A DNA stretch of 64,000 nt from a bacterium 210820-DFI.6.37 (GTDB lineage Bacteria > Bacillota > Clostridia > Peptostreptococcales > Anaerovoracaceae): contig JAJCKG010000002.1 in assembly GCA_020558355.1 (NCBI GenBank), positions 248,001 through 312,000 on the forward strand. The letters are read 5' to 3'. Below are positions 1-64,000 of the stretch, piece after piece. The notes beneath the pieces were generated by a model. It was not told the origin of the DNA and searched no databases. It saw nothing but the letters and a program-made list of their open reading frames with translations. Position numbers and translations under genes: made by a program. How positions within the stretch are numbered: position 1 is the stretch's first letter; each line of letters starts with the position of its first letter.

Positions 1-47
1 AAAACGATAAGAAAAACAGTAATCCGTGGAAGTAATGGAGGTGCGGC

Positions 48-680
48 ATGATTTCCCCTTTAGAGATACAGGAAAAAGAATTTTCAAGAGGACTGAAAGG
101 CTTTAAAGAAGAAGAAGTAAATGAATTTCTGGATCAGATCACTTTGGATCTGGAACGGCTGCTGGAAGAAAACCGCCAGCTCAAGGCGGAAAAAGAGCAG
201 CTGACAGAAGAAGTGAGAAAATACCAGAACTCAGAAAACTCGGTACTGGAAACCCTGGAAACAGCCAAGGCTTTGATGGGAGATATTTCCGCCAGCGCCG
301 AAAAGAGAGCGCAGATCCTTCTGAAAAACGCGGAGCTGGACGCCCAGCGAGTGCAGAGAGAAGCTAAAGAAGCGGTTGAGCGGATGAATGAGGAAAACGC
401 GGCTATGCGCGGCAGACTTTCCAGCTTCCGTACAAAATATCGTCAGCTTCTGGAATCCGAATTGCAGCGGTTTGATACTTTATCCGCTGAGCTTTTCCCG
501 GAACTGGGGATTGAAGAGCTTTCCGAGCTTCCGGAATCAAAGGCAAAAGCAAGGCCGCAGGCAAGACAGGCAAATGACACAAGGCCGCAGCGATCCAGAA
601 GCCAGGATACCCGGGCTCAGAAGGCGCGGCCATCCAGGAGCGCGGATGATCGGAAAAAGACGATGGTGCACATAAAATAA
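48..680 (+). CDS. divIVA: DivIVA-domain cell division/polarity protein
   Basis: This 210-residue protein starts with the conserved DivIVA N-terminal membrane-binding segment (ISPLEIQEKEF, then GLKGFKEEEVNEFLDQI). A long charged coiled coil follows (about residues 30-150), then a basic, Arg/Gln-rich tail. DivIVA proteins sit on curved membrane at septa and poles and recruit division or polarity factors. The start is supported by a GGAGGTG ribosome binding site just upstream. The tail (about residues 165-210) is low in complexity and probably disordered. lspA and an RluD-type gene follow on the same strand, a common arrangement in Firmicutes. The family assignment is firm; the exact partner proteins cannot be read from sequence. 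Confidence 0.9.
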   Translation: MISPLEIQEKEFSRGLKGFKEEEVNEFLDQITLDLERLLEENRQLKAEKEQLTEEVRKYQNSENSVLETLETAKALMGDISASAEKRAQILLKNAELDAQRVQREAKEAVERMNEENAAMRGRLSSFRTKYRQLLESELQRFDTLSAELFPELGIEELSELPESKAKARPQARQANDTRPQRSRSQDTRAQKARPSRSADDRKKTMVHIK

Positions 681-724
681 AAAAAGACTGGAGGCGGGGC
701 AGATATGCCCCGTATAATTTTTAA

Positions 725-1174
725 ATGTATTATTACCTCATTATTGCGGCTGTTATTGTGCTGGATCAAGCGGTCAAAAAAATTGTTACCCTTTCCCTTT
801 CGCTGAATGAATCGATCCCGGTTATAAGTCAGATCTTTCATATCACTTATATCCGTAATACGGGAGCGGCTTTCAGCCTGATGGCGGGATTCCGCCTGCT
901 TTTGATTCTGATTCCAGTGCTTGTAATTCTGGCGGCGGGAATTTTTATTTTTCGAAAAAGGAAGACCGCGCATCCGCTGCTGCTTACCTCGCTGGCCTTT
1001 ATCTCAGGAGGCGGGCTGGGGAATGTGATCGACAGGGCCCTTTTCGGCTATGTGGTGGATTATCTGGATTTTCGGGTCTTCCCTGTCTTTAATATTGCGG
1101 ACATTTTTGTCTGCCTGGGCTGCGGGCTTATGATCGTGTATATTCTTTTTTTTGATGGAAAACAGCATGGATAA
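725..1174 (+). CDS. lspA: Lipoprotein signal peptidase (signal peptidase II)
   Basis: This is a 149-residue polytopic membrane aspartyl protease that removes the signal peptide from diacylglyceryl-modified prolipoproteins. About four hydrophobic segments are visible. The signature blocks are present: NTGAAFS (about 45-51), GNVIDR with catalytic Asp103, and NIADIF with catalytic Asp126. Length is normal for the family. No good ribosome binding site sits right before the ATG. Instead a small GGGGC/GCCCC hairpin (about 696-711) lies between the upstream AGGAGG-like stretch and the start. The gene overlaps the following pseudouridine synthase start by a few bases, which suggests translational coupling. 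Confidence 0.95.
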   Translation: MYYYLIIAAVIVLDQAVKKIVTLSLSLNESIPVISQIFHITYIRNTGAAFSLMAGFRLLLILIPVLVILAAGIFIFRKRKTAHPLLLTSLAFISGGGLGNVIDRALFGYVVDYLDFRVFPVFNIADIFVCLGCGLMIVYILFFDGKQHG

Positions 1175-2099
1175 AGAACAGTATTACAAAATAACCGTGA
1201 GTGAACAGCAGCGGGGAAGCCGGCTGGATCTGGTGCTTTCACAGGCGCTTTCAGGAAACTCCAGAAGCTTTTTCCAAAAGCTTATCGCAGATGGGGCTGT
1301 AACGGTAAATGGAGCGGTCTGCAGCAGTAAAAAGCACAAGGTGGAGCCAGGGCAGGAAGTCGCGGTGCGTATTCCGGAGCCGGAGCCCCTTTCTGTTGAG
1401 GCGGAAAACCTTCCGCTGGATATCGTTTATGAAGACGCGGACCTTCTTGTCGTTAATAAACCAAAAGGTATGGTGGTACATCCCGCGGCGGGGAATCATA
1501 CGGGGACCCTGGTAAACGCGATTTTGTACCACTGCGGAGACAGCCTGTCTTCTATTAATGGTATTATCCGTCCGGGAATTGTTCACAGGATCGACAAGGA
1601 TACCAGCGGGCTTTTGATGATTGCCAAAAATGACAGCGCTCATAACAGCCTGGCGGCGCAGCTTGCGGAGCACAGCATAACAAGAGCCTATGAAGCTATC
1701 GTATATAATAATTTCCAAAAGGAAGAAGGAACCGTAGACGCTCCCATAGGCAGAGATCCCAAAAACCGTCTGCGGCAGGCTGTAACAGAACAGAATTCCA
1801 AACGGGCCGTGACCCATTATAAGGTGCTGGAGCGTCTGGGGCCCTTTACCCGTATTGAGGCCAGACTGGAAACCGGCAGGACCCACCAGATCCGGGTCCA
1901 TATGGCGTATATTAACCATCCTCTTTTAGGGGATCCGGTGTATGGCCCGGCAAAGAATCCGTTTGGCGTACAGGGGCAGATGCTGCATGCGAGGCTCCTG
2001 GGCTTCGCGCATCCCCGAACCGGCAGGTATATGGAATTTGAAAGCGGCCTGCCGGAAGAATTTCAGCAGATTTTAGGAAAGTTGAGACGAATGAGATAA
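1167..2099 (+). CDS. RluA/RluD-family 23S rRNA pseudouridine synthase
   Basis: The protein is about 310 residues, with an N-terminal S4 RNA-binding domain (about residues 10-70) followed by the RluA-type catalytic domain. The catalytic motif HRIDKDTSGLL is intact, with the nucleophilic Asp in RID, as is the GRTHQIRVH block near residue 240. RluD enzymes make pseudouridines in helix 69 of 23S rRNA; the exact target here is inferred from the family. The ATG at 1167 is chosen because it overlaps the lspA stop. TTG 1152 and ATG 1155 are in-frame alternatives, none with a strong ribosome binding site. Confidence 0.92.
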   Translation: MDKEQYYKITVSEQQRGSRLDLVLSQALSGNSRSFFQKLIADGAVTVNGAVCSSKKHKVEPGQEVAVRIPEPEPLSVEAENLPLDIVYEDADLLVVNKPKGMVVHPAAGNHTGTLVNAILYHCGDSLSSINGIIRPGIVHRIDKDTSGLLMIAKNDSAHNSLAAQLAEHSITRAYEAIVYNNFQKEEGTVDAPIGRDPKNRLRQAVTEQNSKRAVTHYKVLERLGPFTRIEARLETGRTHQIRVHMAYINHPLLGDPVYGPAKNPFGVQGQMLHARLLGFAHPRTGRYMEFESGLPEEFQQILGKLRRMR

Positions 2100-2732
2100 A
2101 TGAAAAAGATGAGCTTTAAACCGGGAACCATGCTGAACCCAGTACCGGTAGTCATGGTTTCCTGCGGAAAGGGAGAAGAAAAGAATATCATTACAGTGGC
2201 GTGGACCGGGATCGTTAATTCGGATCCGCCTATGACCTATGTTTCCGTCCGCAAAGAGCGGCATTCCCATCATCTGATAAAGGAATCGGGAGAATTTGTT
2301 ATCAATCTGTGTACAGAGGAGCTTGCCTTCGCGACGGATTACTGCGGGGTCAAATCAGGAAGGGATACGGATAAATTCCAGCAGCAGGGCCTGACTCCGG
2401 GTCCGGCTGAAAAGGTGGAGTGCCCGGTGATCCTTCAATCTCCTGTAAATCTGGAATGTAAAGTGAAGGAAATCCGCGAGTACGGAAGCCATGATATGTT
2501 CGTGGCGGAAATCGTCAATGTGCAGGCGGATAAGGAGCTGCTGGATGAGAAGGGAAGACTTCGTCTGGATCAGGCCGGTCTGGTGTGCTATAACCATGGT
2601 GAATATTTTGGTTTGAAGAAGCAGCCTCTGGGAAGGTTCGGATATTCCGTGATGAAGCCGAAGACAAGGCGCAGGCTGGCTGGAGAGAAAAGAAAGCGGA
2701 CCCGCCGGGGAAAGAAACAGAGCCGCGGATAG
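2100..2732 (+). CDS. Flavin reductase-like / flavoredoxin family protein
   Basis: This 210-residue protein carries the FMN-binding split-barrel of the flavoredoxin/flavin reductase-like family. The typical N-terminus is MSFKPGTMLNPVPVVMVSCG, followed by the ITVAWTGIVNSDPPMTYVSVR block and later VECPVILQSPVNLECKV. Such proteins bind FMN and move electrons or reduce flavin; the physiological partner is unknown. The C-terminal 30 residues are an unusual, very basic tail rich in Arg and Lys (about residues 180-210), which could bind nucleic acid or be a lineage extension. The start follows the previous stop codon directly. A GAGCCGC/GCGGCTC hairpin overlaps the stop codon. Confidence 0.85.
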   Translation: MKKMSFKPGTMLNPVPVVMVSCGKGEEKNIITVAWTGIVNSDPPMTYVSVRKERHSHHLIKESGEFVINLCTEELAFATDYCGVKSGRDTDKFQQQGLTPGPAEKVECPVILQSPVNLECKVKEIREYGSHDMFVAEIVNVQADKELLDEKGRLRLDQAGLVCYNHGEYFGLKKQPLGRFGYSVMKPKTRRRLAGEKRKRTRRGKKQSRG

Positions 2733-2746
2733 CGGCTCAAAGCGTT

Positions 2747-2947
2747 TTACAGATTTTTTGCGTGTTTTGGGTATTTCCGCTCTGGATCTGGCTCCAGAAA
2801 GGGATCCTTCAGGGAGGTCAGGCAGCTTTCACAGATGTAGCCTCCTTTAAACGCAAAGTTATTGTATTTCCGGCCGCACAGGGAACAGGAACCTTCAGGG
2901 CCCGTTGTTTGTTGGTTTTGATGTTTTCCTGATTTACTTTGTTTCAT
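2747..2947 (-). CDS. Small protein with two CxxC motifs (putative zinc ribbon)
   Basis: This is a 66-residue protein of unknown function. It has two paired-cysteine knuckles, CSLCGR (about residues 21-26) and CESCL (about 38-42), spaced as in a small zinc ribbon. A Lys/Gln/Asn-rich N-terminus and a Pro/Glu/Lys-rich C-terminus surround them. A good ribosome binding site (GAGAAGGAG) lies about 8 bases before the ATG, which supports a real gene. It is convergent with the flavoredoxin gene and divergent from the hydrolase gene. Zinc binding is inferred from the cysteines only. Confidence 0.6.
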   Translation of the reverse strand: MKQSKSGKHQNQQTTGPEGSCSLCGRKYNNFAFKGGYICESCLTSLKDPFLEPDPERKYPKHAKNL

Positions 2948-3099
2948 ATTGAACTCCTTCTCCTATTGTGAAAGTAACTTGGTTACAGGATATACCAATT
3001 TCTGGAATAGGTCAAGAGGAATATGCAAAAATTAACAAAAAGAGCATAAAATGTAATAAAACAGGCGTTTGCTGTAATGAAGAGGAGTGGATTTGTACC

Positions 3100-3948
3100 A
3101 TGTATGAAAATTTTTGTTTGAAGACAGTAGGGAAAAAAACGCGGAAAATCGCGGGCTACAGATGGGACTTGCGGGATCCGGAATATGTAGTTTGTATTGT
3201 TCACGGGATCGGCGAATACGCGGGACGATATGAACGAGTGGCGGATCGCATGCGGGATGCCGGCATCGCGGTGCTGTCTATGGATCTTCGGGGGCATGGA
3301 ATATCCTTTGGCAAGCGGGGACACTGCGCGCCGAGAGCCGAAGTGCTGAAGGATGTGGACGATCTTCTTTTGTACGCGAAACAGGCGTATCCGGAAAAGC
3401 CTCTGATTTTGTACGGACACAGCATGGGCGGAAATATCACGCTGGATTACCGCAAGAGAGGATCGCAAAACCATCTTCCGGCAGGATATATTATATCCGC
3501 GCCGTGGGTCGAGCTTGTAAGACCGGTTACAGGACCTTTGTACGCCGCGGTGAAAACACTGGCAAAGCTGGCTCCGTCGCTGACGATTAATTCCGGAGTT
3601 TCTTCAAAAGAGCTGGGGAACCCTCATATTGTAGCAGGTTATGAAAAGGATCCTCTGGTCCATATGAAAATCAGCGCCCTTTGCGCGGTAGATGGCTTTG
3701 ACACCGGAACAGCCATGGCGGAGGGCAAGCTTGAGGATAACGGAGGAGCGAAAGGAACCCCTGTGCTTTTGATGCATGGAACAGAGGATAGGATATGCAG
3801 CGTAAACGGCAGCCGTAAGATAGCCGCCGTTGAGAACTGTGAATATATCGAATGGCCGGGACTTTATCATGAGATCCACAATGGAGGGCAGGAAAGCACC
3901 GGCGATGAAGTTATTGAGAAGGCGATTCAGTGGATTCAGGCACTTTAG
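3100..3948 (+). CDS. Alpha/beta hydrolase (monoacylglycerol lipase-like)
   Basis: This 282-residue alpha/beta hydrolase shows a full triad: nucleophile Ser in GHSMGG, acid Asp in HGTEDRIC and His in YHEIHNG. The serine aminopeptidase S33/monoglyceride lipase type is also indicated by the DLRGHGIS block. It probably cleaves a lysophospholipid, monoacylglycerol or similar ester in the cytoplasm. The start at ATG 3100 is preferred because AGAGGAG lies 12 bases upstream; the frame stays open further upstream without support. The 3' end overlaps the convergent rqcH gene by 38 bases. Confidence 0.87.
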   Translation: MYENFCLKTVGKKTRKIAGYRWDLRDPEYVVCIVHGIGEYAGRYERVADRMRDAGIAVLSMDLRGHGISFGKRGHCAPRAEVLKDVDDLLLYAKQAYPEKPLILYGHSMGGNITLDYRKRGSQNHLPAGYIISAPWVELVRPVTGPLYAAVKTLAKLAPSLTINSGVSSKELGNPHIVAGYEKDPLVHMKISALCAVDGFDTGTAMAEGKLEDNGGAKGTPVLLMHGTEDRICSVNGSRKIAAVENCEYIEWPGLYHEIHNGGQESTGDEVIEKAIQWIQAL

Positions 3949-5590
3949 GAGTTACGTACACGGTCCGGTTATGGGTGAAAATTACCATGCCGGGCTTTGC
4001 GCCTGCCGGCTTTTTCACATAGCGGACCTGAGTATAGTCCACCGGAACATTTTCCGAAGCGCGGCCCTTGCTGTGGTAAGCGGCCGCGGCCGCCGCGTCA
4101 AAAATCGCGGTTTCTGTCAGCTCCTTTCCTTCCGTGAAGAGAATCACGTGGGAGCCAGGTATATCCTTGGTGTGGAACCAGTAATCCTTAGAACCGGCCA
4201 TTTTAAACGTAAGCAAATCATTTTCTTTATTATTATGGCCCGCCAGAACGCGGAAACCATCCCCTGTAGTATACTGGAAAGGCTTTGCCTTTCCTTTTTT
4301 CTTTACACCGGAAACTTTTCTTCTGCGGAGAAATCCGGATTCCGTCAGCTCTTCCCGAATGGCGTCTACCTCATCTACTGTTTCCGCGTTTTCCAGAAAG
4401 GCAGAAGCGGATTCAAGATACAGAATGTCCTGGTCTGTTTCTTCCATCTGAATTTTTTTCTCCTTGAGAGCGGTCTTTGCTTTTCCATATTTTTTGAAAT
4501 AACGCTGCGCGTTTTTCGCCGGGGCGTATTTTGGATCCAGAGGAATCGTCAGCTGACTTCCGTCATAGTAGTTGATTACTGTCACTTTGTCTGCTCCCGG
4601 CGTGACAGCGTGGATATTCGCGGTGAGCAATTCGCCGTAGAGCCGGTATTTGTCCGAGTTTTCCGCCTTAACCAGATCCTCGCCGAGCCGCTGGCGCTTT
4701 AAATAAAGCTTGTCAAGGGCCGCGGACAGGATTTTTTCAAGATCGGACGCTTTCTGGCGGATTCGATTAGAGGACTGCTTGTGGACAAAGTAATAATCCA
4801 GCATTTCACTTACGGTTTTAAAGGTCAGCGTTTCGCAATACGCTTCCAGCGGCAGCACATGAAAATCGCCGGGGCTGTTATCCTCTTTTAAGAAAACCCG
4901 GGGCGTCAGAGCGCCCGCTTTGAGCGCCTGGCGAATTTCCTCCAGTGCCTCAAAGGGGTTTGAGCTGTCAGCAAGAAAACGGGCGGCGGCCGGAGAGATA
5001 CCTCCAATGGCGGAAAGCAGCGTTTTTGGATCCTGATTCAGCCCCTCCGCCTGCTGCCGGGTCAGGGTCCAGAATGGGATCTTGTCCTGCGCGGGCGGGT
5101 ATTGGTAAAGCTTTCCCGGAAGGAGCTGACGCGCCCGGTTTACATCGATGGAAACGCGTTTAATGCTGTCCATGATCCTACCGGTTGTCAGATCTACCAG
5201 AATAATATTGCTGTGCTTTCCCATAATTTCAAAGATCAGCTTTTTATTTACAGAAAACCCCAGCTCATCGACGGTTTCCAGTGTCATTTCAATAATTCTT
5301 TCGGAATCCTTTTGGGCAATATCTGTAATGCGGCCGCCCTGCAGATGTTTTCTCAGCAGCATACAGAACGCCAGCGGAGAAGGGGGATTCGGGGGATTAT
5401 CTGTAATGAGATGGATCCGCGCGTGATCGCTGGCCGCCGAAGCGTACAGGCGGTGATTTCCATTCCGGGTGTGTATGTGAAAGACCAGCTCATCCGGTTC
5501 GGGCTGATATACCTTTTCTATTTTACCCAGGACCAGGGTGTTTTTCAGTTCACGGGCGGCGGCAGCCGTGATAATGCCATCAAAAGCCAT
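3911..5590 (-). CDS. rqcH: RqcH (NFACT family) ribosome rescue factor
   Basis: This 559-residue NFACT protein was formerly annotated as fibronectin-binding protein FbpA/YloA. It has an NFACT-N domain from MAFDGII, a central coiled coil (about residues 270-400) and an NFACT-R domain with YWFHTKDIPGSHV (about 470-482) and a final HNRTVYVTP block. RqcH binds the stalled 50S-peptidyl-tRNA complex, recruits tRNA-Ala and adds C-terminal alanine tails that target the nascent chain for degradation. At the position where most relatives have an Asp-Arg pair important for tRNA, this copy reads SERII. That could be an Asp-to-Glu change, though I place the alignment from memory. AGAGGT precedes the start. 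Confidence 0.93.
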   Translation of the reverse strand: MAFDGIITAAAARELKNTLVLGKIEKVYQPEPDELVFHIHTRNGNHRLYASAASDHARIHLITDNPPNPPSPLAFCMLLRKHLQGGRITDIAQKDSERIIEMTLETVDELGFSVNKKLIFEIMGKHSNIILVDLTTGRIMDSIKRVSIDVNRARQLLPGKLYQYPPAQDKIPFWTLTRQQAEGLNQDPKTLLSAIGGISPAAARFLADSSNPFEALEEIRQALKAGALTPRVFLKEDNSPGDFHVLPLEAYCETLTFKTVSEMLDYYFVHKQSSNRIRQKASDLEKILSAALDKLYLKRQRLGEDLVKAENSDKYRLYGELLTANIHAVTPGADKVTVINYYDGSQLTIPLDPKYAPAKNAQRYFKKYGKAKTALKEKKIQMEETDQDILYLESASAFLENAETVDEVDAIREELTESGFLRRRKVSGVKKKGKAKPFQYTTGDGFRVLAGHNNKENDLLTFKMAGSKDYWFHTKDIPGSHVILFTEGKELTETAIFDAAAAAAYHSKGRASENVPVDYTQVRYVKKPAGAKPGMVIFTHNRTVYVTPKVPESTESPSQ

Positions 5591-5694
5591 AATTTTTTAC
5601 CTCTTTTGTCTGTTTTCTAATACTATACCATAAGGACGGGCCCTTGGCAAAACCAAGCGGACCCTTTACTTCAAGGACAAAACAAGTAAGCCAT

Positions 5695-5723
5695 TTACTT
5701 TGCCTGCTGAAAATGATAAAATA
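5695..5723 (+). promoter_or_regulatory. Sigma-70-type promoter for yicC
   Basis: TTTACT, a 17-base spacer and TAAAAT lie about 45 bases before the yicC start. The -35 box is part of a small AAGTAA/TTACTT inverted repeat. Confidence 0.55.
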
Positions 5724-5766
5724 ACATCATTATCATACGAATGGAACAAAGTAGGAGAAAAAAGAG

Positions 5767-6651
5767 ATGATAAAAAGCATGACAGGCTTTGGAAGAAGCG
5801 AGCATTCTGATGGAAAGCGGAATATTACAGTAGAGATCAAATCAGTGAATCACAGATATGGCGATATCAGCGTCAAGATGCCCAGACGATATTCCTTTGC
5901 GGAGGAAAAAATAAAGAGTACTGTGAAAAAGACTGTGAGCCGCGGAAAAGTGGATGTTTCTATTATTGTAGAAAATCTTACGGAAGATGATGTAACCGTA
6001 AAGCTCAATGCTATGGTGGCAAAGCAGTATGTAGATAATCTGGAAGAGCTTAGGAAGAGCTTTGATCTGGAAGGAGATGTGACGCTTCAGTTCCTGGCGA
6101 CGCTTCCGGATGTAATGAAGGCGGTTCCCGATGTAGAGGATGAAGAAGAAATCTGCAGGGCGATTCAGATTCCGCTGGAACAGGCCGTAAAAAATCTGGA
6201 CCATATGCGGACCGTAGAGGGACAGAAGCTTTCTGAGGATCTTTTGATGCGGGGCGGCCTGATTCGGGATTTTGTCAAAAAAATTGAGGAACGATCCCCG
6301 AGGGTGACTGCCGCCTATACCGAAAAGCTGAGGGAGCGCGTTAAAGAACTGATTGGAAACAATGTAACGATTCCAGAGGACCGGATCCTGCTGGAAGCGG
6401 CTATCTTTGCGGATAAATGCAGCATCACAGAAGAACTGGTGCGCCTGGACAGTCATATGCTCCAGCTGAAGAATATTATTGAAAAGAGCAGCCAGCCAGC
6501 AGGGAAAAAACTGGATTTCCTGGTGCAGGAAATGAACAGAGAAGCCAATACCATCGGCTCTAAGGCCAATGATATTGAAATCACCAATCTGATGCTGGAA
6601 ATCAAGAGCGAAATCGAGAAGATCCGGGAACAGGTCCAAAATATTGAATAA
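5767..6651 (+). CDS. yicC: YicC family endoribonuclease
   Basis: This 294-residue YicC/YloC protein begins with the family signature MIKSMTGFGR, continues with ITVEIKSVNHRYGDISVKMPRR and ends in the DUF1732 region (EMNREANTIGSKANDIE near residue 260). YicC proteins are endoribonucleases acting on RNA in the cytoplasm. Length is standard. A TAGGAG-type ribosome binding site precedes the ATG and a promoter is visible upstream. In many Firmicutes remA lies between yicC and gmk; here about 108 bases without remA separate them, and gmk has its own promoter. Confidence 0.93.
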   Translation: MIKSMTGFGRSEHSDGKRNITVEIKSVNHRYGDISVKMPRRYSFAEEKIKSTVKKTVSRGKVDVSIIVENLTEDDVTVKLNAMVAKQYVDNLEELRKSFDLEGDVTLQFLATLPDVMKAVPDVEDEEEICRAIQIPLEQAVKNLDHMRTVEGQKLSEDLLMRGGLIRDFVKKIEERSPRVTAAYTEKLRERVKELIGNNVTIPEDRILLEAAIFADKCSITEELVRLDSHMLQLKNIIEKSSQPAGKKLDFLVQEMNREANTIGSKANDIEITNLMLEIKSEIEKIREQVQNIE

Positions 6652-6698
6652 CAGGAAACACGCGGGATATTTTCAGAGAAAATGGGCGAAACTTTTTA

Positions 6699-6727
6699 TT
6701 GAAGACCCATTTTTCCCATGTTATAAT
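6699..6727 (+). promoter_or_regulatory. Promoter for gmk-rpoZ
   Basis: TTGAAG, 17 bases and a perfect TATAAT stand about 33 bases before the gmk start, in the yicC-gmk gap. Confidence 0.7.
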
Positions 6728-6759
6728 TAATAGTTGCACAAGCAGATTAGGAGAAACAG

Positions 6760-7368
6760 ATGCGAAAAGGGAGATTGTTTGTAATTTCCGGGCCTTCCGG
6801 AGCCGGAAAAGGAACCATATGCAAAGAAATACTGGAAAATGAGAATATCCGGCTTTCTGTTTCCATGACAACAAGAAAGCCCAGGGATGGTGAAGTACAC
6901 GGAGTAAATTATTACTTTGTATCCATAAAAGAATTCCAGCAGATTATTGAAGAACGGGGATTTTTGGAATATGCGCAAGTTTACGGCAACTTCTACGGAA
7001 CCCCGAAAATGGAAGTGCTGGATCTGATGAAGGAAGGAATCGATGTAGTACTTGAAATCGATATCCAGGGAGCGCTTCAGATCAAAGAGGCTTATCCGGA
7101 GGCGGTATTTATTTTCATTCTTCCGCCATCCATGGCAGAGCTGCGCAAAAGAATTACAGGAAGAGGATCGGAAACGGAAGAATCCCTGGCGCGGAGGCTG
7201 GGAGAGGCGCTCAATGAAATCGCTTATATTGACAAGTATGATTACTGTGTAATCAACGGGCAGCTGCGGGAGGCGGTGGACCGAGTCAGCGCCATTATTA
7301 CAGCGGAGCATTCCAGGGTCTCGGAAGATGTATATAAGATCATAGAACGGTATAAGGAGGAAATGTAA
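6760..7368 (+). CDS. gmk: Guanylate kinase
   Basis: This 202-residue enzyme phosphorylates GMP or dGMP to the diphosphate with ATP. It has the P-loop SGPSGAGKGT (about residues 10-19), the GMP-binding block STTRKPRDGEVHGVNYYF in its usual SMTTRKPR form, and EIDIQGALQIK (about 98-108). The family fold is complete. rpoZ begins on the base after its stop, and the rpoZ ribosome binding site lies inside the gmk 3' end, so the pair is co-transcribed and probably coupled. Confidence 0.97.
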   Translation: MRKGRLFVISGPSGAGKGTICKEILENENIRLSVSMTTRKPRDGEVHGVNYYFVSIKEFQQIIEERGFLEYAQVYGNFYGTPKMEVLDLMKEGIDVVLEIDIQGALQIKEAYPEAVFIFILPPSMAELRKRITGRGSETEESLARRLGEALNEIAYIDKYDYCVINGQLREAVDRVSAIITAEHSRVSEDVYKIIERYKEEM

Positions 7369-7566
7369 ATGTTATACCCATCCATCAATGAAATAAGAAA
7401 AAAAGCGGACAGCCGCTATACGTTAGTGATTCTGGCGGCAAAGCGCGCAAGAGATATTATCGAGGGAAAGCCAAAGCTGACCGAAGTCGGAATCGATAAA
7501 CCGGTATCCATTGCGGCCAATGAGATCGCGGAAGATCTGATCACCTACAGAAGGGAAGAAATATAA
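7369..7566 (+). CDS. rpoZ: DNA-directed RNA polymerase omega subunit
   Basis: This 65-residue omega subunit shows the family pattern: MLYPSINEIRKKADSRYTLV, then AAKRARDI and a C-terminal VSIAANEIAED. Omega binds and stabilises the beta-prime subunit of RNA polymerase. It lies directly downstream of gmk, as in most Firmicutes, with GGAGG at the gmk 3' end as its ribosome binding site. An intrinsic terminator follows. Confidence 0.95.
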   Translation: MLYPSINEIRKKADSRYTLVILAAKRARDIIEGKPKLTEVGIDKPVSIAANEIAEDLITYRREEI

Positions 7567-7622
7567 GCTTTTAGAAATGGATCTGTCGGAAAAGACAAAG
7601 ACATGAGCAAAAATGAAGCTTA

Positions 7623-7668
7623 GCGGAGCGGGCCATATCGGTCTGCTCTCTTTTTCTTTTTTGGACGA
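7623..7668 (+). terminator. Intrinsic terminator after rpoZ
   Basis: A GC-rich stem (GAGCGGGCC pairing with GGTCTGCTC, including G-U pairs) is followed by a long T-rich run. Confidence 0.75.
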
Positions 7669-7793
7669 TCGATCGCTTTTCGGGGATACTATGTATAAAT
7701 ATTCAGACAATTTGCCCGGAATTGGCGATAGACATTTGCTTCTTCCTGTGAAACAATAGAAGAAAGAAGGGGTGTTTCAGCAGGAGGAAGGCT

Positions 7794-8153
7794 ATGGAAC
7801 ACAAATATATTCCGGTAGTAACCAGAAAAGCGACCGCTCGTGTATACTTGAATGAAATCATTTACATTGAAAAAAGGGGGAGGAAAACGGTCTTGATTAC
7901 GGAAAACGGATCGATTGATTTTTACTGTGAAATGGCTTATATAAAAAAGTATACCGATGGACGGTTCCTGGATTGCCACCGCAGTTATCTTTTCAATATG
8001 GACCGGATCCGGACCATGACAGATCAAACCATACATATGGACCTGGACTTCAGCGTAGTTTTAGGGCGGGAAGCTTTTCGCAGAGGACGAAGGATATTCA
8101 GCAATTATGTGAGCAAAGGGGCCAGTCAGAAGGAGGACGGAAATTTGCAGTAA
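7794..8153 (+). CDS. Stand-alone LytTR DNA-binding regulator
   Basis: This 119-residue protein is essentially one LytTR domain, with no receiver or membrane region. Recognisable LytTR elements are the ATARVYLNEIIYIE strand, the FLDCHRSYLFNM segment (about residues 58-69) and a basic C-terminus (GREAFRRGRRIFSNYV). LytTR domains bind direct repeats upstream of target promoters. AGGAGG lies before the ATG. A TGAAACA/TGTTTCA inverted repeat about 20-50 bases upstream could be an autoregulatory or RNA structure. The target genes are unknown; the next gene, rpsB, has its own promoter. Confidence 0.85.
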   Translation: MEHKYIPVVTRKATARVYLNEIIYIEKRGRKTVLITENGSIDFYCEMAYIKKYTDGRFLDCHRSYLFNMDRIRTMTDQTIHMDLDFSVVLGREAFRRGRRIFSNYVSKGASQKEDGNLQ

Positions 8154-8168
8154 AATATAGAAAAAAAA

Positions 8169-8197
8169 CTTGCGGTTTCAAGGTTTTTATAGTATAG
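8169..8197 (+). promoter_or_regulatory. Promoter for rpsB-tsf
   Basis: TTGCGG, 17 bases and TATAGT stand about 140 bases before rpsB, leaving a long untranslated leader. Confidence 0.65.
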
Positions 8198-8253
8198 TAA
8201 ATGATGGTTTTGTCCGCATAGACGAACCAGAAAAAATTTTATCTAAATACGCA

Positions 8254-8313
8254 CACCGCAACGCTTAAAAGAGGGTGCCGGAAGAACCGGTTTCTTTTAA
8301 GAAACCTGCGGTG
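8254..8313 (+). promoter_or_regulatory. Structured rpsB mRNA leader (putative S2 autoregulatory site)
   Basis: The leader folds into nested stems. An outer CACCGCA/TGCGGTG pair encloses an 8-bp TTAAAAGA/TCTTTTAA stem, which encloses CCGG-AAGAA-CCGG. The rpsB ribosome binding site (CAGGAGGA) follows about 15 bases later. Autogenous control of rpsB-tsf by S2 is known in bacteria; that this element is the S2 target is inference. Confidence 0.55.
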
Positions 8314-8340
8314 GAGGCAGAAAACCAGGAGGAATAAGAC

Positions 8341-9132
8341 ATGGCAGTAATTTCAATGAAACAATTACTTGAAGCAGGTGTACATTTCGGACACCAGACC
8401 AGAAGATGGAACCCTAAAATGGCTCCTTACATCTTCACAGAAAGAAACGGAATCTATATCATCGACCTTCAGAAAACAGTAAAGAAGATCGAAGAGGCTT
8501 ATGAATTCATGAAGGAAGTTGGCGCTTCCGGAAAGCCGATCCTGTTCGTAGGAACAAAGAAGCAGGCTCAGGCCGCGATCGTAGATGAAGCGAAGAGATG
8601 CGGACAGTTCTATGTTAACCAGAGATGGCTGGGCGGAATGCTGACAAACTATAAAACTATTTCCACCAGAATCAAGAGACTCCGCGACATCCAGGCTATG
8701 GAAGAAGACGGAACCTTTGACAAGCTTTCCAAGAAAGAAGTCAGCAAGCTGAGACTGGAACTGGAAAAACTGGAAAAATTCCTGGGCGGTATCAAAGACA
8801 TGAAGGGAATGCCGGGAGCAATCTTCATCGTTGACCCTAAGAAAGAAAAGATCGCGGTAAAAGAAGCGAGAATTCTGGGAATCCCTGTTGTAGGTATCGT
8901 AGATACAAACTGTGACCCTGATGATGTTGACTACATCATTCCGGCGAACGATGACGCGATCCGCGCGGTAAAACTTATTGCCGGAAAGATGGCTGACGCT
9001 GTTATCGAAGCAAACCAGGGCGAAAGCTTTGATGAAGGTGAAACAGAAGGCTCCACAGAAGCTGCTGAGCAGGAAGTTCCTGCGGAAGAAGCAGAAGCGA
9101 AGGCTGAAGAAGCAGAGGAAACTGCAGAGTAA
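8341..9132 (+). CDS. rpsB: 30S ribosomal protein S2
   Basis: This 263-residue protein begins with the canonical [25 protein letters not shown] and contains the S2 blocks [12 protein letters not shown] and [20 protein letters not shown] (about residues 199-218). S2 joins late to the 30S head and is needed for mRNA binding. The last 35 or so residues are a very acidic Glu/Ala tail, common in Clostridia. It is followed 19 bases later by tsf in the usual operon. Codon choice shows a highly expressed gene. Confidence 0.98.
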
Positions 9133-9151
9133 TTCAAGGAGGACAGGAAAG

Positions 9152-10078
9152 ATGGCTGTAACAGCACAATTAGTAAAACAGCTGCGCGAAATGACAGGCG
9201 CGGGCATGATGGACTGTAAAAAAGTATTAGTAGAGACTGATGGCGATATGGACAAGGCGGTTGATCTGCTGAGAGAAAAAGGCCTGGCGAAGGCCGCTAA
9301 GAAAGCCGGCAGAATCGCTGCGATGGGTCTTGTTAAGACTGCTTTTGCGGAGGACGGAAAAGCTGCCGCAATCGTAGAAGTAAACTCCGAAACAGATTTT
9401 GTCGCTAAGAACGAAGAGTTTGTAACTTTCGTAGATACACTGGCAAAAATGGCGCTGGAATCCGACGCCGCTGATCTGGACGCGTTTATGGCGCTTCCTT
9501 ATGAAGGCGAAGGAACAGTGCAGGACGCTCTCAACAATAAGATCGCTACTATCGGCGAAAACATGAACATCAGAAGATTCCAGAAGCTGGCTGAACCGGG
9601 CGTTGTTTACACCGGATATATCCACGGCGGCGGCACCATCGGCGTAATCGTTGGTCTGGAAACAGAAGCTACAGCGGAAGAGATCGCTGTAACTGGTAAA
9701 GACGTTGCAATGCAGGTAGCGTCCATGAACCCTAAGTTCCTGGACGAAACTCAGGTTGACCCTGCGTGGCTGGAATCCGAAACTGAAATCGCAAAACAGC
9801 AGCTGCTCAACGAGGGCAAGCCGGAAAAACTGCTGGAGAGAATCATCCCTGGCAAAATCAAGGCTATCCTGAAAGAAGTATGCCTGGTTGACCAGAAATT
9901 CGTTAAGAACGGCGACCTGACAGTAAAACAGTATGTTGACGAAGCCGGAAAAGAACTGGGCAAAGACATGAGAGTCGCTGCTATGGTTCGTTACGAAGTT
10001 GGCGAAGGCATCGAAAAGAAGGAAGAAGACTTTGCGGCAGAAGTAGCCGCACAGCAGGCAGCAGCTGCGAAAAAATAG
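9152..10078 (+). CDS. tsf: Translation elongation factor Ts
   Basis: This 308-residue nucleotide exchange factor for EF-Tu starts MAVTAQLVKQLREMTGAGMMDCKK, with the TDxxFVAKNxxF-type dimerisation block (SETDFVAKNEEFV, about residues 79-91). The start at ATG 9152 follows an AGGAGG 11 bases upstream; an in-frame extension back into rpsB is unlikely. In most bacteria pyrH and frr follow tsf. Here they are absent and a structured terminator-ended stretch follows instead. Confidence 0.98.
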   Translation: MAVTAQLVKQLREMTGAGMMDCKKVLVETDGDMDKAVDLLREKGLAKAAKKAGRIAAMGLVKTAFAEDGKAAAIVEVNSETDFVAKNEEFVTFVDTLAKMALESDAADLDAFMALPYEGEGTVQDALNNKIATIGENMNIRRFQKLAEPGVVYTGYIHGGGTIGVIVGLETEATAEEIAVTGKDVAMQVASMNPKFLDETQVDPAWLESETEIAKQQLLNEGKPEKLLERIIPGKIKAILKEVCLVDQKFVKNGDLTVKQYVDEAGKELGKDMRVAAMVRYEVGEGIEKKEEDFAAEVAAQQAAAAKK

Positions 10079-10303
10079 GGAGATCTATCCCGATGAGGGA
10101 CGAATCGCAGGAAGGTCCCCCGCAAGAAGCGTGGTACTTTACTGCGTAGCCCTGCCCGTATCTCCGATACGGTGCGCAGGACTTATGCAAAGCTTTCCCA
10201 AAGCTTTGGTTTGGTGAAATCTGTCGCAAGATATGATCCGATAAATGACAATAAGTGATAACGAATCCCGAAAGGTTGGAAACGGCAGCTTTTCGGGATT
10301 TTT
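10079..10303 (+). ncRNA. Structured region after tsf, candidate non-coding RNA
   Basis: About 225 bases without a credible ORF form several strong stems in a row: GGGAC/GTCCC (10097-10119); CCTGC/GCAGG enclosing a 7-bp CCGTATC/GATACGG hairpin (10151-10180); a perfect 9-bp CAAAGCTTT/AAAGCTTTG hairpin with a CCC loop (10188-10208); and a final terminator. This is far more structure than a simple 3' untranslated region needs. I cannot match it by eye to SRP RNA, tmRNA, RNase P or a known riboswitch; large clostridial RNAs such as raiA should be tested. It could be processed from the rpsB-tsf transcript or have its own promoter inside tsf. Confidence 0.5.
10264..10303 (+). terminator. Intrinsic terminator ending the tsf region
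   Basis: A 10-bp stem AATCCCGAAA/TTTCGGGATT with a 17-base loop runs into TTTTT. Confidence 0.85.
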
Positions 10304-10375
10304 AGCTGGGGAACATATGATTTTGATGGATGTGAGAAAAAACATGATATAATAATATCGAAGGCAGGTGAGAGC

Positions 10376-10411
10376 GTGGAAAACATATTGCGCATACATC
10401 CCAAGAATCGT
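10376..10411 (+). pseudogene. pepD: 5' fragment of pepD-type dipeptidase (interrupted)
   Basis: A GTG start with AGGTGAG five bases upstream and a TATAAT at 10348-10353 opens a frame reading VENILRIHPKN, which resembles the start of PepD (typically MENIL-xx-PKNVF). The frame then departs from any PepD sequence and stops after 16 codons. The rest of a PepD gene, missing its own first 40 or so codons, resumes on the same strand at about 14041. I therefore read this as the 5' stub of one gene split by a 3.6-kb block. The match is short, so this is inference. Confidence 0.5.
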
Positions 10412-10455
10412 GTAGCCTCTGTATAAAACGGTTTATTATGCAGAGGAGGAATATA

Positions 10456-11277
10456 ATGAATTTATTAGACAAACCGATTATATCAAAAGAGATATTTAAA
10501 AGAATGGAAGATATGTCATGGTTTATCCATGCTCGTATTTTTGATGATTTACTAATTGTAGCCCAAAAGGAAACCAACTGTTTTGTATTAAAGACAGATG
10601 ATGGCCTAATTGTAATCGATGCAATATGGCCATCCAAAAAAGCATTTGATGCAATTGTAAATGCTGTAGAAGCTATTGGATGGAATAGCAATGATATAAG
10701 AAAACTGGTTTTAACTCATGGACATGCAGATCATACAGGATGTGGAAAGTGGTTTATTGAACAATATGGAGTGGACACATATTTATCTAAAGTTGATGAT
10801 ATTTTCTGGGAAAAAAATCCTGTAAAGCCGAATAATCCTGAAACATGGAAGGATTATGATATCTCCTTTTTTATAAAAGATGGAGACACTATAACGCTAG
10901 GAGATAAAACCATATTCGTATTCAGTACTCCCGGGCATACTCCCGGAGGATTAAGTTACATATTCCCTGTTACAGAAGATGGAAACACACATATGGCTGC
11001 CCTTTGGGGAGGAACAACTCCTCCGAGGTCAAAATCAGGTGTAATGCAATATCTGAAGTCGCTGGATTTTTTTGTAAAAAAGGCTGTGGATATGCGAGTT
11101 GATGTTGCATTGAGTAATCATACTGCTGTTGATAACGGAATAGAACGAATTCGTTATTCTAAAGCAAGAATGAGCTATATGCCCAATATATATATAGTTG
11201 GAGAGGACGGATTTAAAACATATTGTAAGGTGTTTAAATCTTTGAGCTATGAGATATTGGCAAATGCTGATACATAA
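10456..11277 (+). CDS. Metallo-beta-lactamase-fold hydrolase
   Basis: This 273-residue MBL-fold protein has the metal motif HGHADH (about residues 89-94), a later His in STPGHTPGG (about 160-168) and a final SNHTAVDNG. It resembles the subclass B3-like branch of the superfamily, but the substrate cannot be told and resistance should not be assumed. AGAGGAGG precedes the ATG. The gene is AT-rich with many ATA, AAA and TTA codons, unlike the rpsB/tsf side, which fits a foreign block. A CCTCTG/CAGAGG inverted repeat overlaps its ribosome binding site. Confidence 0.8.
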   Translation: MNLLDKPIISKEIFKRMEDMSWFIHARIFDDLLIVAQKETNCFVLKTDDGLIVIDAIWPSKKAFDAIVNAVEAIGWNSNDIRKLVLTHGHADHTGCGKWFIEQYGVDTYLSKVDDIFWEKNPVKPNNPETWKDYDISFFIKDGDTITLGDKTIFVFSTPGHTPGGLSYIFPVTEDGNTHMAALWGGTTPPRSKSGVMQYLKSLDFFVKKAVDMRVDVALSNHTAVDNGIERIRYSKARMSYMPNIYIVGEDGFKTYCKVFKSLSYEILANADT

Positions 11278-11375
11278 AAGTTTAGATTAAGATGCGAATA
11301 GATTGTTACACATGCCGGCTTGATTTCAAGTCGGTATGTATTTTGAAAGATCGATCTGTATATGGGGATGATTTA

Positions 11376-11489
11376 ATGATGCGATACCGTTTAGATATGG
11401 CAAAGGAACGACTGGAATCCGCAAAGCTGCTGCTCGATAATGGGGGCTATAAAGATTCTATATTTTATCGTCATTTTCTGCGCATTTAA
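11376..11489 (+). pseudogene. HEPN-domain gene remnant
   Basis: The short frame reads MMRYRLDMAKERLESAKLLL then DNGGYKDS, the characteristic first helix and turn of HEPN proteins of the MNT-HEPN type. It breaks off where the conserved RxxYYAIFHA helix should follow. Shifted frames downstream show weak traces (YFIVIFCAF). No partner nucleotidyltransferase is visible. It is best read as a decayed remnant in the AT-rich block. The start has GGGGATGA upstream. Confidence 0.6.
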
Positions 11490-11534
11490 ATAACTTTTTG
11501 CTATTTATCCGACAAACTGAAATTTGAAAAACAA

Positions 11535-12074
11535 TTACATACCAACTATTTTTCTAACTGTATTCGCCGTCCTTATCGTCAATTTATTGCTGATATTTGC
11601 ACTTGCTGTTTTAGACCACCAGTTTGTTTTTTGGTAATCTTTCCGATTGAAAGACCAGAATACCGTTTCTTTGTATTCCTCTATCTTTTCTAATCCCTCT
11701 TGAGGCTCTCCAATTTCGTTATATACATCTTTGAATGTAGCGGGCGGTATGATAAAGATTAGATTGTCATAAATCTCCTTACTTTCATCTCCCCACCAGT
11801 CGGGCGCATGATGTAAAATGTCCTCCAGTTCTTCCTTTGATATGACAAAGACAGGAATATCTAAACGAAACTGATTTTTAATCATTTCCTCAATTCGGCT
11901 TGTAGTCTTGATTGTATCGGCTTCATCACTTGAAAAAATCACATTACCGCTGTTCAAATAGGTTTTGACTTTTGTATAATTCAGGTTTTCAAAACCGTGC
12001 TTTAATTCTGCCATTGACACTTTGTTTTTGCCGCTTATATTGATACCTCGCAATAAGGCGATATATCTTTTCAT
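11535..12074 (-). CDS. DUF1697 family protein
   Basis: This 179-residue protein begins MKRYIALLRGINISGKNKV, the hallmark of DUF1697, with the LNSGNVIFSS block (about residues 38-47) and a C-terminal WWSKTASANISNKLTIRTANT. The family has no firmly known function. ATG 12074 is preferred over the upstream in-frame GTG because GAGGTGG lies 8 bases before it. The gene is complete in length and AT-rich, like the rest of the inserted block, and points toward the HEPN remnant. Confidence 0.85.
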   Translation of the reverse strand: MKRYIALLRGINISGKNKVSMAELKHGFENLNYTKVKTYLNSGNVIFSSDEADTIKTTSRIEEMIKNQFRLDIPVFVISKEELEDILHHAPDWWGDESKEIYDNLIFIIPPATFKDVYNEIGEPQEGLEKIEEYKETVFWSFNRKDYQKTNWWSKTASANISNKLTIRTANTVRKIVGM

Positions 12075-12393
12075 ATTCTTAACCACCTCTACAACTTCCG
12101 ATTTGTCTCTTGGCTATTTTGGTTAAGTATATCATGTTTTCCAACGATTTTCTATATAACTCCCCCTTTATTTTGCGGAAGAAAAGAGCTATCTACCAGT
12201 AGTTTTGTGATAATGGAATCCTATCTTCTTTCATACTTTGCAAAAGATCAAAAAGTGACAGACTCTCAAGTGATTCTTAAGGTGGCATTATCACAAATTA
12301 ACAATAGTACTTCTTAAAAGGGTATTGACTTTGCAAAGCATGTTTATTATAATTATATAAAACATATATGAATTATAGGAAAGAGGTGATGGC
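12075..12393. other. Intergenic stretch with a 94-bp inverted-repeat element and a promoter
   Basis: This gap contains no credible gene. It holds a perfect 12-bp inverted repeat, TTTGTGATAATG (12204-12215) and CATTATCACAAA (12286-12297), bounding a 94-bp AT-rich element. A sigma-70-type promoter for the next gene follows (TTGACT-17-TATAAT, 12326-12354). The inverted-repeat element could be a tiny non-autonomous mobile element or a regulatory structure. Confidence 0.6.
12326..12354 (+). promoter_or_regulatory. Promoter for the YdhR-like gene
   Basis: TTGACT, 17 bases and TATAAT stand about 40 bases before the start codon. Confidence 0.7.
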
Positions 12394-12744
12394 ATGTCTT
12401 ATTTGCTACATATAAGATTTGATTTTAAGGGAAAAACACAGGATAAGAAAAAGGATGTGGAGGCCGCATTCCCCTTTGAGGGCGCTACAGCTAAAATGAA
12501 TGCTCTTCCTAATCTGAAATGGAAAATCTGGGCTACCAGCGAGGATGGGTCGGAGGGTTCCGGCTTTTATCTGTACCCGACGAAGGAAGCTGCTAAGGCG
12601 AGAGCGGAGCAGGCGAAAGCAACACTGCCTCATTTGGATGAGGTCAGCAATGTGAAGACGGATATTTGGGAGGTGCTGGATGATTATTCCATTGCAACAC
12701 ATGCACCGGTAGATGTTCCTCTGATCGCGGAACTGAAAAAATAG
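12394..12744 (+). CDS. YdhR-like putative monooxygenase
   Basis: This 116-residue protein has the small ferredoxin-like fold of the YdhR group of the dimeric alpha/beta-barrel superfamily. It shows LLHIRFDFKG at the N-terminus, then LPNLKWKIWATSEDGSEGSGFYLYPTKEAA in the order seen in YdhR (LKWKIW, then GxYLY). YdhR proteins are called putative monooxygenases, but no substrate is established. The ribosome binding site is GAGGTGA and a clear promoter lies upstream. A long bidirectional terminator follows. Its codon use is less AT-rich than its neighbours, so it may have a different origin. Confidence 0.7.
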   Translation: MSYLLHIRFDFKGKTQDKKKDVEAAFPFEGATAKMNALPNLKWKIWATSEDGSEGSGFYLYPTKEAAKARAEQAKATLPHLDEVSNVKTDIWEVLDDYSIATHAPVDVPLIAELKK

Positions 12745-12798
12745 TAGATCAAATAAAATAATACGAAAACGTATACAGCTTCACTAATGACACAAGCG

Positions 12799-12853
12799 AA
12801 GGAGCCGTTGCAAAACAGATGCACAATCATCTGTTTTGCAATGACTCCTTCTT
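12799..12853. terminator. Long bidirectional terminator hairpin
   Basis: A near-perfect stem of more than 20 bp has TTGCAAAACAGATG pairing with CATCTGTTTTGCAA as its 14-bp core, flanked by AAGGAG/CTCCTT. It lies between the convergent YdhR-like gene and the permease fragment. Confidence 0.75.
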
Positions 12854-12901
12854 TGTTCCTGAAAATAGAAAACGGACTCCAAAGAGGCCGCAATCTATGG
12901 A

Positions 12902-14032
12902 TTATTCATATTCTCGCAAACGTTGAGCAATAGAGCGGTTTTTTATTATTTTCTTATAAGTAACGATTGGTGTTAGAATGCATATTATCAGTACAAATAA
13001 AATTGCACATACCAATGGAACTACAGGTATCGAAAATGGGATTTTCATATAATTCATGGACTGAAAGATAAAATAGGTAATAGCAGTTCCTATTGTCAAT
13101 GTAATAAAAACAGAGCCGCTTGCATATAAAATTCCTTCCCGAATCAATAATTTTTTTATTTGTTTTTTTGACATACCAACGCTTTCCATAATGGAAAACG
13201 TCAATTTCCTATTCTGCATACTATTTGCCATGGTATTGATATAGTTTAACATACCAACCAGTAACAGCAGAAGTGAAATCGTGGTACCTATTTCAAACAT
13301 ACCGCTTTGCGAATCTTGGATTGTTTTCATATCATCATATTTTGAAATAGAAAGTAAATCATTACGGTATGGACTTGTTTTAATGATATTTTTTATTTCT
13401 TTTTCCGTTTCGATTTCATATGATTGTTCATATTTGATAGTAAGGCTTAAAATAAATGGATTTGAAGGTAATGTTTTTATATAGTTTTCGCTAACAATCA
13501 AATTCGCTCCACAATTTACGGTTGCCCCATAATAGTCCCCATAGTTAATTGCCCCGATTGTAATTTCCTGCATTTGATTTCCTATGGAAAATGGAACTGT
13601 CGTTCCGATCCACTCTTCCGGTATTTCAAATCCGGCATATTGTAAAATTGCTGTTTCCCCATTTAAAAACTCTTGCCTGCTTATCGGGTTGCCAAGACTT
13701 TCATTCAAATAGTCAAATTCTGATTCATCAATTCCTTTTATCATACCATAGTATTTCTCAGGATTCTGCTGATACTCTAAAACCGTTTCCGGGTATGACA
13801 AATAGGGTTTTAATTCTGTGTAGCCTTTTATACAGAAATCCGAAAAGCCACTCTCCTTATATGGAAACGTAATAGGAATTCCTTTTACCGTATGAACTTC
13901 TGCTACCCCATCTGTTTCCTGTATTTCTAATATAAATGTATCGTCAATTGCCGATTGCAGGGAAGCTATATTTTCTGTTGTCTGTGTATCGTTATATACG
14001 ATAAAATCAGCGTTCCAATAATTAGGGTAGAC
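12902..14032 (-). pseudogene. ABC transporter permease (FtsX/MacB type), 5'-truncated
   Basis: The minus-strand frame gives a coherent C-terminal part of an FtsX-like permease. About 240 residues of extracellular domain are followed by three hydrophobic segments, with TLSIMESVG-type sequence (KLTFSIMESVGMSKKQI) and a basic end (IAQRLREYE). The frame is open upstream to about 14030 with sensible protein sequence (WNADFIVYND...), but the expected first membrane helix and start codon are missing. The sequence switches abruptly to pepD on the other strand. No ATP-binding partner is present. It is therefore a fragment, not a working transporter. A TTG within the frame could in principle start a shorter product of about 300 residues. 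Confidence 0.75.
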
Positions 14033-14040
14033 GGTTCGTC

Positions 14041-15283
14041 GGATCAGTACTACAATGTGTTAATCAGAAAAGCTGCAACACCGGGATACGAGGATCATCC
14101 GGGGGGGGTCATCCTTCAGGCGCACATGGATATGGTCTGTGAAAAAAATTGCGATGTGGTTTACGATTTTGACAAAGATCCCATTGAATTTGAACTGGAA
14201 GGCGATAAAATCATTGCAAAAAAGACGACCCTTGGCGCGGATGACGGAATCGGTGTTGCCCTTGGGATGGCGCTTCTTGCAGAACCTGGGCTAAAGCATC
14301 CGCCGTTGGAATTCGTTTGTACAACGGATGAGGAGCGCGGCATGACGGGGATCGAAAATTTTGACTTTGGGTTGCTGCGGGGAGACCGAGTGATCAATTT
14401 GGATAATGATGAGGAATCGATCTTTGTGGTAGGCTGCGCAGGAGGTCCAGTCGTAAGAGTCGAGCTTCCTGTTGACAGAAAGCCTGCGAAGCAAGACCTG
14501 GAGTATTATGAACTTACTTTGCGCGGACTAGTAGGCGGTCATTCTGGAGAAGATATCAACAAGGGAAGAGCCAATGCAAATAAGCTGCTTGTAAGAGTGC
14601 TGATGAAAATACACAGCTGTATGGGCTTTGAGCTTGCGAATTTTAGTGGAGGGCTGAAATACAATGCGATTCCAAGAAATGCTGAGGCGGTTATAGGTAT
14701 CCCGAAAGGCAAAGCTGCAGAGCTGCAAACCATCATCGGCGATTATCAGAGAATTTTCAAAGAGGAATACAGAAACAACGATCCGGATATTGTACTTTCC
14801 TGTAAAAAGACAGAGCCTGCCGCCTATGTGCTGGGCGAGCCTTCAAAGCTCAGGGTTCTGGACTATATCAATTTTTCGCAGAACGGCGTTGTTCGTATGG
14901 ATATCGATTACCCACAGTTTGTAGAAAGCTCTGTAAGTGTGGGAGTTGTTGAGATCGATGAAGATCGCGCAGTGATTCAGGTCATGACCAGAAGTTCCAG
15001 AGTGAGTCAGTATGAGCATTTGCTAGAGCAGATCGTGCGGTTGACAGAAAGGTTAGATGGAACGTATCAGATCATGTCGAATTGTCCCGCCTGGGAATAT
15101 GATGATGAATCCCAGCTAAAAGATCTCTATGAGGAAGTATACAGGGAAGTATATCAGAAAGAACCATCTTTTATGATCCTGCATGCAGGCGTAGAGGCCA
15201 GTGAATTTCCTAAACATATAGATCGAAAACTGGAAATGATATCGGTGGGGCCGGATGCAAGAAATCTGCATGCGCCGGGCTAA
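14041..15283 (+). pseudogene. pepD: pepD-type aminoacyl-histidine dipeptidase, both ends missing
   Basis: About 414 residues match the PepD/M20 family: NVLIRKAATPGYE, then the metal-binding GVILQAHMDMVCEKN, TLGADDGIGVA, TTDEERGMTG and GHSGEDI. The frame is open upstream of 14041 only through antisense permease sequence, so the real N-terminus (about 40-50 residues, including the RIPRxS region) is gone. At the other end the frame stops right after SVGPDARNLHAPG, where PepD normally has about 25 more residues. The core metal ligands remain, but without both ends activity is doubtful. A matching 5' stub is seen at 10376. Confidence 0.8.
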
Positions 15284-15820
15284 TGAAAAATAACCGTTCG
15301 TCCAGCGCCACTTCTATATGTTCGAAAAACAACTTTTAGATGGTGAAACTTCTTGTAAGTTTAATCCATTTTTCCAGCAGAAGGAGCCTTGGAACACACA
15401 ATTTCAAAATCCTGAAACAACTTACTTTTTCCCGGTACTTGTTTCAAAAAGTACGCGGGCTTTAGGCGCTGGCTTCTCTGAAAATAGAGATATAGAGCCC
15501 TAAAGTCAGATTGTGCGGCCCTGCGGGGGCTGTAGGTATTGAAAACTTTGAAACAAAGCGCTTGGTCCGGCAGATTGTTTCAAGCTTTTCTAAAAAGTTT
15601 GAAGGAAAAGGTTTGAAATGGATAAAACAACATATGCGTACCCAGGCAGCCCTGCGTGGCGGCCTGGGTATATCCGAAAAAAATAGAATCTTTTCGCAGA
15701 TTGAGGGCACGCCATCATATTGAAAAAAATCGAAATGAGTGATATGATAAAGAAAAGTGCGTATGTGGATGTTTCAATGACAATAAGCAGTTGGAATGGA
15801 TGAGCAAAGTGAGGTAAACA
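15284..15820. other. Unassigned 537-base stretch after the pepD remnant
   Basis: I recognise no gene here. The stretch includes a strong TACCCAGGC/GCCTGGGTA hairpin (about 15637-15672) that is not followed by T residues, several short frames without family resemblance, and GTTCGTC at 15296-15302, which repeats the heptamer at the other pepD edge (14034-14040). It may be degraded coding sequence. The ribosome binding site for the radical SAM gene is at its end. Confidence 0.5.
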
Positions 15821-16864
15821 ATGGATAAAAAAGTAGAAGGTATACTGAAGCGGGCGCTGGAAGATATTCCGCCAACGAGAGAAGAATGCGTTTATTTGCT
15901 GGGGTTTGCTGAGGCAACGCCGGAATCCACTTATACGCGCGCCGCGGCAAATGATATCATGCGGAAAAAAACAGGAAATACAGGGCTTTTATTTGGGCAG
16001 ATTGGTCTGGAGCTTTTCCCGTGTCCGGTAGATTGCAAATTTTGTTCCTTTGGAGAGACACATACCGGTTTTCAGGGAAAAATCACTTTGGACGATGATA
16101 CCATAAGGCAGAAGGTGCGTGAATTCACAAAAGATGGAGATTTGTACTGCCTTTGGCTTATGACCATGGCGGAGTACGATCTGGACTATTATATTAACGC
16201 TCTCAAAATTGCCAGAGAAGTGGCACCGCCGCAGACGCTTCTTTACACCAATATCGGCGATACAGATTATGAAACCTTTGTCAAGCTGAAGGAAGCCGGA
16301 GCGGATGGTGTTTACCATGTGATCCGTCTGGGAGAGGGGGAATATACCACATTAACTCCTGAGCGCCGGCAGGAAACCATTGATAACGCGGTAAAAGCCG
16401 GACTGATGATCCAGGATTGTCTGGAACCCATTGGAACAGAGCATACTCCGGAGCAGATGGTAGATCATATCTTTAAATCCATCGAAAAAAAGGTGGATAC
16501 GGCAGGCGTTATGAAGCGGACTCCGGTTCCAGGGACGATCTTTACCGATGAAATTACGAACCTGCGTCTCGCGCAGATCAGCGCGGTCAACGCTCTGGCT
16601 ATGCTTGCGCTGGAGCCTTACCCTTGGCTTCCGATTCACGAGGCGGATCCCATTGGGCTTACCAGCGGCGGAAACAGCATCTGCGCGGAAACAGGAGTAA
16701 ACCCGCGTGATACTGAGGCGGACACCGCCAAAAGCCGGGGCCTTGATGTTACAGCGTGCCGGAAGATGCTGTGGCAGGCGGGCTTTCAGTATGTGTGCAG
16801 GGGCGATGGAGTCCGGGTAGAGCTGACGCCTGAATATATCGCTCAGTGCGAAAAAACAGAGTGA
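15821..16864 (+). CDS. Radical SAM enzyme of the BioB/HydE/PylB-like group
   Basis: This 347-residue protein carries the radical SAM cluster motif CPVDCKFC (C-x3-C-x2-C, about residues 68-75) in the setting LFPCPVDCKFCSFG, followed by a TIM-barrel and a BATS-like C-terminal half. Biotin synthase, HydE and methylornithine synthase share this layout; the reaction cannot be assigned. It is not a normal BioB, which has CxEDCxYC and QS after it. No bio or hyd genes are nearby. It is convergent with an MFS transporter gene. Function unknown, family confident. Confidence 0.8.
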   Translation: MDKKVEGILKRALEDIPPTREECVYLLGFAEATPESTYTRAAANDIMRKKTGNTGLLFGQIGLELFPCPVDCKFCSFGETHTGFQGKITLDDDTIRQKVREFTKDGDLYCLWLMTMAEYDLDYYINALKIAREVAPPQTLLYTNIGDTDYETFVKLKEAGADGVYHVIRLGEGEYTTLTPERRQETIDNAVKAGLMIQDCLEPIGTEHTPEQMVDHIFKSIEKKVDTAGVMKRTPVPGTIFTDEITNLRLAQISAVNALAMLALEPYPWLPIHEADPIGLTSGGNSICAETGVNPRDTEADTAKSRGLDVTACRKMLWQAGFQYVCRGDGVRVELTPEYIAQCEKTE

Positions 16865-16911
16865 TGTAAAAGAAAACCGCAAAGAGGGCAAAAGCGCAAA
16901 GGCCGGGACAA

Positions 16912-18081
16912 TCAGGCTGTCTCAATCTCTCTTTCTTTCGGAAACGGAGACTTTACAAACAGAATGACCGCCATAACAACAAAAATACCTGCGCCGATAA
17001 AAAGCGGCATATACAGAGAATCGCCTGTTATAACGCCGATCACCATTTCCCAGCTGGAGCACAGGAAGCCGCCCAGGTTGACAAAGATCATCATAAGGGC
17101 AGAAGCGAAACCCACGCGCTCCGGCGGGCAGATCAGGCCAAGAAGCATCATCAGTCCGGCCTGCATGCTGGAAAAACTGATTCCACCGATAAAAAAACCA
17201 ACCGCAAGGACCGGAATGGAGGTGGCGGAAGCGCTGATTATAAGGCCGATCGCGCCAATTACTAAAAAAGCGGTAAAACACTTTTCCCTTAGCCATTTGT
17301 ATAGCTTTGGATAAAGCAGGCCGCCTATCATACAGCCGATGGAAAACAGCATTGCGATAATGGCCGCAATTGTGGCGCTGTCTGAGATGGCGGCGACATA
17401 AAAGGCGCTGCCGAATAAAAGCGGCGCGAGATTCAACGTAACGATTCCAATTACAACGCACATCAGAATCGCGGTCAGGGGAAGCTTTGTCTTCCCCTCT
17501 TTTTTTGTTTCAGGAGGATCCAGCGGGATTTCAGGAAGAAGAAAAAACAGGCCGACCAGCGGTATGACTAAAATCAGATGGGTAAAAAACACCAGATTCC
17601 AGCGGACATCCGCCAGGATACCTCCCGCCAGCTGCAGGACGCACTGGAATGTAAACGCGGTGCAGGTGCCCGCTCCTAAAACCGCGGCTCTGCTTTGAAC
17701 GGGAATCAGCTTTGTCGCGATAGGATTTTGCAAACTCATCATTCCGCCCAGCCCCAGGCCGAAGAAGCATCTGGTAATGAGGATCGTCGTAAAATTCTGC
17801 GCGATAACAGGGATCGTTCCCGCGGCGATCATCAGAGCGGCGCAGAAGATGGAAGTTGCTTTATAAGGCAGCTTTTTCCCGGCCGCGATGCCAAGAAAGA
17901 GACTGGAAACCATTGATGTTAATGCCGGTATGCTTCCTACATAAAGAGCGATTGTATGATCCACATTCAGCGCGCCGGCAATTTTTGAAAGGGCCCCATC
18001 CACAGCGCCCATGCAGTTCCCAAAGGCGAATACAGAAAGTATGGACATATATAAAAGATTGTTTACTCGTTTTTCATTCAT
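16912..18081 (-). CDS. MFS transporter
   Basis: This 389-residue major facilitator protein has about 12 hydrophobic segments. It starts MNEKRVNNLLYMSILSVFAFGNCMGAVDGAL, with the MFS motif region around RCFFGLGLGGMMSLQNPIA (about residues 110-128). The same opening style (small residues, then GAxxGAL) recurs in two transporters of the catabolic island, so these are likely related. Substrate unknown. It diverges from a MerR-type regulator with a dyad operator in the shared 84-base gap, which suggests the regulator controls it. Confidence 0.85.
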   Translation of the reverse strand: MNEKRVNNLLYMSILSVFAFGNCMGAVDGALSKIAGALNVDHTIALYVGSIPALTSMVSSLFLGIAAGKKLPYKATSIFCAALMIAAGTIPVIAQNFTTILITRCFFGLGLGGMMSLQNPIATKLIPVQSRAAVLGAGTCTAFTFQCVLQLAGGILADVRWNLVFFTHLILVIPLVGLFFLLPEIPLDPPETKKEGKTKLPLTAILMCVVIGIVTLNLAPLLFGSAFYVAAISDSATIAAIIAMLFSIGCMIGGLLYPKLYKWLREKCFTAFLVIGAIGLIISASATSIPVLAVGFFIGGISFSSMQAGLMMLLGLICPPERVGFASALMMIFVNLGGFLCSSWEMVIGVITGDSLYMPLFIGAGIFVVMAVILFVKSPFPKEREIETA

Positions 18082-18113
18082 ATGATTGATTCCTCCCCGA
18101 ATGTCATTCCCTT

Positions 18114-18135
18114 ACAGGTTAAACCCTGTTATAAT
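18114..18135 (+). promoter_or_regulatory. MerR-type operator/promoter
   Basis: The dyad ACAGG-N6-CCTGT lies immediately before a perfect TATAAT (18130-18135), inside the promoter spacer, as is typical of MerR-controlled promoters. It sits between the divergent MFS and regulator genes. Confidence 0.6.
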
Positions 18136-18165
18136 AATAGAGTCAATAGAAAAGGAGGTTAAATT

Positions 18166-18972
18166 TTGGATTATTTTACAATCAGAGAGTTTGCTAAATT
18201 AAGAAATATCAACATTAATTCTTTGCGGTACTACGAAAAAAAGGGCTTGCTAAAACCTGCCTGGATCGATGAAAAAACGAGATACCGGTATTACTCCGCG
18301 GAGCAGCTTTCAACACTCGACACCATTATTTTATGTATTGACCTGGGTGTGCCGCTAAAGGAACTGGCACAATATATGGACGATCAGGGCGTTTTTCAAT
18401 TTCAAAAGCTGCTGCTGGATGGCAGGGAACTGGCCCAGCAGAGAATCCATAAGATCCAGAGAACCCTCAACTCCATCGAGTTTTTCCTGCAGAATCTGGA
18501 GCAGAACAACGGGAAGCGAGAAAAACACGCCTTATACAGCCGGAACATTCGCCGCAGACATGTTATCCGGACTAAAATGTTCCAAAAAATCCCTCAGCGA
18601 AAACAAATCGAGCTTCAGGTGGCCGAGCTATATAAAAAGGCCCAGGAGGAGGGGCTGTTTCCCATTCTGCCAGCGAATCAGCTGCTGCTGTATAAAAGTC
18701 CTGAGGAAGCGGAGTGCTGTTTTTTCCTGGAAGTGGCGACAAAAGAAAAAACGGCTTCGGATATTAAGGTGATTCCCGAAGGCGCGTACTCCTGCGTTCT
18801 CGTGGATGAAAAGCCATCTATGGATATGAGAGAGGTCATAAAAAATTACTGGGATTACCAAGAAGGGATGGCGGTAATAGCCTATAATATTCATGTGGAA
18901 AAGTGCAATTTCCAAAGCGAGCCTACAGAGCTCCAGCTGACAAATGGAAAGAAGCTGGCCGAATTGCTATAA
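18166..18972 (+). CDS. MerR family transcriptional regulator with effector domain
   Basis: This 268-residue regulator has an N-terminal MerR winged helix (FTIREFAKLRNININSLRYYEKKGLL, about residues 4-29), a coiled dimerisation helix (about 80-120) and a C-terminal half resembling GyrI-like ligand-binding domains of multidrug regulators such as BmrR. AAAGGAGG eight bases before supports the TTG start. It probably controls the divergent MFS gene in response to a small molecule. The stop lies close to the convergent Rrf2 gene end. Confidence 0.88.
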   Translation: MDYFTIREFAKLRNININSLRYYEKKGLLKPAWIDEKTRYRYYSAEQLSTLDTIILCIDLGVPLKELAQYMDDQGVFQFQKLLLDGRELAQQRIHKIQRTLNSIEFFLQNLEQNNGKREKHALYSRNIRRRHVIRTKMFQKIPQRKQIELQVAELYKKAQEEGLFPILPANQLLLYKSPEEAECCFFLEVATKEKTASDIKVIPEGAYSCVLVDEKPSMDMREVIKNYWDYQEGMAVIAYNIHVEKCNFQSEPTELQLTNGKKLAELL

Positions 18973-18982
18973 GAGGATAAAA

Positions 18983-19429
18983 TCAATCATCAGGCGATCC
19001 GGCAGACGGCGCGGTCTTCATATCATCGATCATCGATTGCAGCGTCATGGTACGCATACTGCTTTCCATTGCCTGCTGTACCTCCAGGAGTCTGCCGTCT
19101 AAAACCGTGTGAACCCTTTTTCCCACAGGACATTCGGGATTGGGGTTCTCGTGGAAATGGAAGAGCGCTTCACCGGGAGTCTCGACAGCCTTAAAAACAT
19201 CCAGCATGGTTATGTCCTTCGGCTCTCTTGCCAGAGTCGATCCGCCTACGCCCGCGGCTACACGAACCAGATCCGCTTTTTTTAGCTGGCCTAACACATT
19301 TCTTACGATCACAGGATTTACACCGATGCTTCCCGCGAGGAAACCGGATGTAACCTTTCTTTCATCTTTAAATTCTTCGATGCAAAGCAAAATATGAACA
19401 GCAATGGTCAATCTTGAGGAATACTGCAT
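18983..19429 (-). CDS. Rrf2 family transcriptional regulator (YwnA-like)
   Basis: This is a 148-residue Rrf2 winged-helix protein: MQYSSRLTIAVHILLCI, recognition region INPVIVRN-like (VNPVIVRNVLGQLKKADLV, about residues 36-54), then glycine-rich GVGGSTLAREP. It has a single Cys in PECPVG, not the three-Cys cluster of IscR-type members, so it is probably the YwnA/HypR-like type sensing redox or electrophiles. The start is set at ATG 19429 because the earlier ATG at 19441 lies inside its GGAGG ribosome binding site. Two identical dyads in the divergent promoter are likely its operators. Confidence 0.87.
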   Translation of the reverse strand: MQYSSRLTIAVHILLCIEEFKDERKVTSGFLAGSIGVNPVIVRNVLGQLKKADLVRVAAGVGGSTLAREPKDITMLDVFKAVETPGEALFHFHENPNPECPVGKRVHTVLDGRLLEVQQAMESSMRTMTLQSMIDDMKTAPSAGSPDD

Positions 19430-19536
19430 AGGTGCCTCCATAATGATTTCTATTTGATTCTATTTTATCATGTTGCTGCTGTAAAAACAACATTTGCGGC
19501 TGTTTCAAATCGGACTGGGAAATCAAAAAAAATAGA

Positions 19537-19597
19537 TGTAACTCTTGACATTACAACTAAGCCGTGCTAACATAAGGATGTAATTCGAATAGTTACA
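19537..19597 (+). promoter_or_regulatory. Twin TGTAA-N9-TTACA operators on the PNPOx promoter
   Basis: Two dyads, each GATGTAA-N9-TTACAACTAA, begin at 19535 and 19577. They are 42 bases apart, four helical turns. The first overlaps the -35 of a TTGACA-17-TAACAT promoter (19545-19573) and the second lies just after the -10, an arrangement suited to repression by the neighbouring Rrf2 regulator. Confidence 0.75.
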
Positions 19598-19665
19598 ACT
19601 AAAACGTGAACAAAAATACGTTCATAAACCGCATCTGTTATCATTTTAATTTGGAGGTAATAAAA

Positions 19666-20061
19666 ATGAGTAGAGTTTCTGAGTTTTTAACCGCAAACCC
19701 GGTCCAGTATCTGGCAACTGTTTCTCTGGATGGAAAAGCAAAGTGCCGTCCGTTTATGTTCAGCTTTGAGAAGGATGGAAAGCTGTGGTTCAATACCGGT
19801 AATTTTAAAGAGGTCTATAAAGAGCTGCAGGCGAATCCGTATGTTCAGATCAGCACATCTTCTCCTGAGTTTCAGTGGATCCGCCTCAGCGGAAAGGCTG
19901 TCTTTGTAGACGATAAAGCGATCAAAGAAGCGGCTCTTGAAAATCCTATTGTAAAGGGCAACTATGAAACTGCTGACAATCCAACCTTTGAGGTGTTCTA
20001 TCTGGAAGACGCCCATGGTGTAATTGCTGATTTCTCCGGAAATCCACCGTATGAGTTTTAA
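19666..20061 (+). CDS. Pyridoxamine 5'-phosphate oxidase-like flavin protein
   Basis: This 131-residue split-barrel protein of the PNPOx-like superfamily has FLTANPVQYLATVSLDGKAKCRPF at the N-terminus and PYVQISTSSPEFQWIRLSGKAVFV in the middle, the layout of small FMN- or F420-type oxidoreductases. It likely binds flavin; the substrate is unknown. GGAGG eight bases before supports ATG 19666 over an in-frame upstream ATG at 19606 that lies in the operator region. It is transcribed divergently from the Rrf2 gene and followed by a terminator, so it forms a one-gene regulated unit. Confidence 0.82.
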   Translation: MSRVSEFLTANPVQYLATVSLDGKAKCRPFMFSFEKDGKLWFNTGNFKEVYKELQANPYVQISTSSPEFQWIRLSGKAVFVDDKAIKEAALENPIVKGNYETADNPTFEVFYLEDAHGVIADFSGNPPYEF

Positions 20062-20090
20062 AAAAGAACACTGAGAAAGTCAAGCTGCTG

Positions 20091-20125
20091 ACAGGTTTCG
20101 GGTGGATTACGCCCGGAACCTGTTT
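20091..20125 (+). terminator. Intrinsic terminator after the PNPOx gene
   Basis: The stem ACAGGTT-CGGG/CCCG-AACCTGT (11 bp with small bulges) runs into TTTT. Confidence 0.75.
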
Positions 20126-20155
20126 TGCAAACCAGATATAAGGATTTACAATATC

Positions 20156-20368
20156 ATGATATCAAAGCTGCTGATTACGATATTCGCAATACTATTTATT
20201 CTTTTTCTCCTCAGTGTTTTCTGCCCAAAGGACAGCCAGAAGGGATTCTGTGTTTTGATTCATAAAATAAGGAGGGGTATGGACCGCTGCTGTTATTGGT
20301 TTTTTAAGCTGTATATCGCGGTTATCATTTTATTCATAGCCTGTATGATGATACGCAGGCTTCTGTAA
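20156..20368 (+). CDS. Small membrane protein of unknown function
   Basis: This frame of 70 residues starts MISKLLITIFAILFILFLL, with a second hydrophobic helix at the end (KLYIAVIILFIACMMI) and a basic, cysteine-containing loop between (CPKDSQKGFC, DRCCYW). Two membrane helices with a short positively charged loop make a plausible real small protein. The ribosome binding site is weak (AAGG about 12 bases upstream). No family recognised. Confidence 0.4.
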   Translation: MISKLLITIFAILFILFLLSVFCPKDSQKGFCVLIHKIRRGMDRCCYWFFKLYIAVIILFIACMMIRRLL

Positions 20369-20407
20369 CAGAAGGGTCACAAGAACATCAGGAAAAGAGG
20401 GCGGAGG

Positions 20408-21358
20408 ATGATTTTGAAACATATTTTATCAGGAAGGAAGAGAACCATGACATTTCAGGAATTTTTAAGCGGCACACCTGCCGGAGATTATATCTTTCAG
20501 AAAGGGCCTTACGAAAAGCAGATCCAAAGCGCGGTCAGTATGCTCAAAGAGGCGGAGTCTGTTCTAATTGGCGCCGGAGCCGGCCTGTCGGCGGCAGCGG
20601 GGCTTGTATACAGCGGAAAACGGTTTACAGATAATTTCCCCGAATTCATTGAAAAATATGGGATGACCGATATGTACAGCGCGGGATTTTATCCGTTTCC
20701 AAGTGAAGAGGCCAGATGGGGATACTGGTCAAAGCATGTATATGTGAACCGTATCGCTGTGGAAGCGCTGGGGCTTTACAAAAAGCTTTATGAAATCATA
20801 AAGGAAAAGGACTATTTTGTATTGACCACCAACGCGGATCATCAGTTTTATAAGGCAGGATTCGATCATGACAGGATTTTCGCGACGCAGGGGGATTACG
20901 GCTACATTCAGTGCCGTTACGGCTGCCATAAGAAAGTATATGACGATGTGGAACTGATGAAGAAGATGAATCAGGCAAGAGAGGATTGTCTGATTCCAAG
21001 CGGCATGGTGCCTGTATGCCCCGTATGCGGCGGTCCCATGACCATGAACCTTCGCTGTGATCAGTACTTTGTGGAGGATGACGCCTGGCATAAAGCTGAA
21101 GCTGGTTTTGGTATGTTTTTAAAGGAATGCGAAAAGAAAAAGACCGTCCTATTTGAGCTTGGCGTGGGCTTTAACACCCCGATCATCATTCGCTTCCCAT
21201 TTGAAAAGCTGATGCAAAGGCACAGAAATATGAGACTTATTCGTCTTAATCTGGATGAGGCGGCAGTACCGGCAAGCCTGGGCAAGAGAGCGGTCGGCAT
21301 CAACGCGGATATAGCAAGGAGCGTTGAGGATATAGCGGAAGGCGCTTGCGCGGGATGA
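20408..21358 (+). CDS. SirTM-type sirtuin (class M, protein ADP-ribosyltransferase)
   Basis: This 316-residue Sir2-fold protein has the NAD-binding GAGAGLSAAAG (about residues 57-67), TTNADHQF (about 138-145) and a four-cysteine zinc module (CRYGC and CPVCGG). At the position of the usual catalytic His it reads ATQGDYG, with Gln. That is the signature of macrodomain-linked class M sirtuins, which transfer ADP-ribose rather than deacetylate. A Zn-macrodomain gene follows two genes later, as expected for the pair. The classical partners GcvH-L and LplA2 are not adjacent. ATG 20447 is an alternative start with its own GGAAGGAAGAG site. Confidence 0.85.
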   Translation: MILKHILSGRKRTMTFQEFLSGTPAGDYIFQKGPYEKQIQSAVSMLKEAESVLIGAGAGLSAAAGLVYSGKRFTDNFPEFIEKYGMTDMYSAGFYPFPSEEARWGYWSKHVYVNRIAVEALGLYKKLYEIIKEKDYFVLTTNADHQFYKAGFDHDRIFATQGDYGYIQCRYGCHKKVYDDVELMKKMNQAREDCLIPSGMVPVCPVCGGPMTMNLRCDQYFVEDDAWHKAEAGFGMFLKECEKKKTVLFELGVGFNTPIIIRFPFEKLMQRHRNMRLIRLNLDEAAVPASLGKRAVGINADIARSVEDIAEGACAG

Positions 21359-21458
21359 GTGGAGGATCCGCCCGGACGCTTTCTGATTTCTTCCATCTGT
21401 TTGTAATAGAAAAAGAAAAAAACGCATATCCATGAAGGGGAAAGGGATGATTTAAAAT

Positions 21459-23204
21459 ATGATAAGAGAGATTTTAAAAAGTGTAAGAGAATACAAAAAG
21501 CCCGCGATTGCCACTCCCATACTCGTATCGCTTGAGGTTGTCATGGAGTGCGTCATACCGTTTCTGATTGCCATAATGGTCAATTATATAAAGGACGGGT
21601 GCGGACTTGATATCATTATCAAATATGGAGCCGCGCTGGTGGCAATGGCCTTTCTGTCGCTGCTGTTCGGCGCGCTGGCCGGGTCCACCTGCGCCACCGC
21701 TTCCTGCGGCCTGGCCAAAAATCTTCGCAAGGATATGTTTCACAATATCCAGACCTATTCCTTCGAAAATATAGACAAATTTCTTACCTCATCGTTGGTA
21801 ACCCGCCTTACAACGGATATTACGAATGTACAGAACGCGTATATGATGATCATACGCAGCGCGATTCGGGCGCCGCTTATGGTGATCTTTGCTTTTATTA
21901 TGGCGTTTGTTATGGGCGGAAGAATGGCGTGGGTCTTCGTAGTTGTGCTGCCGGTTCTGATTTTTGGACTGGTACTGATCGTATATAAGACGATGCCTTT
22001 ATTTAAGAAGGTCTTCAAAAAATACGATAAGCTGAACAGCTCAGTACAGGAAAATATTAAAGGAATGCGGGTTGTTAAGTCCTTTGTAAGGGAAGACTAT
22101 GAGCAGAGAAAGTTTGACCTGGCCGCCGGTGAGGTCTGTTCTGATTTTACAAAGGCGGAGCGGATCCTTGCTTTAAACAACCCACTGATGCAGTTCTGCC
22201 TTTACGCGGTCATGATCTTTATTCTTTCCTTTGGCTCTTATACAATTATTACCTCAAGAGGACTGGATCTTGATGTGGGACAGCTTTCCTCGCTTCTTTC
22301 TTATGGCTTTATGATGCTGAACAGTCTGATGATCCTTTCCATGATTTTCGTTATGATCGTAATGGCCTTAGAATCCGGAAAGCGGATCGCGGAAGTTTTA
22401 GCGGAGAAAAGCGTGCTGGAAAATCCAGAAAATCCGCTGTATGAAGTGGAGGACGGCTCCATTTCCTTTGAACATGTCAGCTTTAAATACGCTTTGAAGG
22501 CAGAGCTGATGGCCCTTTCGGATATCAACCTTAAAATCCGGTCAGGGGAAACCATTGGAATTATCGGAGGCACTGGATCCTCAAAGTCTTCTCTGATACA
22601 GCTTATCCCCCGTTTGTACGACGCGACAGAAGGCGTTGTAAAGGTGGGAGGCAAAGACGTGCGGCAGTATGATCTGGAGACGCTGCGCAATCAGGTAGCG
22701 GTGGTTCTGCAGAAGAACATTCTTTTCTCCGGAACAATTAAAGAAAATCTCCGGTGGGGAAATAAAGACGCGACGGATGAGGAACTGATCCAGGCGTGCA
22801 AGCTGGCCTGCGCTCACGAATTCATATCGTCCTTTCCAGAAGGGTACGATACCTATATTGAGCAGGGTGGCGCAAATGTGTCCGGCGGCCAGAAGCAGCG
22901 GCTTTGCATTGCCAGGGCTTTGCTGAAAAAACCCAAGATCCTGATCATGGATGATTCTACCAGCGCGGTGGACACGAAAACCGATGCCGGAATCCGAAAG
23001 GCCATGGCGCGGTATATTCCGGAAACAACAAAAATCATAATCGCCCAGCGCACGGCTTCTGTTGAGGACGCGGACCGGATCATCGTTATGGAGCGCGGCA
23101 GGATCAACGCGATAGGTACCCATAGCCAGCTTTTGAAAAGCAATGGGATTTACCGGGAAATCTATACTTCCCAGAATAAGGCAGGTGAAAAAGATGGAGA
23201 ATAA
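21459..23204 (+). CDS. Heterodimeric ABC exporter, subunit with degenerate Walker B
   Basis: This 581-residue half-exporter has six membrane helices (residues 1-310) and an ATPase domain with Walker A GGTGSSKSS (about 369-377), signature VSGGQKQR and Walker B ILIMDDSTSAVD. The catalytic Glu after Walker B is Asp here, as in the degenerate-site subunit of heterodimeric exporters such as TM287/288 and BmrCD. It therefore pairs with the next gene, overlapping it by 11 bases. Substrates could be drugs, lipids or peptides. It lies between the sirtuin and macrodomain genes. Confidence 0.93.
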   Translation: MIREILKSVREYKKPAIATPILVSLEVVMECVIPFLIAIMVNYIKDGCGLDIIIKYGAALVAMAFLSLLFGALAGSTCATASCGLAKNLRKDMFHNIQTYSFENIDKFLTSSLVTRLTTDITNVQNAYMMIIRSAIRAPLMVIFAFIMAFVMGGRMAWVFVVVLPVLIFGLVLIVYKTMPLFKKVFKKYDKLNSSVQENIKGMRVVKSFVREDYEQRKFDLAAGEVCSDFTKAERILALNNPLMQFCLYAVMIFILSFGSYTIITSRGLDLDVGQLSSLLSYGFMMLNSLMILSMIFVMIVMALESGKRIAEVLAEKSVLENPENPLYEVEDGSISFEHVSFKYALKAELMALSDINLKIRSGETIGIIGGTGSSKSSLIQLIPRLYDATEGVVKVGGKDVRQYDLETLRNQVAVVLQKNILFSGTIKENLRWGNKDATDEELIQACKLACAHEFISSFPEGYDTYIEQGGANVSGGQKQRLCIARALLKKPKILIMDDSTSAVDTKTDAGIRKAMARYIPETTKIIIAQRTASVEDADRIIVMERGRINAIGTHSQLLKSNGIYREIYTSQNKAGEKDGE

Positions 23205-25086
23205 AAAGCCAAAGAAACGGGTCATCAGACGGCTGCTGCAAAATATGAGAGCGTTTTATCCCGCTATGCTGCCTCTTACCCTTGCGTGTATCGTGTTCAG
23301 CGCGGTAATCACTTCCATTCCGGCTGTCTTCATGCAGCGCGTCATTGCCATGATCGAGGAAAGCTGGAAGGCCGGCGATTGGAGCGCTATCGGGCCAAAG
23401 ATCCTGTCGCTGGTAGGGATTTTAGCCTTTTTTTACGTTTTGGCGCTGCTGGCCAGCCTGGCTTACAGCCAGCTGATGGCTATTATTACACAGGGAACCC
23501 TTAAAAAGCTTAGGGAAAAAATGTTCAACGGTATGCAGCGGCTTCCTGTAAAATATTTTGATGAAAACAACCACGGGGATATTATGAGTCATTATACAAA
23601 TGATATCGATACCCTGCGGCAAATGATTTCCCAGAGCTTTCCACAGCTGCTTATTTCCGCTATTACAGGGCTGATGATCCTTGGAATCATGATTTATTAC
23701 TGCCTGTGGCTGACGCTGGTAGTGGTGATCGGAGTCATTATCATGCTGTTTATTACAAAGAAAATCGGCGGCGGTTCCGCTCGTTTTTTCTTCCGCCAGC
23801 AGACAGCGCTTGGAAAAGTGGAAGGGTTTGTGGAGGAAATGATGAACGGGCAGAAGGTCATCAAGGCGTTCTGCCATGAAAAAGAAAGTCAGGCGGATTT
23901 TGACCGGCTTAATGAAACTTTGTTCGAGGAAGCTCAGCGCGCGAACCGGTACGCGAATATTCTCATTCCTATTCTCAACAATATAGGAAATGTCCTGTAT
24001 GCCATTGTCGCTATCGCGGGAGGGATTTTGATGATTCTCCATGTGCCGAATCTGAGCGTTTCCGGAATGGCAGTCAATATCAGCATCGTCGTACCTTTCT
24101 TGAACATGACAAAACAGTTCGCGGGGGCCATCAATCAGGTGTCCAATCAGGTGAACCTTGTGGTTATGGGAATGGCAGGGACTGAACGTATTCTGAATTT
24201 AATGGATGAAGAGCCTGAGCGGGATGAGGGCCGAGTATCTCTGGTCAATGCCCGCCAGGAAAATGGGATTCTTACGGAAAGTGAGGAACGTACCGGCGTC
24301 TGGGCCTGGAAACAGCCTGATCCGGAAGGCGGAGCCCCGGTATATACCAGACTGACCGGAGATGTACGGCTGTTTGATGTGGATTTCGCGTATGAAGAGG
24401 GAAAGCCTGTCCTGCGGGACATCAGTCTGTACGCCAAGCCGGGCCAGAAGGTAGCCTTTGTAGGAGCTACCGGCGCGGGAAAGACCACCATCACCAACCT
24501 GCTGAACCGCTTTTACGATATCGCTGATGGGAAAATACAGTATGACGGCATCAACATAAACCAGATCAAAAAAAGCGATCTGCGTCATGCCCTGGGCATT
24601 GTTTTGCAGGATACCAATTTATTTACAGGAACCGTTATGGAAAATATCCGGTACGGAAAGCTGACCGCGACCGATGAAGAATGCGTGGAAGCGGCAAAGC
24701 TCGCGGGGGCGGACGACTTTATCCGCCGCTTGCCGAAAGGGTACCAGACAATTCTTTCTGAAAACGGCGCGAATCTTTCCCAGGGACAAAGGCAGCTGAT
24801 TTCCATTGCCCGGGCGGCTGTTGCCGATCCGCCGGTGATGATTTTAGATGAAGCCACATCCTCCATCGACACACGGACAGAGGATATTGTTCAGCGGGGG
24901 ATGGACGCTTTGATGGAGGGGCGGACAGTATTTGTCATTGCCCACCGCCTGTCTACCGTCAGAAACTCAGACGTGATCATTGTACTGGATCACGGGCGTG
25001 TCATCGAGCGGGGCGACCATGAAGCCCTTCTTGCGCAAAAAGGGCAGTATTATCAGCTTTATACAGGCGCGTTCGAGTTAGAATAA
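23194..25086 (+). CDS. Heterodimeric ABC exporter, catalytic partner subunit
   Basis: This 630-residue half-exporter has membrane domain residues 25-340, a characteristic linker extension (about 365-400, containing VWAWKQPDP) and an ATPase domain with Walker A GATGAGKTT, Walker B MILDEATSSID (intact Glu) and a non-canonical signature LSQGQRQ. This is the complement of the previous subunit: good Walker B, degenerate signature. Together they should form one asymmetric exporter. ATG 23194 is preferred because AGGTG lies before it and it overlaps the upstream stop; the frame is open further upstream. The macrodomain gene follows after 26 bases. Confidence 0.93.
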   Translation: MENKKPKKRVIRRLLQNMRAFYPAMLPLTLACIVFSAVITSIPAVFMQRVIAMIEESWKAGDWSAIGPKILSLVGILAFFYVLALLASLAYSQLMAIITQGTLKKLREKMFNGMQRLPVKYFDENNHGDIMSHYTNDIDTLRQMISQSFPQLLISAITGLMILGIMIYYCLWLTLVVVIGVIIMLFITKKIGGGSARFFFRQQTALGKVEGFVEEMMNGQKVIKAFCHEKESQADFDRLNETLFEEAQRANRYANILIPILNNIGNVLYAIVAIAGGILMILHVPNLSVSGMAVNISIVVPFLNMTKQFAGAINQVSNQVNLVVMGMAGTERILNLMDEEPERDEGRVSLVNARQENGILTESEERTGVWAWKQPDPEGGAPVYTRLTGDVRLFDVDFAYEEGKPVLRDISLYAKPGQKVAFVGATGAGKTTITNLLNRFYDIADGKIQYDGININQIKKSDLRHALGIVLQDTNLFTGTVMENIRYGKLTATDEECVEAAKLAGADDFIRRLPKGYQTILSENGANLSQGQRQLISIARAAVADPPVMILDEATSSIDTRTEDIVQRGMDALMEGRTVFVIAHRLSTVRNSDVIIVLDHGRVIERGDHEALLAQKGQYYQLYTGAFELE

Positions 25087-25112
25087 TAATAGATAATAAA
25101 GGAGAGGTTTCC

Positions 25113-25952
25113 ATGCTTAAAACACAAGAAGAAAAGCTGAACTTTCTATTACAGAAATTCAAAGAGGAGTCTGCCCGGTATCAGGACCTGAAAGTGGAAG
25201 ACGACTATGAAAATAAACGGATGGTCCTGCGGTCTTTAATGAATGTCAGAATGCCAAAGGAAATGGGAAAGGACATTCTGAAGGTACAGGATGAATTCTT
25301 ATCCGGAGAGGCTATGGAAAAGGGAATCGTGCGGGTTTCCGATATCAGAACGATTCAGGAGCAGTATGGCAGCAGCCATCCTTTCAGTCATAAGCTTTCC
25401 ATCTGGCAGGGGGATATTACAAGGCTTTCAGTCGGGGCCATTGTAAACGCGGCCAATTCCCGGATGCTGGGCTGCTTCATCCCCTGCCACGGGTGTATCG
25501 ATAACGCCATCCACAGCGCCGCTGGGATTCAGCTCCGGGAGGAATGCAACCGCAAGATGAATGAAAAACGCGAGGAGCATGGTATGCGGTATGAGGAACC
25601 TACTGGAAAGGCAATGCTGACCAGAGCTTATAACCTTCCGGCGCAATATGTGATCCATACAGTAGGCCCCATTGTGGGAGGCGTATTAACAAAAAAACTC
25701 AGGCAGGATCTGAGAAACTGCTACAAAAGCGTATTAAACTGCTGCGCGCGGCACCACATTCGCTCCGTTGCCTTCTGCTGCGTTTCGACTGGAGAATTCC
25801 GCTTTCCCAATGATGAAGCCGCGCGGATTGCGGTGGATACTGTCACAGACATGTTGCGGCAGTATGAGGATCAGTTCGACCGGATTATTTTTAATGTGTT
25901 TAAAGATCTGGACCGGAAATTGTATGAAGAACAGCTGGGAGCCCGGCTATAA
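25113..25952 (+). CDS. Zn-containing macrodomain protein (ADP-ribosyl hydrolase)
   Basis: This 279-residue protein has a helical N-terminal part (residues 1-85) and a macrodomain starting at WQGDITRLSVGAIVNAANS. The Zn-macro hallmark GCFIPCHGCIDNAIHSAAG is present, followed by VIHTVGPI and AFCCVSTGEFRFP. These enzymes remove ADP-ribose from proteins and are typically encoded with SirTM sirtuins, whose mark they reverse. AAGGAGAGG precedes the ATG. The arrangement SirTM, two ABC subunits, macrodomain on one strand suggests a single unit. Confidence 0.88.
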   Translation: MLKTQEEKLNFLLQKFKEESARYQDLKVEDDYENKRMVLRSLMNVRMPKEMGKDILKVQDEFLSGEAMEKGIVRVSDIRTIQEQYGSSHPFSHKLSIWQGDITRLSVGAIVNAANSRMLGCFIPCHGCIDNAIHSAAGIQLREECNRKMNEKREEHGMRYEEPTGKAMLTRAYNLPAQYVIHTVGPIVGGVLTKKLRQDLRNCYKSVLNCCARHHIRSVAFCCVSTGEFRFPNDEAARIAVDTVTDMLRQYEDQFDRIIFNVFKDLDRKLYEEQLGARL

Positions 25953-25964
25953 GTTTTGTGTAAT

Positions 25965-27233
25965 ATGAAATTCAGCTTAAGAAAAATATATATCATCGCG
26001 GCCGCGGTCATACTGGGTGTCTTGCTTTGCGCGGCGCTTTCCGGCTGCGATACAGCCGAGGCCAAAAAGAAAAAACTGAGTCAAAATCCGTATCGGATCA
26101 TGACCGCTACCGATCTGCATTATCTTTCACCGGAGCTTACGGATAATGGGGAATTTTTTACCGGGCTGATAGAAAACGGGGATGGGAAAACCGTAATGTA
26201 TTCGGAGGAAATTCTTGATTCTATGATAGACACAGTCCTGGAAAAAAGACCGGATCTTTTTATAATAAGCGGGGATCTGACCTTCAACGGTGAAAGGCAG
26301 AGCCATGAAGAGCTTGCTGAAAGGCTGGCGAAATTAAAGGAAAGTGGAGTCAGTACAATTGTGATACCCGGAAATCATGATATAGATAATTCCCAGGCGG
26401 CAAGCTTTGAAGGGGATCATTATGAAACCGTACCCACTGTGTCATCCGCGGAATTCAATGATATCTACCATGGCCTGAGCACTGGAGCGTCCGTGGCCAG
26501 AGACACAGATTCGCTAAGCTATATCTATGAATCCGTAAAAGGCGTACGGATCCTGATGCTGGATGTAAACGCGAACAGCGCGCCGGGAACCGTTTCGAAG
26601 GAAACCCTGAAATGGGCAGAGGGACAATTGAAAAAAGCCTCCAAAGAAGGCGTTCCGGTAATAGCTGTAAGCCATCAGAACCTATATGCCCATAATGACA
26701 GCTTTGAAGAAGGCTTTGTTATAGGCGGAGCAGATGCGTTAAGAAAGCTTTATAAAAAATATAATGTGATCTGCAATCTGAGCGGCCATATGCATATCCA
26801 GCATATCGAAGAGGAACAGGCTGTCCCGGAGATCGTGACCGGAGCCGTGTCCGTATCGCCGCATTACTATGGGATGATCACGTATACAGGAGATAAGCTG
26901 ACTTATGAAGCGGAAAAGCTGCAGGTAGAGGGGAAGAAAGATTTTGCGTCATGGTCAGAAAGCTTTTTTAAAAAAATCTCCAGAAAGCAGTCTCTCGGAG
27001 ATTTGAACGGAGGAGCGGGAAGCGAGTCAGAAAAGAAAGCCGCGGCCGATCGTTTTGCTTCCCTCAACTACCTTTATTTTTCCGGCAGAGCCGATTTGTT
27101 TTCGGACATCGAGGGACTGGAACAATTGGAGCGGGCCGTGCCAGATGATACATTTTTGAAGCTCTATATAAAAAGCATTTTGGCTGACCCGCCGCGGGAC
27201 AGCACAAGGGCCGTGCTTATTCCGCCATGTTAG
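25965..27233 (+). CDS. Lipoprotein metallophosphoesterase
   Basis: This protein of about 422 residues has a lipoprotein signal peptide: basic start, hydrophobic core, lipobox ALSGC (Cys near residue 28). It is therefore probably anchored outside the membrane. Calcineurin-type phosphoesterase motifs follow in order: TATDLHY, SGDLTFNGE, PGNHDID, VSHQN and SGHMHIQH. Substrate unknown; extracellular nucleotides or phosphodiesters are possible. There is almost no ribosome binding site, and it begins 12 bases after the macrodomain stop, so coupling is likely. A TTG at 25956 is an alternative start. Confidence 0.85.
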   Translation: MKFSLRKIYIIAAAVILGVLLCAALSGCDTAEAKKKKLSQNPYRIMTATDLHYLSPELTDNGEFFTGLIENGDGKTVMYSEEILDSMIDTVLEKRPDLFIISGDLTFNGERQSHEELAERLAKLKESGVSTIVIPGNHDIDNSQAASFEGDHYETVPTVSSAEFNDIYHGLSTGASVARDTDSLSYIYESVKGVRILMLDVNANSAPGTVSKETLKWAEGQLKKASKEGVPVIAVSHQNLYAHNDSFEEGFVIGGADALRKLYKKYNVICNLSGHMHIQHIEEEQAVPEIVTGAVSVSPHYYGMITYTGDKLTYEAEKLQVEGKKDFASWSESFFKKISRKQSLGDLNGGAGSESEKKAAADRFASLNYLYFSGRADLFSDIEGLEQLERAVPDDTFLKLYIKSILADPPRDSTRAVLIPPC

Positions 27234-27331
27234 CCAGATTGCGAAAAAGGTAGCCTGCTTTTCGATTCCGGCTGTCTGAAGTGAAGAATAAGAATATCTG
27301 CCGCGGGCCGGATCAGTAAGCACAGCGTCAT

Positions 27332-27373
27332 AAAAAACTTTACGCGCGTGAAAACACGCGCGTAAAGTTTTTT
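27332..27373. terminator. Perfect 19-bp bidirectional terminator
   Basis: AAAAAACTTTACGCGCGTG, an AAAA loop and the exact complement ending in TTTTTT lie between the convergent phosphoesterase and PNPOx genes. Confidence 0.9.
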
Positions 27374-27410
27374 ATGTACCTGAAATCGGGACATAATTCC
27401 CCCAATACGT

Positions 27411-27884
27411 CTAAGGGGTTCCTTTTTTACCAGTGATATGCTCCAGCTCAATCACAAAGGTTTTGACCTCATCCCAGGAAGCTTTCATATAGTGTTTGCC
27501 TCCTTCTTCAAATCCCTTTGAATACTTGGCGATGATCAGCTCCAGGGCCTTCTGCTTTTCCTGGTCATCCTCAATGATCCTGATCTTCCCGAAGGCTACT
27601 GTGCTCAGATACAGACAGTTGTACGCTTCCGGTACGATATCCGCCTGGGCTACAGCGCAGAACGATACTTTTTCGTTTTTCTTCATAGCGTCCACTTTAT
27701 GCCCTTCTGTTGCCCCGTGAAAATAGATCTTATTGTCTTCGAAGGCGTAATTGACAGGCACGGTATAAGGGTAGCTGTTGTCCCCTTCCAGAGCCAGAAC
27801 ACCATATGGCGCGTTTTTCAGAATTTCCAGCGCCTGCTCCCGCGGCAGCTGGTTGTCTTCCTTTAGTCTCATTTCTCTAAACAT
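27411..27884 (-). CDS. PNPOx-like / NimA-type flavin-binding protein
   Basis: This 157-residue split-barrel protein shows MFREMRLKEDNQLPREQALEIL followed by GVLALEGDNSYPYTVPVNYAF and KIYFHGATEGHK, typical of the pyridoxamine 5'-phosphate oxidase-related family that includes NimA. It probably binds FMN or heme; the reaction is unknown. AAAGGAGG before ATG 27884 fixes the start; the in-frame upstream extension is not supported. It is divergent from a MocR-type regulator, a known pairing that suggests regulation by PLP-related compounds. Confidence 0.85.
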   Translation of the reverse strand: MFREMRLKEDNQLPREQALEILKNAPYGVLALEGDNSYPYTVPVNYAFEDNKIYFHGATEGHKVDAMKKNEKVSFCAVAQADIVPEAYNCLYLSTVAFGKIRIIEDDQEKQKALELIIAKYSKGFEEGGKHYMKASWDEVKTFVIELEHITGKKGTP

Positions 27885-27946
27885 AGGACGAACCTCCTTT
27901 TCATCTCTTGATTGACGATTTTGTAATAAGAGCATATAATAAAATC

Positions 27947-27988
27947 GGTACTCCTTCAAGAACCAATTTCATAATAATTTTGAGTACC
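27947..27988. promoter_or_regulatory. GGTACTC/GAGTACC inverted repeat between MocR and PNPOx genes
   Basis: Perfect 7-bp arms at 27947-27953 and 27982-27988, 35 bases apart start to start, lie in the divergent promoter region. They probably form the MocR operator. Confidence 0.5.
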
Positions 27989-28005
27989 AGTCAAGGAGAA
28001 GCCCT

Positions 28006-29391
28006 ATGTTTTACATTGATAAATCCAGTTCTGTCCCCATTTATGAACAGCTGTATTCCGCGTTGATAAAAGCCATTCTATCAGGCGCCGTCAAGCCAGG
28101 GACCAGTCTTCCGGCCACGCGAAAGCTTGCGGAAGACCTGTCTGTCAGTCGAAACACAGTGAACAGGGCGTATCAGCAGCTTACTGCGGAAGGGTACATT
28201 CAGCCCTGCCCGGGAAAAGGATTTCTGATCAATCAGATTCCGGCAGAAGCCATCCCTACCCAGCATCCGAGGCGGTTTCAGCCGATTCCGCGGGCCCCGG
28301 TGCCCCGCTATGATTTTGACTATGGAAACATTGATAATCAGACCTTCCCTTACAGACAGTGGCGAAAGAGCGTCAATCGGATTCTGGACTCCGCGGAGGT
28401 CTGCCGCAATATTCTCTATCCGCATTACATGGGAGAGGCGGAATTGCGGGAAGAAGTGGCGCGTTACTTATACCGCTCCCGAAATGTGATCTGCGGTCCG
28501 GAGCAGATTGTCATCACCTGCGGACATCAGCACTCTGTGGAAATCCTGGCCAATCTGTTCGCCTCCGGGGAGAAGCGGTGCGCTATGGAAGAACCGGGAT
28601 ATGACGGAATCCGCGCGGTTTTTACAAACCATCATTACAAAATGCGTTATATTCCAGTGGAAGCGGACGGCATTGCGGTAGAGGAAGTGACCCTACGCCC
28701 CCTGGAGCTTTTATATATCACTCCTTCACACCAGTTCCCCACCGGAGCGGTCCTTTCTGTGGCAAAACGGATGCGGCTGCTGGAATGGGCCCGTAAAACA
28801 GGCGCGTATATCATTGAAGACGACTATGACAGCGAGCTCCGCTATTATACCAACCCGATTCCGTCGCTTCAGTCCCTGGATCAGGAGCGGGTTATTTATA
28901 CAGGGACCTTTTCCAAAGCCCTGTCACCGGCCATTCGGATCGCCTATATTGTTCTGCCCCGTGATCTGCTTGGGGCATATCATGACTATTACTGCCTTTA
29001 CGGCGCGCAGGTGTCTCCGCTGCATCAGCTGGCTCTGGCGGACTTTATCGCCAACGGCCATTTCGAACGGAACATCAACAGGCTCCGCACCCTTTACAGG
29101 AAAAAGCAGGATGCGTTAAAATCCGCTGTCATAGAAACCTTTGGCAGCAGGGTCCGGGTCAGTGGAGAAGGCGCTGGACTGCATCTTTTACTGGATCTTG
29201 ATACCGACATCCCGCCGGAAGTACTGATCGAAAAAGCCGCATCCATCGATATCCGGCTTTACTCCGTAAAGTCCTGTTACGCCGATCCGGCCCGGGCGCC
29301 CAGGTGCCAGCTCCAGTTTGGATTTCCCACCATTCCAATGGAAAAATTCCCTATGCTGCTCCGTCAGCTGAAGGACGTTTGGGAGCTATAG
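28006..29391 (+). CDS. MocR/PdxR-type GntR regulator with aminotransferase domain
   Basis: This 461-residue regulator has an N-terminal GntR winged helix (SVPIYEQLYSALIKAILSGAVKPGTSLPATR, about residues 8-40) fused to a fold-type I aminotransferase domain (about 105-460). The PLP lysine lies in GTFSKALSP and the aspartate in IEDDYDSELR. MocR proteins sense PLP or related ligands. It diverges from a PNPOx-like gene, likely its target, with an inverted repeat between them. AAGGAG precedes the ATG. Confidence 0.92.
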   Translation: MFYIDKSSSVPIYEQLYSALIKAILSGAVKPGTSLPATRKLAEDLSVSRNTVNRAYQQLTAEGYIQPCPGKGFLINQIPAEAIPTQHPRRFQPIPRAPVPRYDFDYGNIDNQTFPYRQWRKSVNRILDSAEVCRNILYPHYMGEAELREEVARYLYRSRNVICGPEQIVITCGHQHSVEILANLFASGEKRCAMEEPGYDGIRAVFTNHHYKMRYIPVEADGIAVEEVTLRPLELLYITPSHQFPTGAVLSVAKRMRLLEWARKTGAYIIEDDYDSELRYYTNPIPSLQSLDQERVIYTGTFSKALSPAIRIAYIVLPRDLLGAYHDYYCLYGAQVSPLHQLALADFIANGHFERNINRLRTLYRKKQDALKSAVIETFGSRVRVSGEGAGLHLLLDLDTDIPPEVLIEKAASIDIRLYSVKSCYADPARAPRCQLQFGFPTIPMEKFPMLLRQLKDVWEL

Positions 29392-29588
29392 CGGGAATTT
29401 TTTGAAATGATGGCGATTTGTTTGCGAAAAAATACGCAGCTGTCGCTTAATAAGCGGCAACGAAGTCTGATTTCAATTCGCCCTGTGTAATCCTAAACAA
29501 AAAGTAGAATTTTATATAATTTTGTTGTATAATATCGATAATATTGAGAAAATTTCGTATAATAGAAAACGATAACAGGAGCGAGAGG

Positions 29589-30575
29589 ATGTACATTATC
29601 AAACATGAAAGCGGCAACCCATATTTTAACCTGGCGGTAGAAGAATACCTGCTGGACAATTTTGATGAAGATATTATTATGCTGTGGCGCAATGATAACG
29701 CTGTGGTAGTTGGAAAAAATCAGAACACCATCCAGGAGATCAACCAGAACTACGTAGACGAAAACGGAATTCGGGTTGTAAGGCGGCTGACCGGCGGCGG
29801 AGCGGTATTCCACGATATGGGAAATGTAAATTATACCATCATCCAGAAATACGATAATTCATTGTTTTCCAATTATGAATACTTTACGAAATCCGTACGG
29901 GATTTTCTTCGGACACTTGGCGTTGACGCGAGACTCAGCGGCAGAAATGACCTGATGATCGATGGAAAGAAATTTTCAGGCAACGCTCAGTGTGTCAGAA
30001 ACGGCAAGATGATGCATCACGGGACACTCATGTTCAGTTCACAAGTAAAAGATATATCGGGAGCCCTGACGCCGAATAAGCAAAAGATTGAAAGCAAAGG
30101 GGTTAAATCCGTAAAGAGCCACGTTACAAATATCTCATCTCATATGGAGAATAAAATAAGCGTGGACGAGTTTCTTGAGCGGCTTTATGAGCATTATCTT
30201 ACAAGCTCTGAAAACGTAGAGCCTTACCAGTTTACCCAAGCGGACATTGCCGCGATCCAAAAGCTTTCCGATGACAAATACGCTACGTGGGATTGGAACT
30301 ATGGTGAATCGCCCGCGTATTCCTGGTCTGGCAGCAAAAAATACGATTTTGGACTGGTGGATATCAGAATGGATATCAAAAATGGAACGATCTCGGATGT
30401 CAGAATATATGGAGACTTCTTTGGCATCAAGAACATACGGGATATTGAAACGCTGCTTACAGGCAGCCTTCACAGATACGATCAGGTGGCGGAAAAGCTG
30501 GATGCTGTGGAAATCGGGGATTACATAAGCGGAATGACAAAAGAGCAGCTGCTGGGATTACTTTTTGACCGTTAG
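29589..30575 (+). CDS. lplA: Lipoate-protein ligase A
   Basis: This 328-residue LplA has the lipoyl-AMP binding block RRLTGGGAVFHDMGN (about residues 57-71) and the Lys-containing KKFSGNAQ (about 132-139), plus the C-terminal accessory domain. It activates free lipoate with ATP and attaches it to lipoyl domains. ATG 29589 has GCGAGAGG just before it. The gene opens the catabolic island and sits 26 bases before the first LuxR-type regulator. The free-standing lipoyl protein at 42721 is its obvious client; no other lipoyl-domain gene is in the window. Confidence 0.93.
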   Translation: MYIIKHESGNPYFNLAVEEYLLDNFDEDIIMLWRNDNAVVVGKNQNTIQEINQNYVDENGIRVVRRLTGGGAVFHDMGNVNYTIIQKYDNSLFSNYEYFTKSVRDFLRTLGVDARLSGRNDLMIDGKKFSGNAQCVRNGKMMHHGTLMFSSQVKDISGALTPNKQKIESKGVKSVKSHVTNISSHMENKISVDEFLERLYEHYLTSSENVEPYQFTQADIAAIQKLSDDKYATWDWNYGESPAYSWSGSKKYDFGLVDIRMDIKNGTISDVRIYGDFFGIKNIRDIETLLTGSLHRYDQVAEKLDAVEIGDYISGMTKEQLLGLLFDR

Positions 30576-30601
30576 AGCTTACAGCCTGGGAGGGAGGAAA
30601 A

Positions 30602-31636
30602 ATGAAGATACACAGACCGGAAACGATGGTTGAATTTCTCAATTCGTTAAACTCATTACAAACATATGACAGCGAACTGTTTTCCTTGCAGGCGCTTGAG
30701 TATTTTGACCGGTATCTCGGTTTTGGACATTCGGCAATGGTCGTTATTGATAACGGATATGTGGTTTCTGACTACGGACATAACATCTCCAGGGATATGG
30801 AGGATGTATCCAATAATAAATATATTGCGTCATATATAACGGAGAACTGGGATAAGATCAAAAAAGAGGGAAAAGTCCTGTGCAGTACGGAAATCTTTCC
30901 ACAGGATAATGAATATATCGATTTTATTGAGGATAGGATTGGGATGCATTACGCGTTGATCCTTCCCTTCAAAGAAGTCTATCTGGCCTTATATCACACG
31001 GAAGAAGAAGGCGATTTTACAGAGGCCGAAAAGTCTCTGCTCAATGCTGTATACCAGTTTTTAAAGGGTTCCGACGCGTTGAGACACAAAGCCAGAAACG
31101 AACGGTATGTTTCCAACTTCAGAGATTCCGCGCTTGATGAAATGAAGGTGGGATTTCTGGTATTCGACAGCAATTTCAATCTGATCCACAACAATCGTTA
31201 CGCAATGCAGGCCATCAGCGGCATATTTGGAACAATAGTAAAGAATAAGCTTTTTGAAAAGCTTTGCGCGGCCTTTAACCTGAACGATGAAGTGATGAAA
31301 TCGGATTGTCAGGCGGTCTGTAAAGGGTATACCATGAAAGTCAGCCACTTTTACAAGGAAGAGGTGTATGGCGTAACAAGACACTTTGTCAATGTGACGA
31401 TAAAGAAAGAGCTTATTGAAAAAAATACGGCAGCAAGTACGGTTAGCTCTATAGCAGAGCTGACGAAGCGGGAGGAGGAAATTATCAAGTGCCTGTCCGC
31501 CGGGATGCAGTATCAGGAAGCGGCCGATTATTTGATGATCAGTATCAATACCTTTCGTACCCATATCAAAAATATTTATAAGAAAACCGGAGTCAACAGC
31601 CAGCATGAGCTGCTGAAGCAGTATTATTCGGACTAA
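30602..31636 (+). CDS. LuxR-type transcriptional regulator, paralog 1
   Basis: This 344-residue protein has a C-terminal LuxR helix-turn-helix (LTKREEEIIKCLSAGMQYQEAADYLMISINTF in essence, about residues 283-340). The roughly 270-residue N-terminal part is GAF/PAS-like in pattern but matches no family I can name. It is clearly paralogous to the regulator at 32673: same length, same KYLGF-type segment, EVYLALYHTEE versus EVYIVVYHTEE, and near-identical HTH. It is co-oriented with lplA and probably activates island genes on sensing a small molecule. GGGAGG lies before the ATG. Confidence 0.85.
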   Translation: MKIHRPETMVEFLNSLNSLQTYDSELFSLQALEYFDRYLGFGHSAMVVIDNGYVVSDYGHNISRDMEDVSNNKYIASYITENWDKIKKEGKVLCSTEIFPQDNEYIDFIEDRIGMHYALILPFKEVYLALYHTEEEGDFTEAEKSLLNAVYQFLKGSDALRHKARNERYVSNFRDSALDEMKVGFLVFDSNFNLIHNNRYAMQAISGIFGTIVKNKLFEKLCAAFNLNDEVMKSDCQAVCKGYTMKVSHFYKEEVYGVTRHFVNVTIKKELIEKNTAASTVSSIAELTKREEEIIKCLSAGMQYQEAADYLMISINTFRTHIKNIYKKTGVNSQHELLKQYYSD

Positions 31637-31675
31637 AAACTGTGGGCCGCGTTTTAAGAAAGCAAAGATACATAA

Positions 31676-31744
31676 AATCACCTGTTGGGATCGATTACCA
31701 TCTGAATTCCCGGCGGGTGATTTTTGGGTTAACCCAAAAATCAC
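31676..31744 (+). promoter_or_regulatory. Terminator overlapping a perfect 28-bp palindrome
   Basis: Arm 1 (AAATCACC) can pair with arm 2 (GGGTGATTT) to make a terminator after the LuxR gene. Arm 2 is also the left half of a perfect 28-bp palindrome at 31717-31744 (GTGATTTTTGGGTT and its complement). Two exclusive folds are possible. The palindrome might also be a regulator site ahead of the SDR gene. Confidence 0.65.
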
Positions 31745-31817
31745 ATGATTATGCCATTGCCGGGGTCATTCTGTAAGAAATATAATTTAAGAAAAACAGA
31801 AAGGCGGAGGAATTGAT

Positions 31818-32606
31818 ATGTTTGATATGAAAGGAAAAGTCGCGGTTGTAACAGGCGCTTCCAGCGGTCTTGGCGCTGACGCGGCAAGAGCGTATATCGA
31901 AGCGGGAGCCGCGGTAGCGCTTATCGCCAGAAGAAAAGAACGGCTGGAAAACCTGAAAGCAGAGCTTATCGCAAAGGGCGGAAGGGCGATGGCCGTGCAG
32001 TGTGATGTATCTGATGAGGAAAGCGTAAAGGCGGCGTGTGACAGTATTGCCGGGGAATATGGGAAGATCGATGTCCTTCTCAACGCCGCGGGAGTATCTC
32101 CGCTGGGAAGTGTGGAAACCCTCTCTGAGAAAGATTGGGACGCGGCTATGAATATCAATCTCAAAGGAACCTTCCTCATGAGCAAATACGTTATTCCGCA
32201 TATGAAGAAAAACCATTATGGAAAGATTGTAAACATAGCGTCCTTCAACGCCGGTAAGGCAGACAAGTTCGAACCCTTCTTCAGACACGCCTACAACGCG
32301 TCTAAGGCTGGGGTAAACGGTTTGACCGTAGCTATGGCGGCATCCTACGGGCAAAACGGCATTACGGTAAACAGCATAGGTCCGGGGCTCTTTGACACAG
32401 AGATGACACATGATGATCTGATTGAAAATGAAGGCTTTATGAGCTGGTTCAATAGCAGAAATCCTATGTGCCGTCCGGGAGGTAAAGGAGATCTTAACGG
32501 AACGATTCTCTATCTTTCCTCAGACGCGTCAAATTATGTGACCGGGCAGTTCATTCTGGTGGACGGCGGCGCGAGCATTGTGGATATTGCCGGACTGGAT
32601 ATGTAA
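31818..32606 (+). CDS. Short-chain dehydrogenase/reductase (SDR)
   Basis: This is a 262-residue classical SDR. It has cofactor motif TGASSGLG (residues 12-19), NAAG (about 89-92), catalytic Ser142 with Tyr159 and Lys163 (YNASK), and C-terminal GQFILVDGGAS. The segment between Ser and Tyr is longer than usual by about four residues. An Arg-Arg after the second strand (IARRKER) points to NADP or a mixed cofactor preference. It lies between two paralogous LuxR regulators, so it is probably one of their targets and acts on an alcohol or ketone of the island's pathway. GGCGGAGG precedes the ATG. Confidence 0.9.
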   Translation: MFDMKGKVAVVTGASSGLGADAARAYIEAGAAVALIARRKERLENLKAELIAKGGRAMAVQCDVSDEESVKAACDSIAGEYGKIDVLLNAAGVSPLGSVETLSEKDWDAAMNINLKGTFLMSKYVIPHMKKNHYGKIVNIASFNAGKADKFEPFFRHAYNASKAGVNGLTVAMAASYGQNGITVNSIGPGLFDTEMTHDDLIENEGFMSWFNSRNPMCRPGGKGDLNGTILYLSSDASNYVTGQFILVDGGASIVDIAGLDM

Positions 32607-32672
32607 TAGGAAGGGACTGTAATACAGATCCTGAGAAATATCCGATGCTGCAGATGTGAAGAGGGTGTGAAA

Positions 32673-33746
32673 ATGGTAAACAGTAGAAATGAAACCATCA
32701 AATTTATGTTGGAACTTATGAATCTGCAGTATTCCAATGGAATATATCATGCCAGACAGCTGTTGGAGTTGTTTGAAAAATATCTGGGATTCCAATATAC
32801 AGCAACAGGCGTATATGACAGCAATATTATTACATCATTAATGGGGCCGGAGATTATGTCAGAGTCAAAAAATGAAGCGATTCTGGACATTAATAAGACT
32901 TTTGTCCGTCCGTATATTATGGAACATCGGTCCGAGATCATGAATGATATAAAACCGGTATTCAGCACGGATATGGCGCGGCCAGAAAATTATGAGCACA
33001 GTAAGTATGTTACGGCAATGCGGGAAAAGCTGGGAATGTATTATTCCGCGTTCCTGGCGTTCAGAGAGGTTTATATTGTTGTTTATCATACAGAGGAAGA
33101 CGGAAACTTCAGCAATGAAGAAAAAAATACGCTGACAGACATATGCAGGTTTATGACCATACAGGACGCGGTTAAAGAGCGTATCAGAAATGATACGAAT
33201 TCTCTGTATCTCATAAATGAAGTGCTCGATGATTTTGAAATCGGGACGATCATATTTAAAGGTGATCATGAGGTCCTTTACTGCAATAAACGGGCAATAC
33301 AGTATATCAGCAGCCTTTGCGGAGAAGGTGTCGCCATGGAAGCCATGTTTGAGGCAATTTGCGGCATTGCGGGCTTTAAGGACACTATTAATACGATGAA
33401 CTATAGAGCCGTAAGCAGCGGATATGAATTCACAGCGGAGCATCTGTACAAGCAGGAGGAATACGGCGTCAGGCGTCATTATATACGAATGACGATGGTT
33501 CCCATGTCAAAGGAAATTCAAAGCTGTCAGGAGCTTAAAATAAAGGAGGCTTTTGAAAGACTGACAAGGCGGGAAATGGATGTGATTGAATGTCTGTACA
33601 GAGGTATGCAGTATCAGGACGCGGCAGACAGTATGGTGATCAGCATAAACACATTCAGAACACACATCCGGAACATATACAAAAAGCTTGGCATAAATAA
33701 ACAAGCGGATATTCTGCGGTATTACGGAGAATTTCGCAAACAATAG
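32673..33746 (+). CDS. LuxR-type transcriptional regulator, paralog 2
   Basis: This 357-residue paralog of the regulator at 30602 has a C-terminal LuxR HTH (LTRREMDVIECLYRGMQYQD, then ISINTFRTHIRNIYKK) and an N-terminal sensing region of the same layout. Sequence identity is highest in the HTH and moderate in the N-terminal part, so the two likely bind similar DNA but respond to different signals. GAGGGTG lies about eight bases before ATG 32673; a GTG two codons earlier is possible. A terminator follows. Confidence 0.85.
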   Translation: MVNSRNETIKFMLELMNLQYSNGIYHARQLLELFEKYLGFQYTATGVYDSNIITSLMGPEIMSESKNEAILDINKTFVRPYIMEHRSEIMNDIKPVFSTDMARPENYEHSKYVTAMREKLGMYYSAFLAFREVYIVVYHTEEDGNFSNEEKNTLTDICRFMTIQDAVKERIRNDTNSLYLINEVLDDFEIGTIIFKGDHEVLYCNKRAIQYISSLCGEGVAMEAMFEAICGIAGFKDTINTMNYRAVSSGYEFTAEHLYKQEEYGVRRHYIRMTMVPMSKEIQSCQELKIKEAFERLTRREMDVIECLYRGMQYQDAADSMVISINTFRTHIRNIYKKLGINKQADILRYYGEFRKQ

Positions 33747-33809
33747 AAACTCTAGACCTGAGGAATGGCACACTGGATTTTGTCCAATGTGTCATCCCTC
33801 TTCGGTGCC

Positions 33810-33846
33810 AAAAAAGACAACCACTAATTTGATCGTTGTCTTTTTT
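33810..33846. terminator. Bidirectional terminator
   Basis: A perfect 12-bp stem AAAAAAGACAAC/GTTGTCTTTTTT with a 13-base loop separates the LuxR gene and the convergent ATPase gene. A second hairpin (TGGCACA...TGTGTCA) lies just before it. Confidence 0.9.
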
Positions 33847-33875
33847 CCATAAATAACCTACACATTATAATTATA

Positions 33876-35267
33876 CTATAAATACATATCATTCAAACTT
33901 ACCAGCTTAACTTCTCCAGCCTCTGCTTTTTCAATCAACGCTTCTGTAAAGCCTCCTTTGGAGAAAATATAATAATGATATTTTTCTCCTAATCCGAATA
34001 CTTCCGCATAATTCTGAAGCAGCTGTAGTTCATCTATACCTATTTTTTCATTTTTATATTTGCATGAACCGATGATATATTCTTTACCTTCTACCGGTGT
34101 GCCGACAATATCTATCTGTATTTCTTTATGCGATTTCTTATCTGTTCCCCACCACTGCCCGATTTCTTTAATTACAAAATCCGAGTTATTTTCATAATGT
34201 AACAGATATTCTTTGCACATTTTCTCGAAAACCAATCCCATATAGTCAGGATAGTAGTTCTTTATTACCGCATCGTAGATAAGTTTAATTCTTCCTGAGT
34301 TTACAGATGACAGGTTTTTCGAAACGAACCTGTACCAGAATCTAAAGAAATTGTCTTCAATAACATAAATCGTTTTCTTTCCGGGTTTCTCTGTAATCGG
34401 TGTTTCCTTTCTCACGATTTCAAGATCAAGTAAAACTTTCAAATACTTGCCGCATGCTCCTGAATTAAGACCAACTTTAGTCGCAATCTCATTTGCTCTA
34501 GATGCGCCTGCTGCGATTGCTCTTATAATAGAATTATAAATAGCAGGTTCCCTAAGTTCCTGTTTCAGCAGGTTTTCAGGTTCTTCAAAGAGATAAGCCG
34601 AGGAGTCGAAAATATTTTCTATTATCGCCTCATCCACATCACTGTCCACATCCAGTTTATTAATATAGTGAGGTATTCCGCCCGTTATTCCATATACCAA
34701 AGCCTGCTCACTTGCGTTCAGCTGTGGGTTAAATACAGTAATCTCTTTATAGTTCATCGCCTGAATTTTATATTGCGCAGTCCTTCTTCCATACAAAGGG
34801 CTTTCATATCCAAGCACCTGATTTTCCATAAAGCTCATAGATGAACCGCATAAAATTAAATAAAGATTGCTGTCCTGCCATACATGATCAATAATATGCT
34901 GCAGTCTGGAAGATACAGACTCGTTAGCCCTGGCAAGATAAGGATACTCATCTATTACAAAGATAACCTGTTCTTTCTTTACAATATTCGTAATTTCATC
35001 GAAAGCATCCGCAAAGCTTGCGTAAATCGGTGCTATGGAATGTTCTGAGTCTTTATACATGTAAATCGCCTTTGACAATTCCTCTAAGTTATCCTGCGCC
35101 GTTCCTCTAATAGCTGAAAAATATATAGCTTTTTTGTCTTTGCAAAATTCTCTAATCAGTGAAGTTTTTCCCACTCGGCGTCTGCCATATATAACGACAC
35201 ATTCAAATCTGTTTTTGTTGTATCGCTTATTCATGCTTTTCAGTTCTTCATTTCTTCCAAAAAACAT
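33876..35267 (-). CDS. AAA ATPase with DUF234 (archaeal-type ATPase family)
   Basis: This 463-residue protein begins MFFGRNEEL and has Walker A GRRRVGKTSLI (about residues 29-39), Walker B VIFVIDEYPYLA (about 100-111) and sensor LCGSSMSFM. A winged-helix segment (about 250-310) and a C-terminal DUF234 nuclease-like domain (QIDIVGTPVEGKEYIIGSCKYKNEKIG) follow. These ATPases are common, often mobile-looking genes of unclear role, possibly defence or nuclease related. It is AT-rich, points against the island and is bounded by a terminator and hairpins, which suggests independent acquisition. Confidence 0.85.
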   Translation of the reverse strand: MFFGRNEELKSMNKRYNKNRFECVVIYGRRRVGKTSLIREFCKDKKAIYFSAIRGTAQDNLEELSKAIYMYKDSEHSIAPIYASFADAFDEITNIVKKEQVIFVIDEYPYLARANESVSSRLQHIIDHVWQDSNLYLILCGSSMSFMENQVLGYESPLYGRRTAQYKIQAMNYKEITVFNPQLNASEQALVYGITGGIPHYINKLDVDSDVDEAIIENIFDSSAYLFEEPENLLKQELREPAIYNSIIRAIAAGASRANEIATKVGLNSGACGKYLKVLLDLEIVRKETPITEKPGKKTIYVIEDNFFRFWYRFVSKNLSSVNSGRIKLIYDAVIKNYYPDYMGLVFEKMCKEYLLHYENNSDFVIKEIGQWWGTDKKSHKEIQIDIVGTPVEGKEYIIGSCKYKNEKIGIDELQLLQNYAEVFGLGEKYHYYIFSKGGFTEALIEKAEAGEVKLVSLNDMYL

Positions 35268-35613
35268 AATGTCCCCTCTTTGCCAAATAAACTAACTCGT
35301 AATCTACTAAATCATGAGTTAGTTTTAACACATTATATTCCTTTTATGCTAAATATTCAATATTAGAAATCATAACTTTTGCTTTATTTTATATAAAGAG
35401 CAGCTTATACATCTTCATTCTAAATCACCGGTTCAACCGGTGGTCTTGATTTTGAGCCGCCGGCGGAGCAGAGTCCCCCGGCCTGGCAAAGTACTTTTAG
35501 GTATAAAATTATACCTGAAAAATACCTGAAAAATGGCATTTTCATAGGATAGTGAGATACTTTTCTGACTGGTAATATAAGAAAAAACAACAAGATTGCC
35601 AGAAAGGAGTTGA
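35268..35613. other. Intergenic region with hairpins and operator-like repeats
   Basis: This 346-base gap carries a 10-bp inverted repeat AAACTAACTC/GAGTTAGTTT (about 35288-35325) near the ATPase promoter. It also carries a CACCGGT-TCA-ACCGGTG hairpin followed by GCCGCCGGCGG-type GC-rich sequence (about 35427-35485), unlike its AT-rich surroundings, and the operator-like repeats of the reductase promoter (35500-35532). No gene is evident. The GC-rich hairpins resemble the subterminal structures left by IS200/IS605-type elements, but no transposase is present. Confidence 0.55.
35500..35532 (+). promoter_or_regulatory. Dyad plus tandem 11-bp repeats upstream of the enoate reductase
   Basis: GGTATAA-AA-TTATACC (35500-35515) overlaps two exact tandem copies of ATACCTGAAAA (35511-35532). 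They lie about 80-115 bases before the reductase start, a plausible activator or repressor site. Confidence 0.55.
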
Positions 35614-37605
35614 TTGAATTTGAATAATAATTATCCACATCTTTTCAGTCCGCTTAAAGTTGGAAAACTCACCTTCAGAAACCGTATTGTATCTACGCCG
35701 AACAATACCCTGACAGATTTACACGACAGAATAACCTTCTTTGAGAATAAGGCAAGAGGCGGCGCTGCTGTAGTAACCGTTGGAGAAACAGCGATTTCAA
35801 GTAAATATGTTACGGCAGACAAGGGCTGCGGATTTGTTCTTGATGGTCTGGATAAGGATCACCAGAGACTGGGGTCATTTGTACTGGCTATGAAAGCCTA
35901 TGGAGCGATTCCCAATATACAGCTGATCCATCACGGCCGGGAATATTGGAATCATGGCCTTCAAAAGCCTCCGTTCGTAGACTTTTATCCGCTAAAGCCT
36001 TCCGGATACATGCCTATCGGACCAACCGCGGGGGTAAACAAGGACGGTGTAGAAGTCATTGAAATGACCGAAGAGCTGATTGAGGAAACCATACAGGATT
36101 ACGCAAACGCCGCGCAGTTTTGTAAACAGGCCGGATTTGATATGATCCAGATCCATGGAGGACATGGATGGCTTCCGGCGCAATTTGCCTCATCACGAAC
36201 AAATCACCGTACTGACCGCTGGGGCGGCAGCCTGGAAAACCGGGCAAGATTTCCGCTGGAAGTTCTCAAGAGGATCCGTGAAAAATGCGGCAAGGATCTG
36301 GTTATTGAGTACAGGGTCAGTGGAGACGAATTAGTTGAAAACGGCATGAGAATCGATGAAACGGTTGCGTTTGTAAAGCTGATTGAGCCGTATATCGACA
36401 TTATCCATGTGTCGGCGGGAATTCATATGGAAATGTCAACAGAGAGAAGAATGTTTCCTGAGGGCCTCTATGAAAAGAGAGGGTGCAATGTGTATCTGGC
36501 GGCAGAGATCAAAAAACATGTGAATATTCCGGTTCTTGCTGTTGGAGGGATTAACACGCCGGAACTGGCAGAGCGGATTCTGGCAGAAGGAAAGGCGGAT
36601 CTGGTTGGAATGGGACGGGCTCTTATAATTGACCCGGAATTGCCCAATAAAGCCAGAGCGGGCCATCCTGAAGAAATTATACACTGTATGCGATGCTGTC
36701 ACTGTCTTGCGTCAACATCACCATGGGACAAGGCATACCAGCTCAGCTGTTCCGGAAATCCGGTTATTGGCAGGGACAGAATGGTAGCAAGGATACCTGA
36801 GCCCGAAGGGTCCAGAAAGGTTGTGGTTGTAGGCGGTGGCCCCGCGGGGCTGTATGCCGCGATGACCGCGGCCAAGAGGGGCCATGATGTCACCCTTTTT
36901 GAAAAGAGCCCTGAGCTTGGAGGCCTTATGAAATACGCTGACGCCGACGAGGCAAAGTATGAAGAAAAACTTTACAAGGACTGGCTGGTCAGAAAGACGA
37001 AGGAGCGCGTCAAGGATATCCGGCTCGGAACAGAGGCGACTGCGGAAATCGTCGAGCCGATGAAGGCGGATGTCATTATTGCGGCTGTAGGATCAAAACC
37101 GCTCATCCCTCCGATTCCTGGAGTTGACAGAGAAACAGCGCTGACGGTACATGATGTGTATTACAGCCCGGAAAAGATCGGTGATGACATCATCATCATC
37201 GGCGGAGGACAGGTAGGATGTGAAACTGCGATCCATCTTGGAAAAATGGGCAAAAAGGTTACACTTATCGAAATGACGCCGGTACTGTCTGACCCTTCAA
37301 AAAACTGGGTACAGCAGCTAAGTACAGAGGAAGAAGTTTATAAAACAAAGACCATAGACCCCAGACTTTCGACAAAATGTGTAAAGGTTCAGGGAAATAC
37401 AGTAATTGTTGAGAAGGATGGCAAGCAGGAAGAGCTTACAGGGGATACCGTTATAATCTGCGCGGGGCAGACACCCGTAACAGATGGCCTCGAAGAGCTC
37501 CGAAACTGTGCCGACCGGTTTGTAGTTGCAGGTGATTGCATAGAAGCGCAGACAATTGGTGAAGCGGTAAGAGATGGGTTCTTCAATGCAATGAATATTC
37601 TTTAA
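35614..37605 (+). CDS. Old-yellow-enzyme-type 2-enoate / 2,4-dienoyl-CoA reductase-like protein
   Basis: This 663-residue enzyme has an N-terminal FMN TIM barrel (about residues 5-345), a [4Fe-4S] cysteine cluster (CMRCCHC then C about 18 residues later), an FAD-binding domain (VVVVGGGPAGLYAA, about 405-418) and an NAD-binding domain (IIIIGGGQVGCETA). The layout is that of 2,4-dienoyl-CoA reductase, anaerobic enoate reductases and BaiCD/BaiH. It reduces an activated C=C bond with NAD(P)H. The start is TTG; 35614 and 35620 are both possible given AGGAG at 35605. An MFS gene follows after 29 bases. Confidence 0.92.
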   Translation: MNLNNNYPHLFSPLKVGKLTFRNRIVSTPNNTLTDLHDRITFFENKARGGAAVVTVGETAISSKYVTADKGCGFVLDGLDKDHQRLGSFVLAMKAYGAIPNIQLIHHGREYWNHGLQKPPFVDFYPLKPSGYMPIGPTAGVNKDGVEVIEMTEELIEETIQDYANAAQFCKQAGFDMIQIHGGHGWLPAQFASSRTNHRTDRWGGSLENRARFPLEVLKRIREKCGKDLVIEYRVSGDELVENGMRIDETVAFVKLIEPYIDIIHVSAGIHMEMSTERRMFPEGLYEKRGCNVYLAAEIKKHVNIPVLAVGGINTPELAERILAEGKADLVGMGRALIIDPELPNKARAGHPEEIIHCMRCCHCLASTSPWDKAYQLSCSGNPVIGRDRMVARIPEPEGSRKVVVVGGGPAGLYAAMTAAKRGHDVTLFEKSPELGGLMKYADADEAKYEEKLYKDWLVRKTKERVKDIRLGTEATAEIVEPMKADVIIAAVGSKPLIPPIPGVDRETALTVHDVYYSPEKIGDDIIIIGGGQVGCETAIHLGKMGKKVTLIEMTPVLSDPSKNWVQQLSTEEEVYKTKTIDPRLSTKCVKVQGNTVIVEKDGKQEELTGDTVIICAGQTPVTDGLEELRNCADRFVVAGDCIEAQTIGEAVRDGFFNAMNIL

Positions 37606-37634
37606 GTTACATTTGATATGGAGGTTAAAATACC

Positions 37635-38867
37635 ATGGAAAAGTTAGGTATGAAGAGGATAAACCCCGTAAAGCTAAAGATTGTCATTTTAATGATTGCG
37701 TTACAGGATGTAGCGGCAGGCGCGACAAGTCCTGCCCTGGCCAGTATTATTGCGGATTTTCCGCAATATATGCCGTCTACCGTAATGATGATTGCGTCGG
37801 TTCCGGGACTGGTGCAAGGTATCGTTGCTATATTCTTTGGAATAATTTATAAGAAGTGCAAGGCAAGACCATTGATTCTGTTTGGATTTGCCCTGTTCAT
37901 CGTCGGCGGAGTGGCTCCGTTTTTCCTGAACAGTCTGCCTGCGATTATCTTTATGAGGGTTCTGGTAGGATTTGGGTCAGGAATATGTATGCCAATGTCA
38001 ATGAATCTGGTGGCGGACTTTTATGAAGGGCATGAAAAGGATACTATGCTTGGCTTCTCCTCCGCCATTGGAGGCGCTTCCGGTGTCATCTTCCAAAGTC
38101 TGGGAGGATTTCTTACTGCCGCGTACGGATGGCATTACTGCTTCCTGTCTTATCTCATCATTCTGATTATTGCGTTGTTTGTATTCTTCTGGCTCCCGGA
38201 ACCGGAAAAGAAGACAGAAGAGGATATGGTCAGTGAAAACGGGACCGCTTTAAGTGAGGAAGAAAAGAGCAGGAGAAAGAAAGCGGCTCTTCCGCTCATT
38301 GTAATTCTTACCTTGTTCTGTCTTTTATGGAATATGATCGACTACGTTATGATATCCAACCTGTCGATCCTTTTGGAAACAACGGGAATGGGCGACGCCG
38401 CGTCTGCTGGAACCTGTCTGTCACTGTTTACCGTAGGAGCTTTTATTGCGGGTATTGTGTTCGGTAAAATCAAAAAATGCCTCAAAACTTATTTTATCGT
38501 ACCGTTTCCATTCCTGGTTTCTTTTATTGGATTTTTGATCGTTTATAATGCTTCGGGACTGAGTATCGTAATGGTAGGAACCCTGATATGCGGCTTTGCG
38601 CTTGGAAGCTGTCTTCCAACCTTTACTGGTACGATTACTGATTTAATCGATCCTTCAATCGTTCCATGGGGAATCGGATTCATCATGGTAGCCAACGGAC
38701 TTTCTCAATTCTGTCAGGCTCCGATTTACGATGTGATCAATCGCTTTGCCGGTACTACATACGGACGCGACCAGTTCCTGATCAGCATTATTTTGTTCGC
38801 CATAGTATTTGTGCTGGCCGTCATTTGGGCCTTTGCGGCCAGAGCTCTCCGGCATGGAAAAGCATAG
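37635..38867 (+). CDS. MFS transporter (island transporter 1)
   Basis: This 410-residue major facilitator has 12 membrane segments and a charged central loop (about residues 190-220). The opening (VILMIALQDVAAGATSPALASIIADFP) and RVLVGFGSGICMPMSMNLVADFYEG block relate it to the transporters at 16912 and 46428. It is co-transcribed with the enoate reductase and followed by a terminator. It most likely imports the reductase substrate or a related acid. GGAGG lies 9 bases before the ATG. Confidence 0.87.
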   Translation: MEKLGMKRINPVKLKIVILMIALQDVAAGATSPALASIIADFPQYMPSTVMMIASVPGLVQGIVAIFFGIIYKKCKARPLILFGFALFIVGGVAPFFLNSLPAIIFMRVLVGFGSGICMPMSMNLVADFYEGHEKDTMLGFSSAIGGASGVIFQSLGGFLTAAYGWHYCFLSYLIILIIALFVFFWLPEPEKKTEEDMVSENGTALSEEEKSRRKKAALPLIVILTLFCLLWNMIDYVMISNLSILLETTGMGDAASAGTCLSLFTVGAFIAGIVFGKIKKCLKTYFIVPFPFLVSFIGFLIVYNASGLSIVMVGTLICGFALGSCLPTFTGTITDLIDPSIVPWGIGFIMVANGLSQFCQAPIYDVINRFAGTTYGRDQFLISIILFAIVFVLAVIWAFAARALRHGKA

Positions 38868-38921
38868 TCTTTTACGCTTTTTTCACAAAAAAATATACAG
38901 TTCCCTTTTGGGCGGCATCTT

Positions 38922-38953
38922 ACAGAGCAGATATCATTCTGCTCTGTTTTCCT
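38922..38953 (+). terminator. Intrinsic terminator after MFS gene
   Basis: A perfect 9-bp stem ACAGAGCAG/CTGCTCTGT with an 8-base loop runs into TTTT. It ends the reductase-transporter unit. Confidence 0.85.
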
Positions 38954-39014
38954 GTTTTTGAGGTAGTTCTTCCCATAGGCAGCGCTCCCTTCTGACATGA
39001 GAAAAAGAATGGGG

Positions 39015-39040
39015 GTAACATCAGGTAACATTCCGTAACA
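39015..39040 (+). promoter_or_regulatory. Three GTAACA repeats with 10-bp period
   Basis: GTAACA occurs at 39015, 39025 and 39035, exactly one helical turn apart, about 125-145 bases before the SDR-ptb-buk operon. This phasing suggests an activator site read from one face of the helix, perhaps by a LuxR-type protein. Confidence 0.55.
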
Positions 39041-39161
39041 TATAAATCCTATTTCTATGCGATTGAAGCGTTGGAAAATTAAGAATACAATTTTTATAAA
39101 GCAAGAAAGAATCACAGTTTTGTACGAACTTACACAAATGGATTGGTAAGGAGGAAGAAAA

Positions 39162-39953
39162 ATGGTGGAACTCAAATTCACAGATCAGAATGTAGTTGTT
39201 ACAGGAGCGGCAAGCGGGCTCGCATATGAAGTAGCAAAGCAGTTCGCGGAAGCCGGAGCAAATGTCGTAGTTGCGGATTTTGATATGGAGGGCGCGGAAA
39301 AAGCGGCAAACCAGTTCAAAGAAATGGGCGTAAAGGCTTTTGCGTATAAAACGGATATCAGCAAGTATGAAGACTTTGAAGCCCTTTTTGAGGAAACTGT
39401 AAAACAGCTTGGCAGCATTGACATTTTGGTAAACGGCGCGGGAATCGGAGGAATCGGACCGATCACTGAGCAGACTCCGGAATTCGTGAGCAAACTGATC
39501 GATATAGACCTGAAGGGTCCGATCTGGGGATGCAAAGCCGTAGCCCCTTATATGATGGAGCAGAAACACGGAAAGGTTATTAACTTTTCCTCTCAGGCTT
39601 ACAGAATGATGAAGGAAGGCTCCATTGCGTACGGCGTGTCAAAAGTAGGAGTTGTCGCCTTAACCGCGTGCTTTGCCAGAGAGATGGCGCCTTTTGATGT
39701 GAATGTCAACGCAATCGCTCCGGGAAGCATCCGGACTCCAATGTGGGACGCCACTTTAGAAGAATGGGCGCCTGGAGACAAAGCAAAGCAGGATGAGCTT
39801 TTCAAAGAACTCATCATCAGCGCCATTCCAATGGGAAGAACCCAGGACACAGAAGATATTGCTCACGCGACACTGTTCCTTTGCAGCGAATACGCAAGAA
39901 ATATCAGCGGACAGTGCCTGTCAGTAGACGGGGCGCAGACATTCTCTTATTAA
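39162..39953 (+). CDS. Short-chain dehydrogenase/reductase (SDR)
   Basis: This 263-residue SDR is the first gene of the large operon. The catalytic residues are in place: Ser143/144, Tyr157 and Lys161 (YGVSK). The C-terminus GQCLSVDGAQTFSY is typical. The cofactor motif is TGAASGLA (residues 14-21), with the usual last Gly replaced by Ala. Asp39 in VVVADFD suggests NAD. It probably oxidises a hydroxyl of the substrate to the ketone that the lipoyl complex cleaves. AAGGAGGAAG precedes the ATG. Confidence 0.9.
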   Translation: MVELKFTDQNVVVTGAASGLAYEVAKQFAEAGANVVVADFDMEGAEKAANQFKEMGVKAFAYKTDISKYEDFEALFEETVKQLGSIDILVNGAGIGGIGPITEQTPEFVSKLIDIDLKGPIWGCKAVAPYMMEQKHGKVINFSSQAYRMMKEGSIAYGVSKVGVVALTACFAREMAPFDVNVNAIAPGSIRTPMWDATLEEWAPGDKAKQDELFKELIISAIPMGRTQDTEDIAHATLFLCSEYARNISGQCLSVDGAQTFSY

Positions 39954-39978
39954 TGAAAACAAGGATGGGTTAGCAGAA

Positions 39979-40914
39979 ATGGTCTATAAGAATTTTGAAG
40001 AATTAGTCAATAGTTTGAAAGGAATGCCCGCGTGCAGAGCGGCGGTAGCTGCGGCTCAGGATGAGCATACGCTGGAAGCGGTGTTTAAATGCGCGGAGGA
40101 AGGCATTATCGAACCTGTGCTGGTAGGAGACAAGAACGCGATTGTAGAAATTCTTGATAAGCTGGGAAAAAGCATGCCGGGAGAAAACATATATGAGGCT
40201 TCAACCCTGGAGGACGCGGCGTTCAAGGCTGTAGAACTGGTTCGGAAAGGAAAAGCCGATGTGATTATGAAGGGCAAGCTGGATACATCCGTCATTCTCA
40301 GAGAAGTCGTTAAAAGAGAAACGGGACTCAGAAACGGACACGCTATGAGCCATATTGCAATCAATGAGATTCCATCCTACCACAAGCTGGTAATAACAAC
40401 AGACGGCGGAATGACACTGCAGCCTTCTCTTGAACAAAAGAAAGAAATCCTGATTAACGCGGTTACCGCTATGAGGGCCCTGGGTGTTGAACAGCCTAAG
40501 GTCGGCGTCCTCGCGGCCGCGGAAAAAATAAATGAAAAGCTGACAGACAGTGTGGACGCGGCGGCTCTTAAAGAAATGAATCAGAAGGGCGAGATTACAG
40601 ACTGCATTGTGGAAGGCCCGATTTCCCTTGACCTGGCGATGGTTGCGGAAAAGGCGCGGGCGAAAGGGTATGAAAGCCCATGCGCGGGGGATGTGGACAT
40701 CCTGATTGTTCCCAATATTACCGCGGGAAATATCCTGGGCAAGAGCATGACCGAGCTTGACCACGGCAAGATGGCAGGACTGATCATAGGCGCTAAATGC
40801 CCCATCGTCGTAACATCCAGAGGATCATCATCAGAGGAGAAATATAACGCGTTAATGCTGGCGGCAAAAATGGCAGGAGGATCGAATGGACAAGGAAAGA
40901 ATTCTAGTAATTAA
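39979..40914 (+). CDS. ptb: Phosphate butyryl/acyltransferase
   Basis: This 311-residue phosphotransacylase of the Ptb type has KADVIMKGKLDTSVILREVV (about residues 91-110), HAMSHIAI and a C-terminal GKMAGLIIGAKCPIVVTSRGSS. It swaps CoA for phosphate on an acyl-CoA. With the following butyrate kinase (29-base overlap) it forms the ATP-yielding Ptb-Buk route. Next to an E1-E2-E3 complex, as in Bacillus and Enterococcus bkd operons, it probably handles the complex's acyl-CoA product, which need not be butyryl-CoA. Confidence 0.93.
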   Translation: MVYKNFEELVNSLKGMPACRAAVAAAQDEHTLEAVFKCAEEGIIEPVLVGDKNAIVEILDKLGKSMPGENIYEASTLEDAAFKAVELVRKGKADVIMKGKLDTSVILREVVKRETGLRNGHAMSHIAINEIPSYHKLVITTDGGMTLQPSLEQKKEILINAVTAMRALGVEQPKVGVLAAAEKINEKLTDSVDAAALKEMNQKGEITDCIVEGPISLDLAMVAEKARAKGYESPCAGDVDILIVPNITAGNILGKSMTELDHGKMAGLIIGAKCPIVVTSRGSSSEEKYNALMLAAKMAGGSNGQGKNSSN

Positions 40915-41962
40915 TCCAGGCTCAACTTCAACAAAGGTGGCTGTGTACGATGATATGGAGACGGTTTTCGTTGAAAACGTAGCCCACAGCGAAGCGGAGC
41001 TTGCTGCGTTCAAGGAGCTTTTCGATCAGTATGAATACCGAAAAAAGCTGGTTCTTGAGGCAATGGAACGCCATGAGATCGACAAAAACACACTTACAAC
41101 GGTGGTTTCCAGAGGAGGGCTGCTTCCGCCCGTTCCATCCGGAGCCTTTGAGGTCAATGACGATATCGTATGGCAGCTTAAAAACAAGCCGCAGAACGAA
41201 CATCCATCCAATCTGGGCGCTGCGATCGCCAAAAGCATCGCGGATGATCTGGGACTTACAGCATACATATATGACCCGGTGACAGTAGATGAAATGGATG
41301 AGATCGCAAAGGTGGCAGGCCTTCCCGAAATGAGAAGAAAGAGCCTGGGACATCCGCTGAATATGCGCGCGGTTGCCCATAAATACGCGAGAAAAAAGGG
41401 AAGAGCTTATGGAGATATGAATTTGATTATCGCCCATCTGGGAGGAGGAATCACTATTTCCCTTCACAAGAAGGGCAGAATGATCGATATGATATCCGAT
41501 GAAGAAGGCCCCTTTTCTCCGGAGCGGACAGGCGGGCTTCCGCTCTTTCAGGTCATAGATGAAGCGACACAGGAACAAGAGACCCAGAAGACTATGATGA
41601 AAAGAGTAAAGCGGCAGGGAGGTCTGGTGGCCCATCTGGGTACAAATGACGCCAGAAAAGTTGAAGAAATGATCGCGAATGGAGATCAGCACGCGGCTCT
41701 GGTTTACGAAGCGATGGCCAACAGCATTTCCAAGCATATCGCGTCCCTGGCGGCAGTGGCCAGAGGCAATGTGGACGCCATCATTCTTACAGGCGGCGTT
41801 GCCCACTCCAAAATGCTGACAGAATGGATTATTGAACGGGTTTCCTTTATTGCGGAGGTGGAAGTTATCCCGGGCGAAAATGAAATGGAAGCCCTCGTAA
41901 GCGGCGTGCTTCGGGTGAGAAGAGGACAGGAAAAGGTCAGAACCTTCAAAAAGGTCGTATAG
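40886..41962 (+). CDS. buk: Butyrate/branched-chain carboxylate kinase
   Basis: This 358-residue acetokinase-family kinase has the phosphate-binding INPGSTSTKVAVYD at the N-terminus, AHLGGGITISLHKKGRMIDM (about residues 181-200) and ILTGGVAHSKML near 300. It makes ATP and free acid from the acyl phosphate. The start overlaps ptb, with GGCAGGAGG inside the ptb 3' end. The acyl chain is unknown; position in the operon suggests the product of the downstream dehydrogenase complex. Confidence 0.94.
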   Translation: MDKERILVINPGSTSTKVAVYDDMETVFVENVAHSEAELAAFKELFDQYEYRKKLVLEAMERHEIDKNTLTTVVSRGGLLPPVPSGAFEVNDDIVWQLKNKPQNEHPSNLGAAIAKSIADDLGLTAYIYDPVTVDEMDEIAKVAGLPEMRRKSLGHPLNMRAVAHKYARKKGRAYGDMNLIIAHLGGGITISLHKKGRMIDMISDEEGPFSPERTGGLPLFQVIDEATQEQETQKTMMKRVKRQGGLVAHLGTNDARKVEEMIANGDQHAALVYEAMANSISKHIASLAAVARGNVDAIILTGGVAHSKMLTEWIIERVSFIAEVEVIPGENEMEALVSGVLRVRRGQEKVRTFKKVV

Positions 41963-42003
41963 ATTAAACGTTAGATCCGAAAACGAAACAAGGAGATAGA
42001 ACA

Positions 42004-42681
42004 ATGGGTGAAAGAAGAGAAAAGATAACAGGCACAAGAAAATACATCGCGGACGCGATGCTCAAGAGCGTAACCTCTTACCCTCAGGCCAGAGGGTCTA
42101 TCGAGTGCGACATGGGAAAGCTCCTGGAACTGCAGCAGGAGTATAAAGATAAGGGCGAAAAAATAGCCTTATCCGCGTTGATGATCAAGCTGGTGGCTAC
42201 GGCTCTTAAAAAATTCCCGTCGCTGAATTCCCGTATCGAAGGGGATGAGATCATTTATTACGATGAAATCAACTGCGGGATCGGAATGGATATCGGGACC
42301 GGTCTGTACGTTCTTACTATCCGGGACGCGGACAAAAAAACTTTAAGCGAAATCAATACAGAATTCAAAGGATATATTAAAAAGCTTCAGGATAACACCC
42401 TTACCTATGACGATATCCAGGGATCTACCTTTACTCTGACTAATTTTGCGGGAATGAGGCCTGAATTTTTTGAATCCATCATCACCAATGACCAGTGTAT
42501 TATCGTTGGAATCGCTGGCATCAAAAAGAAAGTTGTTGTTACAGAGGATGATGAAATGGTCATCCGGCCGATGTGCCCGATCATCGTCAATATGAACCAT
42601 GCTATTACAGATGGAAAAGATATTCACGCCATGATGGAATATCTTTATGAAATCTGCCTGGATCCTAAGGCTTATTTTTAA
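42004..42681 (+). CDS. E2 acyltransferase catalytic domain, free-standing
   Basis: This 225-residue protein is only the catalytic domain of a 2-oxoacid dehydrogenase E2. The active-site motif is NMNHAITDG, with catalytic His199 and Asp203. GSTFTLTNFAGM (about 140-151) is the conserved substrate/CoA block, and TRKYIADAML the N-terminal helix. A normal E2 has one to three lipoyl domains and a peripheral subunit-binding domain before this; both are absent. The lipoyl domain is encoded separately in the next gene. The protein could still form the 24- or 60-subunit core. Confidence 0.9.
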   Translation: MGERREKITGTRKYIADAMLKSVTSYPQARGSIECDMGKLLELQQEYKDKGEKIALSALMIKLVATALKKFPSLNSRIEGDEIIYYDEINCGIGMDIGTGLYVLTIRDADKKTLSEINTEFKGYIKKLQDNTLTYDDIQGSTFTLTNFAGMRPEFFESIITNDQCIIVGIAGIKKKVVVTEDDEMVIRPMCPIIVNMNHAITDGKDIHAMMEYLYEICLDPKAYF

Positions 42682-42720
42682 AAAAGGCTTTGAGATAAAA
42701 CTATTAAAGGAGGAATAAAA

Positions 42721-42945
42721 ATGGAAGTAGTTATGCCAAGACTGGGAATGACAATGCAGGACGGTAAGATCGTTAAGTGGTACTTTGCTGACGGTGACAA
42801 GGTTACAGAGGGAGAACCTCTTTTAGACATCGAAACAGAAAAGCTTAACAACACAGTCAACGCGACTGCCACTGGAATTTTCACAAAGGTTGCCAACGAA
42901 GGTGACACCATCGCCTGCGGCGAAGTAATCGCGAGAATTGATTAA
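42721..42945 (+). CDS. Free-standing lipoyl carrier protein
   Basis: This 74-residue protein is a single lipoyl domain: MEVVMPRLGMTMQDGKIVKW, then DIETEKLNN, with Lys41 in the lipoylation turn, and GIFTKVANEGDTIACGEVIARID to close the fold. It should carry acyl groups between E1, the separate E2 catalytic protein and E3. The glycine-cleavage H protein is the closest functional analogue, but the sequence is E2-like. AAAGGAGG precedes the ATG. lplA at the head of the island probably lipoylates it. Confidence 0.92.
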   Translation: MEVVMPRLGMTMQDGKIVKWYFADGDKVTEGEPLLDIETEKLNNTVNATATGIFTKVANEGDTIACGEVIARID

Positions 42946-42963
42946 TCGGAGGTGAAATAAAGC

Positions 42964-43971
42964 ATGAAAGAATATCCAAAAGAAGAACTGATCAGAATGT
43001 ATGACAAGCTGAAAGAAGCCCGTATATTTTCTGAACAGATGGAAAAAGCCGTATACGCGGGCCTTATCCGAAGTTCTTTCCATACGCCGGTAGGACAGGA
43101 AGCGACAGGCGTAGGCATTGTAACGGCTGCTAAGGATACAGACTGGCTGGGATATACCCATAGAGGCCAGGTTATCCTTTACGACAGATATGGAATGCAG
43201 CCTCTGATTACAGAATTGTTTGCCCTTCGCGATGGAGCGGGAAAGGGCTCAACCTACGATTTTCATTTGGGAGATTATGACCCGGATGGCCACAGAATTC
43301 TCTCTATGCCGGGCAGCTTAGGCTCAGGCGTTCCTCAGCAGACAGGCTTCGCTTTTGCCAGAAAGTATATGGGCTATGAAGGGGAAGTTGTGATTGAACC
43401 GTTAGGTGATGGAGCGACCTGTGAAGGCTATGTATATGAAGGATGGAACATGGCTGCGCTGTATAAAGTGCCGATCGTATTTGTAATTGAAAACAATGAA
43501 TGGGGTCAGTCCATTGCGTATGACGCAATGTCCGCGGATACTAATTATTCCGCGAAGGCAGCGGCCTGCGGCCTGGAATGCACAGTAGTCAAAGACGGTA
43601 CCGACATTCTCGAAATCAGAGAGGCTCTGGACAACGCCATCGAAAAGGCGCGCAAATGCCAGCCGCAGGTTGTTGAGATTCATAACCTGAGATGGGGACC
43701 GCACTGGTTCGGCCAGCCTGATATGTACAGACAGGACAAGAAGAAGGTGGACGAAGCCATGAAGGACGCGGACTGCGTCAAAAAGTATGAAACCTACCTC
43801 CTTGAAAAGGGCGTCATCGATCAGAACTATATCGACGCTAAAACCGCGGAGCTGGAAGCGGCCATTTCAAAATGCTATGAAGTGGCGGCCAAGTCTGAAA
43901 AGCCGAAATTTGAAGACTTATACCGTAAGGAAAACATCTATGCAAGTCCTGAAACCGGAGGTGATTTATAA
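42964..43971 (+). CDS. TPP-dependent dehydrogenase E1 alpha subunit
   Basis: This 335-residue E1 alpha subunit of the acetoin/branched-chain 2-oxoacid type has the thiamine diphosphate motif GDG (148-150) followed by NN (177-178). Typical blocks are GYTHRGQV and GDGATCEGYVYEGWNMAALYKVP. Compared with AcoA, PdhA and BkdA several normally constant stretches differ: STYDFHLGDYD in place of GGSMHIADF-like sequence and ILSMPGSLGSGVPQQ near residue 112. The substrate may therefore be unusual. It overlaps the beta subunit gene by one base. Confidence 0.9.
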   Translation: MKEYPKEELIRMYDKLKEARIFSEQMEKAVYAGLIRSSFHTPVGQEATGVGIVTAAKDTDWLGYTHRGQVILYDRYGMQPLITELFALRDGAGKGSTYDFHLGDYDPDGHRILSMPGSLGSGVPQQTGFAFARKYMGYEGEVVIEPLGDGATCEGYVYEGWNMAALYKVPIVFVIENNEWGQSIAYDAMSADTNYSAKAAACGLECTVVKDGTDILEIREALDNAIEKARKCQPQVVEIHNLRWGPHWFGQPDMYRQDKKKVDEAMKDADCVKKYETYLLEKGVIDQNYIDAKTAELEAAISKCYEVAAKSEKPKFEDLYRKENIYASPETGGDL

Positions 43972-44972
43972 TGTCAAGAACATTCAACATTGGAATGGCC
44001 ATTTCAGAAGCGGTTGAGAAAGAAATGGACCGGGACGATAAAGTAATACTGATGGGCGAAGATATGACATCGCTGGCAGGGGCGCTGGGAACCTTCCAGA
44101 GCGTAATGCCTAAATATGCTGACCGGTGTCTTGACCTGCCTATCTCAGAAACAGGGTTTACCCATTTTGCCAACGGAGCCGCCCTGGCGGGATTGAGAAC
44201 GATTGTTGACTATAACATTTCCGACTTTGCGCTGCTGGCTTCAGACGGAATTATTAACGGAGCTCCTAAGGCGAGATTCTGTTCCATCGGAAACGCTTCT
44301 GTTCCTACAACCTTCCTCATGGCTAACGGCGGTGTTGGAACCTATGGTGAATGCGGACTGGGCGTAAACCATTCCCAGTGTATCGAAAGCTTATATTTCA
44401 ATATCCCGGGATTAAAGGTGGTTATGCCGCACTATCCGTCCGATGTTTACGGACTGCTGCGGTCGGCTATTTCCGATAACGATCCGGTAGTATTCCTTTA
44501 TCACATTGGATCTCTGGGCGGTCTGAGAGAAGAAGTGGATTTTGAGCCATGCGCGGACTACACCATTCCGCTTACAAACGCGGCAAAGGTTGTGAAAGAA
44601 GGCTCTGATATCACCATCGTTGCCATCCAGAGCATGATACCAGTCGTTGAAAAAGCCATAGCCCAGTTAGAGGAAAAAGGCATTTCGGTTGAAATGATTG
44701 ATCCAAGAGTACTGGTTCCATTTGACGCAGAGACCGTTTACCAGTCCGTGAAAAAGACCGGAAAGCTCATGATCGTTCATGAAGCGCCTACCAGAGGAAG
44801 CTTTGCCGGTGAAATCGTTAAAAGCATCATGGAAAAAGACGCGGACGCGATTAAAAAGCCGATTAAGGATCTGGGAGCTTTGAATACTCCAATTGGATCC
44901 GGCTTCTACGAAGGTATGATTATGCCTCATGTTGAAGATGTCGTCGCGGCGGCGGAAGAAATGATGAAATAA
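43971..44972 (+). CDS. TPP-dependent dehydrogenase E1 beta subunit
   Basis: This 333-residue transketolase-like E1 beta has NIGMAISEAVEKEMDRDDKVILMGEDM (residues 5-31), LPISETGFTHFANGAALAGLRTI and the C-terminal block IVHEAPTRGSFAGEIV (about 264-279). It completes the E1 active site with the alpha subunit. The stop of E1 alpha overlaps its ATG (ATAATG). The order E2 catalytic, lipoyl, E1 alpha, E1 beta, E3 is unusual but contains every activity needed. Confidence 0.92.
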   Translation: MSRTFNIGMAISEAVEKEMDRDDKVILMGEDMTSLAGALGTFQSVMPKYADRCLDLPISETGFTHFANGAALAGLRTIVDYNISDFALLASDGIINGAPKARFCSIGNASVPTTFLMANGGVGTYGECGLGVNHSQCIESLYFNIPGLKVVMPHYPSDVYGLLRSAISDNDPVVFLYHIGSLGGLREEVDFEPCADYTIPLTNAAKVVKEGSDITIVAIQSMIPVVEKAIAQLEEKGISVEMIDPRVLVPFDAETVYQSVKKTGKLMIVHEAPTRGSFAGEIVKSIMEKDADAIKKPIKDLGALNTPIGSGFYEGMIMPHVEDVVAAAEEMMK

Positions 44973-44998
44973 CCCGAACGGTTAATGTGAGGCAAGAT

Positions 44999-46369
44999 AT
45001 GAATCAATACAATGTAGCAATAATCGGCGGCGGCCCGGGCGGATATGTGGCGGCGATCCGTTCCGCCCAGCTGGGCCTTAAGACCGTTCTGATTGAGGAA
45101 TTCAAAGTGGGAGGAACATGCCTGAATATCGGCTGCATTCCTACAAAAACACTTGTAAAAAACGCGGAAATTCTTCACGACTTGAAGCGCGCGAAAGAAA
45201 GAGGAATCGAAGTCAGTCAGCCAAAGGTAAATATGCCAAAGGCTGCGCGGATGAAGGATATGGTAGTAAATCAGCTGACCGGCGGAGTTCAGTTCCTGCT
45301 TCAGAAGAACGGTGTCACCATAATAAACGCAAGAGCGAGGGTGGTATCCGATCACGCGCTGACAGCCGGAGGGGAAGAAATCACCTTTGACAATCTGATC
45401 ATCGCGACAGGTTCGTCCAACTTCATACCGCCTGTACCGGGCATGGATGACAAAGACATATTGACATCCACAGAGCTTCTGGACATAGACCATGTGCCGG
45501 AAAGCCTGACCATCATCGGCGGCGGAGTGATCGGCTGCGAATTTGCCTCGATTTTCAACGAATTCGGCTGTAAAGTCACAATTGTCGAAATGATGGCGGA
45601 CATCGTCCCTAACATGGATCGGGACATATCATCCGCGTTGGCTTTCAGCATGAATCAGGAAGGAATTGCTGTTAAGACCGGATGTAAAGTTACAGAAGTC
45701 AGAAAAACAGGGGATTCCTTTGACATAATCATGGAAGAAGGGGGAGAGATAAAGAGCGTTCATTCCGAAGAAGTCCTCGTAAGCGTGGGACGAAAAGCAA
45801 ATACAGCCGGAATAGAAAGCCTGGAGCTGGAATATGAAAAAGGATACATTAAGACTGACCATCACATGAGAACCAGCAAAGAGCATATTTACGCGATTGG
45901 GGACGTTACAGGCAGAATCCAGCTCGCTCATGTGGCAAGCGCGCAGGGAGTGACTGCCGCGGAGAATATCGCCGGTAAAGACGCGGCTATGTCATATGAT
46001 CTTGTTCCAAGCTGCATATTTACCATTCCGGAAATCGGTTCCGTTGGGATGACCGAGGAACAGGCCAGAAAGGAAGGCATCCAGGTAATAGCTAAAAAAT
46101 TCCCTTATTCGGCTTGTGGTAAGGCTCTGGCTATGGGCGCGCCGGACGGGTTTGTAAAAATCATTGCTGACGGAGAAACGAATAAATTGCTGGGATGCCA
46201 TATTATAGGCCATACCGCCGCTGAATTAATCAGCGAAGCGGCAGCCGTAATGCATTTTGACGGTACAGTAGAAGATATTGACAAAACCATTCACGCGCAT
46301 CCTACGCTCTCTGAAACGGTATCTGAGGCGGCTCTGCTTGCCCTTGGCAGACCGATTCATACGCTGTAA
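44999..46369 (+). CDS. lpdA: Dihydrolipoyl dehydrogenase (E3)
   Basis: This 456-residue flavoprotein has the FAD motif GGGPGGYVAAIRSAQLG, the redox disulfide GGTCLNIGCIPTK (Cys about 41 and 46), the NAD motif IIGGGVIGCEFA and the C-terminal His-Glu pair in HAHPTLSETVSEA. It reoxidises the dihydrolipoyl carrier with NAD. ATG 44999 follows GAGG at 44989; a GTG four codons earlier is in frame. Unlike some E3 proteins, it has no N-terminal lipoyl domain. Confidence 0.95.
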   Translation: MNQYNVAIIGGGPGGYVAAIRSAQLGLKTVLIEEFKVGGTCLNIGCIPTKTLVKNAEILHDLKRAKERGIEVSQPKVNMPKAARMKDMVVNQLTGGVQFLLQKNGVTIINARARVVSDHALTAGGEEITFDNLIIATGSSNFIPPVPGMDDKDILTSTELLDIDHVPESLTIIGGGVIGCEFASIFNEFGCKVTIVEMMADIVPNMDRDISSALAFSMNQEGIAVKTGCKVTEVRKTGDSFDIIMEEGGEIKSVHSEEVLVSVGRKANTAGIESLELEYEKGYIKTDHHMRTSKEHIYAIGDVTGRIQLAHVASAQGVTAAENIAGKDAAMSYDLVPSCIFTIPEIGSVGMTEEQARKEGIQVIAKKFPYSACGKALAMGAPDGFVKIIADGETNKLLGCHIIGHTAAELISEAAAVMHFDGTVEDIDKTIHAHPTLSETVSEAALLALGRPIHTL

Positions 46370-46427
46370 TGGCAGAAGAAGTTATTAAACGTTTAAACCC
46401 TATTTTACATAGTAGTAGGAGAAGAAA

Positions 46428-47624
46428 ATGAGAGATTATAAAAACACAAGCAAAACAGTCATTAAGATTGCGATTTTATGTATATGCCTGACAGACTGCG
46501 CCAACGGCGCGATTACAGCGGGGCTTGAAACTATAGCGCAGGCATGGCCGGATGTATCGACCACCATGATTCAGAATATCGGTTCCTTCGCGGCATTGGC
46601 TATCGGACTTTCTCCAGTGGTGCTGTATGTGCCGCTGGCCGCCAAACTGAGAAAAAGAGCCGTTATGTGGATCGGTATTATCTGCTTTTTGGTTGGAGGC
46701 ATAGGACCTGCCTTTGTCACCACTCACTTTGCCATGATCCTGTTATTCCGGGTTATATTAGGATGTGGGCTTGGTATTTTAACTCCCCTTGGCATGGATC
46801 TTTGCTGCGCGTTCTTTGAAGGAAATGAACGAGGCACTATGCTGGGCCTTACTTCAACGATGACCGGTATATCCGGAGTTATCTTCCAGACACTTGGAGG
46901 AATTTTTGCCGGCGTTGGCTGGAACTGGATCTTCTACACTTACATCGCCGGAGCCATCTTCTTTGCCGTTGCGGTTATCTTCCTTCCGGAACCGCCTAAG
47001 CAGGAAGAGTTTTTCGACAAAAAGGATGAAAAGCTGGATACAGCGAAAGAAGCCTTCCCAAAACTGGGGTGGGTGTACGGAATACTCTATTTGCTTCTGG
47101 GCTGCGGCTTTTATACCGCCTGCTCCAATGTGGCTATGGTCGGTATCGGCGAAGGATATCTGACACCGGTAAACGTGTCTATGTGTTTTAACGGCATGAC
47201 ACTCATGTGTGTCATAACAGGAATTCTGTTCGGCCCGGTCCTCAAACGGATTGGTTACTGGATTCTGCCTATCGCTCTGGTACTTGGAGGCTGCGGACTT
47301 TTCATCTTATCGGCGGTTCACAGCTATGGACTTACAATTGCGGGTTTGGCTCTCGTTGGATGTCTTCTTGGACTTGGAGTATCAGGAGGCGTATCCAAAG
47401 TTACAACTATCGCGCCTGATTCAAGATCCGCCCTGGCTTCCGCGGTTCCTATCGCGTGCTGGAATCTGGGACAATTCTTCCAGCCGACTGTAACAAACGC
47501 GATCGTCGGACCAGGAAGACCGAGCATGGTGCTGGGCGGATGCGTAGTAATGGTAATCGCAATTATATTCTTTATTCTGGAAGGCGCTTTTGGAAAGAAA
47601 AAAGATACAAAGGCAGCAGTATAA
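46428..47624 (+). CDS. MFS transporter (island transporter 2)
   Basis: This 398-residue major facilitator has about 12 helices, opening LCICLTDCANGAITAGLETIAQAWP and containing RVILGCGLGILTPLGMDLCCAFFEGNERG (about residues 106-134). It is related to the transporters at 37635 and 16912. As the last gene of the operon running from the SDR through the E1-E2-E3 genes, it probably imports the substrate of that module or exports its acid product. A terminator follows. Confidence 0.87.
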   Translation: MRDYKNTSKTVIKIAILCICLTDCANGAITAGLETIAQAWPDVSTTMIQNIGSFAALAIGLSPVVLYVPLAAKLRKRAVMWIGIICFLVGGIGPAFVTTHFAMILLFRVILGCGLGILTPLGMDLCCAFFEGNERGTMLGLTSTMTGISGVIFQTLGGIFAGVGWNWIFYTYIAGAIFFAVAVIFLPEPPKQEEFFDKKDEKLDTAKEAFPKLGWVYGILYLLLGCGFYTACSNVAMVGIGEGYLTPVNVSMCFNGMTLMCVITGILFGPVLKRIGYWILPIALVLGGCGLFILSAVHSYGLTIAGLALVGCLLGLGVSGGVSKVTTIAPDSRSALASAVPIACWNLGQFFQPTVTNAIVGPGRPSMVLGGCVVMVIAIIFFILEGAFGKKKDTKAAV

Positions 47625-47665
47625 AACAGAAAACCCCCATTGACAAAGTTTAATTAAACAGCTGA

Positions 47666-47704
47666 AAAACTGTCCGGAGTTCCCGGAATTTCGGACAGTT
47701 TTAT
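47666..47704 (+). terminator. Intrinsic terminator after MFS gene
   Basis: A perfect 11-bp stem AAAACTGTCCG/CGGACAGTTTT ends in TTTT-ATT. It separates the dehydrogenase-complex operon from the acyl-CoA dehydrogenase unit. Confidence 0.88.
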
Positions 47705-47737
47705 TAAGTATACCATAAATTCTCAGGAGGAATAAGA

Positions 47738-48871
47738 ATGCTGGATAAAAAACATGAAATGATAAGAAAGCTTGCAAGTGAATTTGCGGAAAAAGAAATC
47801 GAACCTTATGCCGACGAGGCGGATACGACAGGTGAGTTCCACGAAGGCTTGAGGGAGAAGGTAATTAAAAGCAGATTCCACGCAATTACAATCCCAAAGA
47901 AATACGGCGGATGCGGCGGCGATTATCTGGCATCCGCAATTGTGACAGAAGAGTTCGCGAGAAAGGACGCGTCCGCGTCATCGATGCTTATGCCAAACTC
48001 GCTGTCCGGCGCGCCGCTGATATATTTTGGAAACGAAGAACAGAATCAGAAATATTTAAGGGGAATGGCTGAAGGTAAGCTGATCGGCGCTTTTGGAATT
48101 ACAGAGCCCGGATCAGGCTCCGACGCGGGATCGATCACAACAACAGCCGAGGATTGCGGAGATTATTATCTGCTCAACGGGCGTAAATGCTTTATCTCAA
48201 ACGGTCCGATCTGCGATTTTATCACAGTTTTCGCGAAGACGGACCAGGACGCGCCGGGCGTAAAGGGAATCAGCGCGTTTCTTGTAGAAACCTCCTGGGA
48301 GGGCGTTTCCACAGGAAAGCTGGAAAGTAAAATGGGAATTCACGCTTCAAAGACAAGTGACGTAATCTTTGAAAATGTCAAAGTGCCGAAGGAAAATCTT
48401 CTGGGAAAAGAAGGGCAGGGCTTTAAAATCTGTATGACGGTTCTGGATTCAGGGCGAATCACCGTGTCGTCACAGGCCCTTGGCCTGGCACAGGGCGCTT
48501 TGGATGAAGCGATTAAATATACAAAAGAACGAATTCAATTCGGAAGGCCGATCGCGAAATTTCAGAACACCCAGTTCGAGATTGCGGATATAGCTACTAA
48601 GGTAGAATGCGGAAGACATCTGGTATATGAGGCGGCCCGCATGAAAGACGCCGGTATGAAGATCACGACTCAGGCAGCCATGGCCAAGTATTACTGCGGT
48701 GAATTGTGCAACGACGCGGCGTATCGTTCACTGCAGCTCCACGGCGGATACGGATTTATGAAGGAATACCCAATTGAAAGGATTTATCGCGACGCGAGGA
48801 TCATGTCGATCTACGAAGGTACTTCAGAAATTCAGAAGATCGTAATAGCTGGAAATATTATCGGTAAATAA
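47738..48871 (+). CDS. Acyl-CoA dehydrogenase
   Basis: This 377-residue flavoprotein has FGITEPGSGSDAGSI (about residues 119-133), the FAD block RIQFGRPIAKFQNTQF and the catalytic base region YEGTSEIQKI, with Glu near residue 364. It introduces a C2-C3 double bond into an acyl-CoA and passes electrons to EtfAB, encoded next. It most resembles short- or branched-chain acyl-CoA dehydrogenases. CAGGAGGAA precedes the ATG. It begins a unit that continues through etfBA to the molybdenum enzyme. Confidence 0.93.
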   Translation: MLDKKHEMIRKLASEFAEKEIEPYADEADTTGEFHEGLREKVIKSRFHAITIPKKYGGCGGDYLASAIVTEEFARKDASASSMLMPNSLSGAPLIYFGNEEQNQKYLRGMAEGKLIGAFGITEPGSGSDAGSITTTAEDCGDYYLLNGRKCFISNGPICDFITVFAKTDQDAPGVKGISAFLVETSWEGVSTGKLESKMGIHASKTSDVIFENVKVPKENLLGKEGQGFKICMTVLDSGRITVSSQALGLAQGALDEAIKYTKERIQFGRPIAKFQNTQFEIADIATKVECGRHLVYEAARMKDAGMKITTQAAMAKYYCGELCNDAAYRSLQLHGGYGFMKEYPIERIYRDARIMSIYEGTSEIQKIVIAGNIIGK

Positions 48872-48883
48872 TAGGAGGACGAA

Positions 48884-49672
48884 ATGAACGTAATAGTATG
48901 CGCAAAGCAGGTTCCCAACACCAACGAGGTAAGAATCGATCCTGTTAAAGGGACTTTGATCAGAGACGGCGTTCCAAGCATCCTGAATCCGGATGACGCC
49001 AACGCCTTAGAGGAAGCGTTAAAACTGAAGGATGAAAATCCGGAAACAAAGGTGACTGTAATTTCAATGGGTCCGGATCAGGCGAAGGAAATGCTTCGGG
49101 AATGTCTGGCGATGGGAGCTGACGAAGCGATTCTTTTAAGCGACAGGGCTTTTGGAGGCTCCGATACATATACAACATCAAATGCGATTTCCTCTGCTAT
49201 CAGAAAGATCGGTGATTATGATATCATCTTCTGCGGCAGACAGGCCATCGACGGCGATACTGCTCAGGTAGGCCCGCAGATTGCGGAAAAGCTGGATGTT
49301 CCGCAGGTGACCTATATGCAGGAATTTAAACTGGAGGGAGATGAAGTAACCGTTCAGAGACAGCTGGAAGACGGCTACGAGCTGATCAGGGTAAAGACTC
49401 CTGTAATGCTTACAGCAGTGAAAGAGCTTAACGAGCCAAGATATATGACCATGGATGGAATTTACAGAGCTTATGAAACGGAAATCCCTGTATGGGGAAT
49501 CCATGATGTTGACGTAGAGCCCGCGCAGGTGGGACTCAAGGCGTCCCCTACGAATGTGTACCGCTCTTTCACCCCGGAACCCAAGGGCAAAGGCGTTATG
49601 ATTGAAGGAAAGACAAATCAGGAAAAGGTTGACAGCCTTATGGCGCGTTTAAAGGAAAAACATATCATTTAG
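48884..49672 (+). CDS. etfB: Electron transfer flavoprotein, beta subunit
   Basis: This 262-residue EtfB begins [20 protein letters not shown] and has [17 protein letters not shown], the recognition block [16 protein letters not shown], and [23 protein letters not shown] (about residues 111-133). It pairs with EtfA and accepts electrons from the preceding dehydrogenase. Whether this Etf bifurcates electrons to ferredoxin cannot be settled by eye. AGGAGG spaces it 12 bases from the upstream gene. Confidence 0.95.
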
Positions 49673-49683
49673 GAGGACAGGAA

Positions 49684-50688
49684 ATGGCAGGAAAAGAAGA
49701 TTATAAGAATGTATGGGTCTATGCGGAACAGAGACAAGGCGTACTGACACCTGTTGTTATCGAGCTTCTGGGTGAAGGTAAAAAACTCGCGGACGCCGCG
49801 GGCGTTGACCTCTGCGCGGTTCTGCTGGGGCATAATGTAAAAAATTTAGCTGAGGAACTGATTCAATACGGAGCGAAGACGGTCTATGTGGCGGATGACC
49901 CGCTTCTCGACAAGTATACAACGGATGCTTATTCAAAGGTTATTACACAGGCCATCGAATCCATCAAGCCGGAAATCGTTCTTTACGGAGCGACGCATAT
50001 CGGAAGAGATCTCGCACCGAGAATCGCGGCAAGATGCGCTACGGGTCTGACGGCTGACTGTACAAAGCTGGAAATCAACCCGGACGATAAAAAGCTGATG
50101 CAGACAAGACCGGCGTTCGGCGGGAATCTTATGGCAACCATCATCTGTCCAAACCACAGACCGCAGATGTCTACCGTAAGACCCGGCGTTATGGAAAAGG
50201 CGGAAAAGGATGAGACAGCCCGTGGGGAAATCGTGGAATTTGATTATACGCTGAAAGCGGATGATATTCGCACCGTTGTAATGGAAATCGTCAAGACGAA
50301 GAAGACCGTTTCCCTGACAGACGCGGATATTATCGTATCCGGAGGAAGAGGTCTGGGAGACCCGGAAGGCTTCAAGCTGATAAAAGAGCTCGCCGATACA
50401 ATGGGCGGTGTTGTGGGGTCATCCAGAGCCGCTGTTGACGCCGGATGGATCGATAAATCCCATCAGGTTGGACAGACCGGTACAACCGTAAAGCCGAAAA
50501 TCTACATAGCGTGCGGAATTTCAGGAGCGATCCAGCATCTGGCAGGCATGCAGACATCGGACACCATCATAGCCATCAACAAAAATCCGAGAGCGCCTAT
50601 CTTTGAGGTTGCTGACTACGGTCTGGTGGGAGACTTATACGATATCGTACCGATGCTGATTGAAGCTTTCAAGGCGCTGGAGCAGTAA
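49684..50688 (+). CDS. etfA: Electron transfer flavoprotein, alpha subunit
   Basis: This 334-residue EtfA has the C-terminal FAD-binding signature [45 protein letters not shown] (about residues 270-314) and [14 protein letters not shown] (about 220-233). It forms the heterodimer with EtfB. The start follows AGGAGGACAG. The next gene starts within five bases, so translation is likely coupled to the transporter. Confidence 0.95.
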
Positions 50689-50692
50689 GGGC

Positions 50693-51913
50693 ATGTCTGA
50701 GAGAAAGAATAACAGCAAAATCAAATGGCTGTATTTAATTCTGGGAGCCATAGCCCTGCTCTTTGGAGGGATCATATATTCCTGGTCCATTCTCAAATCG
50801 CCCCTTGCGGAAGCGTTTGGATGGAACGCGACACAGCTGGCGTTTAACTATACCCTGACCATCTGCCTTTTCGTTCTGGGAGGACTTTTTTCAGGTATGC
50901 TGTCAAAGAAGACAACGCCAAGGATCCGGCTTTTCTTAAGCGCCGCGCTGGTGTTTTTCGGGTTTTTCCTTTCCTCCCGGGTGGAGGCGGACTCCCTGTG
51001 GCTCCTGTACCTTGCGTATGGAGGAATGGCAGGGCTTGGAATCGGATTTTTGTACAATACCACGCTCTCTGTAGTAAGTGAGTGGTTCCCGGATAAAAGC
51101 GGCCTTTGCTCAGGAATTATGCTGACGTGCTTTGGGTTCAGCACCTTGATTTTCGGAGGTCTGGCGGGAAAACTGATGGCGATGCCGGACTTCGGATGGA
51201 GAACTACCTATTTCCTCCTTGGAACCGTTATGGCGGTGGTGGTTTTGATCCTGGGTCTTGTACTCAAAAGACCGGAAGAGCCGGTCCTTATGAAAAGCGA
51301 GAAAAAGAAGCTTTCAGCGGTAATTCCAGGGGCGGGAGAATTTACCGCGGCGGAAATGTTAAAACGGATTTCTTTCTGGAAAGTCGCCATCGCTTTCACG
51401 TTATTCGGCTCCATTGGCAACGTGGCAATAAGCTGCGCGAAGGATTTTGCCATAGAGGCGGGAGCGGGAGAAACCTTTGCGATAACCATGGCTGGGATGC
51501 TGTCTGTGTGCAATGGGATTGGAAGGATCTGCGCCGGGGCTGTGTATGATAGCCTGGCATTGAGGAAAACCCAGTATGTGGTCTGTTCCTTTGCCATAAT
51601 CGCCCCTCTTTGCGGAATTTTAGCAGTCATAACCGGCGCGTATCTTTTAGCCATGTCAGCGTTACTGCTCTGCGGGTTCAGCTACGGCCTTTGCCCCACA
51701 TCGACAGCCATCTACCCGAAGCTCTTCTATGGAGAGAAGAATTACGCGCTTAATTTTAGCATTATGAACCTTACCCTGATACCCGCGGCATTCATCGCGA
51801 CACTGGCAGGCGCGATCATTACAGGAACAGGCTCCTATCTGCCGGTATTCGCAATGCTGACCGCGTTTGGAGCAGCTGGCTCAATTATCCTTTTAAACAC
51901 AAGGAAAGCATAA
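50693..51913 (+). CDS. MFS transporter, oxalate/formate antiporter-like (island transporter 3)
   Basis: This 406-residue major facilitator starts MSERKNNSKIKWLYLILGAIALLFGGIIYSWSIL, typical of the OFA (oxalate:formate antiporter) family. It has GIGFLYNTTLSVVSEWFPDKSGLCSGIM (about residues 113-140). OFA members move small mono- and dicarboxylates. ATG 50693 lies just after the etfA stop, with AAGG upstream; an in-frame extension into etfA is not credible. It is from a different MFS branch than the other three transporters in the window. Confidence 0.88.
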   Translation: MSERKNNSKIKWLYLILGAIALLFGGIIYSWSILKSPLAEAFGWNATQLAFNYTLTICLFVLGGLFSGMLSKKTTPRIRLFLSAALVFFGFFLSSRVEADSLWLLYLAYGGMAGLGIGFLYNTTLSVVSEWFPDKSGLCSGIMLTCFGFSTLIFGGLAGKLMAMPDFGWRTTYFLLGTVMAVVVLILGLVLKRPEEPVLMKSEKKKLSAVIPGAGEFTAAEMLKRISFWKVAIAFTLFGSIGNVAISCAKDFAIEAGAGETFAITMAGMLSVCNGIGRICAGAVYDSLALRKTQYVVCSFAIIAPLCGILAVITGAYLLAMSALLLCGFSYGLCPTSTAIYPKLFYGEKNYALNFSIMNLTLIPAAFIATLAGAIITGTGSYLPVFAMLTAFGAAGSIILLNTRKA

Positions 51914-51938
51914 AAAGTTACTTATCTGGAGGCAACAA

Positions 51939-53504
51939 ATGAAAATCTATAAAGCAGAAGAATTCGCAAAGGAAATTAAAAATGATGACTTTATTGTAAC
52001 ATGTGGATTCATGGCTGCCGCGGCGCCTGAAGAATTGTATATGGCTCTTGAGAAACGTTTCCTCGAAACCGGAGAGCCAAGAAACCTGACCTTAATGGCA
52101 GGCGCTGGAATCGGAAATCCTTCCGGCGTTGCCGGTGACGGTTTTAACCGGTTTGCCCATGAAGGCATGATGAAAAGGATCATAGTCGGTCACTATGGTT
52201 CTAACAAAAAGCTGATGCGGATGATCGTTGACAACAAGGTAGAATCCTATAACTGGCCCCAGGGCGTTGTCCTTCATCTTCTGAGAAGCATATCCTGCGG
52301 TAAAAAGGGCGAGCTTACAAAGATCGGGCTGAAGACCAACGCGGACCCAAGAATTGCCGGCGGCAAGATGAATGATATTACAACCGATGACCTGGTAAAG
52401 CTGGTGGAGTTTGAGGGTGAGGAATACCTTTACTATCAGATTCCAAAGATCAATGTAGCGATTATCAGAGGCACGACCGCGGACACAGACGGGAATATTA
52501 CCTTTGAAGATGAAATGGCCTTATCCTTTGCCCGCTACGCGGCGCTGGCGGCAAAGAACAACGGAGGGAAAGTCTATGTTCAGGTAAAGCGGATTGTAGA
52601 AGCGGGAAGTCTTGACGCCTCACAGGTAATTATTTCAGGGAATTTTGTAGATGGAGTCATCCTGACAGAAGATCTGATTAACAATCACAGACAGACGCCA
52701 GGTGAATATTACAGCCCTGTATTTACAGGCAAATACAGGATATCAGTAGAAGCAATGAAAGCGCTGCCGCTCAATCAGAGAAAAATCATCGGCAGAAGAG
52801 CGGCGATGGAGCTTAAGAGAAATTCTCTTATAAATCTTGGACTTGGGATTCCGGAATCGGTCGCTTCCATCTGCGCTGAGGAAGGCCTGTCGGATCAGGT
52901 CGTAATGACGGTGGAGACAGGAGCCATTGGCGGAGTCCCTATGGGCGGCAATAATTTTGGCGCGACAGCCAACGCGTGGTGCATCAATGAAGAACCGTTT
53001 CAGTTTGATATATACGAAGGCGGACACCTGGGAACCACCTTCCTCGGCTTTGCGGAGGTTGATCCAAAAGGAAACATCAATGTAAGCAAGTTCGGAAGCA
53101 GGATTCCCGGCTGCGGCGGCTTTATCGATCTGTCGCAGGCCACAAAAAATGTGATGTTCTGCGGAACGCTTACAGCCGGAGGTCTGAAGGAAGAAGTCGT
53201 CGACGGCAAGTTGGTGATCAAAGAAGAGGGCAAGGCGAAAAAGTTTAAAAAGTCCATTGAGCAGATTTCCTTCAGCGGCGAGTACGCCTGTGACACGGAG
53301 CAGAACGTTCTTTTTATAACAGAACGGTGTGTATTCCGCTTGACAAGGGAAGGCCTTAAAATCATTGAGGTGGCGCCGGGGATCGATATACAAAAGGATA
53401 TCATCGATCAGATGGAATTCGAGCCTCTTGTGGCGGAAGATGTGGTGGAAATGGACTGCCGTTTATTCAGAGATGAAAAAATGGGTCTTGATGAAATTAT
53501 ATAA
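51939..53504 (+). CDS. Acetate/propionate-type CoA-transferase
   Basis: This 521-residue class I CoA transferase has the alpha and beta halves fused, as in propionate CoA-transferase. The first half shows AGAGIGNPSGVAGDGFNRFAHEGM; the second carries GLGIPESVAS and the catalytic Glu326 in VETGAIGG. It activates the pathway acid by taking CoA from acetyl-CoA or another acyl-CoA. It is followed 10 bases later by a crotonase. Donor and acceptor are not readable from sequence. Confidence 0.92.
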   Translation: MKIYKAEEFAKEIKNDDFIVTCGFMAAAAPEELYMALEKRFLETGEPRNLTLMAGAGIGNPSGVAGDGFNRFAHEGMMKRIIVGHYGSNKKLMRMIVDNKVESYNWPQGVVLHLLRSISCGKKGELTKIGLKTNADPRIAGGKMNDITTDDLVKLVEFEGEEYLYYQIPKINVAIIRGTTADTDGNITFEDEMALSFARYAALAAKNNGGKVYVQVKRIVEAGSLDASQVIISGNFVDGVILTEDLINNHRQTPGEYYSPVFTGKYRISVEAMKALPLNQRKIIGRRAAMELKRNSLINLGLGIPESVASICAEEGLSDQVVMTVETGAIGGVPMGGNNFGATANAWCINEEPFQFDIYEGGHLGTTFLGFAEVDPKGNINVSKFGSRIPGCGGFIDLSQATKNVMFCGTLTAGGLKEEVVDGKLVIKEEGKAKKFKKSIEQISFSGEYACDTEQNVLFITERCVFRLTREGLKIIEVAPGIDIQKDIIDQMEFEPLVAEDVVEMDCRLFRDEKMGLDEII

Positions 53505-53514
53505 GGAGGTTCTT

Positions 53515-54291
53515 ATGGCGGAAGATAAACTTGTTTTACTGGAAATAAACGATTTTATAGCGAAACTTTCCATCAACCGTCCCAAAGCGCTCAACGCGCT
53601 CAGTGGTGAGGTCAACAGGCAGCTGGACGCCTGTCTTGATGAACTGGCAAAGCGGGACGATGTACGATGCGTGGTGCTGTACAGCGAGAAGAACTTCGCG
53701 GCCGGAGCGGATATTAAAGTTATGCTTGAGTGTGATGTAGCGCGGGCCAGAGAATATTCAGCGTCCCCCATTATGCAAAAGCTGGAGAATCTGAAGACGC
53801 CTGTAATCGCCGCGATGGAAGGCTACGCGCTGGGCGGAGGTCTGGAGCTGGCCCTTGCCTGCGATATCCGGATCGCCGCGGAAAACGCGAAGATGGGCTT
53901 TCCCGAAACGACTCTGGGCGTGATTCCGGGGGCGGGAGGAACCATAAGGGCGCCGAGACTCATCGGCGAAGCCCTTGCCAAGGAACTGATTTTTACAGGA
54001 AAAGTCATCGATTCGCAAAAAGCCTTAGCTATCGGTCTTGTAAACCAGGTAGTTCCTGATGGCCAAGTCCTTGAAACAGCAATGAAAATGGCGGGAAAAA
54101 TTGCGCGGAACGCGCCGCTGGCCATAGAAAAAGCAAAAGGGACCATCCGGGAAGGGCAGGAGGCGGAGTCCTTTGAAAAAGGATACGCCCGGGAAGTAGA
54201 GGCGTTTGCTTCTCTTTTCGCGACAGAGGATCAAAAGGAAGGCATGCGTGCTTTTGTAGAGAAAAGAAAGCCGGTCTATAAAAAAAGGTAA
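53515..54291 (+). CDS. Enoyl-CoA hydratase (crotonase family)
   Basis: This 258-residue crotonase has both catalytic glutamates (GGGLELALACDIR and FPETTLGVIPGAGG) and the oxyanion-hole block KNFAAGADIK. It can therefore act as a true hydratase, adding water across the double bond made by the acyl-CoA dehydrogenase. AAGGAGG six bases upstream fixes ATG 53515. It is distinct from the 3-hydroxyacyl-CoA dehydrogenase gene at 60112, which could take its product. Confidence 0.93.
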   Translation: MAEDKLVLLEINDFIAKLSINRPKALNALSGEVNRQLDACLDELAKRDDVRCVVLYSEKNFAAGADIKVMLECDVARAREYSASPIMQKLENLKTPVIAAMEGYALGGGLELALACDIRIAAENAKMGFPETTLGVIPGAGGTIRAPRLIGEALAKELIFTGKVIDSQKALAIGLVNQVVPDGQVLETAMKMAGKIARNAPLAIEKAKGTIREGQEAESFEKGYAREVEAFASLFATEDQKEGMRAFVEKRKPVYKKR

Positions 54292-54292
54292 T

Positions 54293-55042
54293 ATGAAGGA
54301 AATCAAGTATTTAGATAACTGCGGTATTTTGATAGCGTCCGAGCAAACACTGTTGATCATTGACGGACTGCGTCATGAGAAAAACGCTTTCGGCGCGCAG
54401 TCAATCCGCGTTAGAGAATACATAGAAAAAAGGCTAAAACGTTTTGAAGGAAACTGTATCATGGCTTTTACCCATACGCATCTGGATCACTTTGACGATT
54501 CCGCAGTGTATAAGCTCATTAAAGATGATATGGTTGATAAGGCAATCATACCCCGTGACGATGAACTGGCTGCTCAATGTGTTGAAGAAGCGGCGGACAA
54601 TCCTAAAATCACCCTTCTGAAAGGAAGGACTGAAGGAACGGTTACATTTGTTATAAATGATATGACACTTCGTTTTTTTGAGACAAAGCATCTGAAGTTT
54701 GAGGGGTATGACCATGTTTTGAACTATTGTATCGAAATAACGGTCGGGCAGGAGCGATACCTTGTAGCTGGAGATACTGACCAGGAGCGTTTGAAAAAGA
54801 TTCTGGATCAGGAAAGACATAGGATAGACGGTATCTTTGTGACACCTGTTATCCTTGGCAAGCCTAAGTGGGCTGAATATCTGAAGAATGAATCTATCCG
54901 GCGTATTTTTATATATCATTTGCCGGCAGCTGAGGATGATCGATTTGGATACAGAGAGTTCGCGATCAGGCAGCAGAAGCGATATGGAAGGACGCTTCCA
55001 AATTTAAACCTGCTGCTGAATGAGATGGAGGTAATAAAATGA
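54293..55042 (+). CDS. UlaG-like metallo-beta-lactamase-fold hydrolase
   Basis: This 249-residue MBL-fold protein carries the THTHLDHFD metal motif (about residues 61-69), a later AGDTD (about 157-161) and ETKHLKFEGYDHVLNY. It resembles UlaG/YfnA-type hydrolases that open lactones or act on phosphates. It starts two bases after the crotonase stop and overlaps the next gene by four bases, so it is firmly part of this operon. Ring or lactone opening in the pathway is a guess. The canonical HxHxDH is complete. Confidence 0.83.
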   Translation: MKEIKYLDNCGILIASEQTLLIIDGLRHEKNAFGAQSIRVREYIEKRLKRFEGNCIMAFTHTHLDHFDDSAVYKLIKDDMVDKAIIPRDDELAAQCVEEAADNPKITLLKGRTEGTVTFVINDMTLRFFETKHLKFEGYDHVLNYCIEITVGQERYLVAGDTDQERLKKILDQERHRIDGIFVTPVILGKPKWAEYLKNESIRRIFIYHLPAAEDDRFGYREFAIRQQKRYGRTLPNLNLLLNEMEVIK

Positions 55043-57882
55043 AGTTAAAAAAAATGACGCTTAATATCAATGGCGCGGACAGAACATTCATATGTGATCC
55101 GGAAAAAGACACACTTGCGTCAGTGATCCGAAGACTGGGTCTTACAGGGACAAAAGTAGGCTGCGGAGTAGGTGTATGCGGCGCGTGCTCTGTTATTCTC
55201 AATGGAAAAGTGATTCGTTCCTGTACTAAGAAAATCAAGTCGGTAGAAGAATACAGCGAAGTAACAACCATTGAGGGAATCGGCGCGCCGAATTATCTGC
55301 ATCCTCTGCAGGTCGCGTTTATGCACCATGGGGCTGTCCAGTGCGGCTTTTGCTCTCCTGGATTTATCGTATCCTCCTATCAGCTTTTGAAAGAAAATCC
55401 AAACCCGAGAAGAGAGGATGTCAGAGACTGGTTTACGAAACACAGAAATCTGTGCAGATGTACTGGCTACAAGCAGATTATCGACGCGGTAATGGAAGCC
55501 GCGAAAGTCCTGCGAGGAGAATGCGGTGTGGAAGATATCATGGTTGAAAAACCGGAAGACGGCGATTACTACGGAAAGGCACTGCCAAGGCCCGCGGCAT
55601 TGGCTAAAGTCTGCGGAGTCGCGGATTACGGCGACGATGTGGAGCTGCATATGCCAGCGGAAACCCTGCATGTAGTAATGGTGGAACCTAAGCTTACCCA
55701 TCACGCTAAAATTCTCAGCATCAATACGGAAGAAGCTGAAAAGATGGAAGGCGTATATAAAGTTATAACACATAAAGACATCAAAGGCTCCAACAGGCTT
55801 AATATGTTTACCTTCCTGCCATGGAGTGAAGCAAGCGCTCCCAGCCATGTTCTTCTGGCAGAAGATAAGATCTGCAACTATGGAGATATAATCGCCCTTG
55901 TCGCGGCAGACACAAAGGAACACGCGCAGGCGGCAGCTGAAAAGGTAACTATGGAATATGAAGAGCTGCCGGCTTATCTTAACTTTATTGAAGCCGCTGA
56001 CCCTGACGCGATGAGGATTCATGAAGATCATCCGAACGTATGGTCTAGGCATCCGATGATTAAGGGAGCGGGCCATGATACAGGGGAAGTCTTTGATGAG
56101 GCGGATTATGTTGTGGAAGGAAGCTTTTACTCCCAAAGAGAGCCTCACATGCCAATCGAGGGAGATACCGTACAGGCCTACTGGGGTGATGACGGAATGC
56201 TTACTGTTCACTGTAAATCTCAGGCCATTTATAACAATATCGGCGACATTGCGGAAGCAACCGGCGTACCGGCGGAAAAAATCCGGCTTATCTGCAATCC
56301 TACCGGCGGATGCTTTGGATGGGGTATTGCGGCCGCGACTTACGCGATTGCGGCAATCGCCTGCATTGCGTGTGACAACAAACCAGTCGCGTTTTCCATG
56401 ACCTATCAGCAGTATATGGCGTTTTCCGGTAAGAGAGCTCCGTCTTATGCCAATACAAGACTGGCCTGTGACAAAGATGGAAAAATTATGGGCGTTGAAT
56501 TTGACGCGGGTATGGATCACGGCGCGTATGATGAACTGGGCGATGATGTAATCGGGCCTTATGCCAGATTTATGTTCTTCCCATATGATGTGCCTAATTG
56601 CAGAGGTATCGTAAGAGTGGCAACCACCAATCATTCCTACGGAACCGCGTATAGAGGCTATGGTTCACCGCAGGCGTATACAAGCTCCGAAGCGCTCATG
56701 GATATGATGGCGGAAAAAATCGGAATCAGCCCGTTTGAAATCAGGTGGAGAAATATTGCCAGACCGGGAGCCTCCAACATTACAGGAGCGCAATTCCCTA
56801 ACTATCCGATGGAAGAAATGATGCTCAAACTGAAGCCGCTCTATGAAGAGGCAGTGAAAGAAGCCCAGGCGGAAAGTACGCCTGAGGTAAAAAGAGGCGT
56901 TGGTCTGGCATGGGGAGGATATAAAGTATCCATAGGCTTTGCGGACCAATGCGAGGTTTACCTTGAACTGAGAGAAGACGGAAAGTTTGTTAAATATGAT
57001 ACCTGGCAGGATGTAGGTCAGGGCGGAGATATCGGATCTTTGCAGAACACGCTGAAAGCGCTGCGGCCTCTGGGCGTTACAGAGGAAGATATCGTTCTGA
57101 TCCAAAATGACTCCAAGTACTGCCCTAACAGCGGTGTCAGCGCCGCGTCCAGATCTCATTATATGAATGGAAAAGCTACAGCAAGAGCTGCCGAAGCGCT
57201 GATGAACGCCATGAGAAAAGAAGACGGAACATACAGAACGTATGAAGAGATGGTAGCGGAAGGTATCGAAACGAAGTATTCCGGCATGTGGGCCAATAAG
57301 GAAGACGCGAGTATCACAGACCTTGATCCGAATACCGGACAGGGAAACGCGTCTCCTGAATACAGCTACAACCTGTTTATGGCAGAAGTAGCGGTAGACA
57401 TGGCAACAGGAAAAACAACGGTGATCGGAATGACCTGTATCGATGATGTCGGCGCCATTGGAGATATGGAAGCGCTCAACGGACAGGCCTTTGGCGGTAT
57501 GTCCCACGCCATTGGATTTGCGCTGCAGGAAAATTATGAGGATGTTACAAAGCACACGGATCCGTTAAGAGGCGGAGTACCTACCGCAAACGATATTCCT
57601 CTTAAATTTGAAGTGATCCATCACTGCACAATGAGAGAGACAAATCCGTTTGGCTCCTCTGGCGCGTCAGAAGGGTATCAGTCCGCGTCTCATATGGCCG
57701 TAATCAACGCGATTAATGACGCTACAGGCGTAAGAATCTACGAATTGCCGGCGACACCTGAAAAAGTCAAAGCGGGAATCGATACTCTCGCGGCAGGCGG
57801 AACAATAGAGCCGCCAAAGAAATACTTCCTGGGTAAGGACTTTGAAGATGAGCTGAGCTATATAAAAAATAATCCGGCATAA
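55039..57882 (+). CDS. MOP-type molybdenum aldehyde oxidoreductase
   Basis: This 947-residue xanthine oxidase-family enzyme aligns along its length with Desulfovibrio aldehyde oxidoreductase (MOP). It has a plant-type [2Fe-2S] cluster (CGVGVCGAC then C), a second cluster (CGFC and CRCTGY) and two molybdopterin domains from about residue 185. Key blocks are AYRGYGSPQ, DVGQGGDIG and the active-site Glu in FGSSGASEG. Like MOP it has no FAD domain, so electrons should leave via flavodoxin or ferredoxin. It probably oxidises an aldehyde or hydroxylates a heterocycle. The ATG overlaps the previous stop. Confidence 0.92.
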   Translation: MKLKKMTLNINGADRTFICDPEKDTLASVIRRLGLTGTKVGCGVGVCGACSVILNGKVIRSCTKKIKSVEEYSEVTTIEGIGAPNYLHPLQVAFMHHGAVQCGFCSPGFIVSSYQLLKENPNPRREDVRDWFTKHRNLCRCTGYKQIIDAVMEAAKVLRGECGVEDIMVEKPEDGDYYGKALPRPAALAKVCGVADYGDDVELHMPAETLHVVMVEPKLTHHAKILSINTEEAEKMEGVYKVITHKDIKGSNRLNMFTFLPWSEASAPSHVLLAEDKICNYGDIIALVAADTKEHAQAAAEKVTMEYEELPAYLNFIEAADPDAMRIHEDHPNVWSRHPMIKGAGHDTGEVFDEADYVVEGSFYSQREPHMPIEGDTVQAYWGDDGMLTVHCKSQAIYNNIGDIAEATGVPAEKIRLICNPTGGCFGWGIAAATYAIAAIACIACDNKPVAFSMTYQQYMAFSGKRAPSYANTRLACDKDGKIMGVEFDAGMDHGAYDELGDDVIGPYARFMFFPYDVPNCRGIVRVATTNHSYGTAYRGYGSPQAYTSSEALMDMMAEKIGISPFEIRWRNIARPGASNITGAQFPNYPMEEMMLKLKPLYEEAVKEAQAESTPEVKRGVGLAWGGYKVSIGFADQCEVYLELREDGKFVKYDTWQDVGQGGDIGSLQNTLKALRPLGVTEEDIVLIQNDSKYCPNSGVSAASRSHYMNGKATARAAEALMNAMRKEDGTYRTYEEMVAEGIETKYSGMWANKEDASITDLDPNTGQGNASPEYSYNLFMAEVAVDMATGKTTVIGMTCIDDVGAIGDMEALNGQAFGGMSHAIGFALQENYEDVTKHTDPLRGGVPTANDIPLKFEVIHHCTMRETNPFGSSGASEGYQSASHMAVINAINDATGVRIYELPATPEKVKAGIDTLAAGGTIEPPKKYFLGKDFEDELSYIKNNPA

Positions 57883-58386
57883 GGACATCCGGATAATAAC
57901 TGACATTGGTAAACGCGCTCCTTTTCGGTGACAAGGTCTCTGCTGATTCCGCTCAGCAGAGACCGGCAGGCTCACCGGGAAAGTCCTGTGTTAACAAGAA
58001 TCAAACTCATAAATTGCCTCCGATTAATATAATTTGTTTCGAATTCTGACATGTTTAGTAATTACAATTCTTCAAATTTATGAGTTTGATTTTTTTATTA
58101 TATTCTTTTAGAAGTATATCTTTTTTCTATTTTCGTCCTGAAAAATATACCTTTGCAATGGGTTTTACTGTCGTTTTTCGAAAAGCAGCCTTTCTTTCCC
58201 GTACTCTGCGCATTCCAGCTGCTGTGAGCCTGATTTTTGTATATTGTTTTCTTCAAAATAACGAAAAAAATATATCGTTTCGCAATTCCGTTTTCTTTCT
58301 TCTCTTTTGTAAAGGATTGGGCAGGTGGAATTTTGCCGGAGGGTGTGATATAATCCTGTCATAATAAAAAAGCAGGAGGACGCGAA
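57883..58386. other. 504-base intergenic region with two strong inverted-repeat structures
   Basis: After the molybdenum enzyme comes a two-tier hairpin (57926-57977): CGGTGA/TCACCG enclosing a perfect 12-bp GGTCTCTGCTGA/TCAGCAGAGACC stem. A perfect 16-bp inverted repeat follows (58000-58015 and 58075-58090) with a 59-base interior, ending in TTTTTTT. The rest, to 58386, has a short frame rich in Phe and Ser that I do not accept as a gene, plus the promoter and AGGAGG of the next gene. Confidence 0.6.
58000..58097 (+). terminator. Long-loop terminator or inverted-repeat element
   Basis: ATCAAACTCATAAATT and its exact complement AATTTATGAGTTTGAT flank 59 bases; a T run follows the second arm. 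It may terminate the island operon or be a small repeat element. Confidence 0.6.
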
Positions 58387-58686
58387 ATGACAAACTACTA
58401 TGTTACATACAGAACAGACAGCAAAGAGGCCAGAGACGGATACTTTAAAGAAGTGAAGGAAAACGGAATTATTGAAAAATCCAGAGCTGAAGAGGGATGC
58501 GTTCGGTACGCGTATTTTTATCCGGCGGATTCCGATACAGACCTGTTCCTGTGGGAGCAGTGGGAAAGCCGGGACGCGCAGAAAAAGCATACCCAGCAGC
58601 CTCACTTCGCGGTGCTGGGAACGCTAAAGGAAAAATACAATGTGAAGGCGGAGATTGTCATAGAAGACCAGATCGTGGAAAAATAG
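58387..58686 (+). CDS. Putative quinol monooxygenase (ABM family)
   Basis: This 99-residue protein has the antibiotic biosynthesis monooxygenase fold: YYVTYRTDSKEARDGYFKEV, EEGCVRYAYFYPADSDTDLFLWEQWESRDAQKKHTQQPHF. The EGC...Y and WE-W-S-A-H-Q pattern is typical of YgiN-like quinol monooxygenases. It probably acts on quinones or a similar redox compound; in an anaerobe the role may be quinone handling or oxygen defence. AGGAGG precedes the ATG, and a flavin reductase gene follows 30 bases later. Confidence 0.85.
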   Translation: MTNYYVTYRTDSKEARDGYFKEVKENGIIEKSRAEEGCVRYAYFYPADSDTDLFLWEQWESRDAQKKHTQQPHFAVLGTLKEKYNVKAEIVIEDQIVEK

Positions 58687-58716
58687 GAATACAGAAAACC
58701 ATACAGGAGGGAAACT

Positions 58717-59253
58717 GTGAAAGCATTATTATTGAATGGAAGCCCGAGACAGGGAAATACGCGTACTGCGCTGGAAGCGCTGAAAAAAGGAATGAATCAA
58801 CTGCCGGATATGGACATTCAGCAGATCAACGCGGCCGAAGCGGGTGTTTCTCCGTGTATCGCGTGCCAGGTCTGCGGCAGCAACAGCTACTGCGTGGCGG
58901 ATGATGACACAAATGACATCTTAGACGCTGTAGCGGAAGCTGATGTGATTGTCTTTGCCACTCCGGTCTACTGGTGGGGAATGACAGCGCAGCTGAAAGT
59001 GATCATTGACAAATTTTATTCAAAAGTCAAAACACTCAACACTTTAAAAAAGAAGGTAGGCGTCATCGTCATCGGAGAAGCGGAGCAGGATGATCCTCAG
59101 TATGAGATCATTCCGAAGCAGTTTGAATGCATCTGTGATTATCTGGGATGGGACGTGGTTTTTTCCAAAACCTATACAGCAGACGGCCCGGATGATCTGG
59201 CAAAATCGGAAGCGGATATGGAAGAAATAGGCACTCTCTGGAAATTGCTATAG
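58717..59253 (+). CDS. NADPH-dependent FMN reductase-like flavoprotein
   Basis: This 178-residue flavodoxin-fold protein has the FMN phosphate loop NGSPRQGNTRTAL (residues 6-18), a cysteine pair CIACQVCG (about 49-56) typical of clostridial iron-sulfur flavoprotein-like reductases, and TPVYWWGMTAQLK. The start is GTG with GGAGGGAAA before it. It may reduce quinones or supply electrons to the neighbouring ABM protein. Confidence 0.87.
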   Translation: MKALLLNGSPRQGNTRTALEALKKGMNQLPDMDIQQINAAEAGVSPCIACQVCGSNSYCVADDDTNDILDAVAEADVIVFATPVYWWGMTAQLKVIIDKFYSKVKTLNTLKKKVGVIVIGEAEQDDPQYEIIPKQFECICDYLGWDVVFSKTYTADGPDDLAKSEADMEEIGTLWKLL

Positions 59254-59304
59254 AGGGATTCAAAGTAAATCGGTGATAAAAGGAAAGGAAAAGCAGAGGA
59301 GGCC

Positions 59305-59859
59305 ATGGTGGAAAAAAGAGAAATCAGAAAACGGATCTTAAAACAGCGCAAAGCCATGGACCAGGAAACTGTGACGCTTCTTTCCGGGGAAATATGCCGG
59401 CGGGCAATTGCTCTTAGCCGCCGGGAAGGCGCGCGGAATATCGCGGTATATATGCCGATAAACAATGAGGTGGACACAGGCGCGCTCATTGAACTGGCAG
59501 AGGCGGAAGGAAAGCGGATCTGGCTTCCGAGGATCACAGATGGAGAGATGGATTTTTTCCATTACGATAAAGAGACCCCTTTGGAAGAGGGCCCTTATCA
59601 TATCTTAGAGCCCGCGTCCCGGGAGATTCTGGTTCCGGACGCGGATACCCTGATTTTCATGCCGGGCGCTGTTTTTTCCATTGCCAGGGACAGGATCGGT
59701 TACGGCGGCGGATATTACGACCGATATCTAAGAAGGCACCCTGCCTGCGGGACTGCCGCGCTGTGCTACGATTTCCAGATCGTGGAGGAGGTGCCGGCAG
59801 AGCCCCATGACATCCGGCCCCAAAGGATCATCAGCGAACGGAGGATTTTAGGGGAGTGA
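59305..59859 (+). CDS. 5-formyltetrahydrofolate cyclo-ligase
   Basis: This 184-residue enzyme converts 5-formyl-THF to 5,10-methenyl-THF with ATP. It has the N-terminal KREIRKRILKQRKAM, VYMPINNEVDTG (about residues 50-61) and the C-terminal nucleotide motif DRIGYGGGYYDRYL. AGAGGAGG lies before the ATG. It is followed by an intrinsic terminator. It is an ordinary folate salvage gene, unlinked to the island. Confidence 0.95.
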   Translation: MVEKREIRKRILKQRKAMDQETVTLLSGEICRRAIALSRREGARNIAVYMPINNEVDTGALIELAEAEGKRIWLPRITDGEMDFFHYDKETPLEEGPYHILEPASREILVPDADTLIFMPGAVFSIARDRIGYGGGYYDRYLRRHPACGTAALCYDFQIVEEVPAEPHDIRPQRIISERRILGE

Positions 59860-59904
59860 AGTTTTTTGGCGCAAAAAGAGCAAACTAATAACGAAAGTGA
59901 ACAA

Positions 59905-59942
59905 AAAAGTCCATGCGCGGAAAGGCGCGGGGCTTTTTTATA
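59905..59942 (+). terminator. Intrinsic terminator
   Basis: An imperfect AAGTCC-GCGC/GCGC-GGGCTT stem is followed by TTTTTT, after the cyclo-ligase gene. Confidence 0.7.
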
Positions 59943-60033
59943 TAGTCAAAATACCCGGGAGCCTGTACAATAATATACAATAAGAAACAAATTTCCGAGT
60001 TATATTAGAATTTTTTGTATATTTAATTACATA

Positions 60034-60086
60034 TTGCAAAAACCTTGCCACTGGGGTAAACTGTTAGGCGTGTAAGGTAACAGTTT
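60034..60086 (+). promoter_or_regulatory. Promoter with overlapping operator for hydroxyacyl-CoA dehydrogenase
   Basis: TTGCAA-17-TAACT-like promoter (TTGCAA 60034-60039, TAAACT 60057-60062). A perfect 9-bp inverted repeat AAACTGTTA/TAACAGTTT with an 11-base spacer (60058-60086) covers the -10 and start region, suited to repression. Confidence 0.55.
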
Positions 60087-60111
60087 GACATAGAAGAAAG
60101 GTAGATATAAT

Positions 60112-61008
60112 ATGAATGTGAAGAAAGTATTCGTAGTCGGTGCCGGATTTATGGGGTCTGGTATCGTAGAGAACGTTGCGGCAAAAGGTTTGCAGGCTGT
60201 GGCCTATGACATTTCTCAGGCACAGCTGGATAAGAGTAAAAAGGGCATCACAAAGAACCTGGAAAGACTGGCGGCAAAGGGAAAAATCCAGGAAAGTGAT
60301 AAGGACGCGACTTTATCCAGAATCGAATATGTGACAGACATTTCCGCCTGCAAAGACGCGGACGTAGTCATCGAGGCGGTTGCTGAAAACAAAGACCTGA
60401 AAATCAGCATCATGAGAGAAATCGAAAAGTACGCGAAAGAAGAGGCGGTTATTGCCAGCAACACATCTTCTATTTCCATTACAAGCCTGGGAAGTGTATT
60501 TAAAAACCCGGAACGTTTTGTGGGTATGCACTTCTTCAGCCCGGTACCGAGAATGCCGCTGATGGAGATCGTAAGAGGGTATCAGACCGGAGACGAGGCC
60601 CTCAGCATTGCCAAGGACCTGGGAGAATTCCTGGGAAAAGCCTGCATTATCGCAAAGGATGAAGCCGGATTCATCGTTAACAGAATGCTGCTTCCTATGC
60701 TCAATGAGGCCTGCTTCCTGGTAGAAAGAGGAATCGGAACCATTGAAGAAATCGATACAGGATGTAAAATGGGCTTAAACCACCCGATGGGACCTTTGGA
60801 ACTGATGGACATGATCGGTATCGATGTAGAGCTGGCGGTAATGGAAGTGCTTCACGAAGAAATTGGAGATCCGAAGTACAGACCGGCTGTATCGCTGAGA
60901 CGTATGGTAGACTCCGGATTCCTGGGAAAGAAAGCGGGAATCGGTTTCTATGTATATCATGAAGACGGAACAAAGACTCCGAACCCAAAACTGTTAAAGC
61001 TGAGATAA
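60112..61008 (+). CDS. 3-hydroxybutyryl/3-hydroxyacyl-CoA dehydrogenase
   Basis: This 298-residue enzyme has the NAD motif VVGAGFMGSGI (residues 7-17), EAVAENKDLK, the catalytic His in GMHFFSPVP (about residue 143), DEAGFIVNR and GLNHPMGPLELMD. It interconverts 3-hydroxyacyl-CoA and 3-ketoacyl-CoA. Length is slightly above the usual 280-285. It stands alone with its own regulated promoter and terminator, so it may serve general butyrate-type metabolism or accept the product of the island's crotonase. Confidence 0.95.
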   Translation: MNVKKVFVVGAGFMGSGIVENVAAKGLQAVAYDISQAQLDKSKKGITKNLERLAAKGKIQESDKDATLSRIEYVTDISACKDADVVIEAVAENKDLKISIMREIEKYAKEEAVIASNTSSISITSLGSVFKNPERFVGMHFFSPVPRMPLMEIVRGYQTGDEALSIAKDLGEFLGKACIIAKDEAGFIVNRMLLPMLNEACFLVERGIGTIEEIDTGCKMGLNHPMGPLELMDMIGIDVELAVMEVLHEEIGDPKYRPAVSLRRMVDSGFLGKKAGIGFYVYHEDGTKTPNPKLLKLR

Positions 61009-61017
61009 GCTGTGAGA

Positions 61018-61052
61018 ACGAAAATGAGTCCTTTTCAGGGCTCATTTTTTGT
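61018..61052 (+). terminator. Intrinsic terminator
   Basis: AAAATGAG-CC/GG-CTCATTTT stem followed by TT, after the hydroxyacyl-CoA dehydrogenase. Confidence 0.8.
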
Positions 61053-61075
61053 TGCCTGAAAAAAAGCGCCTTTAG

Positions 61076-61104
61076 TTGTCCAAAGAACGGAAAAATGATA
61101 TACT
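61076..61104 (+). promoter_or_regulatory. Promoter for the XpaC-TelA operon
   Basis: TTGTCC, 17 bases and TATACT. Its position shows that the protein must start at 61127 or 61139, not further upstream. Confidence 0.6.
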
Positions 61105-61138
61105 TGACAAAGAGAAAAAAGCGAGGATGGGAGAGCAG

Positions 61139-62389
61139 ATGGATTTAAAAGACTTTACCGATCTGGGAAATGATATCGGCCGGCGCGTCAACGACGCCGT
61201 TAATAATATGAACTTTGACCAGCTGAATCGGGATATCCGCAGAAAAGTGGATCAGGCCTTCGGCGGAAGCCAAAATCCGCGGGACGGTTTTGGCGGGCTT
61301 AATGGAAAGCTGTATCATGGGGATGAAGAAGAACCCTGGGAAAAAGGCCCGGTAGATTTCAAGCTGTATAAGGACCCGGCAGAGCCCGCTCCGGCGACGG
61401 CGGGAGTGCCGGTTGCCACAAGACCTCCGGGGACCGCAGGCAGTATTGTTATGATGATATTGGGATATGGCATGACCAGCGTTTTCGGCGCTATTATTAT
61501 CCTGCTGGGTGGGATCAGCCTGGTGGATGGGGCCGTTCGCGGCGTGCCGGCCGGCGCTATCGCGGCCATGGCGGGCTGTATGGTGCCATTCCTGGGAGTG
61601 GGGATCCTGCTGGCGGTTCTGGGAACAAAAAGGTACGGCCTGACGCACCGCTTCCGGCGGTATCTGACGATTTTGCGGGAGCGCTCCTTCTGCGCGGTTG
61701 AAGAGCTGGGAAAACGGATCGGGAAAAGCGCCAGATTCGTCGCGAAGGACCTGCAGAAGATGATCGAAAAGGGCTTCTTTCCTGAGGGTCATCTGGATCA
61801 TCAGAAAACCTGCTTCATCGCCACCAATGAAATGTACAGCCAGTATCTTCAGGCAAGAGAAAGCGCGGCCGAGAGCGCCAGGGAGCAGGCCCGGCAGGCG
61901 AAAGAGCGGCAGGAATACACAGGCGGAGATACGGATGAAGCTTTGCTCAGACAGGTCATTGCGGAGGGAGAAGCTTACATAAAGACGATCCGGCAGGCCA
62001 ATGACGCCATCTATAATCCGGAAATCTCCGAAAAGCTTTACCGGATGGAGATTATTGTAGGAAAGATTTTTGGCTATGTGAAAGAAAATCCGGATCAGAT
62101 CAACCAGCTCCGGCGCTTTACAGGCTATTATATGCCCACTACGGAAAAGCTGGTAAACGCCTATCTGGAGCTGGATCAGCAGTCTGTAGAAGGTGAGAAC
62201 ATCACCAGAGCCAAAAAAGAGATTGCCCAGACTCTGGATACCATCAATGAAGCTTATGAAAAATTATATGATAGTATGTACGCCGATGTGGCCATGGATG
62301 TGTCCAGCGATATCGCGGTTTTGAAGACGCTTTTCGCGCAGGAGGGCCTGGCGGAAGACGCAATGAACGGAGGAAAAAAGCATGAGTGA
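61139..62389 (+). CDS. XpaC-like 5-bromo-4-chloroindolyl phosphate hydrolysis family protein
   Basis: The protein is about 416 residues. The N-terminal part is soluble and charged (residues 1-95). Two hydrophobic segments follow (about 100-165, with GYGMTSVFGAIIILLGG), then a winged-helix-like ERSFCAVEELGKRIGKSARFVAKDLQKMIEKGFFPEG. The C-terminal XpaC domain ends in EAYEKLYDSMYADVAMDVSSDIAVLKTLFAQEGL. Despite the family name, its activity is not established. It overlaps telA by eight bases, the normal pairing, and probably acts with TelA in envelope stress. GGGAGAGC precedes ATG 61139; ATG 61127 is an alternative. Confidence 0.85.
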   Translation: MDLKDFTDLGNDIGRRVNDAVNNMNFDQLNRDIRRKVDQAFGGSQNPRDGFGGLNGKLYHGDEEEPWEKGPVDFKLYKDPAEPAPATAGVPVATRPPGTAGSIVMMILGYGMTSVFGAIIILLGGISLVDGAVRGVPAGAIAAMAGCMVPFLGVGILLAVLGTKRYGLTHRFRRYLTILRERSFCAVEELGKRIGKSARFVAKDLQKMIEKGFFPEGHLDHQKTCFIATNEMYSQYLQARESAAESAREQARQAKERQEYTGGDTDEALLRQVIAEGEAYIKTIRQANDAIYNPEISEKLYRMEIIVGKIFGYVKENPDQINQLRRFTGYYMPTTEKLVNAYLELDQQSVEGENITRAKKEIAQTLDTINEAYEKLYDSMYADVAMDVSSDIAVLKTLFAQEGLAEDAMNGGKKHE

Positions 62390-63515
62390 TTTTAATACGG
62401 ATTTTAATATGAACAGCGCGCCGCAGCCAGCGCGGCCGGCAGTCCCAAAGCCAGAGACACAGACTCTGACGGCGGATCAGGAGTATGAAAAATATCCCCT
62501 CAGCCAGACGGAGCGGCAGCAGGTGGAAGAGTTCGCGGAAAAAATCGATCTGTATGACAGCCAGACGGTGCTGCAGTACGCGTCAGGAACCCAAAAGCAG
62601 ATCGCCGATTTTTCCCAGCAGGCGCTGAACAATGTGAAGACCAAGGATTTTGGAGAAGTAGGAGAAACCCTTACAAAGGTTATTGGGGAGCTAAGGAATT
62701 TTGACGCGGAAGAAGAAAAAAAAGGACTTTTCGGGTTCTTTAAAAAGAGCGCGGGTAAGATGGCGGCCCTGAAGACCAGATATGAAAAGGCCGAAACCAA
62801 TATCGAAAACATCTGCAAAACTCTGGAGGGCCATCAGATCCAGCTGATGAAGGATTCCGCCATGCTGGATCAGATGTATGAAATGAACCAGGACTACTTC
62901 AAGCAGCTGACCATGTATATTATTGCGGGAAAGAGAAAGCTGGAAAACGCGAAAAACAAAGAGCTGCCAGCTATGCTGACAAAGGCGGAGGCTTCCGGAA
63001 TGAGCGAAGATATGAATGCCGCTAACGATTACGCTTCGCTCATCGCCCGATTTGAAAAGAAGATCTACGATCTGGAGCTGACCAGGACCATTTCCCTGCA
63101 GACAGCGCCGCAGATCCGGCTGATCCAGAATAACGATGTGCTTATGTCGGAAAAGATCCAGTCTATGCTGGTCAATACCGTACCTCTCTGGAAGAGCCAG
63201 ATGGTCATAGCCCTCGGTGTGGAACACGCCAATAAAGCGGCCCAGGCGCAGAAAGCGGTTACGGATATGACCAATGAACTGCTGAAAAAGAACGCGGAAA
63301 ACCTGAAAACCGCCACGGTGGAAACAGCAAGGCAGATGGAACGGGGTGTTGTGGACGTTGAAACCCTGGAGCAGACCAACCAGCTGCTGATCTCCACCAT
63401 CGACGAGGTTATGCGGATTCAGGAAGAAGGACGGCAGAAGAGGGAAGCGGCCGAGGGCACCCTGCTGAAGCTGGAAAACGACCTGAAACAAAAGCTGATG
63501 GAAATAAACCGTTAG
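62382..63515 (+). CDS. telA: Toxic anion resistance protein TelA family
   Basis: This 377-residue, mostly helical protein of the TelA family has QYASGTQKQIADFSQQAL (about residues 64-81), long coiled helices through the middle, and QTAPQIRLIQNNDVLMSEKIQSMLVNTVPLWKSQMVIAL (about 238-276), the most conserved block. TelA proteins are linked to tellurite, bacteriocin and lysozyme tolerance. GGAGG in the end of the XpaC gene serves as its ribosome binding site. A strong terminator follows. Confidence 0.92.
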   Translation: MSDFNTDFNMNSAPQPARPAVPKPETQTLTADQEYEKYPLSQTERQQVEEFAEKIDLYDSQTVLQYASGTQKQIADFSQQALNNVKTKDFGEVGETLTKVIGELRNFDAEEEKKGLFGFFKKSAGKMAALKTRYEKAETNIENICKTLEGHQIQLMKDSAMLDQMYEMNQDYFKQLTMYIIAGKRKLENAKNKELPAMLTKAEASGMSEDMNAANDYASLIARFEKKIYDLELTRTISLQTAPQIRLIQNNDVLMSEKIQSMLVNTVPLWKSQMVIALGVEHANKAAQAQKAVTDMTNELLKKNAENLKTATVETARQMERGVVDVETLEQTNQLLISTIDEVMRIQEEGRQKREAAEGTLLKLENDLKQKLMEINR

Positions 63516-63563
63516 AGGAACCGGCCGCAGGCCGGGCGTAACAGCGTAAATCCAGCAAAAAAG

Positions 63564-63616
63564 GCAAAGCCCCGCGGGGATCGAAAAAACGGATTCCCGC
63601 AGGGCTTTCTTTTTGT
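63564..63616 (+). terminator. Intrinsic terminator after telA
   Basis: A long GC-rich stem (AAAGCCC-GCGGG-ATC pairing with GAT-CCCGC-GGGCTTT) is followed by a CTTTTT run. Confidence 0.88.
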
Positions 63617-63626
63617 AAAAATTCTC

Positions 63627-63655
63627 TTGAACAAATACCCTGCTCCTATTAAAAT
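63627..63655 (+). promoter_or_regulatory. Promoter for the pyrophosphatase gene
   Basis: TTGAAC, 17 bases and TAAAAT, about 30 bases before the start codon. Confidence 0.65.
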
Positions 63656-63684
63656 AATACCATTACCAAAAGGGGGAACAGAGG

Positions 63685-64000
63685 ATGAACAAACAGCCAA
63701 TTTATGTGATCGGGCATAAAAATCCCGACACGGATTCTATTGTGTCGGCAATTGCCTACGCGGATATAAAAAGCCGGACCGGAGAAGGCCGGTATATTGC
63801 GGCAAGAGCGGGGCAGATCAACGAGGAAACCGAGTATGTTTTAAAACGCTTTGACATGGAGCCGCCCCTGTATCTTTCCAATGTGGGGACCCAGGTGAAG
63901 GACATGGAGATCCGCAGGACTCCGGGGGTAAGCCGGGAAATTTCCATTCGCAGCGCCTGGCAGATCATGAAGGAGTCAGAGGCCGTCACTTTGCCAGTAA
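63685..64000 (+). CDS. Family II inorganic pyrophosphatase (manganese-dependent), partial
   Basis: The frame starts MNKQPIYVIGHKNPDTDSIVSAIAYADI and stays open to the window edge (105 codons). GHKNPDTDS is the DHH-phosphoesterase metal motif of family II pyrophosphatases. The later stretch (VGTQVKDMEIRRTPGVSREISIRSAWQIMKE) looks like the start of the CBS-domain insert found in regulated clostridial members. The enzyme hydrolyses pyrophosphate to two phosphates. The ribosome binding site GGGGGAACAGAGG and a promoter precede it. The rest lies outside the window. Confidence 0.85.
   Translation, partial: MNKQPIYVIGHKNPDTDSIVSAIAYADIKSRTGEGRYIAARAGQINEETEYVLKRFDMEPPLYLSNVGTQVKDMEIRRTPGVSREISIRSAWQIMKESEAVTLPV

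What the first reader, a model, noticed from the sequence alone, without database searches (positions are those of the whole stretch)
29589..57882. A three-module catabolic island built around a lipoyl complex, with unknown substrate
Each module has its own MFS transporter: enoate reductase; SDR-Ptb-Buk-E1/E2/E3; and acyl-CoA dehydrogenase-Etf-CoA transferase-hydratase-UlaG-like hydrolase-MOP. Lipoate ligase and two LuxR regulators sit at the front. If the lipoyl complex is acetoin-like it would yield an acyl-CoA plus an aldehyde, which MOP could oxidise to an acid. CoA transferase and beta-oxidation would then process the acid, and Ptb-Buk would yield ATP. I know of no described pathway with this exact set.
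Basis: inference. Interest (0 to 1): 0.72.

Follow-up and report, generated by a model that had tools for sequence, protein, structure and literature searches.

The report
Lipoyl complex with separate lipoyl protein
A bacterium of a Eubacteriaceae-related family carries a carbon-oxidising enzyme complex whose usual one-piece core protein is split, so that the small lipoic-acid 'swinging arm' is a separate protein; the same split recurs in related bacteria with varying partner genes, so it looks like a real design rather than an accident.

Summary
The listed genes are all present. The main point was missed: E2 of the lipoyl complex is two genes, a 225-aa catalytic core (42004-42681) and a 74-aa lipoyl domain (42721-42945), in the reverse of the usual domain order; no subunit-binding domain was found in the window. 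The split recurs: short E2 frames in 12 of 349 genomes of one family and in G227; a separate lipoyl ORF in 13 of 14 split loci, window included. E1 and E2 trees suggest at least two independent splits, one beside acoX-linked complexes. The full three-module set was not seen at the 13 other split loci; modules 2+3 recur together in reduced form (G534/G536), MOP with a split complex in G670 and G424, Ptb-Buk in G227. Best filed as a new variant: an acetoin-dehydrogenase-like system with a glycine-cleavage-H-like separate lipoyl carrier (free movement is inferred).

The parts
29544..30575 (+). lipoate-protein ligase LplA (likely lipoylates the separate lipoyl domain; inferred)
   Evidence: TIGR00545 425 bits, cut-off 280; Pfam LplA domains
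30602..31636 (+). LuxR-type regulator 1 (344 aa)
   Evidence: Pfam GerE 2e-10; no TM-like segment by hydropathy
31818..32606 (+). SDR oxidoreductase 1
   Evidence: Pfam adh_short
32667..33746 (+). LuxR-type regulator 2 (359 aa)
   Evidence: Pfam GerE 2e-11
33876..35267 (-). ATPase_2/DUF234 protein, probably unrelated
   Evidence: Pfam
35614..37605 (+). module 1: enoate-reductase-like flavoprotein (BaiCD/OYE family)
   Evidence: NF041087 403 bits, below cut-off 825
37635..38867 (+). module 1: MFS transporter
   Evidence: Pfam MFS_1
38922..38947 (+). terminator-like hairpin between modules 1 and 2
   Evidence: such hits not enriched over shuffles
39162..39953 (+). module 2: SDR oxidoreductase 2
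   Evidence: Pfam; among the best NCBIfam hits are hydroxybutyrate, glucose and 2,3-butanediol/acetoin dehydrogenase models, the 25 shown all below cut-off
39979..40914 (+). module 2: phosphotransbutyrylase (Ptb)
   Evidence: TIGR02706 308 bits, below cut-off 410.5
40886..41962 (+). module 2: butyrate kinase (Buk)
   Evidence: TIGR02707 447 bits, cut-off 289
42004..42681 (+). split E2: stand-alone acyltransferase catalytic core, 225 aa, no lipoyl domain, no PSBD
   Evidence: Pfam 2-oxoacid_dh only; H199-xxx-D203-G204 invariant in 13 rows; predicted E2-core fold, TMq 0.77-0.83 in the 50 rows shown
42721..42945 (+). split E2: separate lipoyl domain, 74 aa, own start and Shine-Dalgarno-like sequence
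   Evidence: Pfam Biotin_lipoyl 3e-17; sequence
42964..43971 (+). E1 alpha (thiamine diphosphate)
   Evidence: Pfam E1_dh; trees
43971..44972 (+). E1 beta
   Evidence: Pfam Transket_pyr and Transketolase_C
44987..46369 (+). E3 dihydrolipoyl dehydrogenase, no lipoyl domain
   Evidence: TIGR01350 551 bits, cut-off 409; no lipoyl hit
46428..47624 (+). module 2: MFS transporter
47738..48871 (+). module 3: acyl-CoA dehydrogenase, acryloyl-CoA-reductase-like
   Evidence: NF042972 469 bits, below cut-off 640
48884..49672 (+). module 3: EtfB
   Evidence: NF040731 478 bits, cut-off 445
49684..50688 (+). module 3: EtfA
   Evidence: NF042970 456 bits, below cut-off 600
50660..51913 (+). module 3: MFS transporter
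51939..53504 (+). module 3: CoA transferase (FadX-like)
   Evidence: NF052271 455 bits, below cut-off 750; Pfam CoA_trans
53515..54291 (+). module 3: enoyl-CoA hydratase (start set to ATG 53515)
   Evidence: Pfam ECH_1; start
54293..55042 (+). module 3: metallo-beta-lactamase-fold hydrolase of a rare subfamily
55039..57882 (+). module 3: molybdopterin aldehyde oxidoreductase (MOP)
   Evidence: NF045668 1162 bits, cut-off 1100

Best explanation
The centre of the island is a thiamine/lipoate enzyme system in which E2 is split into a stand-alone acyltransferase core and a separate lipoyl carrier protein, without a subunit-binding domain. SDR2 oxidises a secondary alcohol (diol or hydroxy compound) to an alpha-ketol or diketone. 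E1 cleaves it, placing the acyl half on the lipoyl protein and releasing an aldehyde. The carrier visits the E2 core (acyl to CoA) and E3 (re-oxidation, NADH). Ptb-Buk turns the acyl-CoA into acid plus ATP. MOP oxidises the aldehyde to an acid, which CoA transferase, acyl-CoA dehydrogenase/Etf and hydratase handle further. LplA loads lipoate. Shown from sequence: gene identities, the split, no PSBD found, recurrence in related genomes, catalytic His and Asp-Gly kept. Inferred: that the carrier moves freely, ketol cleavage, the order of steps, that modules 2 and 3 form one pathway. Module 1 is probably a separate unit. The architecture alone I hold at about 0.9; the stated confidence is for the whole pathway.
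For: Split E2 and separate lipoyl ORF. 12 short homologues, P0003-P0014, 225-228 aa, besides the query's own entry. Short E2 frames in 12 of 349 family genomes and in G227. Separate lipoyl ORF in 13 of 14 split loci (the exception, G399:C17, lies at a contig end; G624's is a 52-aa piece at a contig start). No lipoyl hit inside the E2 frame at 14 of 14 split places, against 18 of 19 full-length family rows with one. No PSBD at E below 0.04 in 14 of 14 split loci. E1a loop of the shorter form and E1 outside the PDH/BKD references. Second split lineage sister to six acoX-linked full-length complexes. NAD-kinase-family protein, which I take for AcoX, beside the split complex of G001:C29. Within 10 kb: Zn-ADH 8 of 14 split vs 2 of 20 full-length loci (Fisher p 0.006), CoA transferase 6 of 14 vs 2 of 20 (p 0.04), MOP, AOR or Fe-ADH 4 of 14 vs 0 of 20. 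Ptb-Buk in G227. SDR-lip-E2c-E1, Zn-ADH, CoA transferase, ACD, EtfBA, E3 in G534/G536.
Against: Reference proteins came partly from the split loci, so counts lean upward; 21 gene groups were tested without correction; loci are not independent (G534 and G536 nearly identical). AcoX is commoner at full-length loci (6 of 20 vs 1 of 14), SDR shows no significant excess (8 of 14 vs 7 of 20), the MBL hydrolase none (1 of 14 vs 2 of 20). Without an outgroup the E1 tree cannot say whether the window clade is sister to acetoin or to 2-oxo-acid enzymes, and plain identity does not decide (E1a 22-28% to seven PDH/BKD references, 27-28% to two aco references). Ptb-Buk beside E1/E2/E3 is a known 2-oxo-acid arrangement. 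No substrate evidence.
Confidence: 0.45

Rival explanations
1. The same split complex oxidises 2-oxo acids (for example branched-chain or aromatic ones), and Ptb-Buk makes ATP, as in the bkd operon of Enterococcus and Lactobacillus. SDR2 would be a hydroxy-acid dehydrogenase and MOP would be unrelated.
For: Ptb-Buk with BkdDABC is the described bkd arrangement (PMC3716772, passages seen). The E1a's only E1-type NCBIfam hits are PDH E1 alpha models, far below cut-off (196 vs 394 bits). One pdhA-annotated reference (Cupriavidus, L078) also has the shorter loop and lies on the aco side of the tree.
Against: Window E1 is outside the group of seven PDH/BKD references, all of which have the longer E1a loop. 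Aldehyde oxidoreductases recur near split complexes. Bacillota BKD references were scarce (Aerococcus only).
Confidence: 0.3
2. The three modules are separate units: module 2 is the oxidative, ATP-making branch; modules 1 and 3 are reductive electron sinks (enoate reductase; acryloyl-CoA-reductase-type dehydrogenase with Etf), each with its own transporter.
For: ACD and EtfA match acryloyl-CoA reductase models best, below cut-off. Each module has an MFS gene; gap and hairpin between modules 1 and 2. Module 1 is not found at other split loci; ACD/Etf at 3 of 14, window and the near-identical G534/G536.
Against: ACD-EtfBA-CoA transferase lie with a split complex in G534/G536; modules 2 and 3 are only 113 bases apart.
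Confidence: 0.35
3. The split is an assembly error or a decaying E2 gene.
For: The window is from an unnamed record with no genome held.
Against: In the window the lipoyl gene lies 3' of the core, the reverse of the order in full-length E2, with its own ribosome-binding-like sequence. The split recurs at 13 other loci; in G556 and G628 another gene lies in between. Catalytic residues are invariant in the 13 rows aligned.
Confidence: 0.02

Closest known systems
Acetoin dehydrogenase system (aco, with 2,3-butanediol dehydrogenase and acoX)
   Same: E1a/E1b/E2/E3 set beside an alcohol dehydrogenase (Enterococcus reference); E1a loop type; the second split lineage is sister to acoX-linked complexes
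   Different: E2 is one protein in the Enterococcus reference (lipoyl and core in one 401-aa frame); no Ptb-Buk, MOP or acyl-CoA module annotated in that reference stretch
bkd operon (ptb-buk-bkdDABC) of Enterococcus/Lactobacillus
   Same: Ptb-Buk with E1/E2/E3 genes (PMC3716772, passages)
   Different: Window E1 is not in the PDH/BKD reference group; E2 split; extra SDR and lipoyl gene
Glycine cleavage H protein and LbpA of sulfur oxidation
   Same: Single-lipoyl-domain protein as separate carrier; LplA-like ligase near LbpA genes (PMC6067878, abstract and passages)
   Different: Here the partners are a 2-oxo-acid-dehydrogenase-type E1 and an E2 core; no gcv or hdr genes among the window ORFs scanned
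Complex on a C. difficile plasmid with its lipoyl domain on E3
   Same: E2 without a lipoyl hit; LpdA with one. The Vescimonas complex has a lipoyl hit on both E2 and E3
   Different: Lipoyl domain is fused to E3, not a separate protein

Membership tests
2-oxo-acid/acetoin dehydrogenase-type lipoyl system | E1a, E1b, acyltransferase core, lipoyl domain and E3 all encoded together | tested here: met
2-oxo-acid/acetoin dehydrogenase-type lipoyl system | E2 = lipoyl domain(s) + PSBD + core in one chain (recalled definition) | tested here: not met
   core alone 225 aa, lipoyl separate, no PSBD found
Acetoin dehydrogenase | E1 groups with aco E1 | tested here: inconclusive
   outside the PDH/BKD group and outside the aco side; own clade; no outgroup
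Acetoin dehydrogenase | acoX and 2,3-butanediol dehydrogenase in the cluster | tested here: not met
   no match to the AcoX-type protein or Zn-ADH within 10 kb of the window's E2; an SDR instead. AcoX-type gene at relative G001:C29 only, 1 of 14 split loci
Acetoin dehydrogenase | cleaves acetoin to acetyl-CoA + acetaldehyde | not testable with these tools
   needs enzyme assay
Branched-chain 2-oxo-acid dehydrogenase (bkd) | ptb-buk next to complex genes | tested here: met
Branched-chain 2-oxo-acid dehydrogenase (bkd) | E1 groups with BKD E1 | tested here: not met
   few Bacillota references available, so a limited test
Glycine-cleavage-H/LbpA-type lipoyl carrier | single lipoyl domain as separate protein | tested here: met
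Glycine-cleavage-H/LbpA-type lipoyl carrier | gcv or hdr partner genes | tested here: not met
   none among the ORFs given to Pfam; not every ORF of the window was scanned
UlaG lactonase family | UlaG family match | tested here: inconclusive
   no NCBIfam hit at 1e-5; MBL fold in general

The most novel reading that the evidence does not exclude
A lipoyl enzyme system in which a small, untethered lipoyl protein shuttles acyl groups between E1, a bare E2 core and E3, as the H protein does in glycine cleavage, and which arose from acetoin-dehydrogenase-like complexes at least twice in one family of anaerobes; its parts (E1, E2 core, alcohol and aldehyde oxidoreductases) are shuffled to handle different ketols or oxo acids.
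Probability: 0.45. Interest if true: 0.7.

Novelty: new variant of a known kind. Interest (0 to 1): 0.55.

Why it matters
The tethered swinging arm and the subunit-binding domain are, in textbook accounts (recalled), what makes such complexes work as giant assemblies. A recurrent natural version without the tether would allow a direct test of whether tethering is needed, and gives a minimal set of parts. It also points to unassigned catabolic pathways in a family known mostly from genomes, where the variable neighbours (alcohol, aldehyde and CoA enzymes) hint at a range of related substrates.

Tried and rejected
Own-genome search impossible. Genome scan with the split-E2 alignment: 30 pattern matches, none confirmed; the E1a scan gave two weak loci, one of which (L002) opened the route to G001. 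Finding the substrate from the hydrolase failed: 2 homologues besides itself. Synteny in the nearest relatives failed beyond tsf. Plasmid records served only for labelled E1/E2 references; Paracoccus L079 had no annotation and was not used. Rfam gave nothing in 28000-60000. Frameshift/decay rejected (see rivals). AcoX as a mark of split loci rejected: 1 of 14 vs 6 of 20. The label AcoX is mine: Pfam shows only the NAD-kinase family, and PMC3543383 calls acoX typical of acetoin clusters (passage).

Rows left out: L062 (821-aa frame) from all trees; L042, L050-type extra rows were replaced by longer loci; G536, G553, G414, G508c152 and G734 left out of the tree to save time; G536 and G414 not in the E2 tree; G490 and G414 not in the linker set, which used 21 of 25 linkers with a PSBD-like motif, and its two positive controls (L142, L150) were in that set. 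G624:C35 (cut match, 276-aa frame) not counted. G490, used as a full-length control, has no lipoyl hit in its 403-aa frame. The 20 control loci were picked by hand from the full-length matches, not at random. E1 genes lay within the fetched stretch at 12 of 14 split loci.

Papers: searches for a separate lipoyl/E2 arrangement (open-licence library); listings seen, passages read only in PMC3543383 and PMC6067878 (and PMC3716772 for bkd). No description found, but the other listed papers were not opened, and searches returned nothing.
Full report
Observation. Added: a second SDR and a minus-strand DUF234 ATPase in the front part. The hydratase start is best placed at 53515, behind a ribosome-binding-like sequence. 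The 'UlaG-like' protein has an HxHxDH motif and a metallo-beta-lactamase fold (model pLDDT 76); only 2 other proteins match it at E 1e-20, though distant relatives exist.

The split E2. The gene taken for E2 encodes 225 residues and matches only the acyltransferase domain. A separate 74-aa ORF follows it and is a lipoyl domain (Pfam 3e-17). The order core-then-lipoyl is the reverse of the domain order in ordinary E2, and the lipoyl ORF has its own AAGGAGG-like sequence, so a frameshift in a normal E2 does not explain it. E3 has no lipoyl hit. A PSBD model built from 21 of 25 full-length E2 linkers finds nothing in the window at E 0.1; at the 13 other split loci it finds only fragments on 46-51-aa frames in three (best E 0.048). 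It hits two full-length control loci at 1.5e-25 and 4.4e-36, but both were in the model's own set. The core keeps the His and Asp-Gly of the active site in the 13 rows aligned, window included, and is predicted to have the E2-core fold (pLDDT 85; TMq 0.77-0.83 over the 50 rows shown, with rmsd from about 2 to 11 A).

Recurrence. A search of 5.8 billion proteins gave the query's own entry plus 12 short homologues (39-70% identity), then mostly longer E2s at about 30%. No relative was confirmed in the GTDB r220 genome scan. G001's record is titled Eubacteriaceae bacterium. In its family 349 genomes were searched: 56 had a match at E 1e-22, and 12 of these had a frame under 280 aa (G670, G624, G409 twice, G534, G536, G001, G556, G424, G628, G399:C17, G727, G508) (counted by hand). 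With G227 and the window that gives 14 loci; a separate lipoyl ORF was found at 13, the exception lying at a contig end (six of the loci supplied sequences for the lipoyl model). In G556 and G628 a B12-binding-domain gene lies between lipoyl and core genes. G534 and G536 have practically identical E1 and count as one case.

Origin. By ribosomal protein S2 the window belongs with G448 (97%) and G508 (96%) of this family, but the region beyond tsf is not syntenic there. G508 has a different split complex with LplA, SDR and LuxR near. In concatenated E1a+E1b trees (47 rows, 644 columns) the window groups with G001:C35 (a lipoyl-E1a-E1b locus without E2 core), G409, G624, G001:C29, G227, G534/G536 and G727 (SH-aLRT/bootstrap 96.6/99), while G508, G556, G628 and G670 form a second group (93/94) sister to six acoX-linked full-length complexes (99/98) (similar: 97.1/100 and 90.7/94). 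The E2-core tree places G508, G424, G628 and G556 beside a full-length acoX-linked E2 (97.1/100) and most others, including G670, with the window (75.4/94, weak); G399:C17 and G727 fall elsewhere. So at least two splits are the simplest reading, and G670 seems to combine an E1 of one group with an E2 core of the other. Many deep branches are weak.

Substrate type. Seven PDH/BKD references form a group apart from the window and have the longer E1a loop; the window's loop (PHWFGQ) is of the shorter form seen on the aco side. Exceptions: G727 of the window's own group has another loop, and the pdhA-annotated Cupriavidus row has the shorter form. The tree has no outgroup, so it cannot place the window clade as sister to one or the other, and pairwise identity does not decide. 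Neighbours within 10 kb of E2: Zn-ADH 8 of 14 split vs 2 of 20 full-length loci (p 0.006), LuxR 6 of 14 vs 0 of 20 (p 0.002), CoA transferase 6 of 14 vs 2 of 20 (p 0.04), aldehyde enzymes (MOP, AOR, Fe-ADH) 4 of 14 vs 0 of 20; but SDR 8 of 14 vs 7 of 20, AcoX 1 of 14 vs 6 of 20, LplA 1 of 14 vs 6 of 20, MBL hydrolase 1 of 14 vs 2 of 20. The window's own MOP, CoA transferase, MBL hydrolase and LplA lie beyond the 10 kb limit and are not counted. The counts lean upward, because some queries came from split loci, and are uncorrected for 21 tests. The Zn-ADH of G227 is nearest to threonine/sorbitol-dehydrogenase-type structures. 4-hydroxybutyryl-CoA dehydratase (883 bits to 1u8v) is in G409, a 49% identical protein in G227 and an 81% identical one near a full-length complex in G399:C14, so substrates probably differ between loci.

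Conservation of the modules. G534/G536: ECH-SDR-lip-E2c-E1a-E1b, LuxR, Zn-ADH, CoA transferase, ACD, EtfB, EtfA, E3. G670: E1a-E1b-lip-E2c-E3-MFS-SDR-Zn-ADH-SSF-MOP and, further on, ECH. G424: lip-E2c-AOR-transporters-MBL hydrolase (24% to the window's)-MOP, no E1 in the stretch. G227: Ptb-Buk with the split complex and thiolase-ECH-3HCDH-ACD nearby. None of the 13 other loci showed all three modules in the stretch fetched.

Literature. LbpA and GcvH are described as single-lipoyl-domain proteins, and five lipoate-dependent complexes are called characterised in a 2018 paper (PMC6067878; abstract and passages). acoX is called typical of acetoin clusters (PMC3543383, passages). The ptb-buk-bkdDABC operon is described in PMC3716772 (passages). 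I found no description of the split-E2 arrangement in the open library (mostly listings seen); subscription papers were not searchable.

Verdict. The genes are real, the proposed chemistry is plausible but unproven, and the unusual feature is the split E2 with a separate lipoyl protein and no subunit-binding domain found: a recurrent variant of a known kind.

Noticed in passing
L081:2986-5176 (Thermus thermophilus plasmid pTF27b): acoA-annotated E1a and an E1b gene followed by an 82-aa separate lipoyl domain and TRAP transporter genes, with no E2-core hit in the 6.8 kb fetched: a possible further split case outside Bacillota.
   Followed up: partly
L070:6008-10937 (C. difficile plasmid): E2 without a lipoyl hit and a 581-aa-frame LpdA with an N-terminal lipoyl hit, near glycoside hydrolase genes and an MFS gene.
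   Followed up: partly
L053:2490-19223 (G409:C29): Two split complexes in tandem with 4-hydroxybutyryl-CoA dehydratase, two Zn-ADHs, an Fe-ADH and an acetyl-CoA hydrolase/transferase-family protein: a possible unassigned hydroxy-acid or diol pathway.
   Followed up: partly
L136:1620-8167 and L138:5352-8121: B12-binding-domain proteins interleaved with split-complex genes; in L136 also a hydantoinase-A-family protein.
   Followed up: no
L071:5780-14029 (Vescimonas fastidiosa plasmid): MBL hydrolase, E1a/E1b, E2, E3 and lipoate ligase with a TRAP transporter: another combination of MBL hydrolase and lipoyl complex.
   Followed up: no
window 48-10078: Core-type genes (DivIVA, pseudouridine synthase, NFACT, YicC, rpsB, tsf); similarity to the nearest relatives stops after tsf in the stretches compared.
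   Followed up: partly
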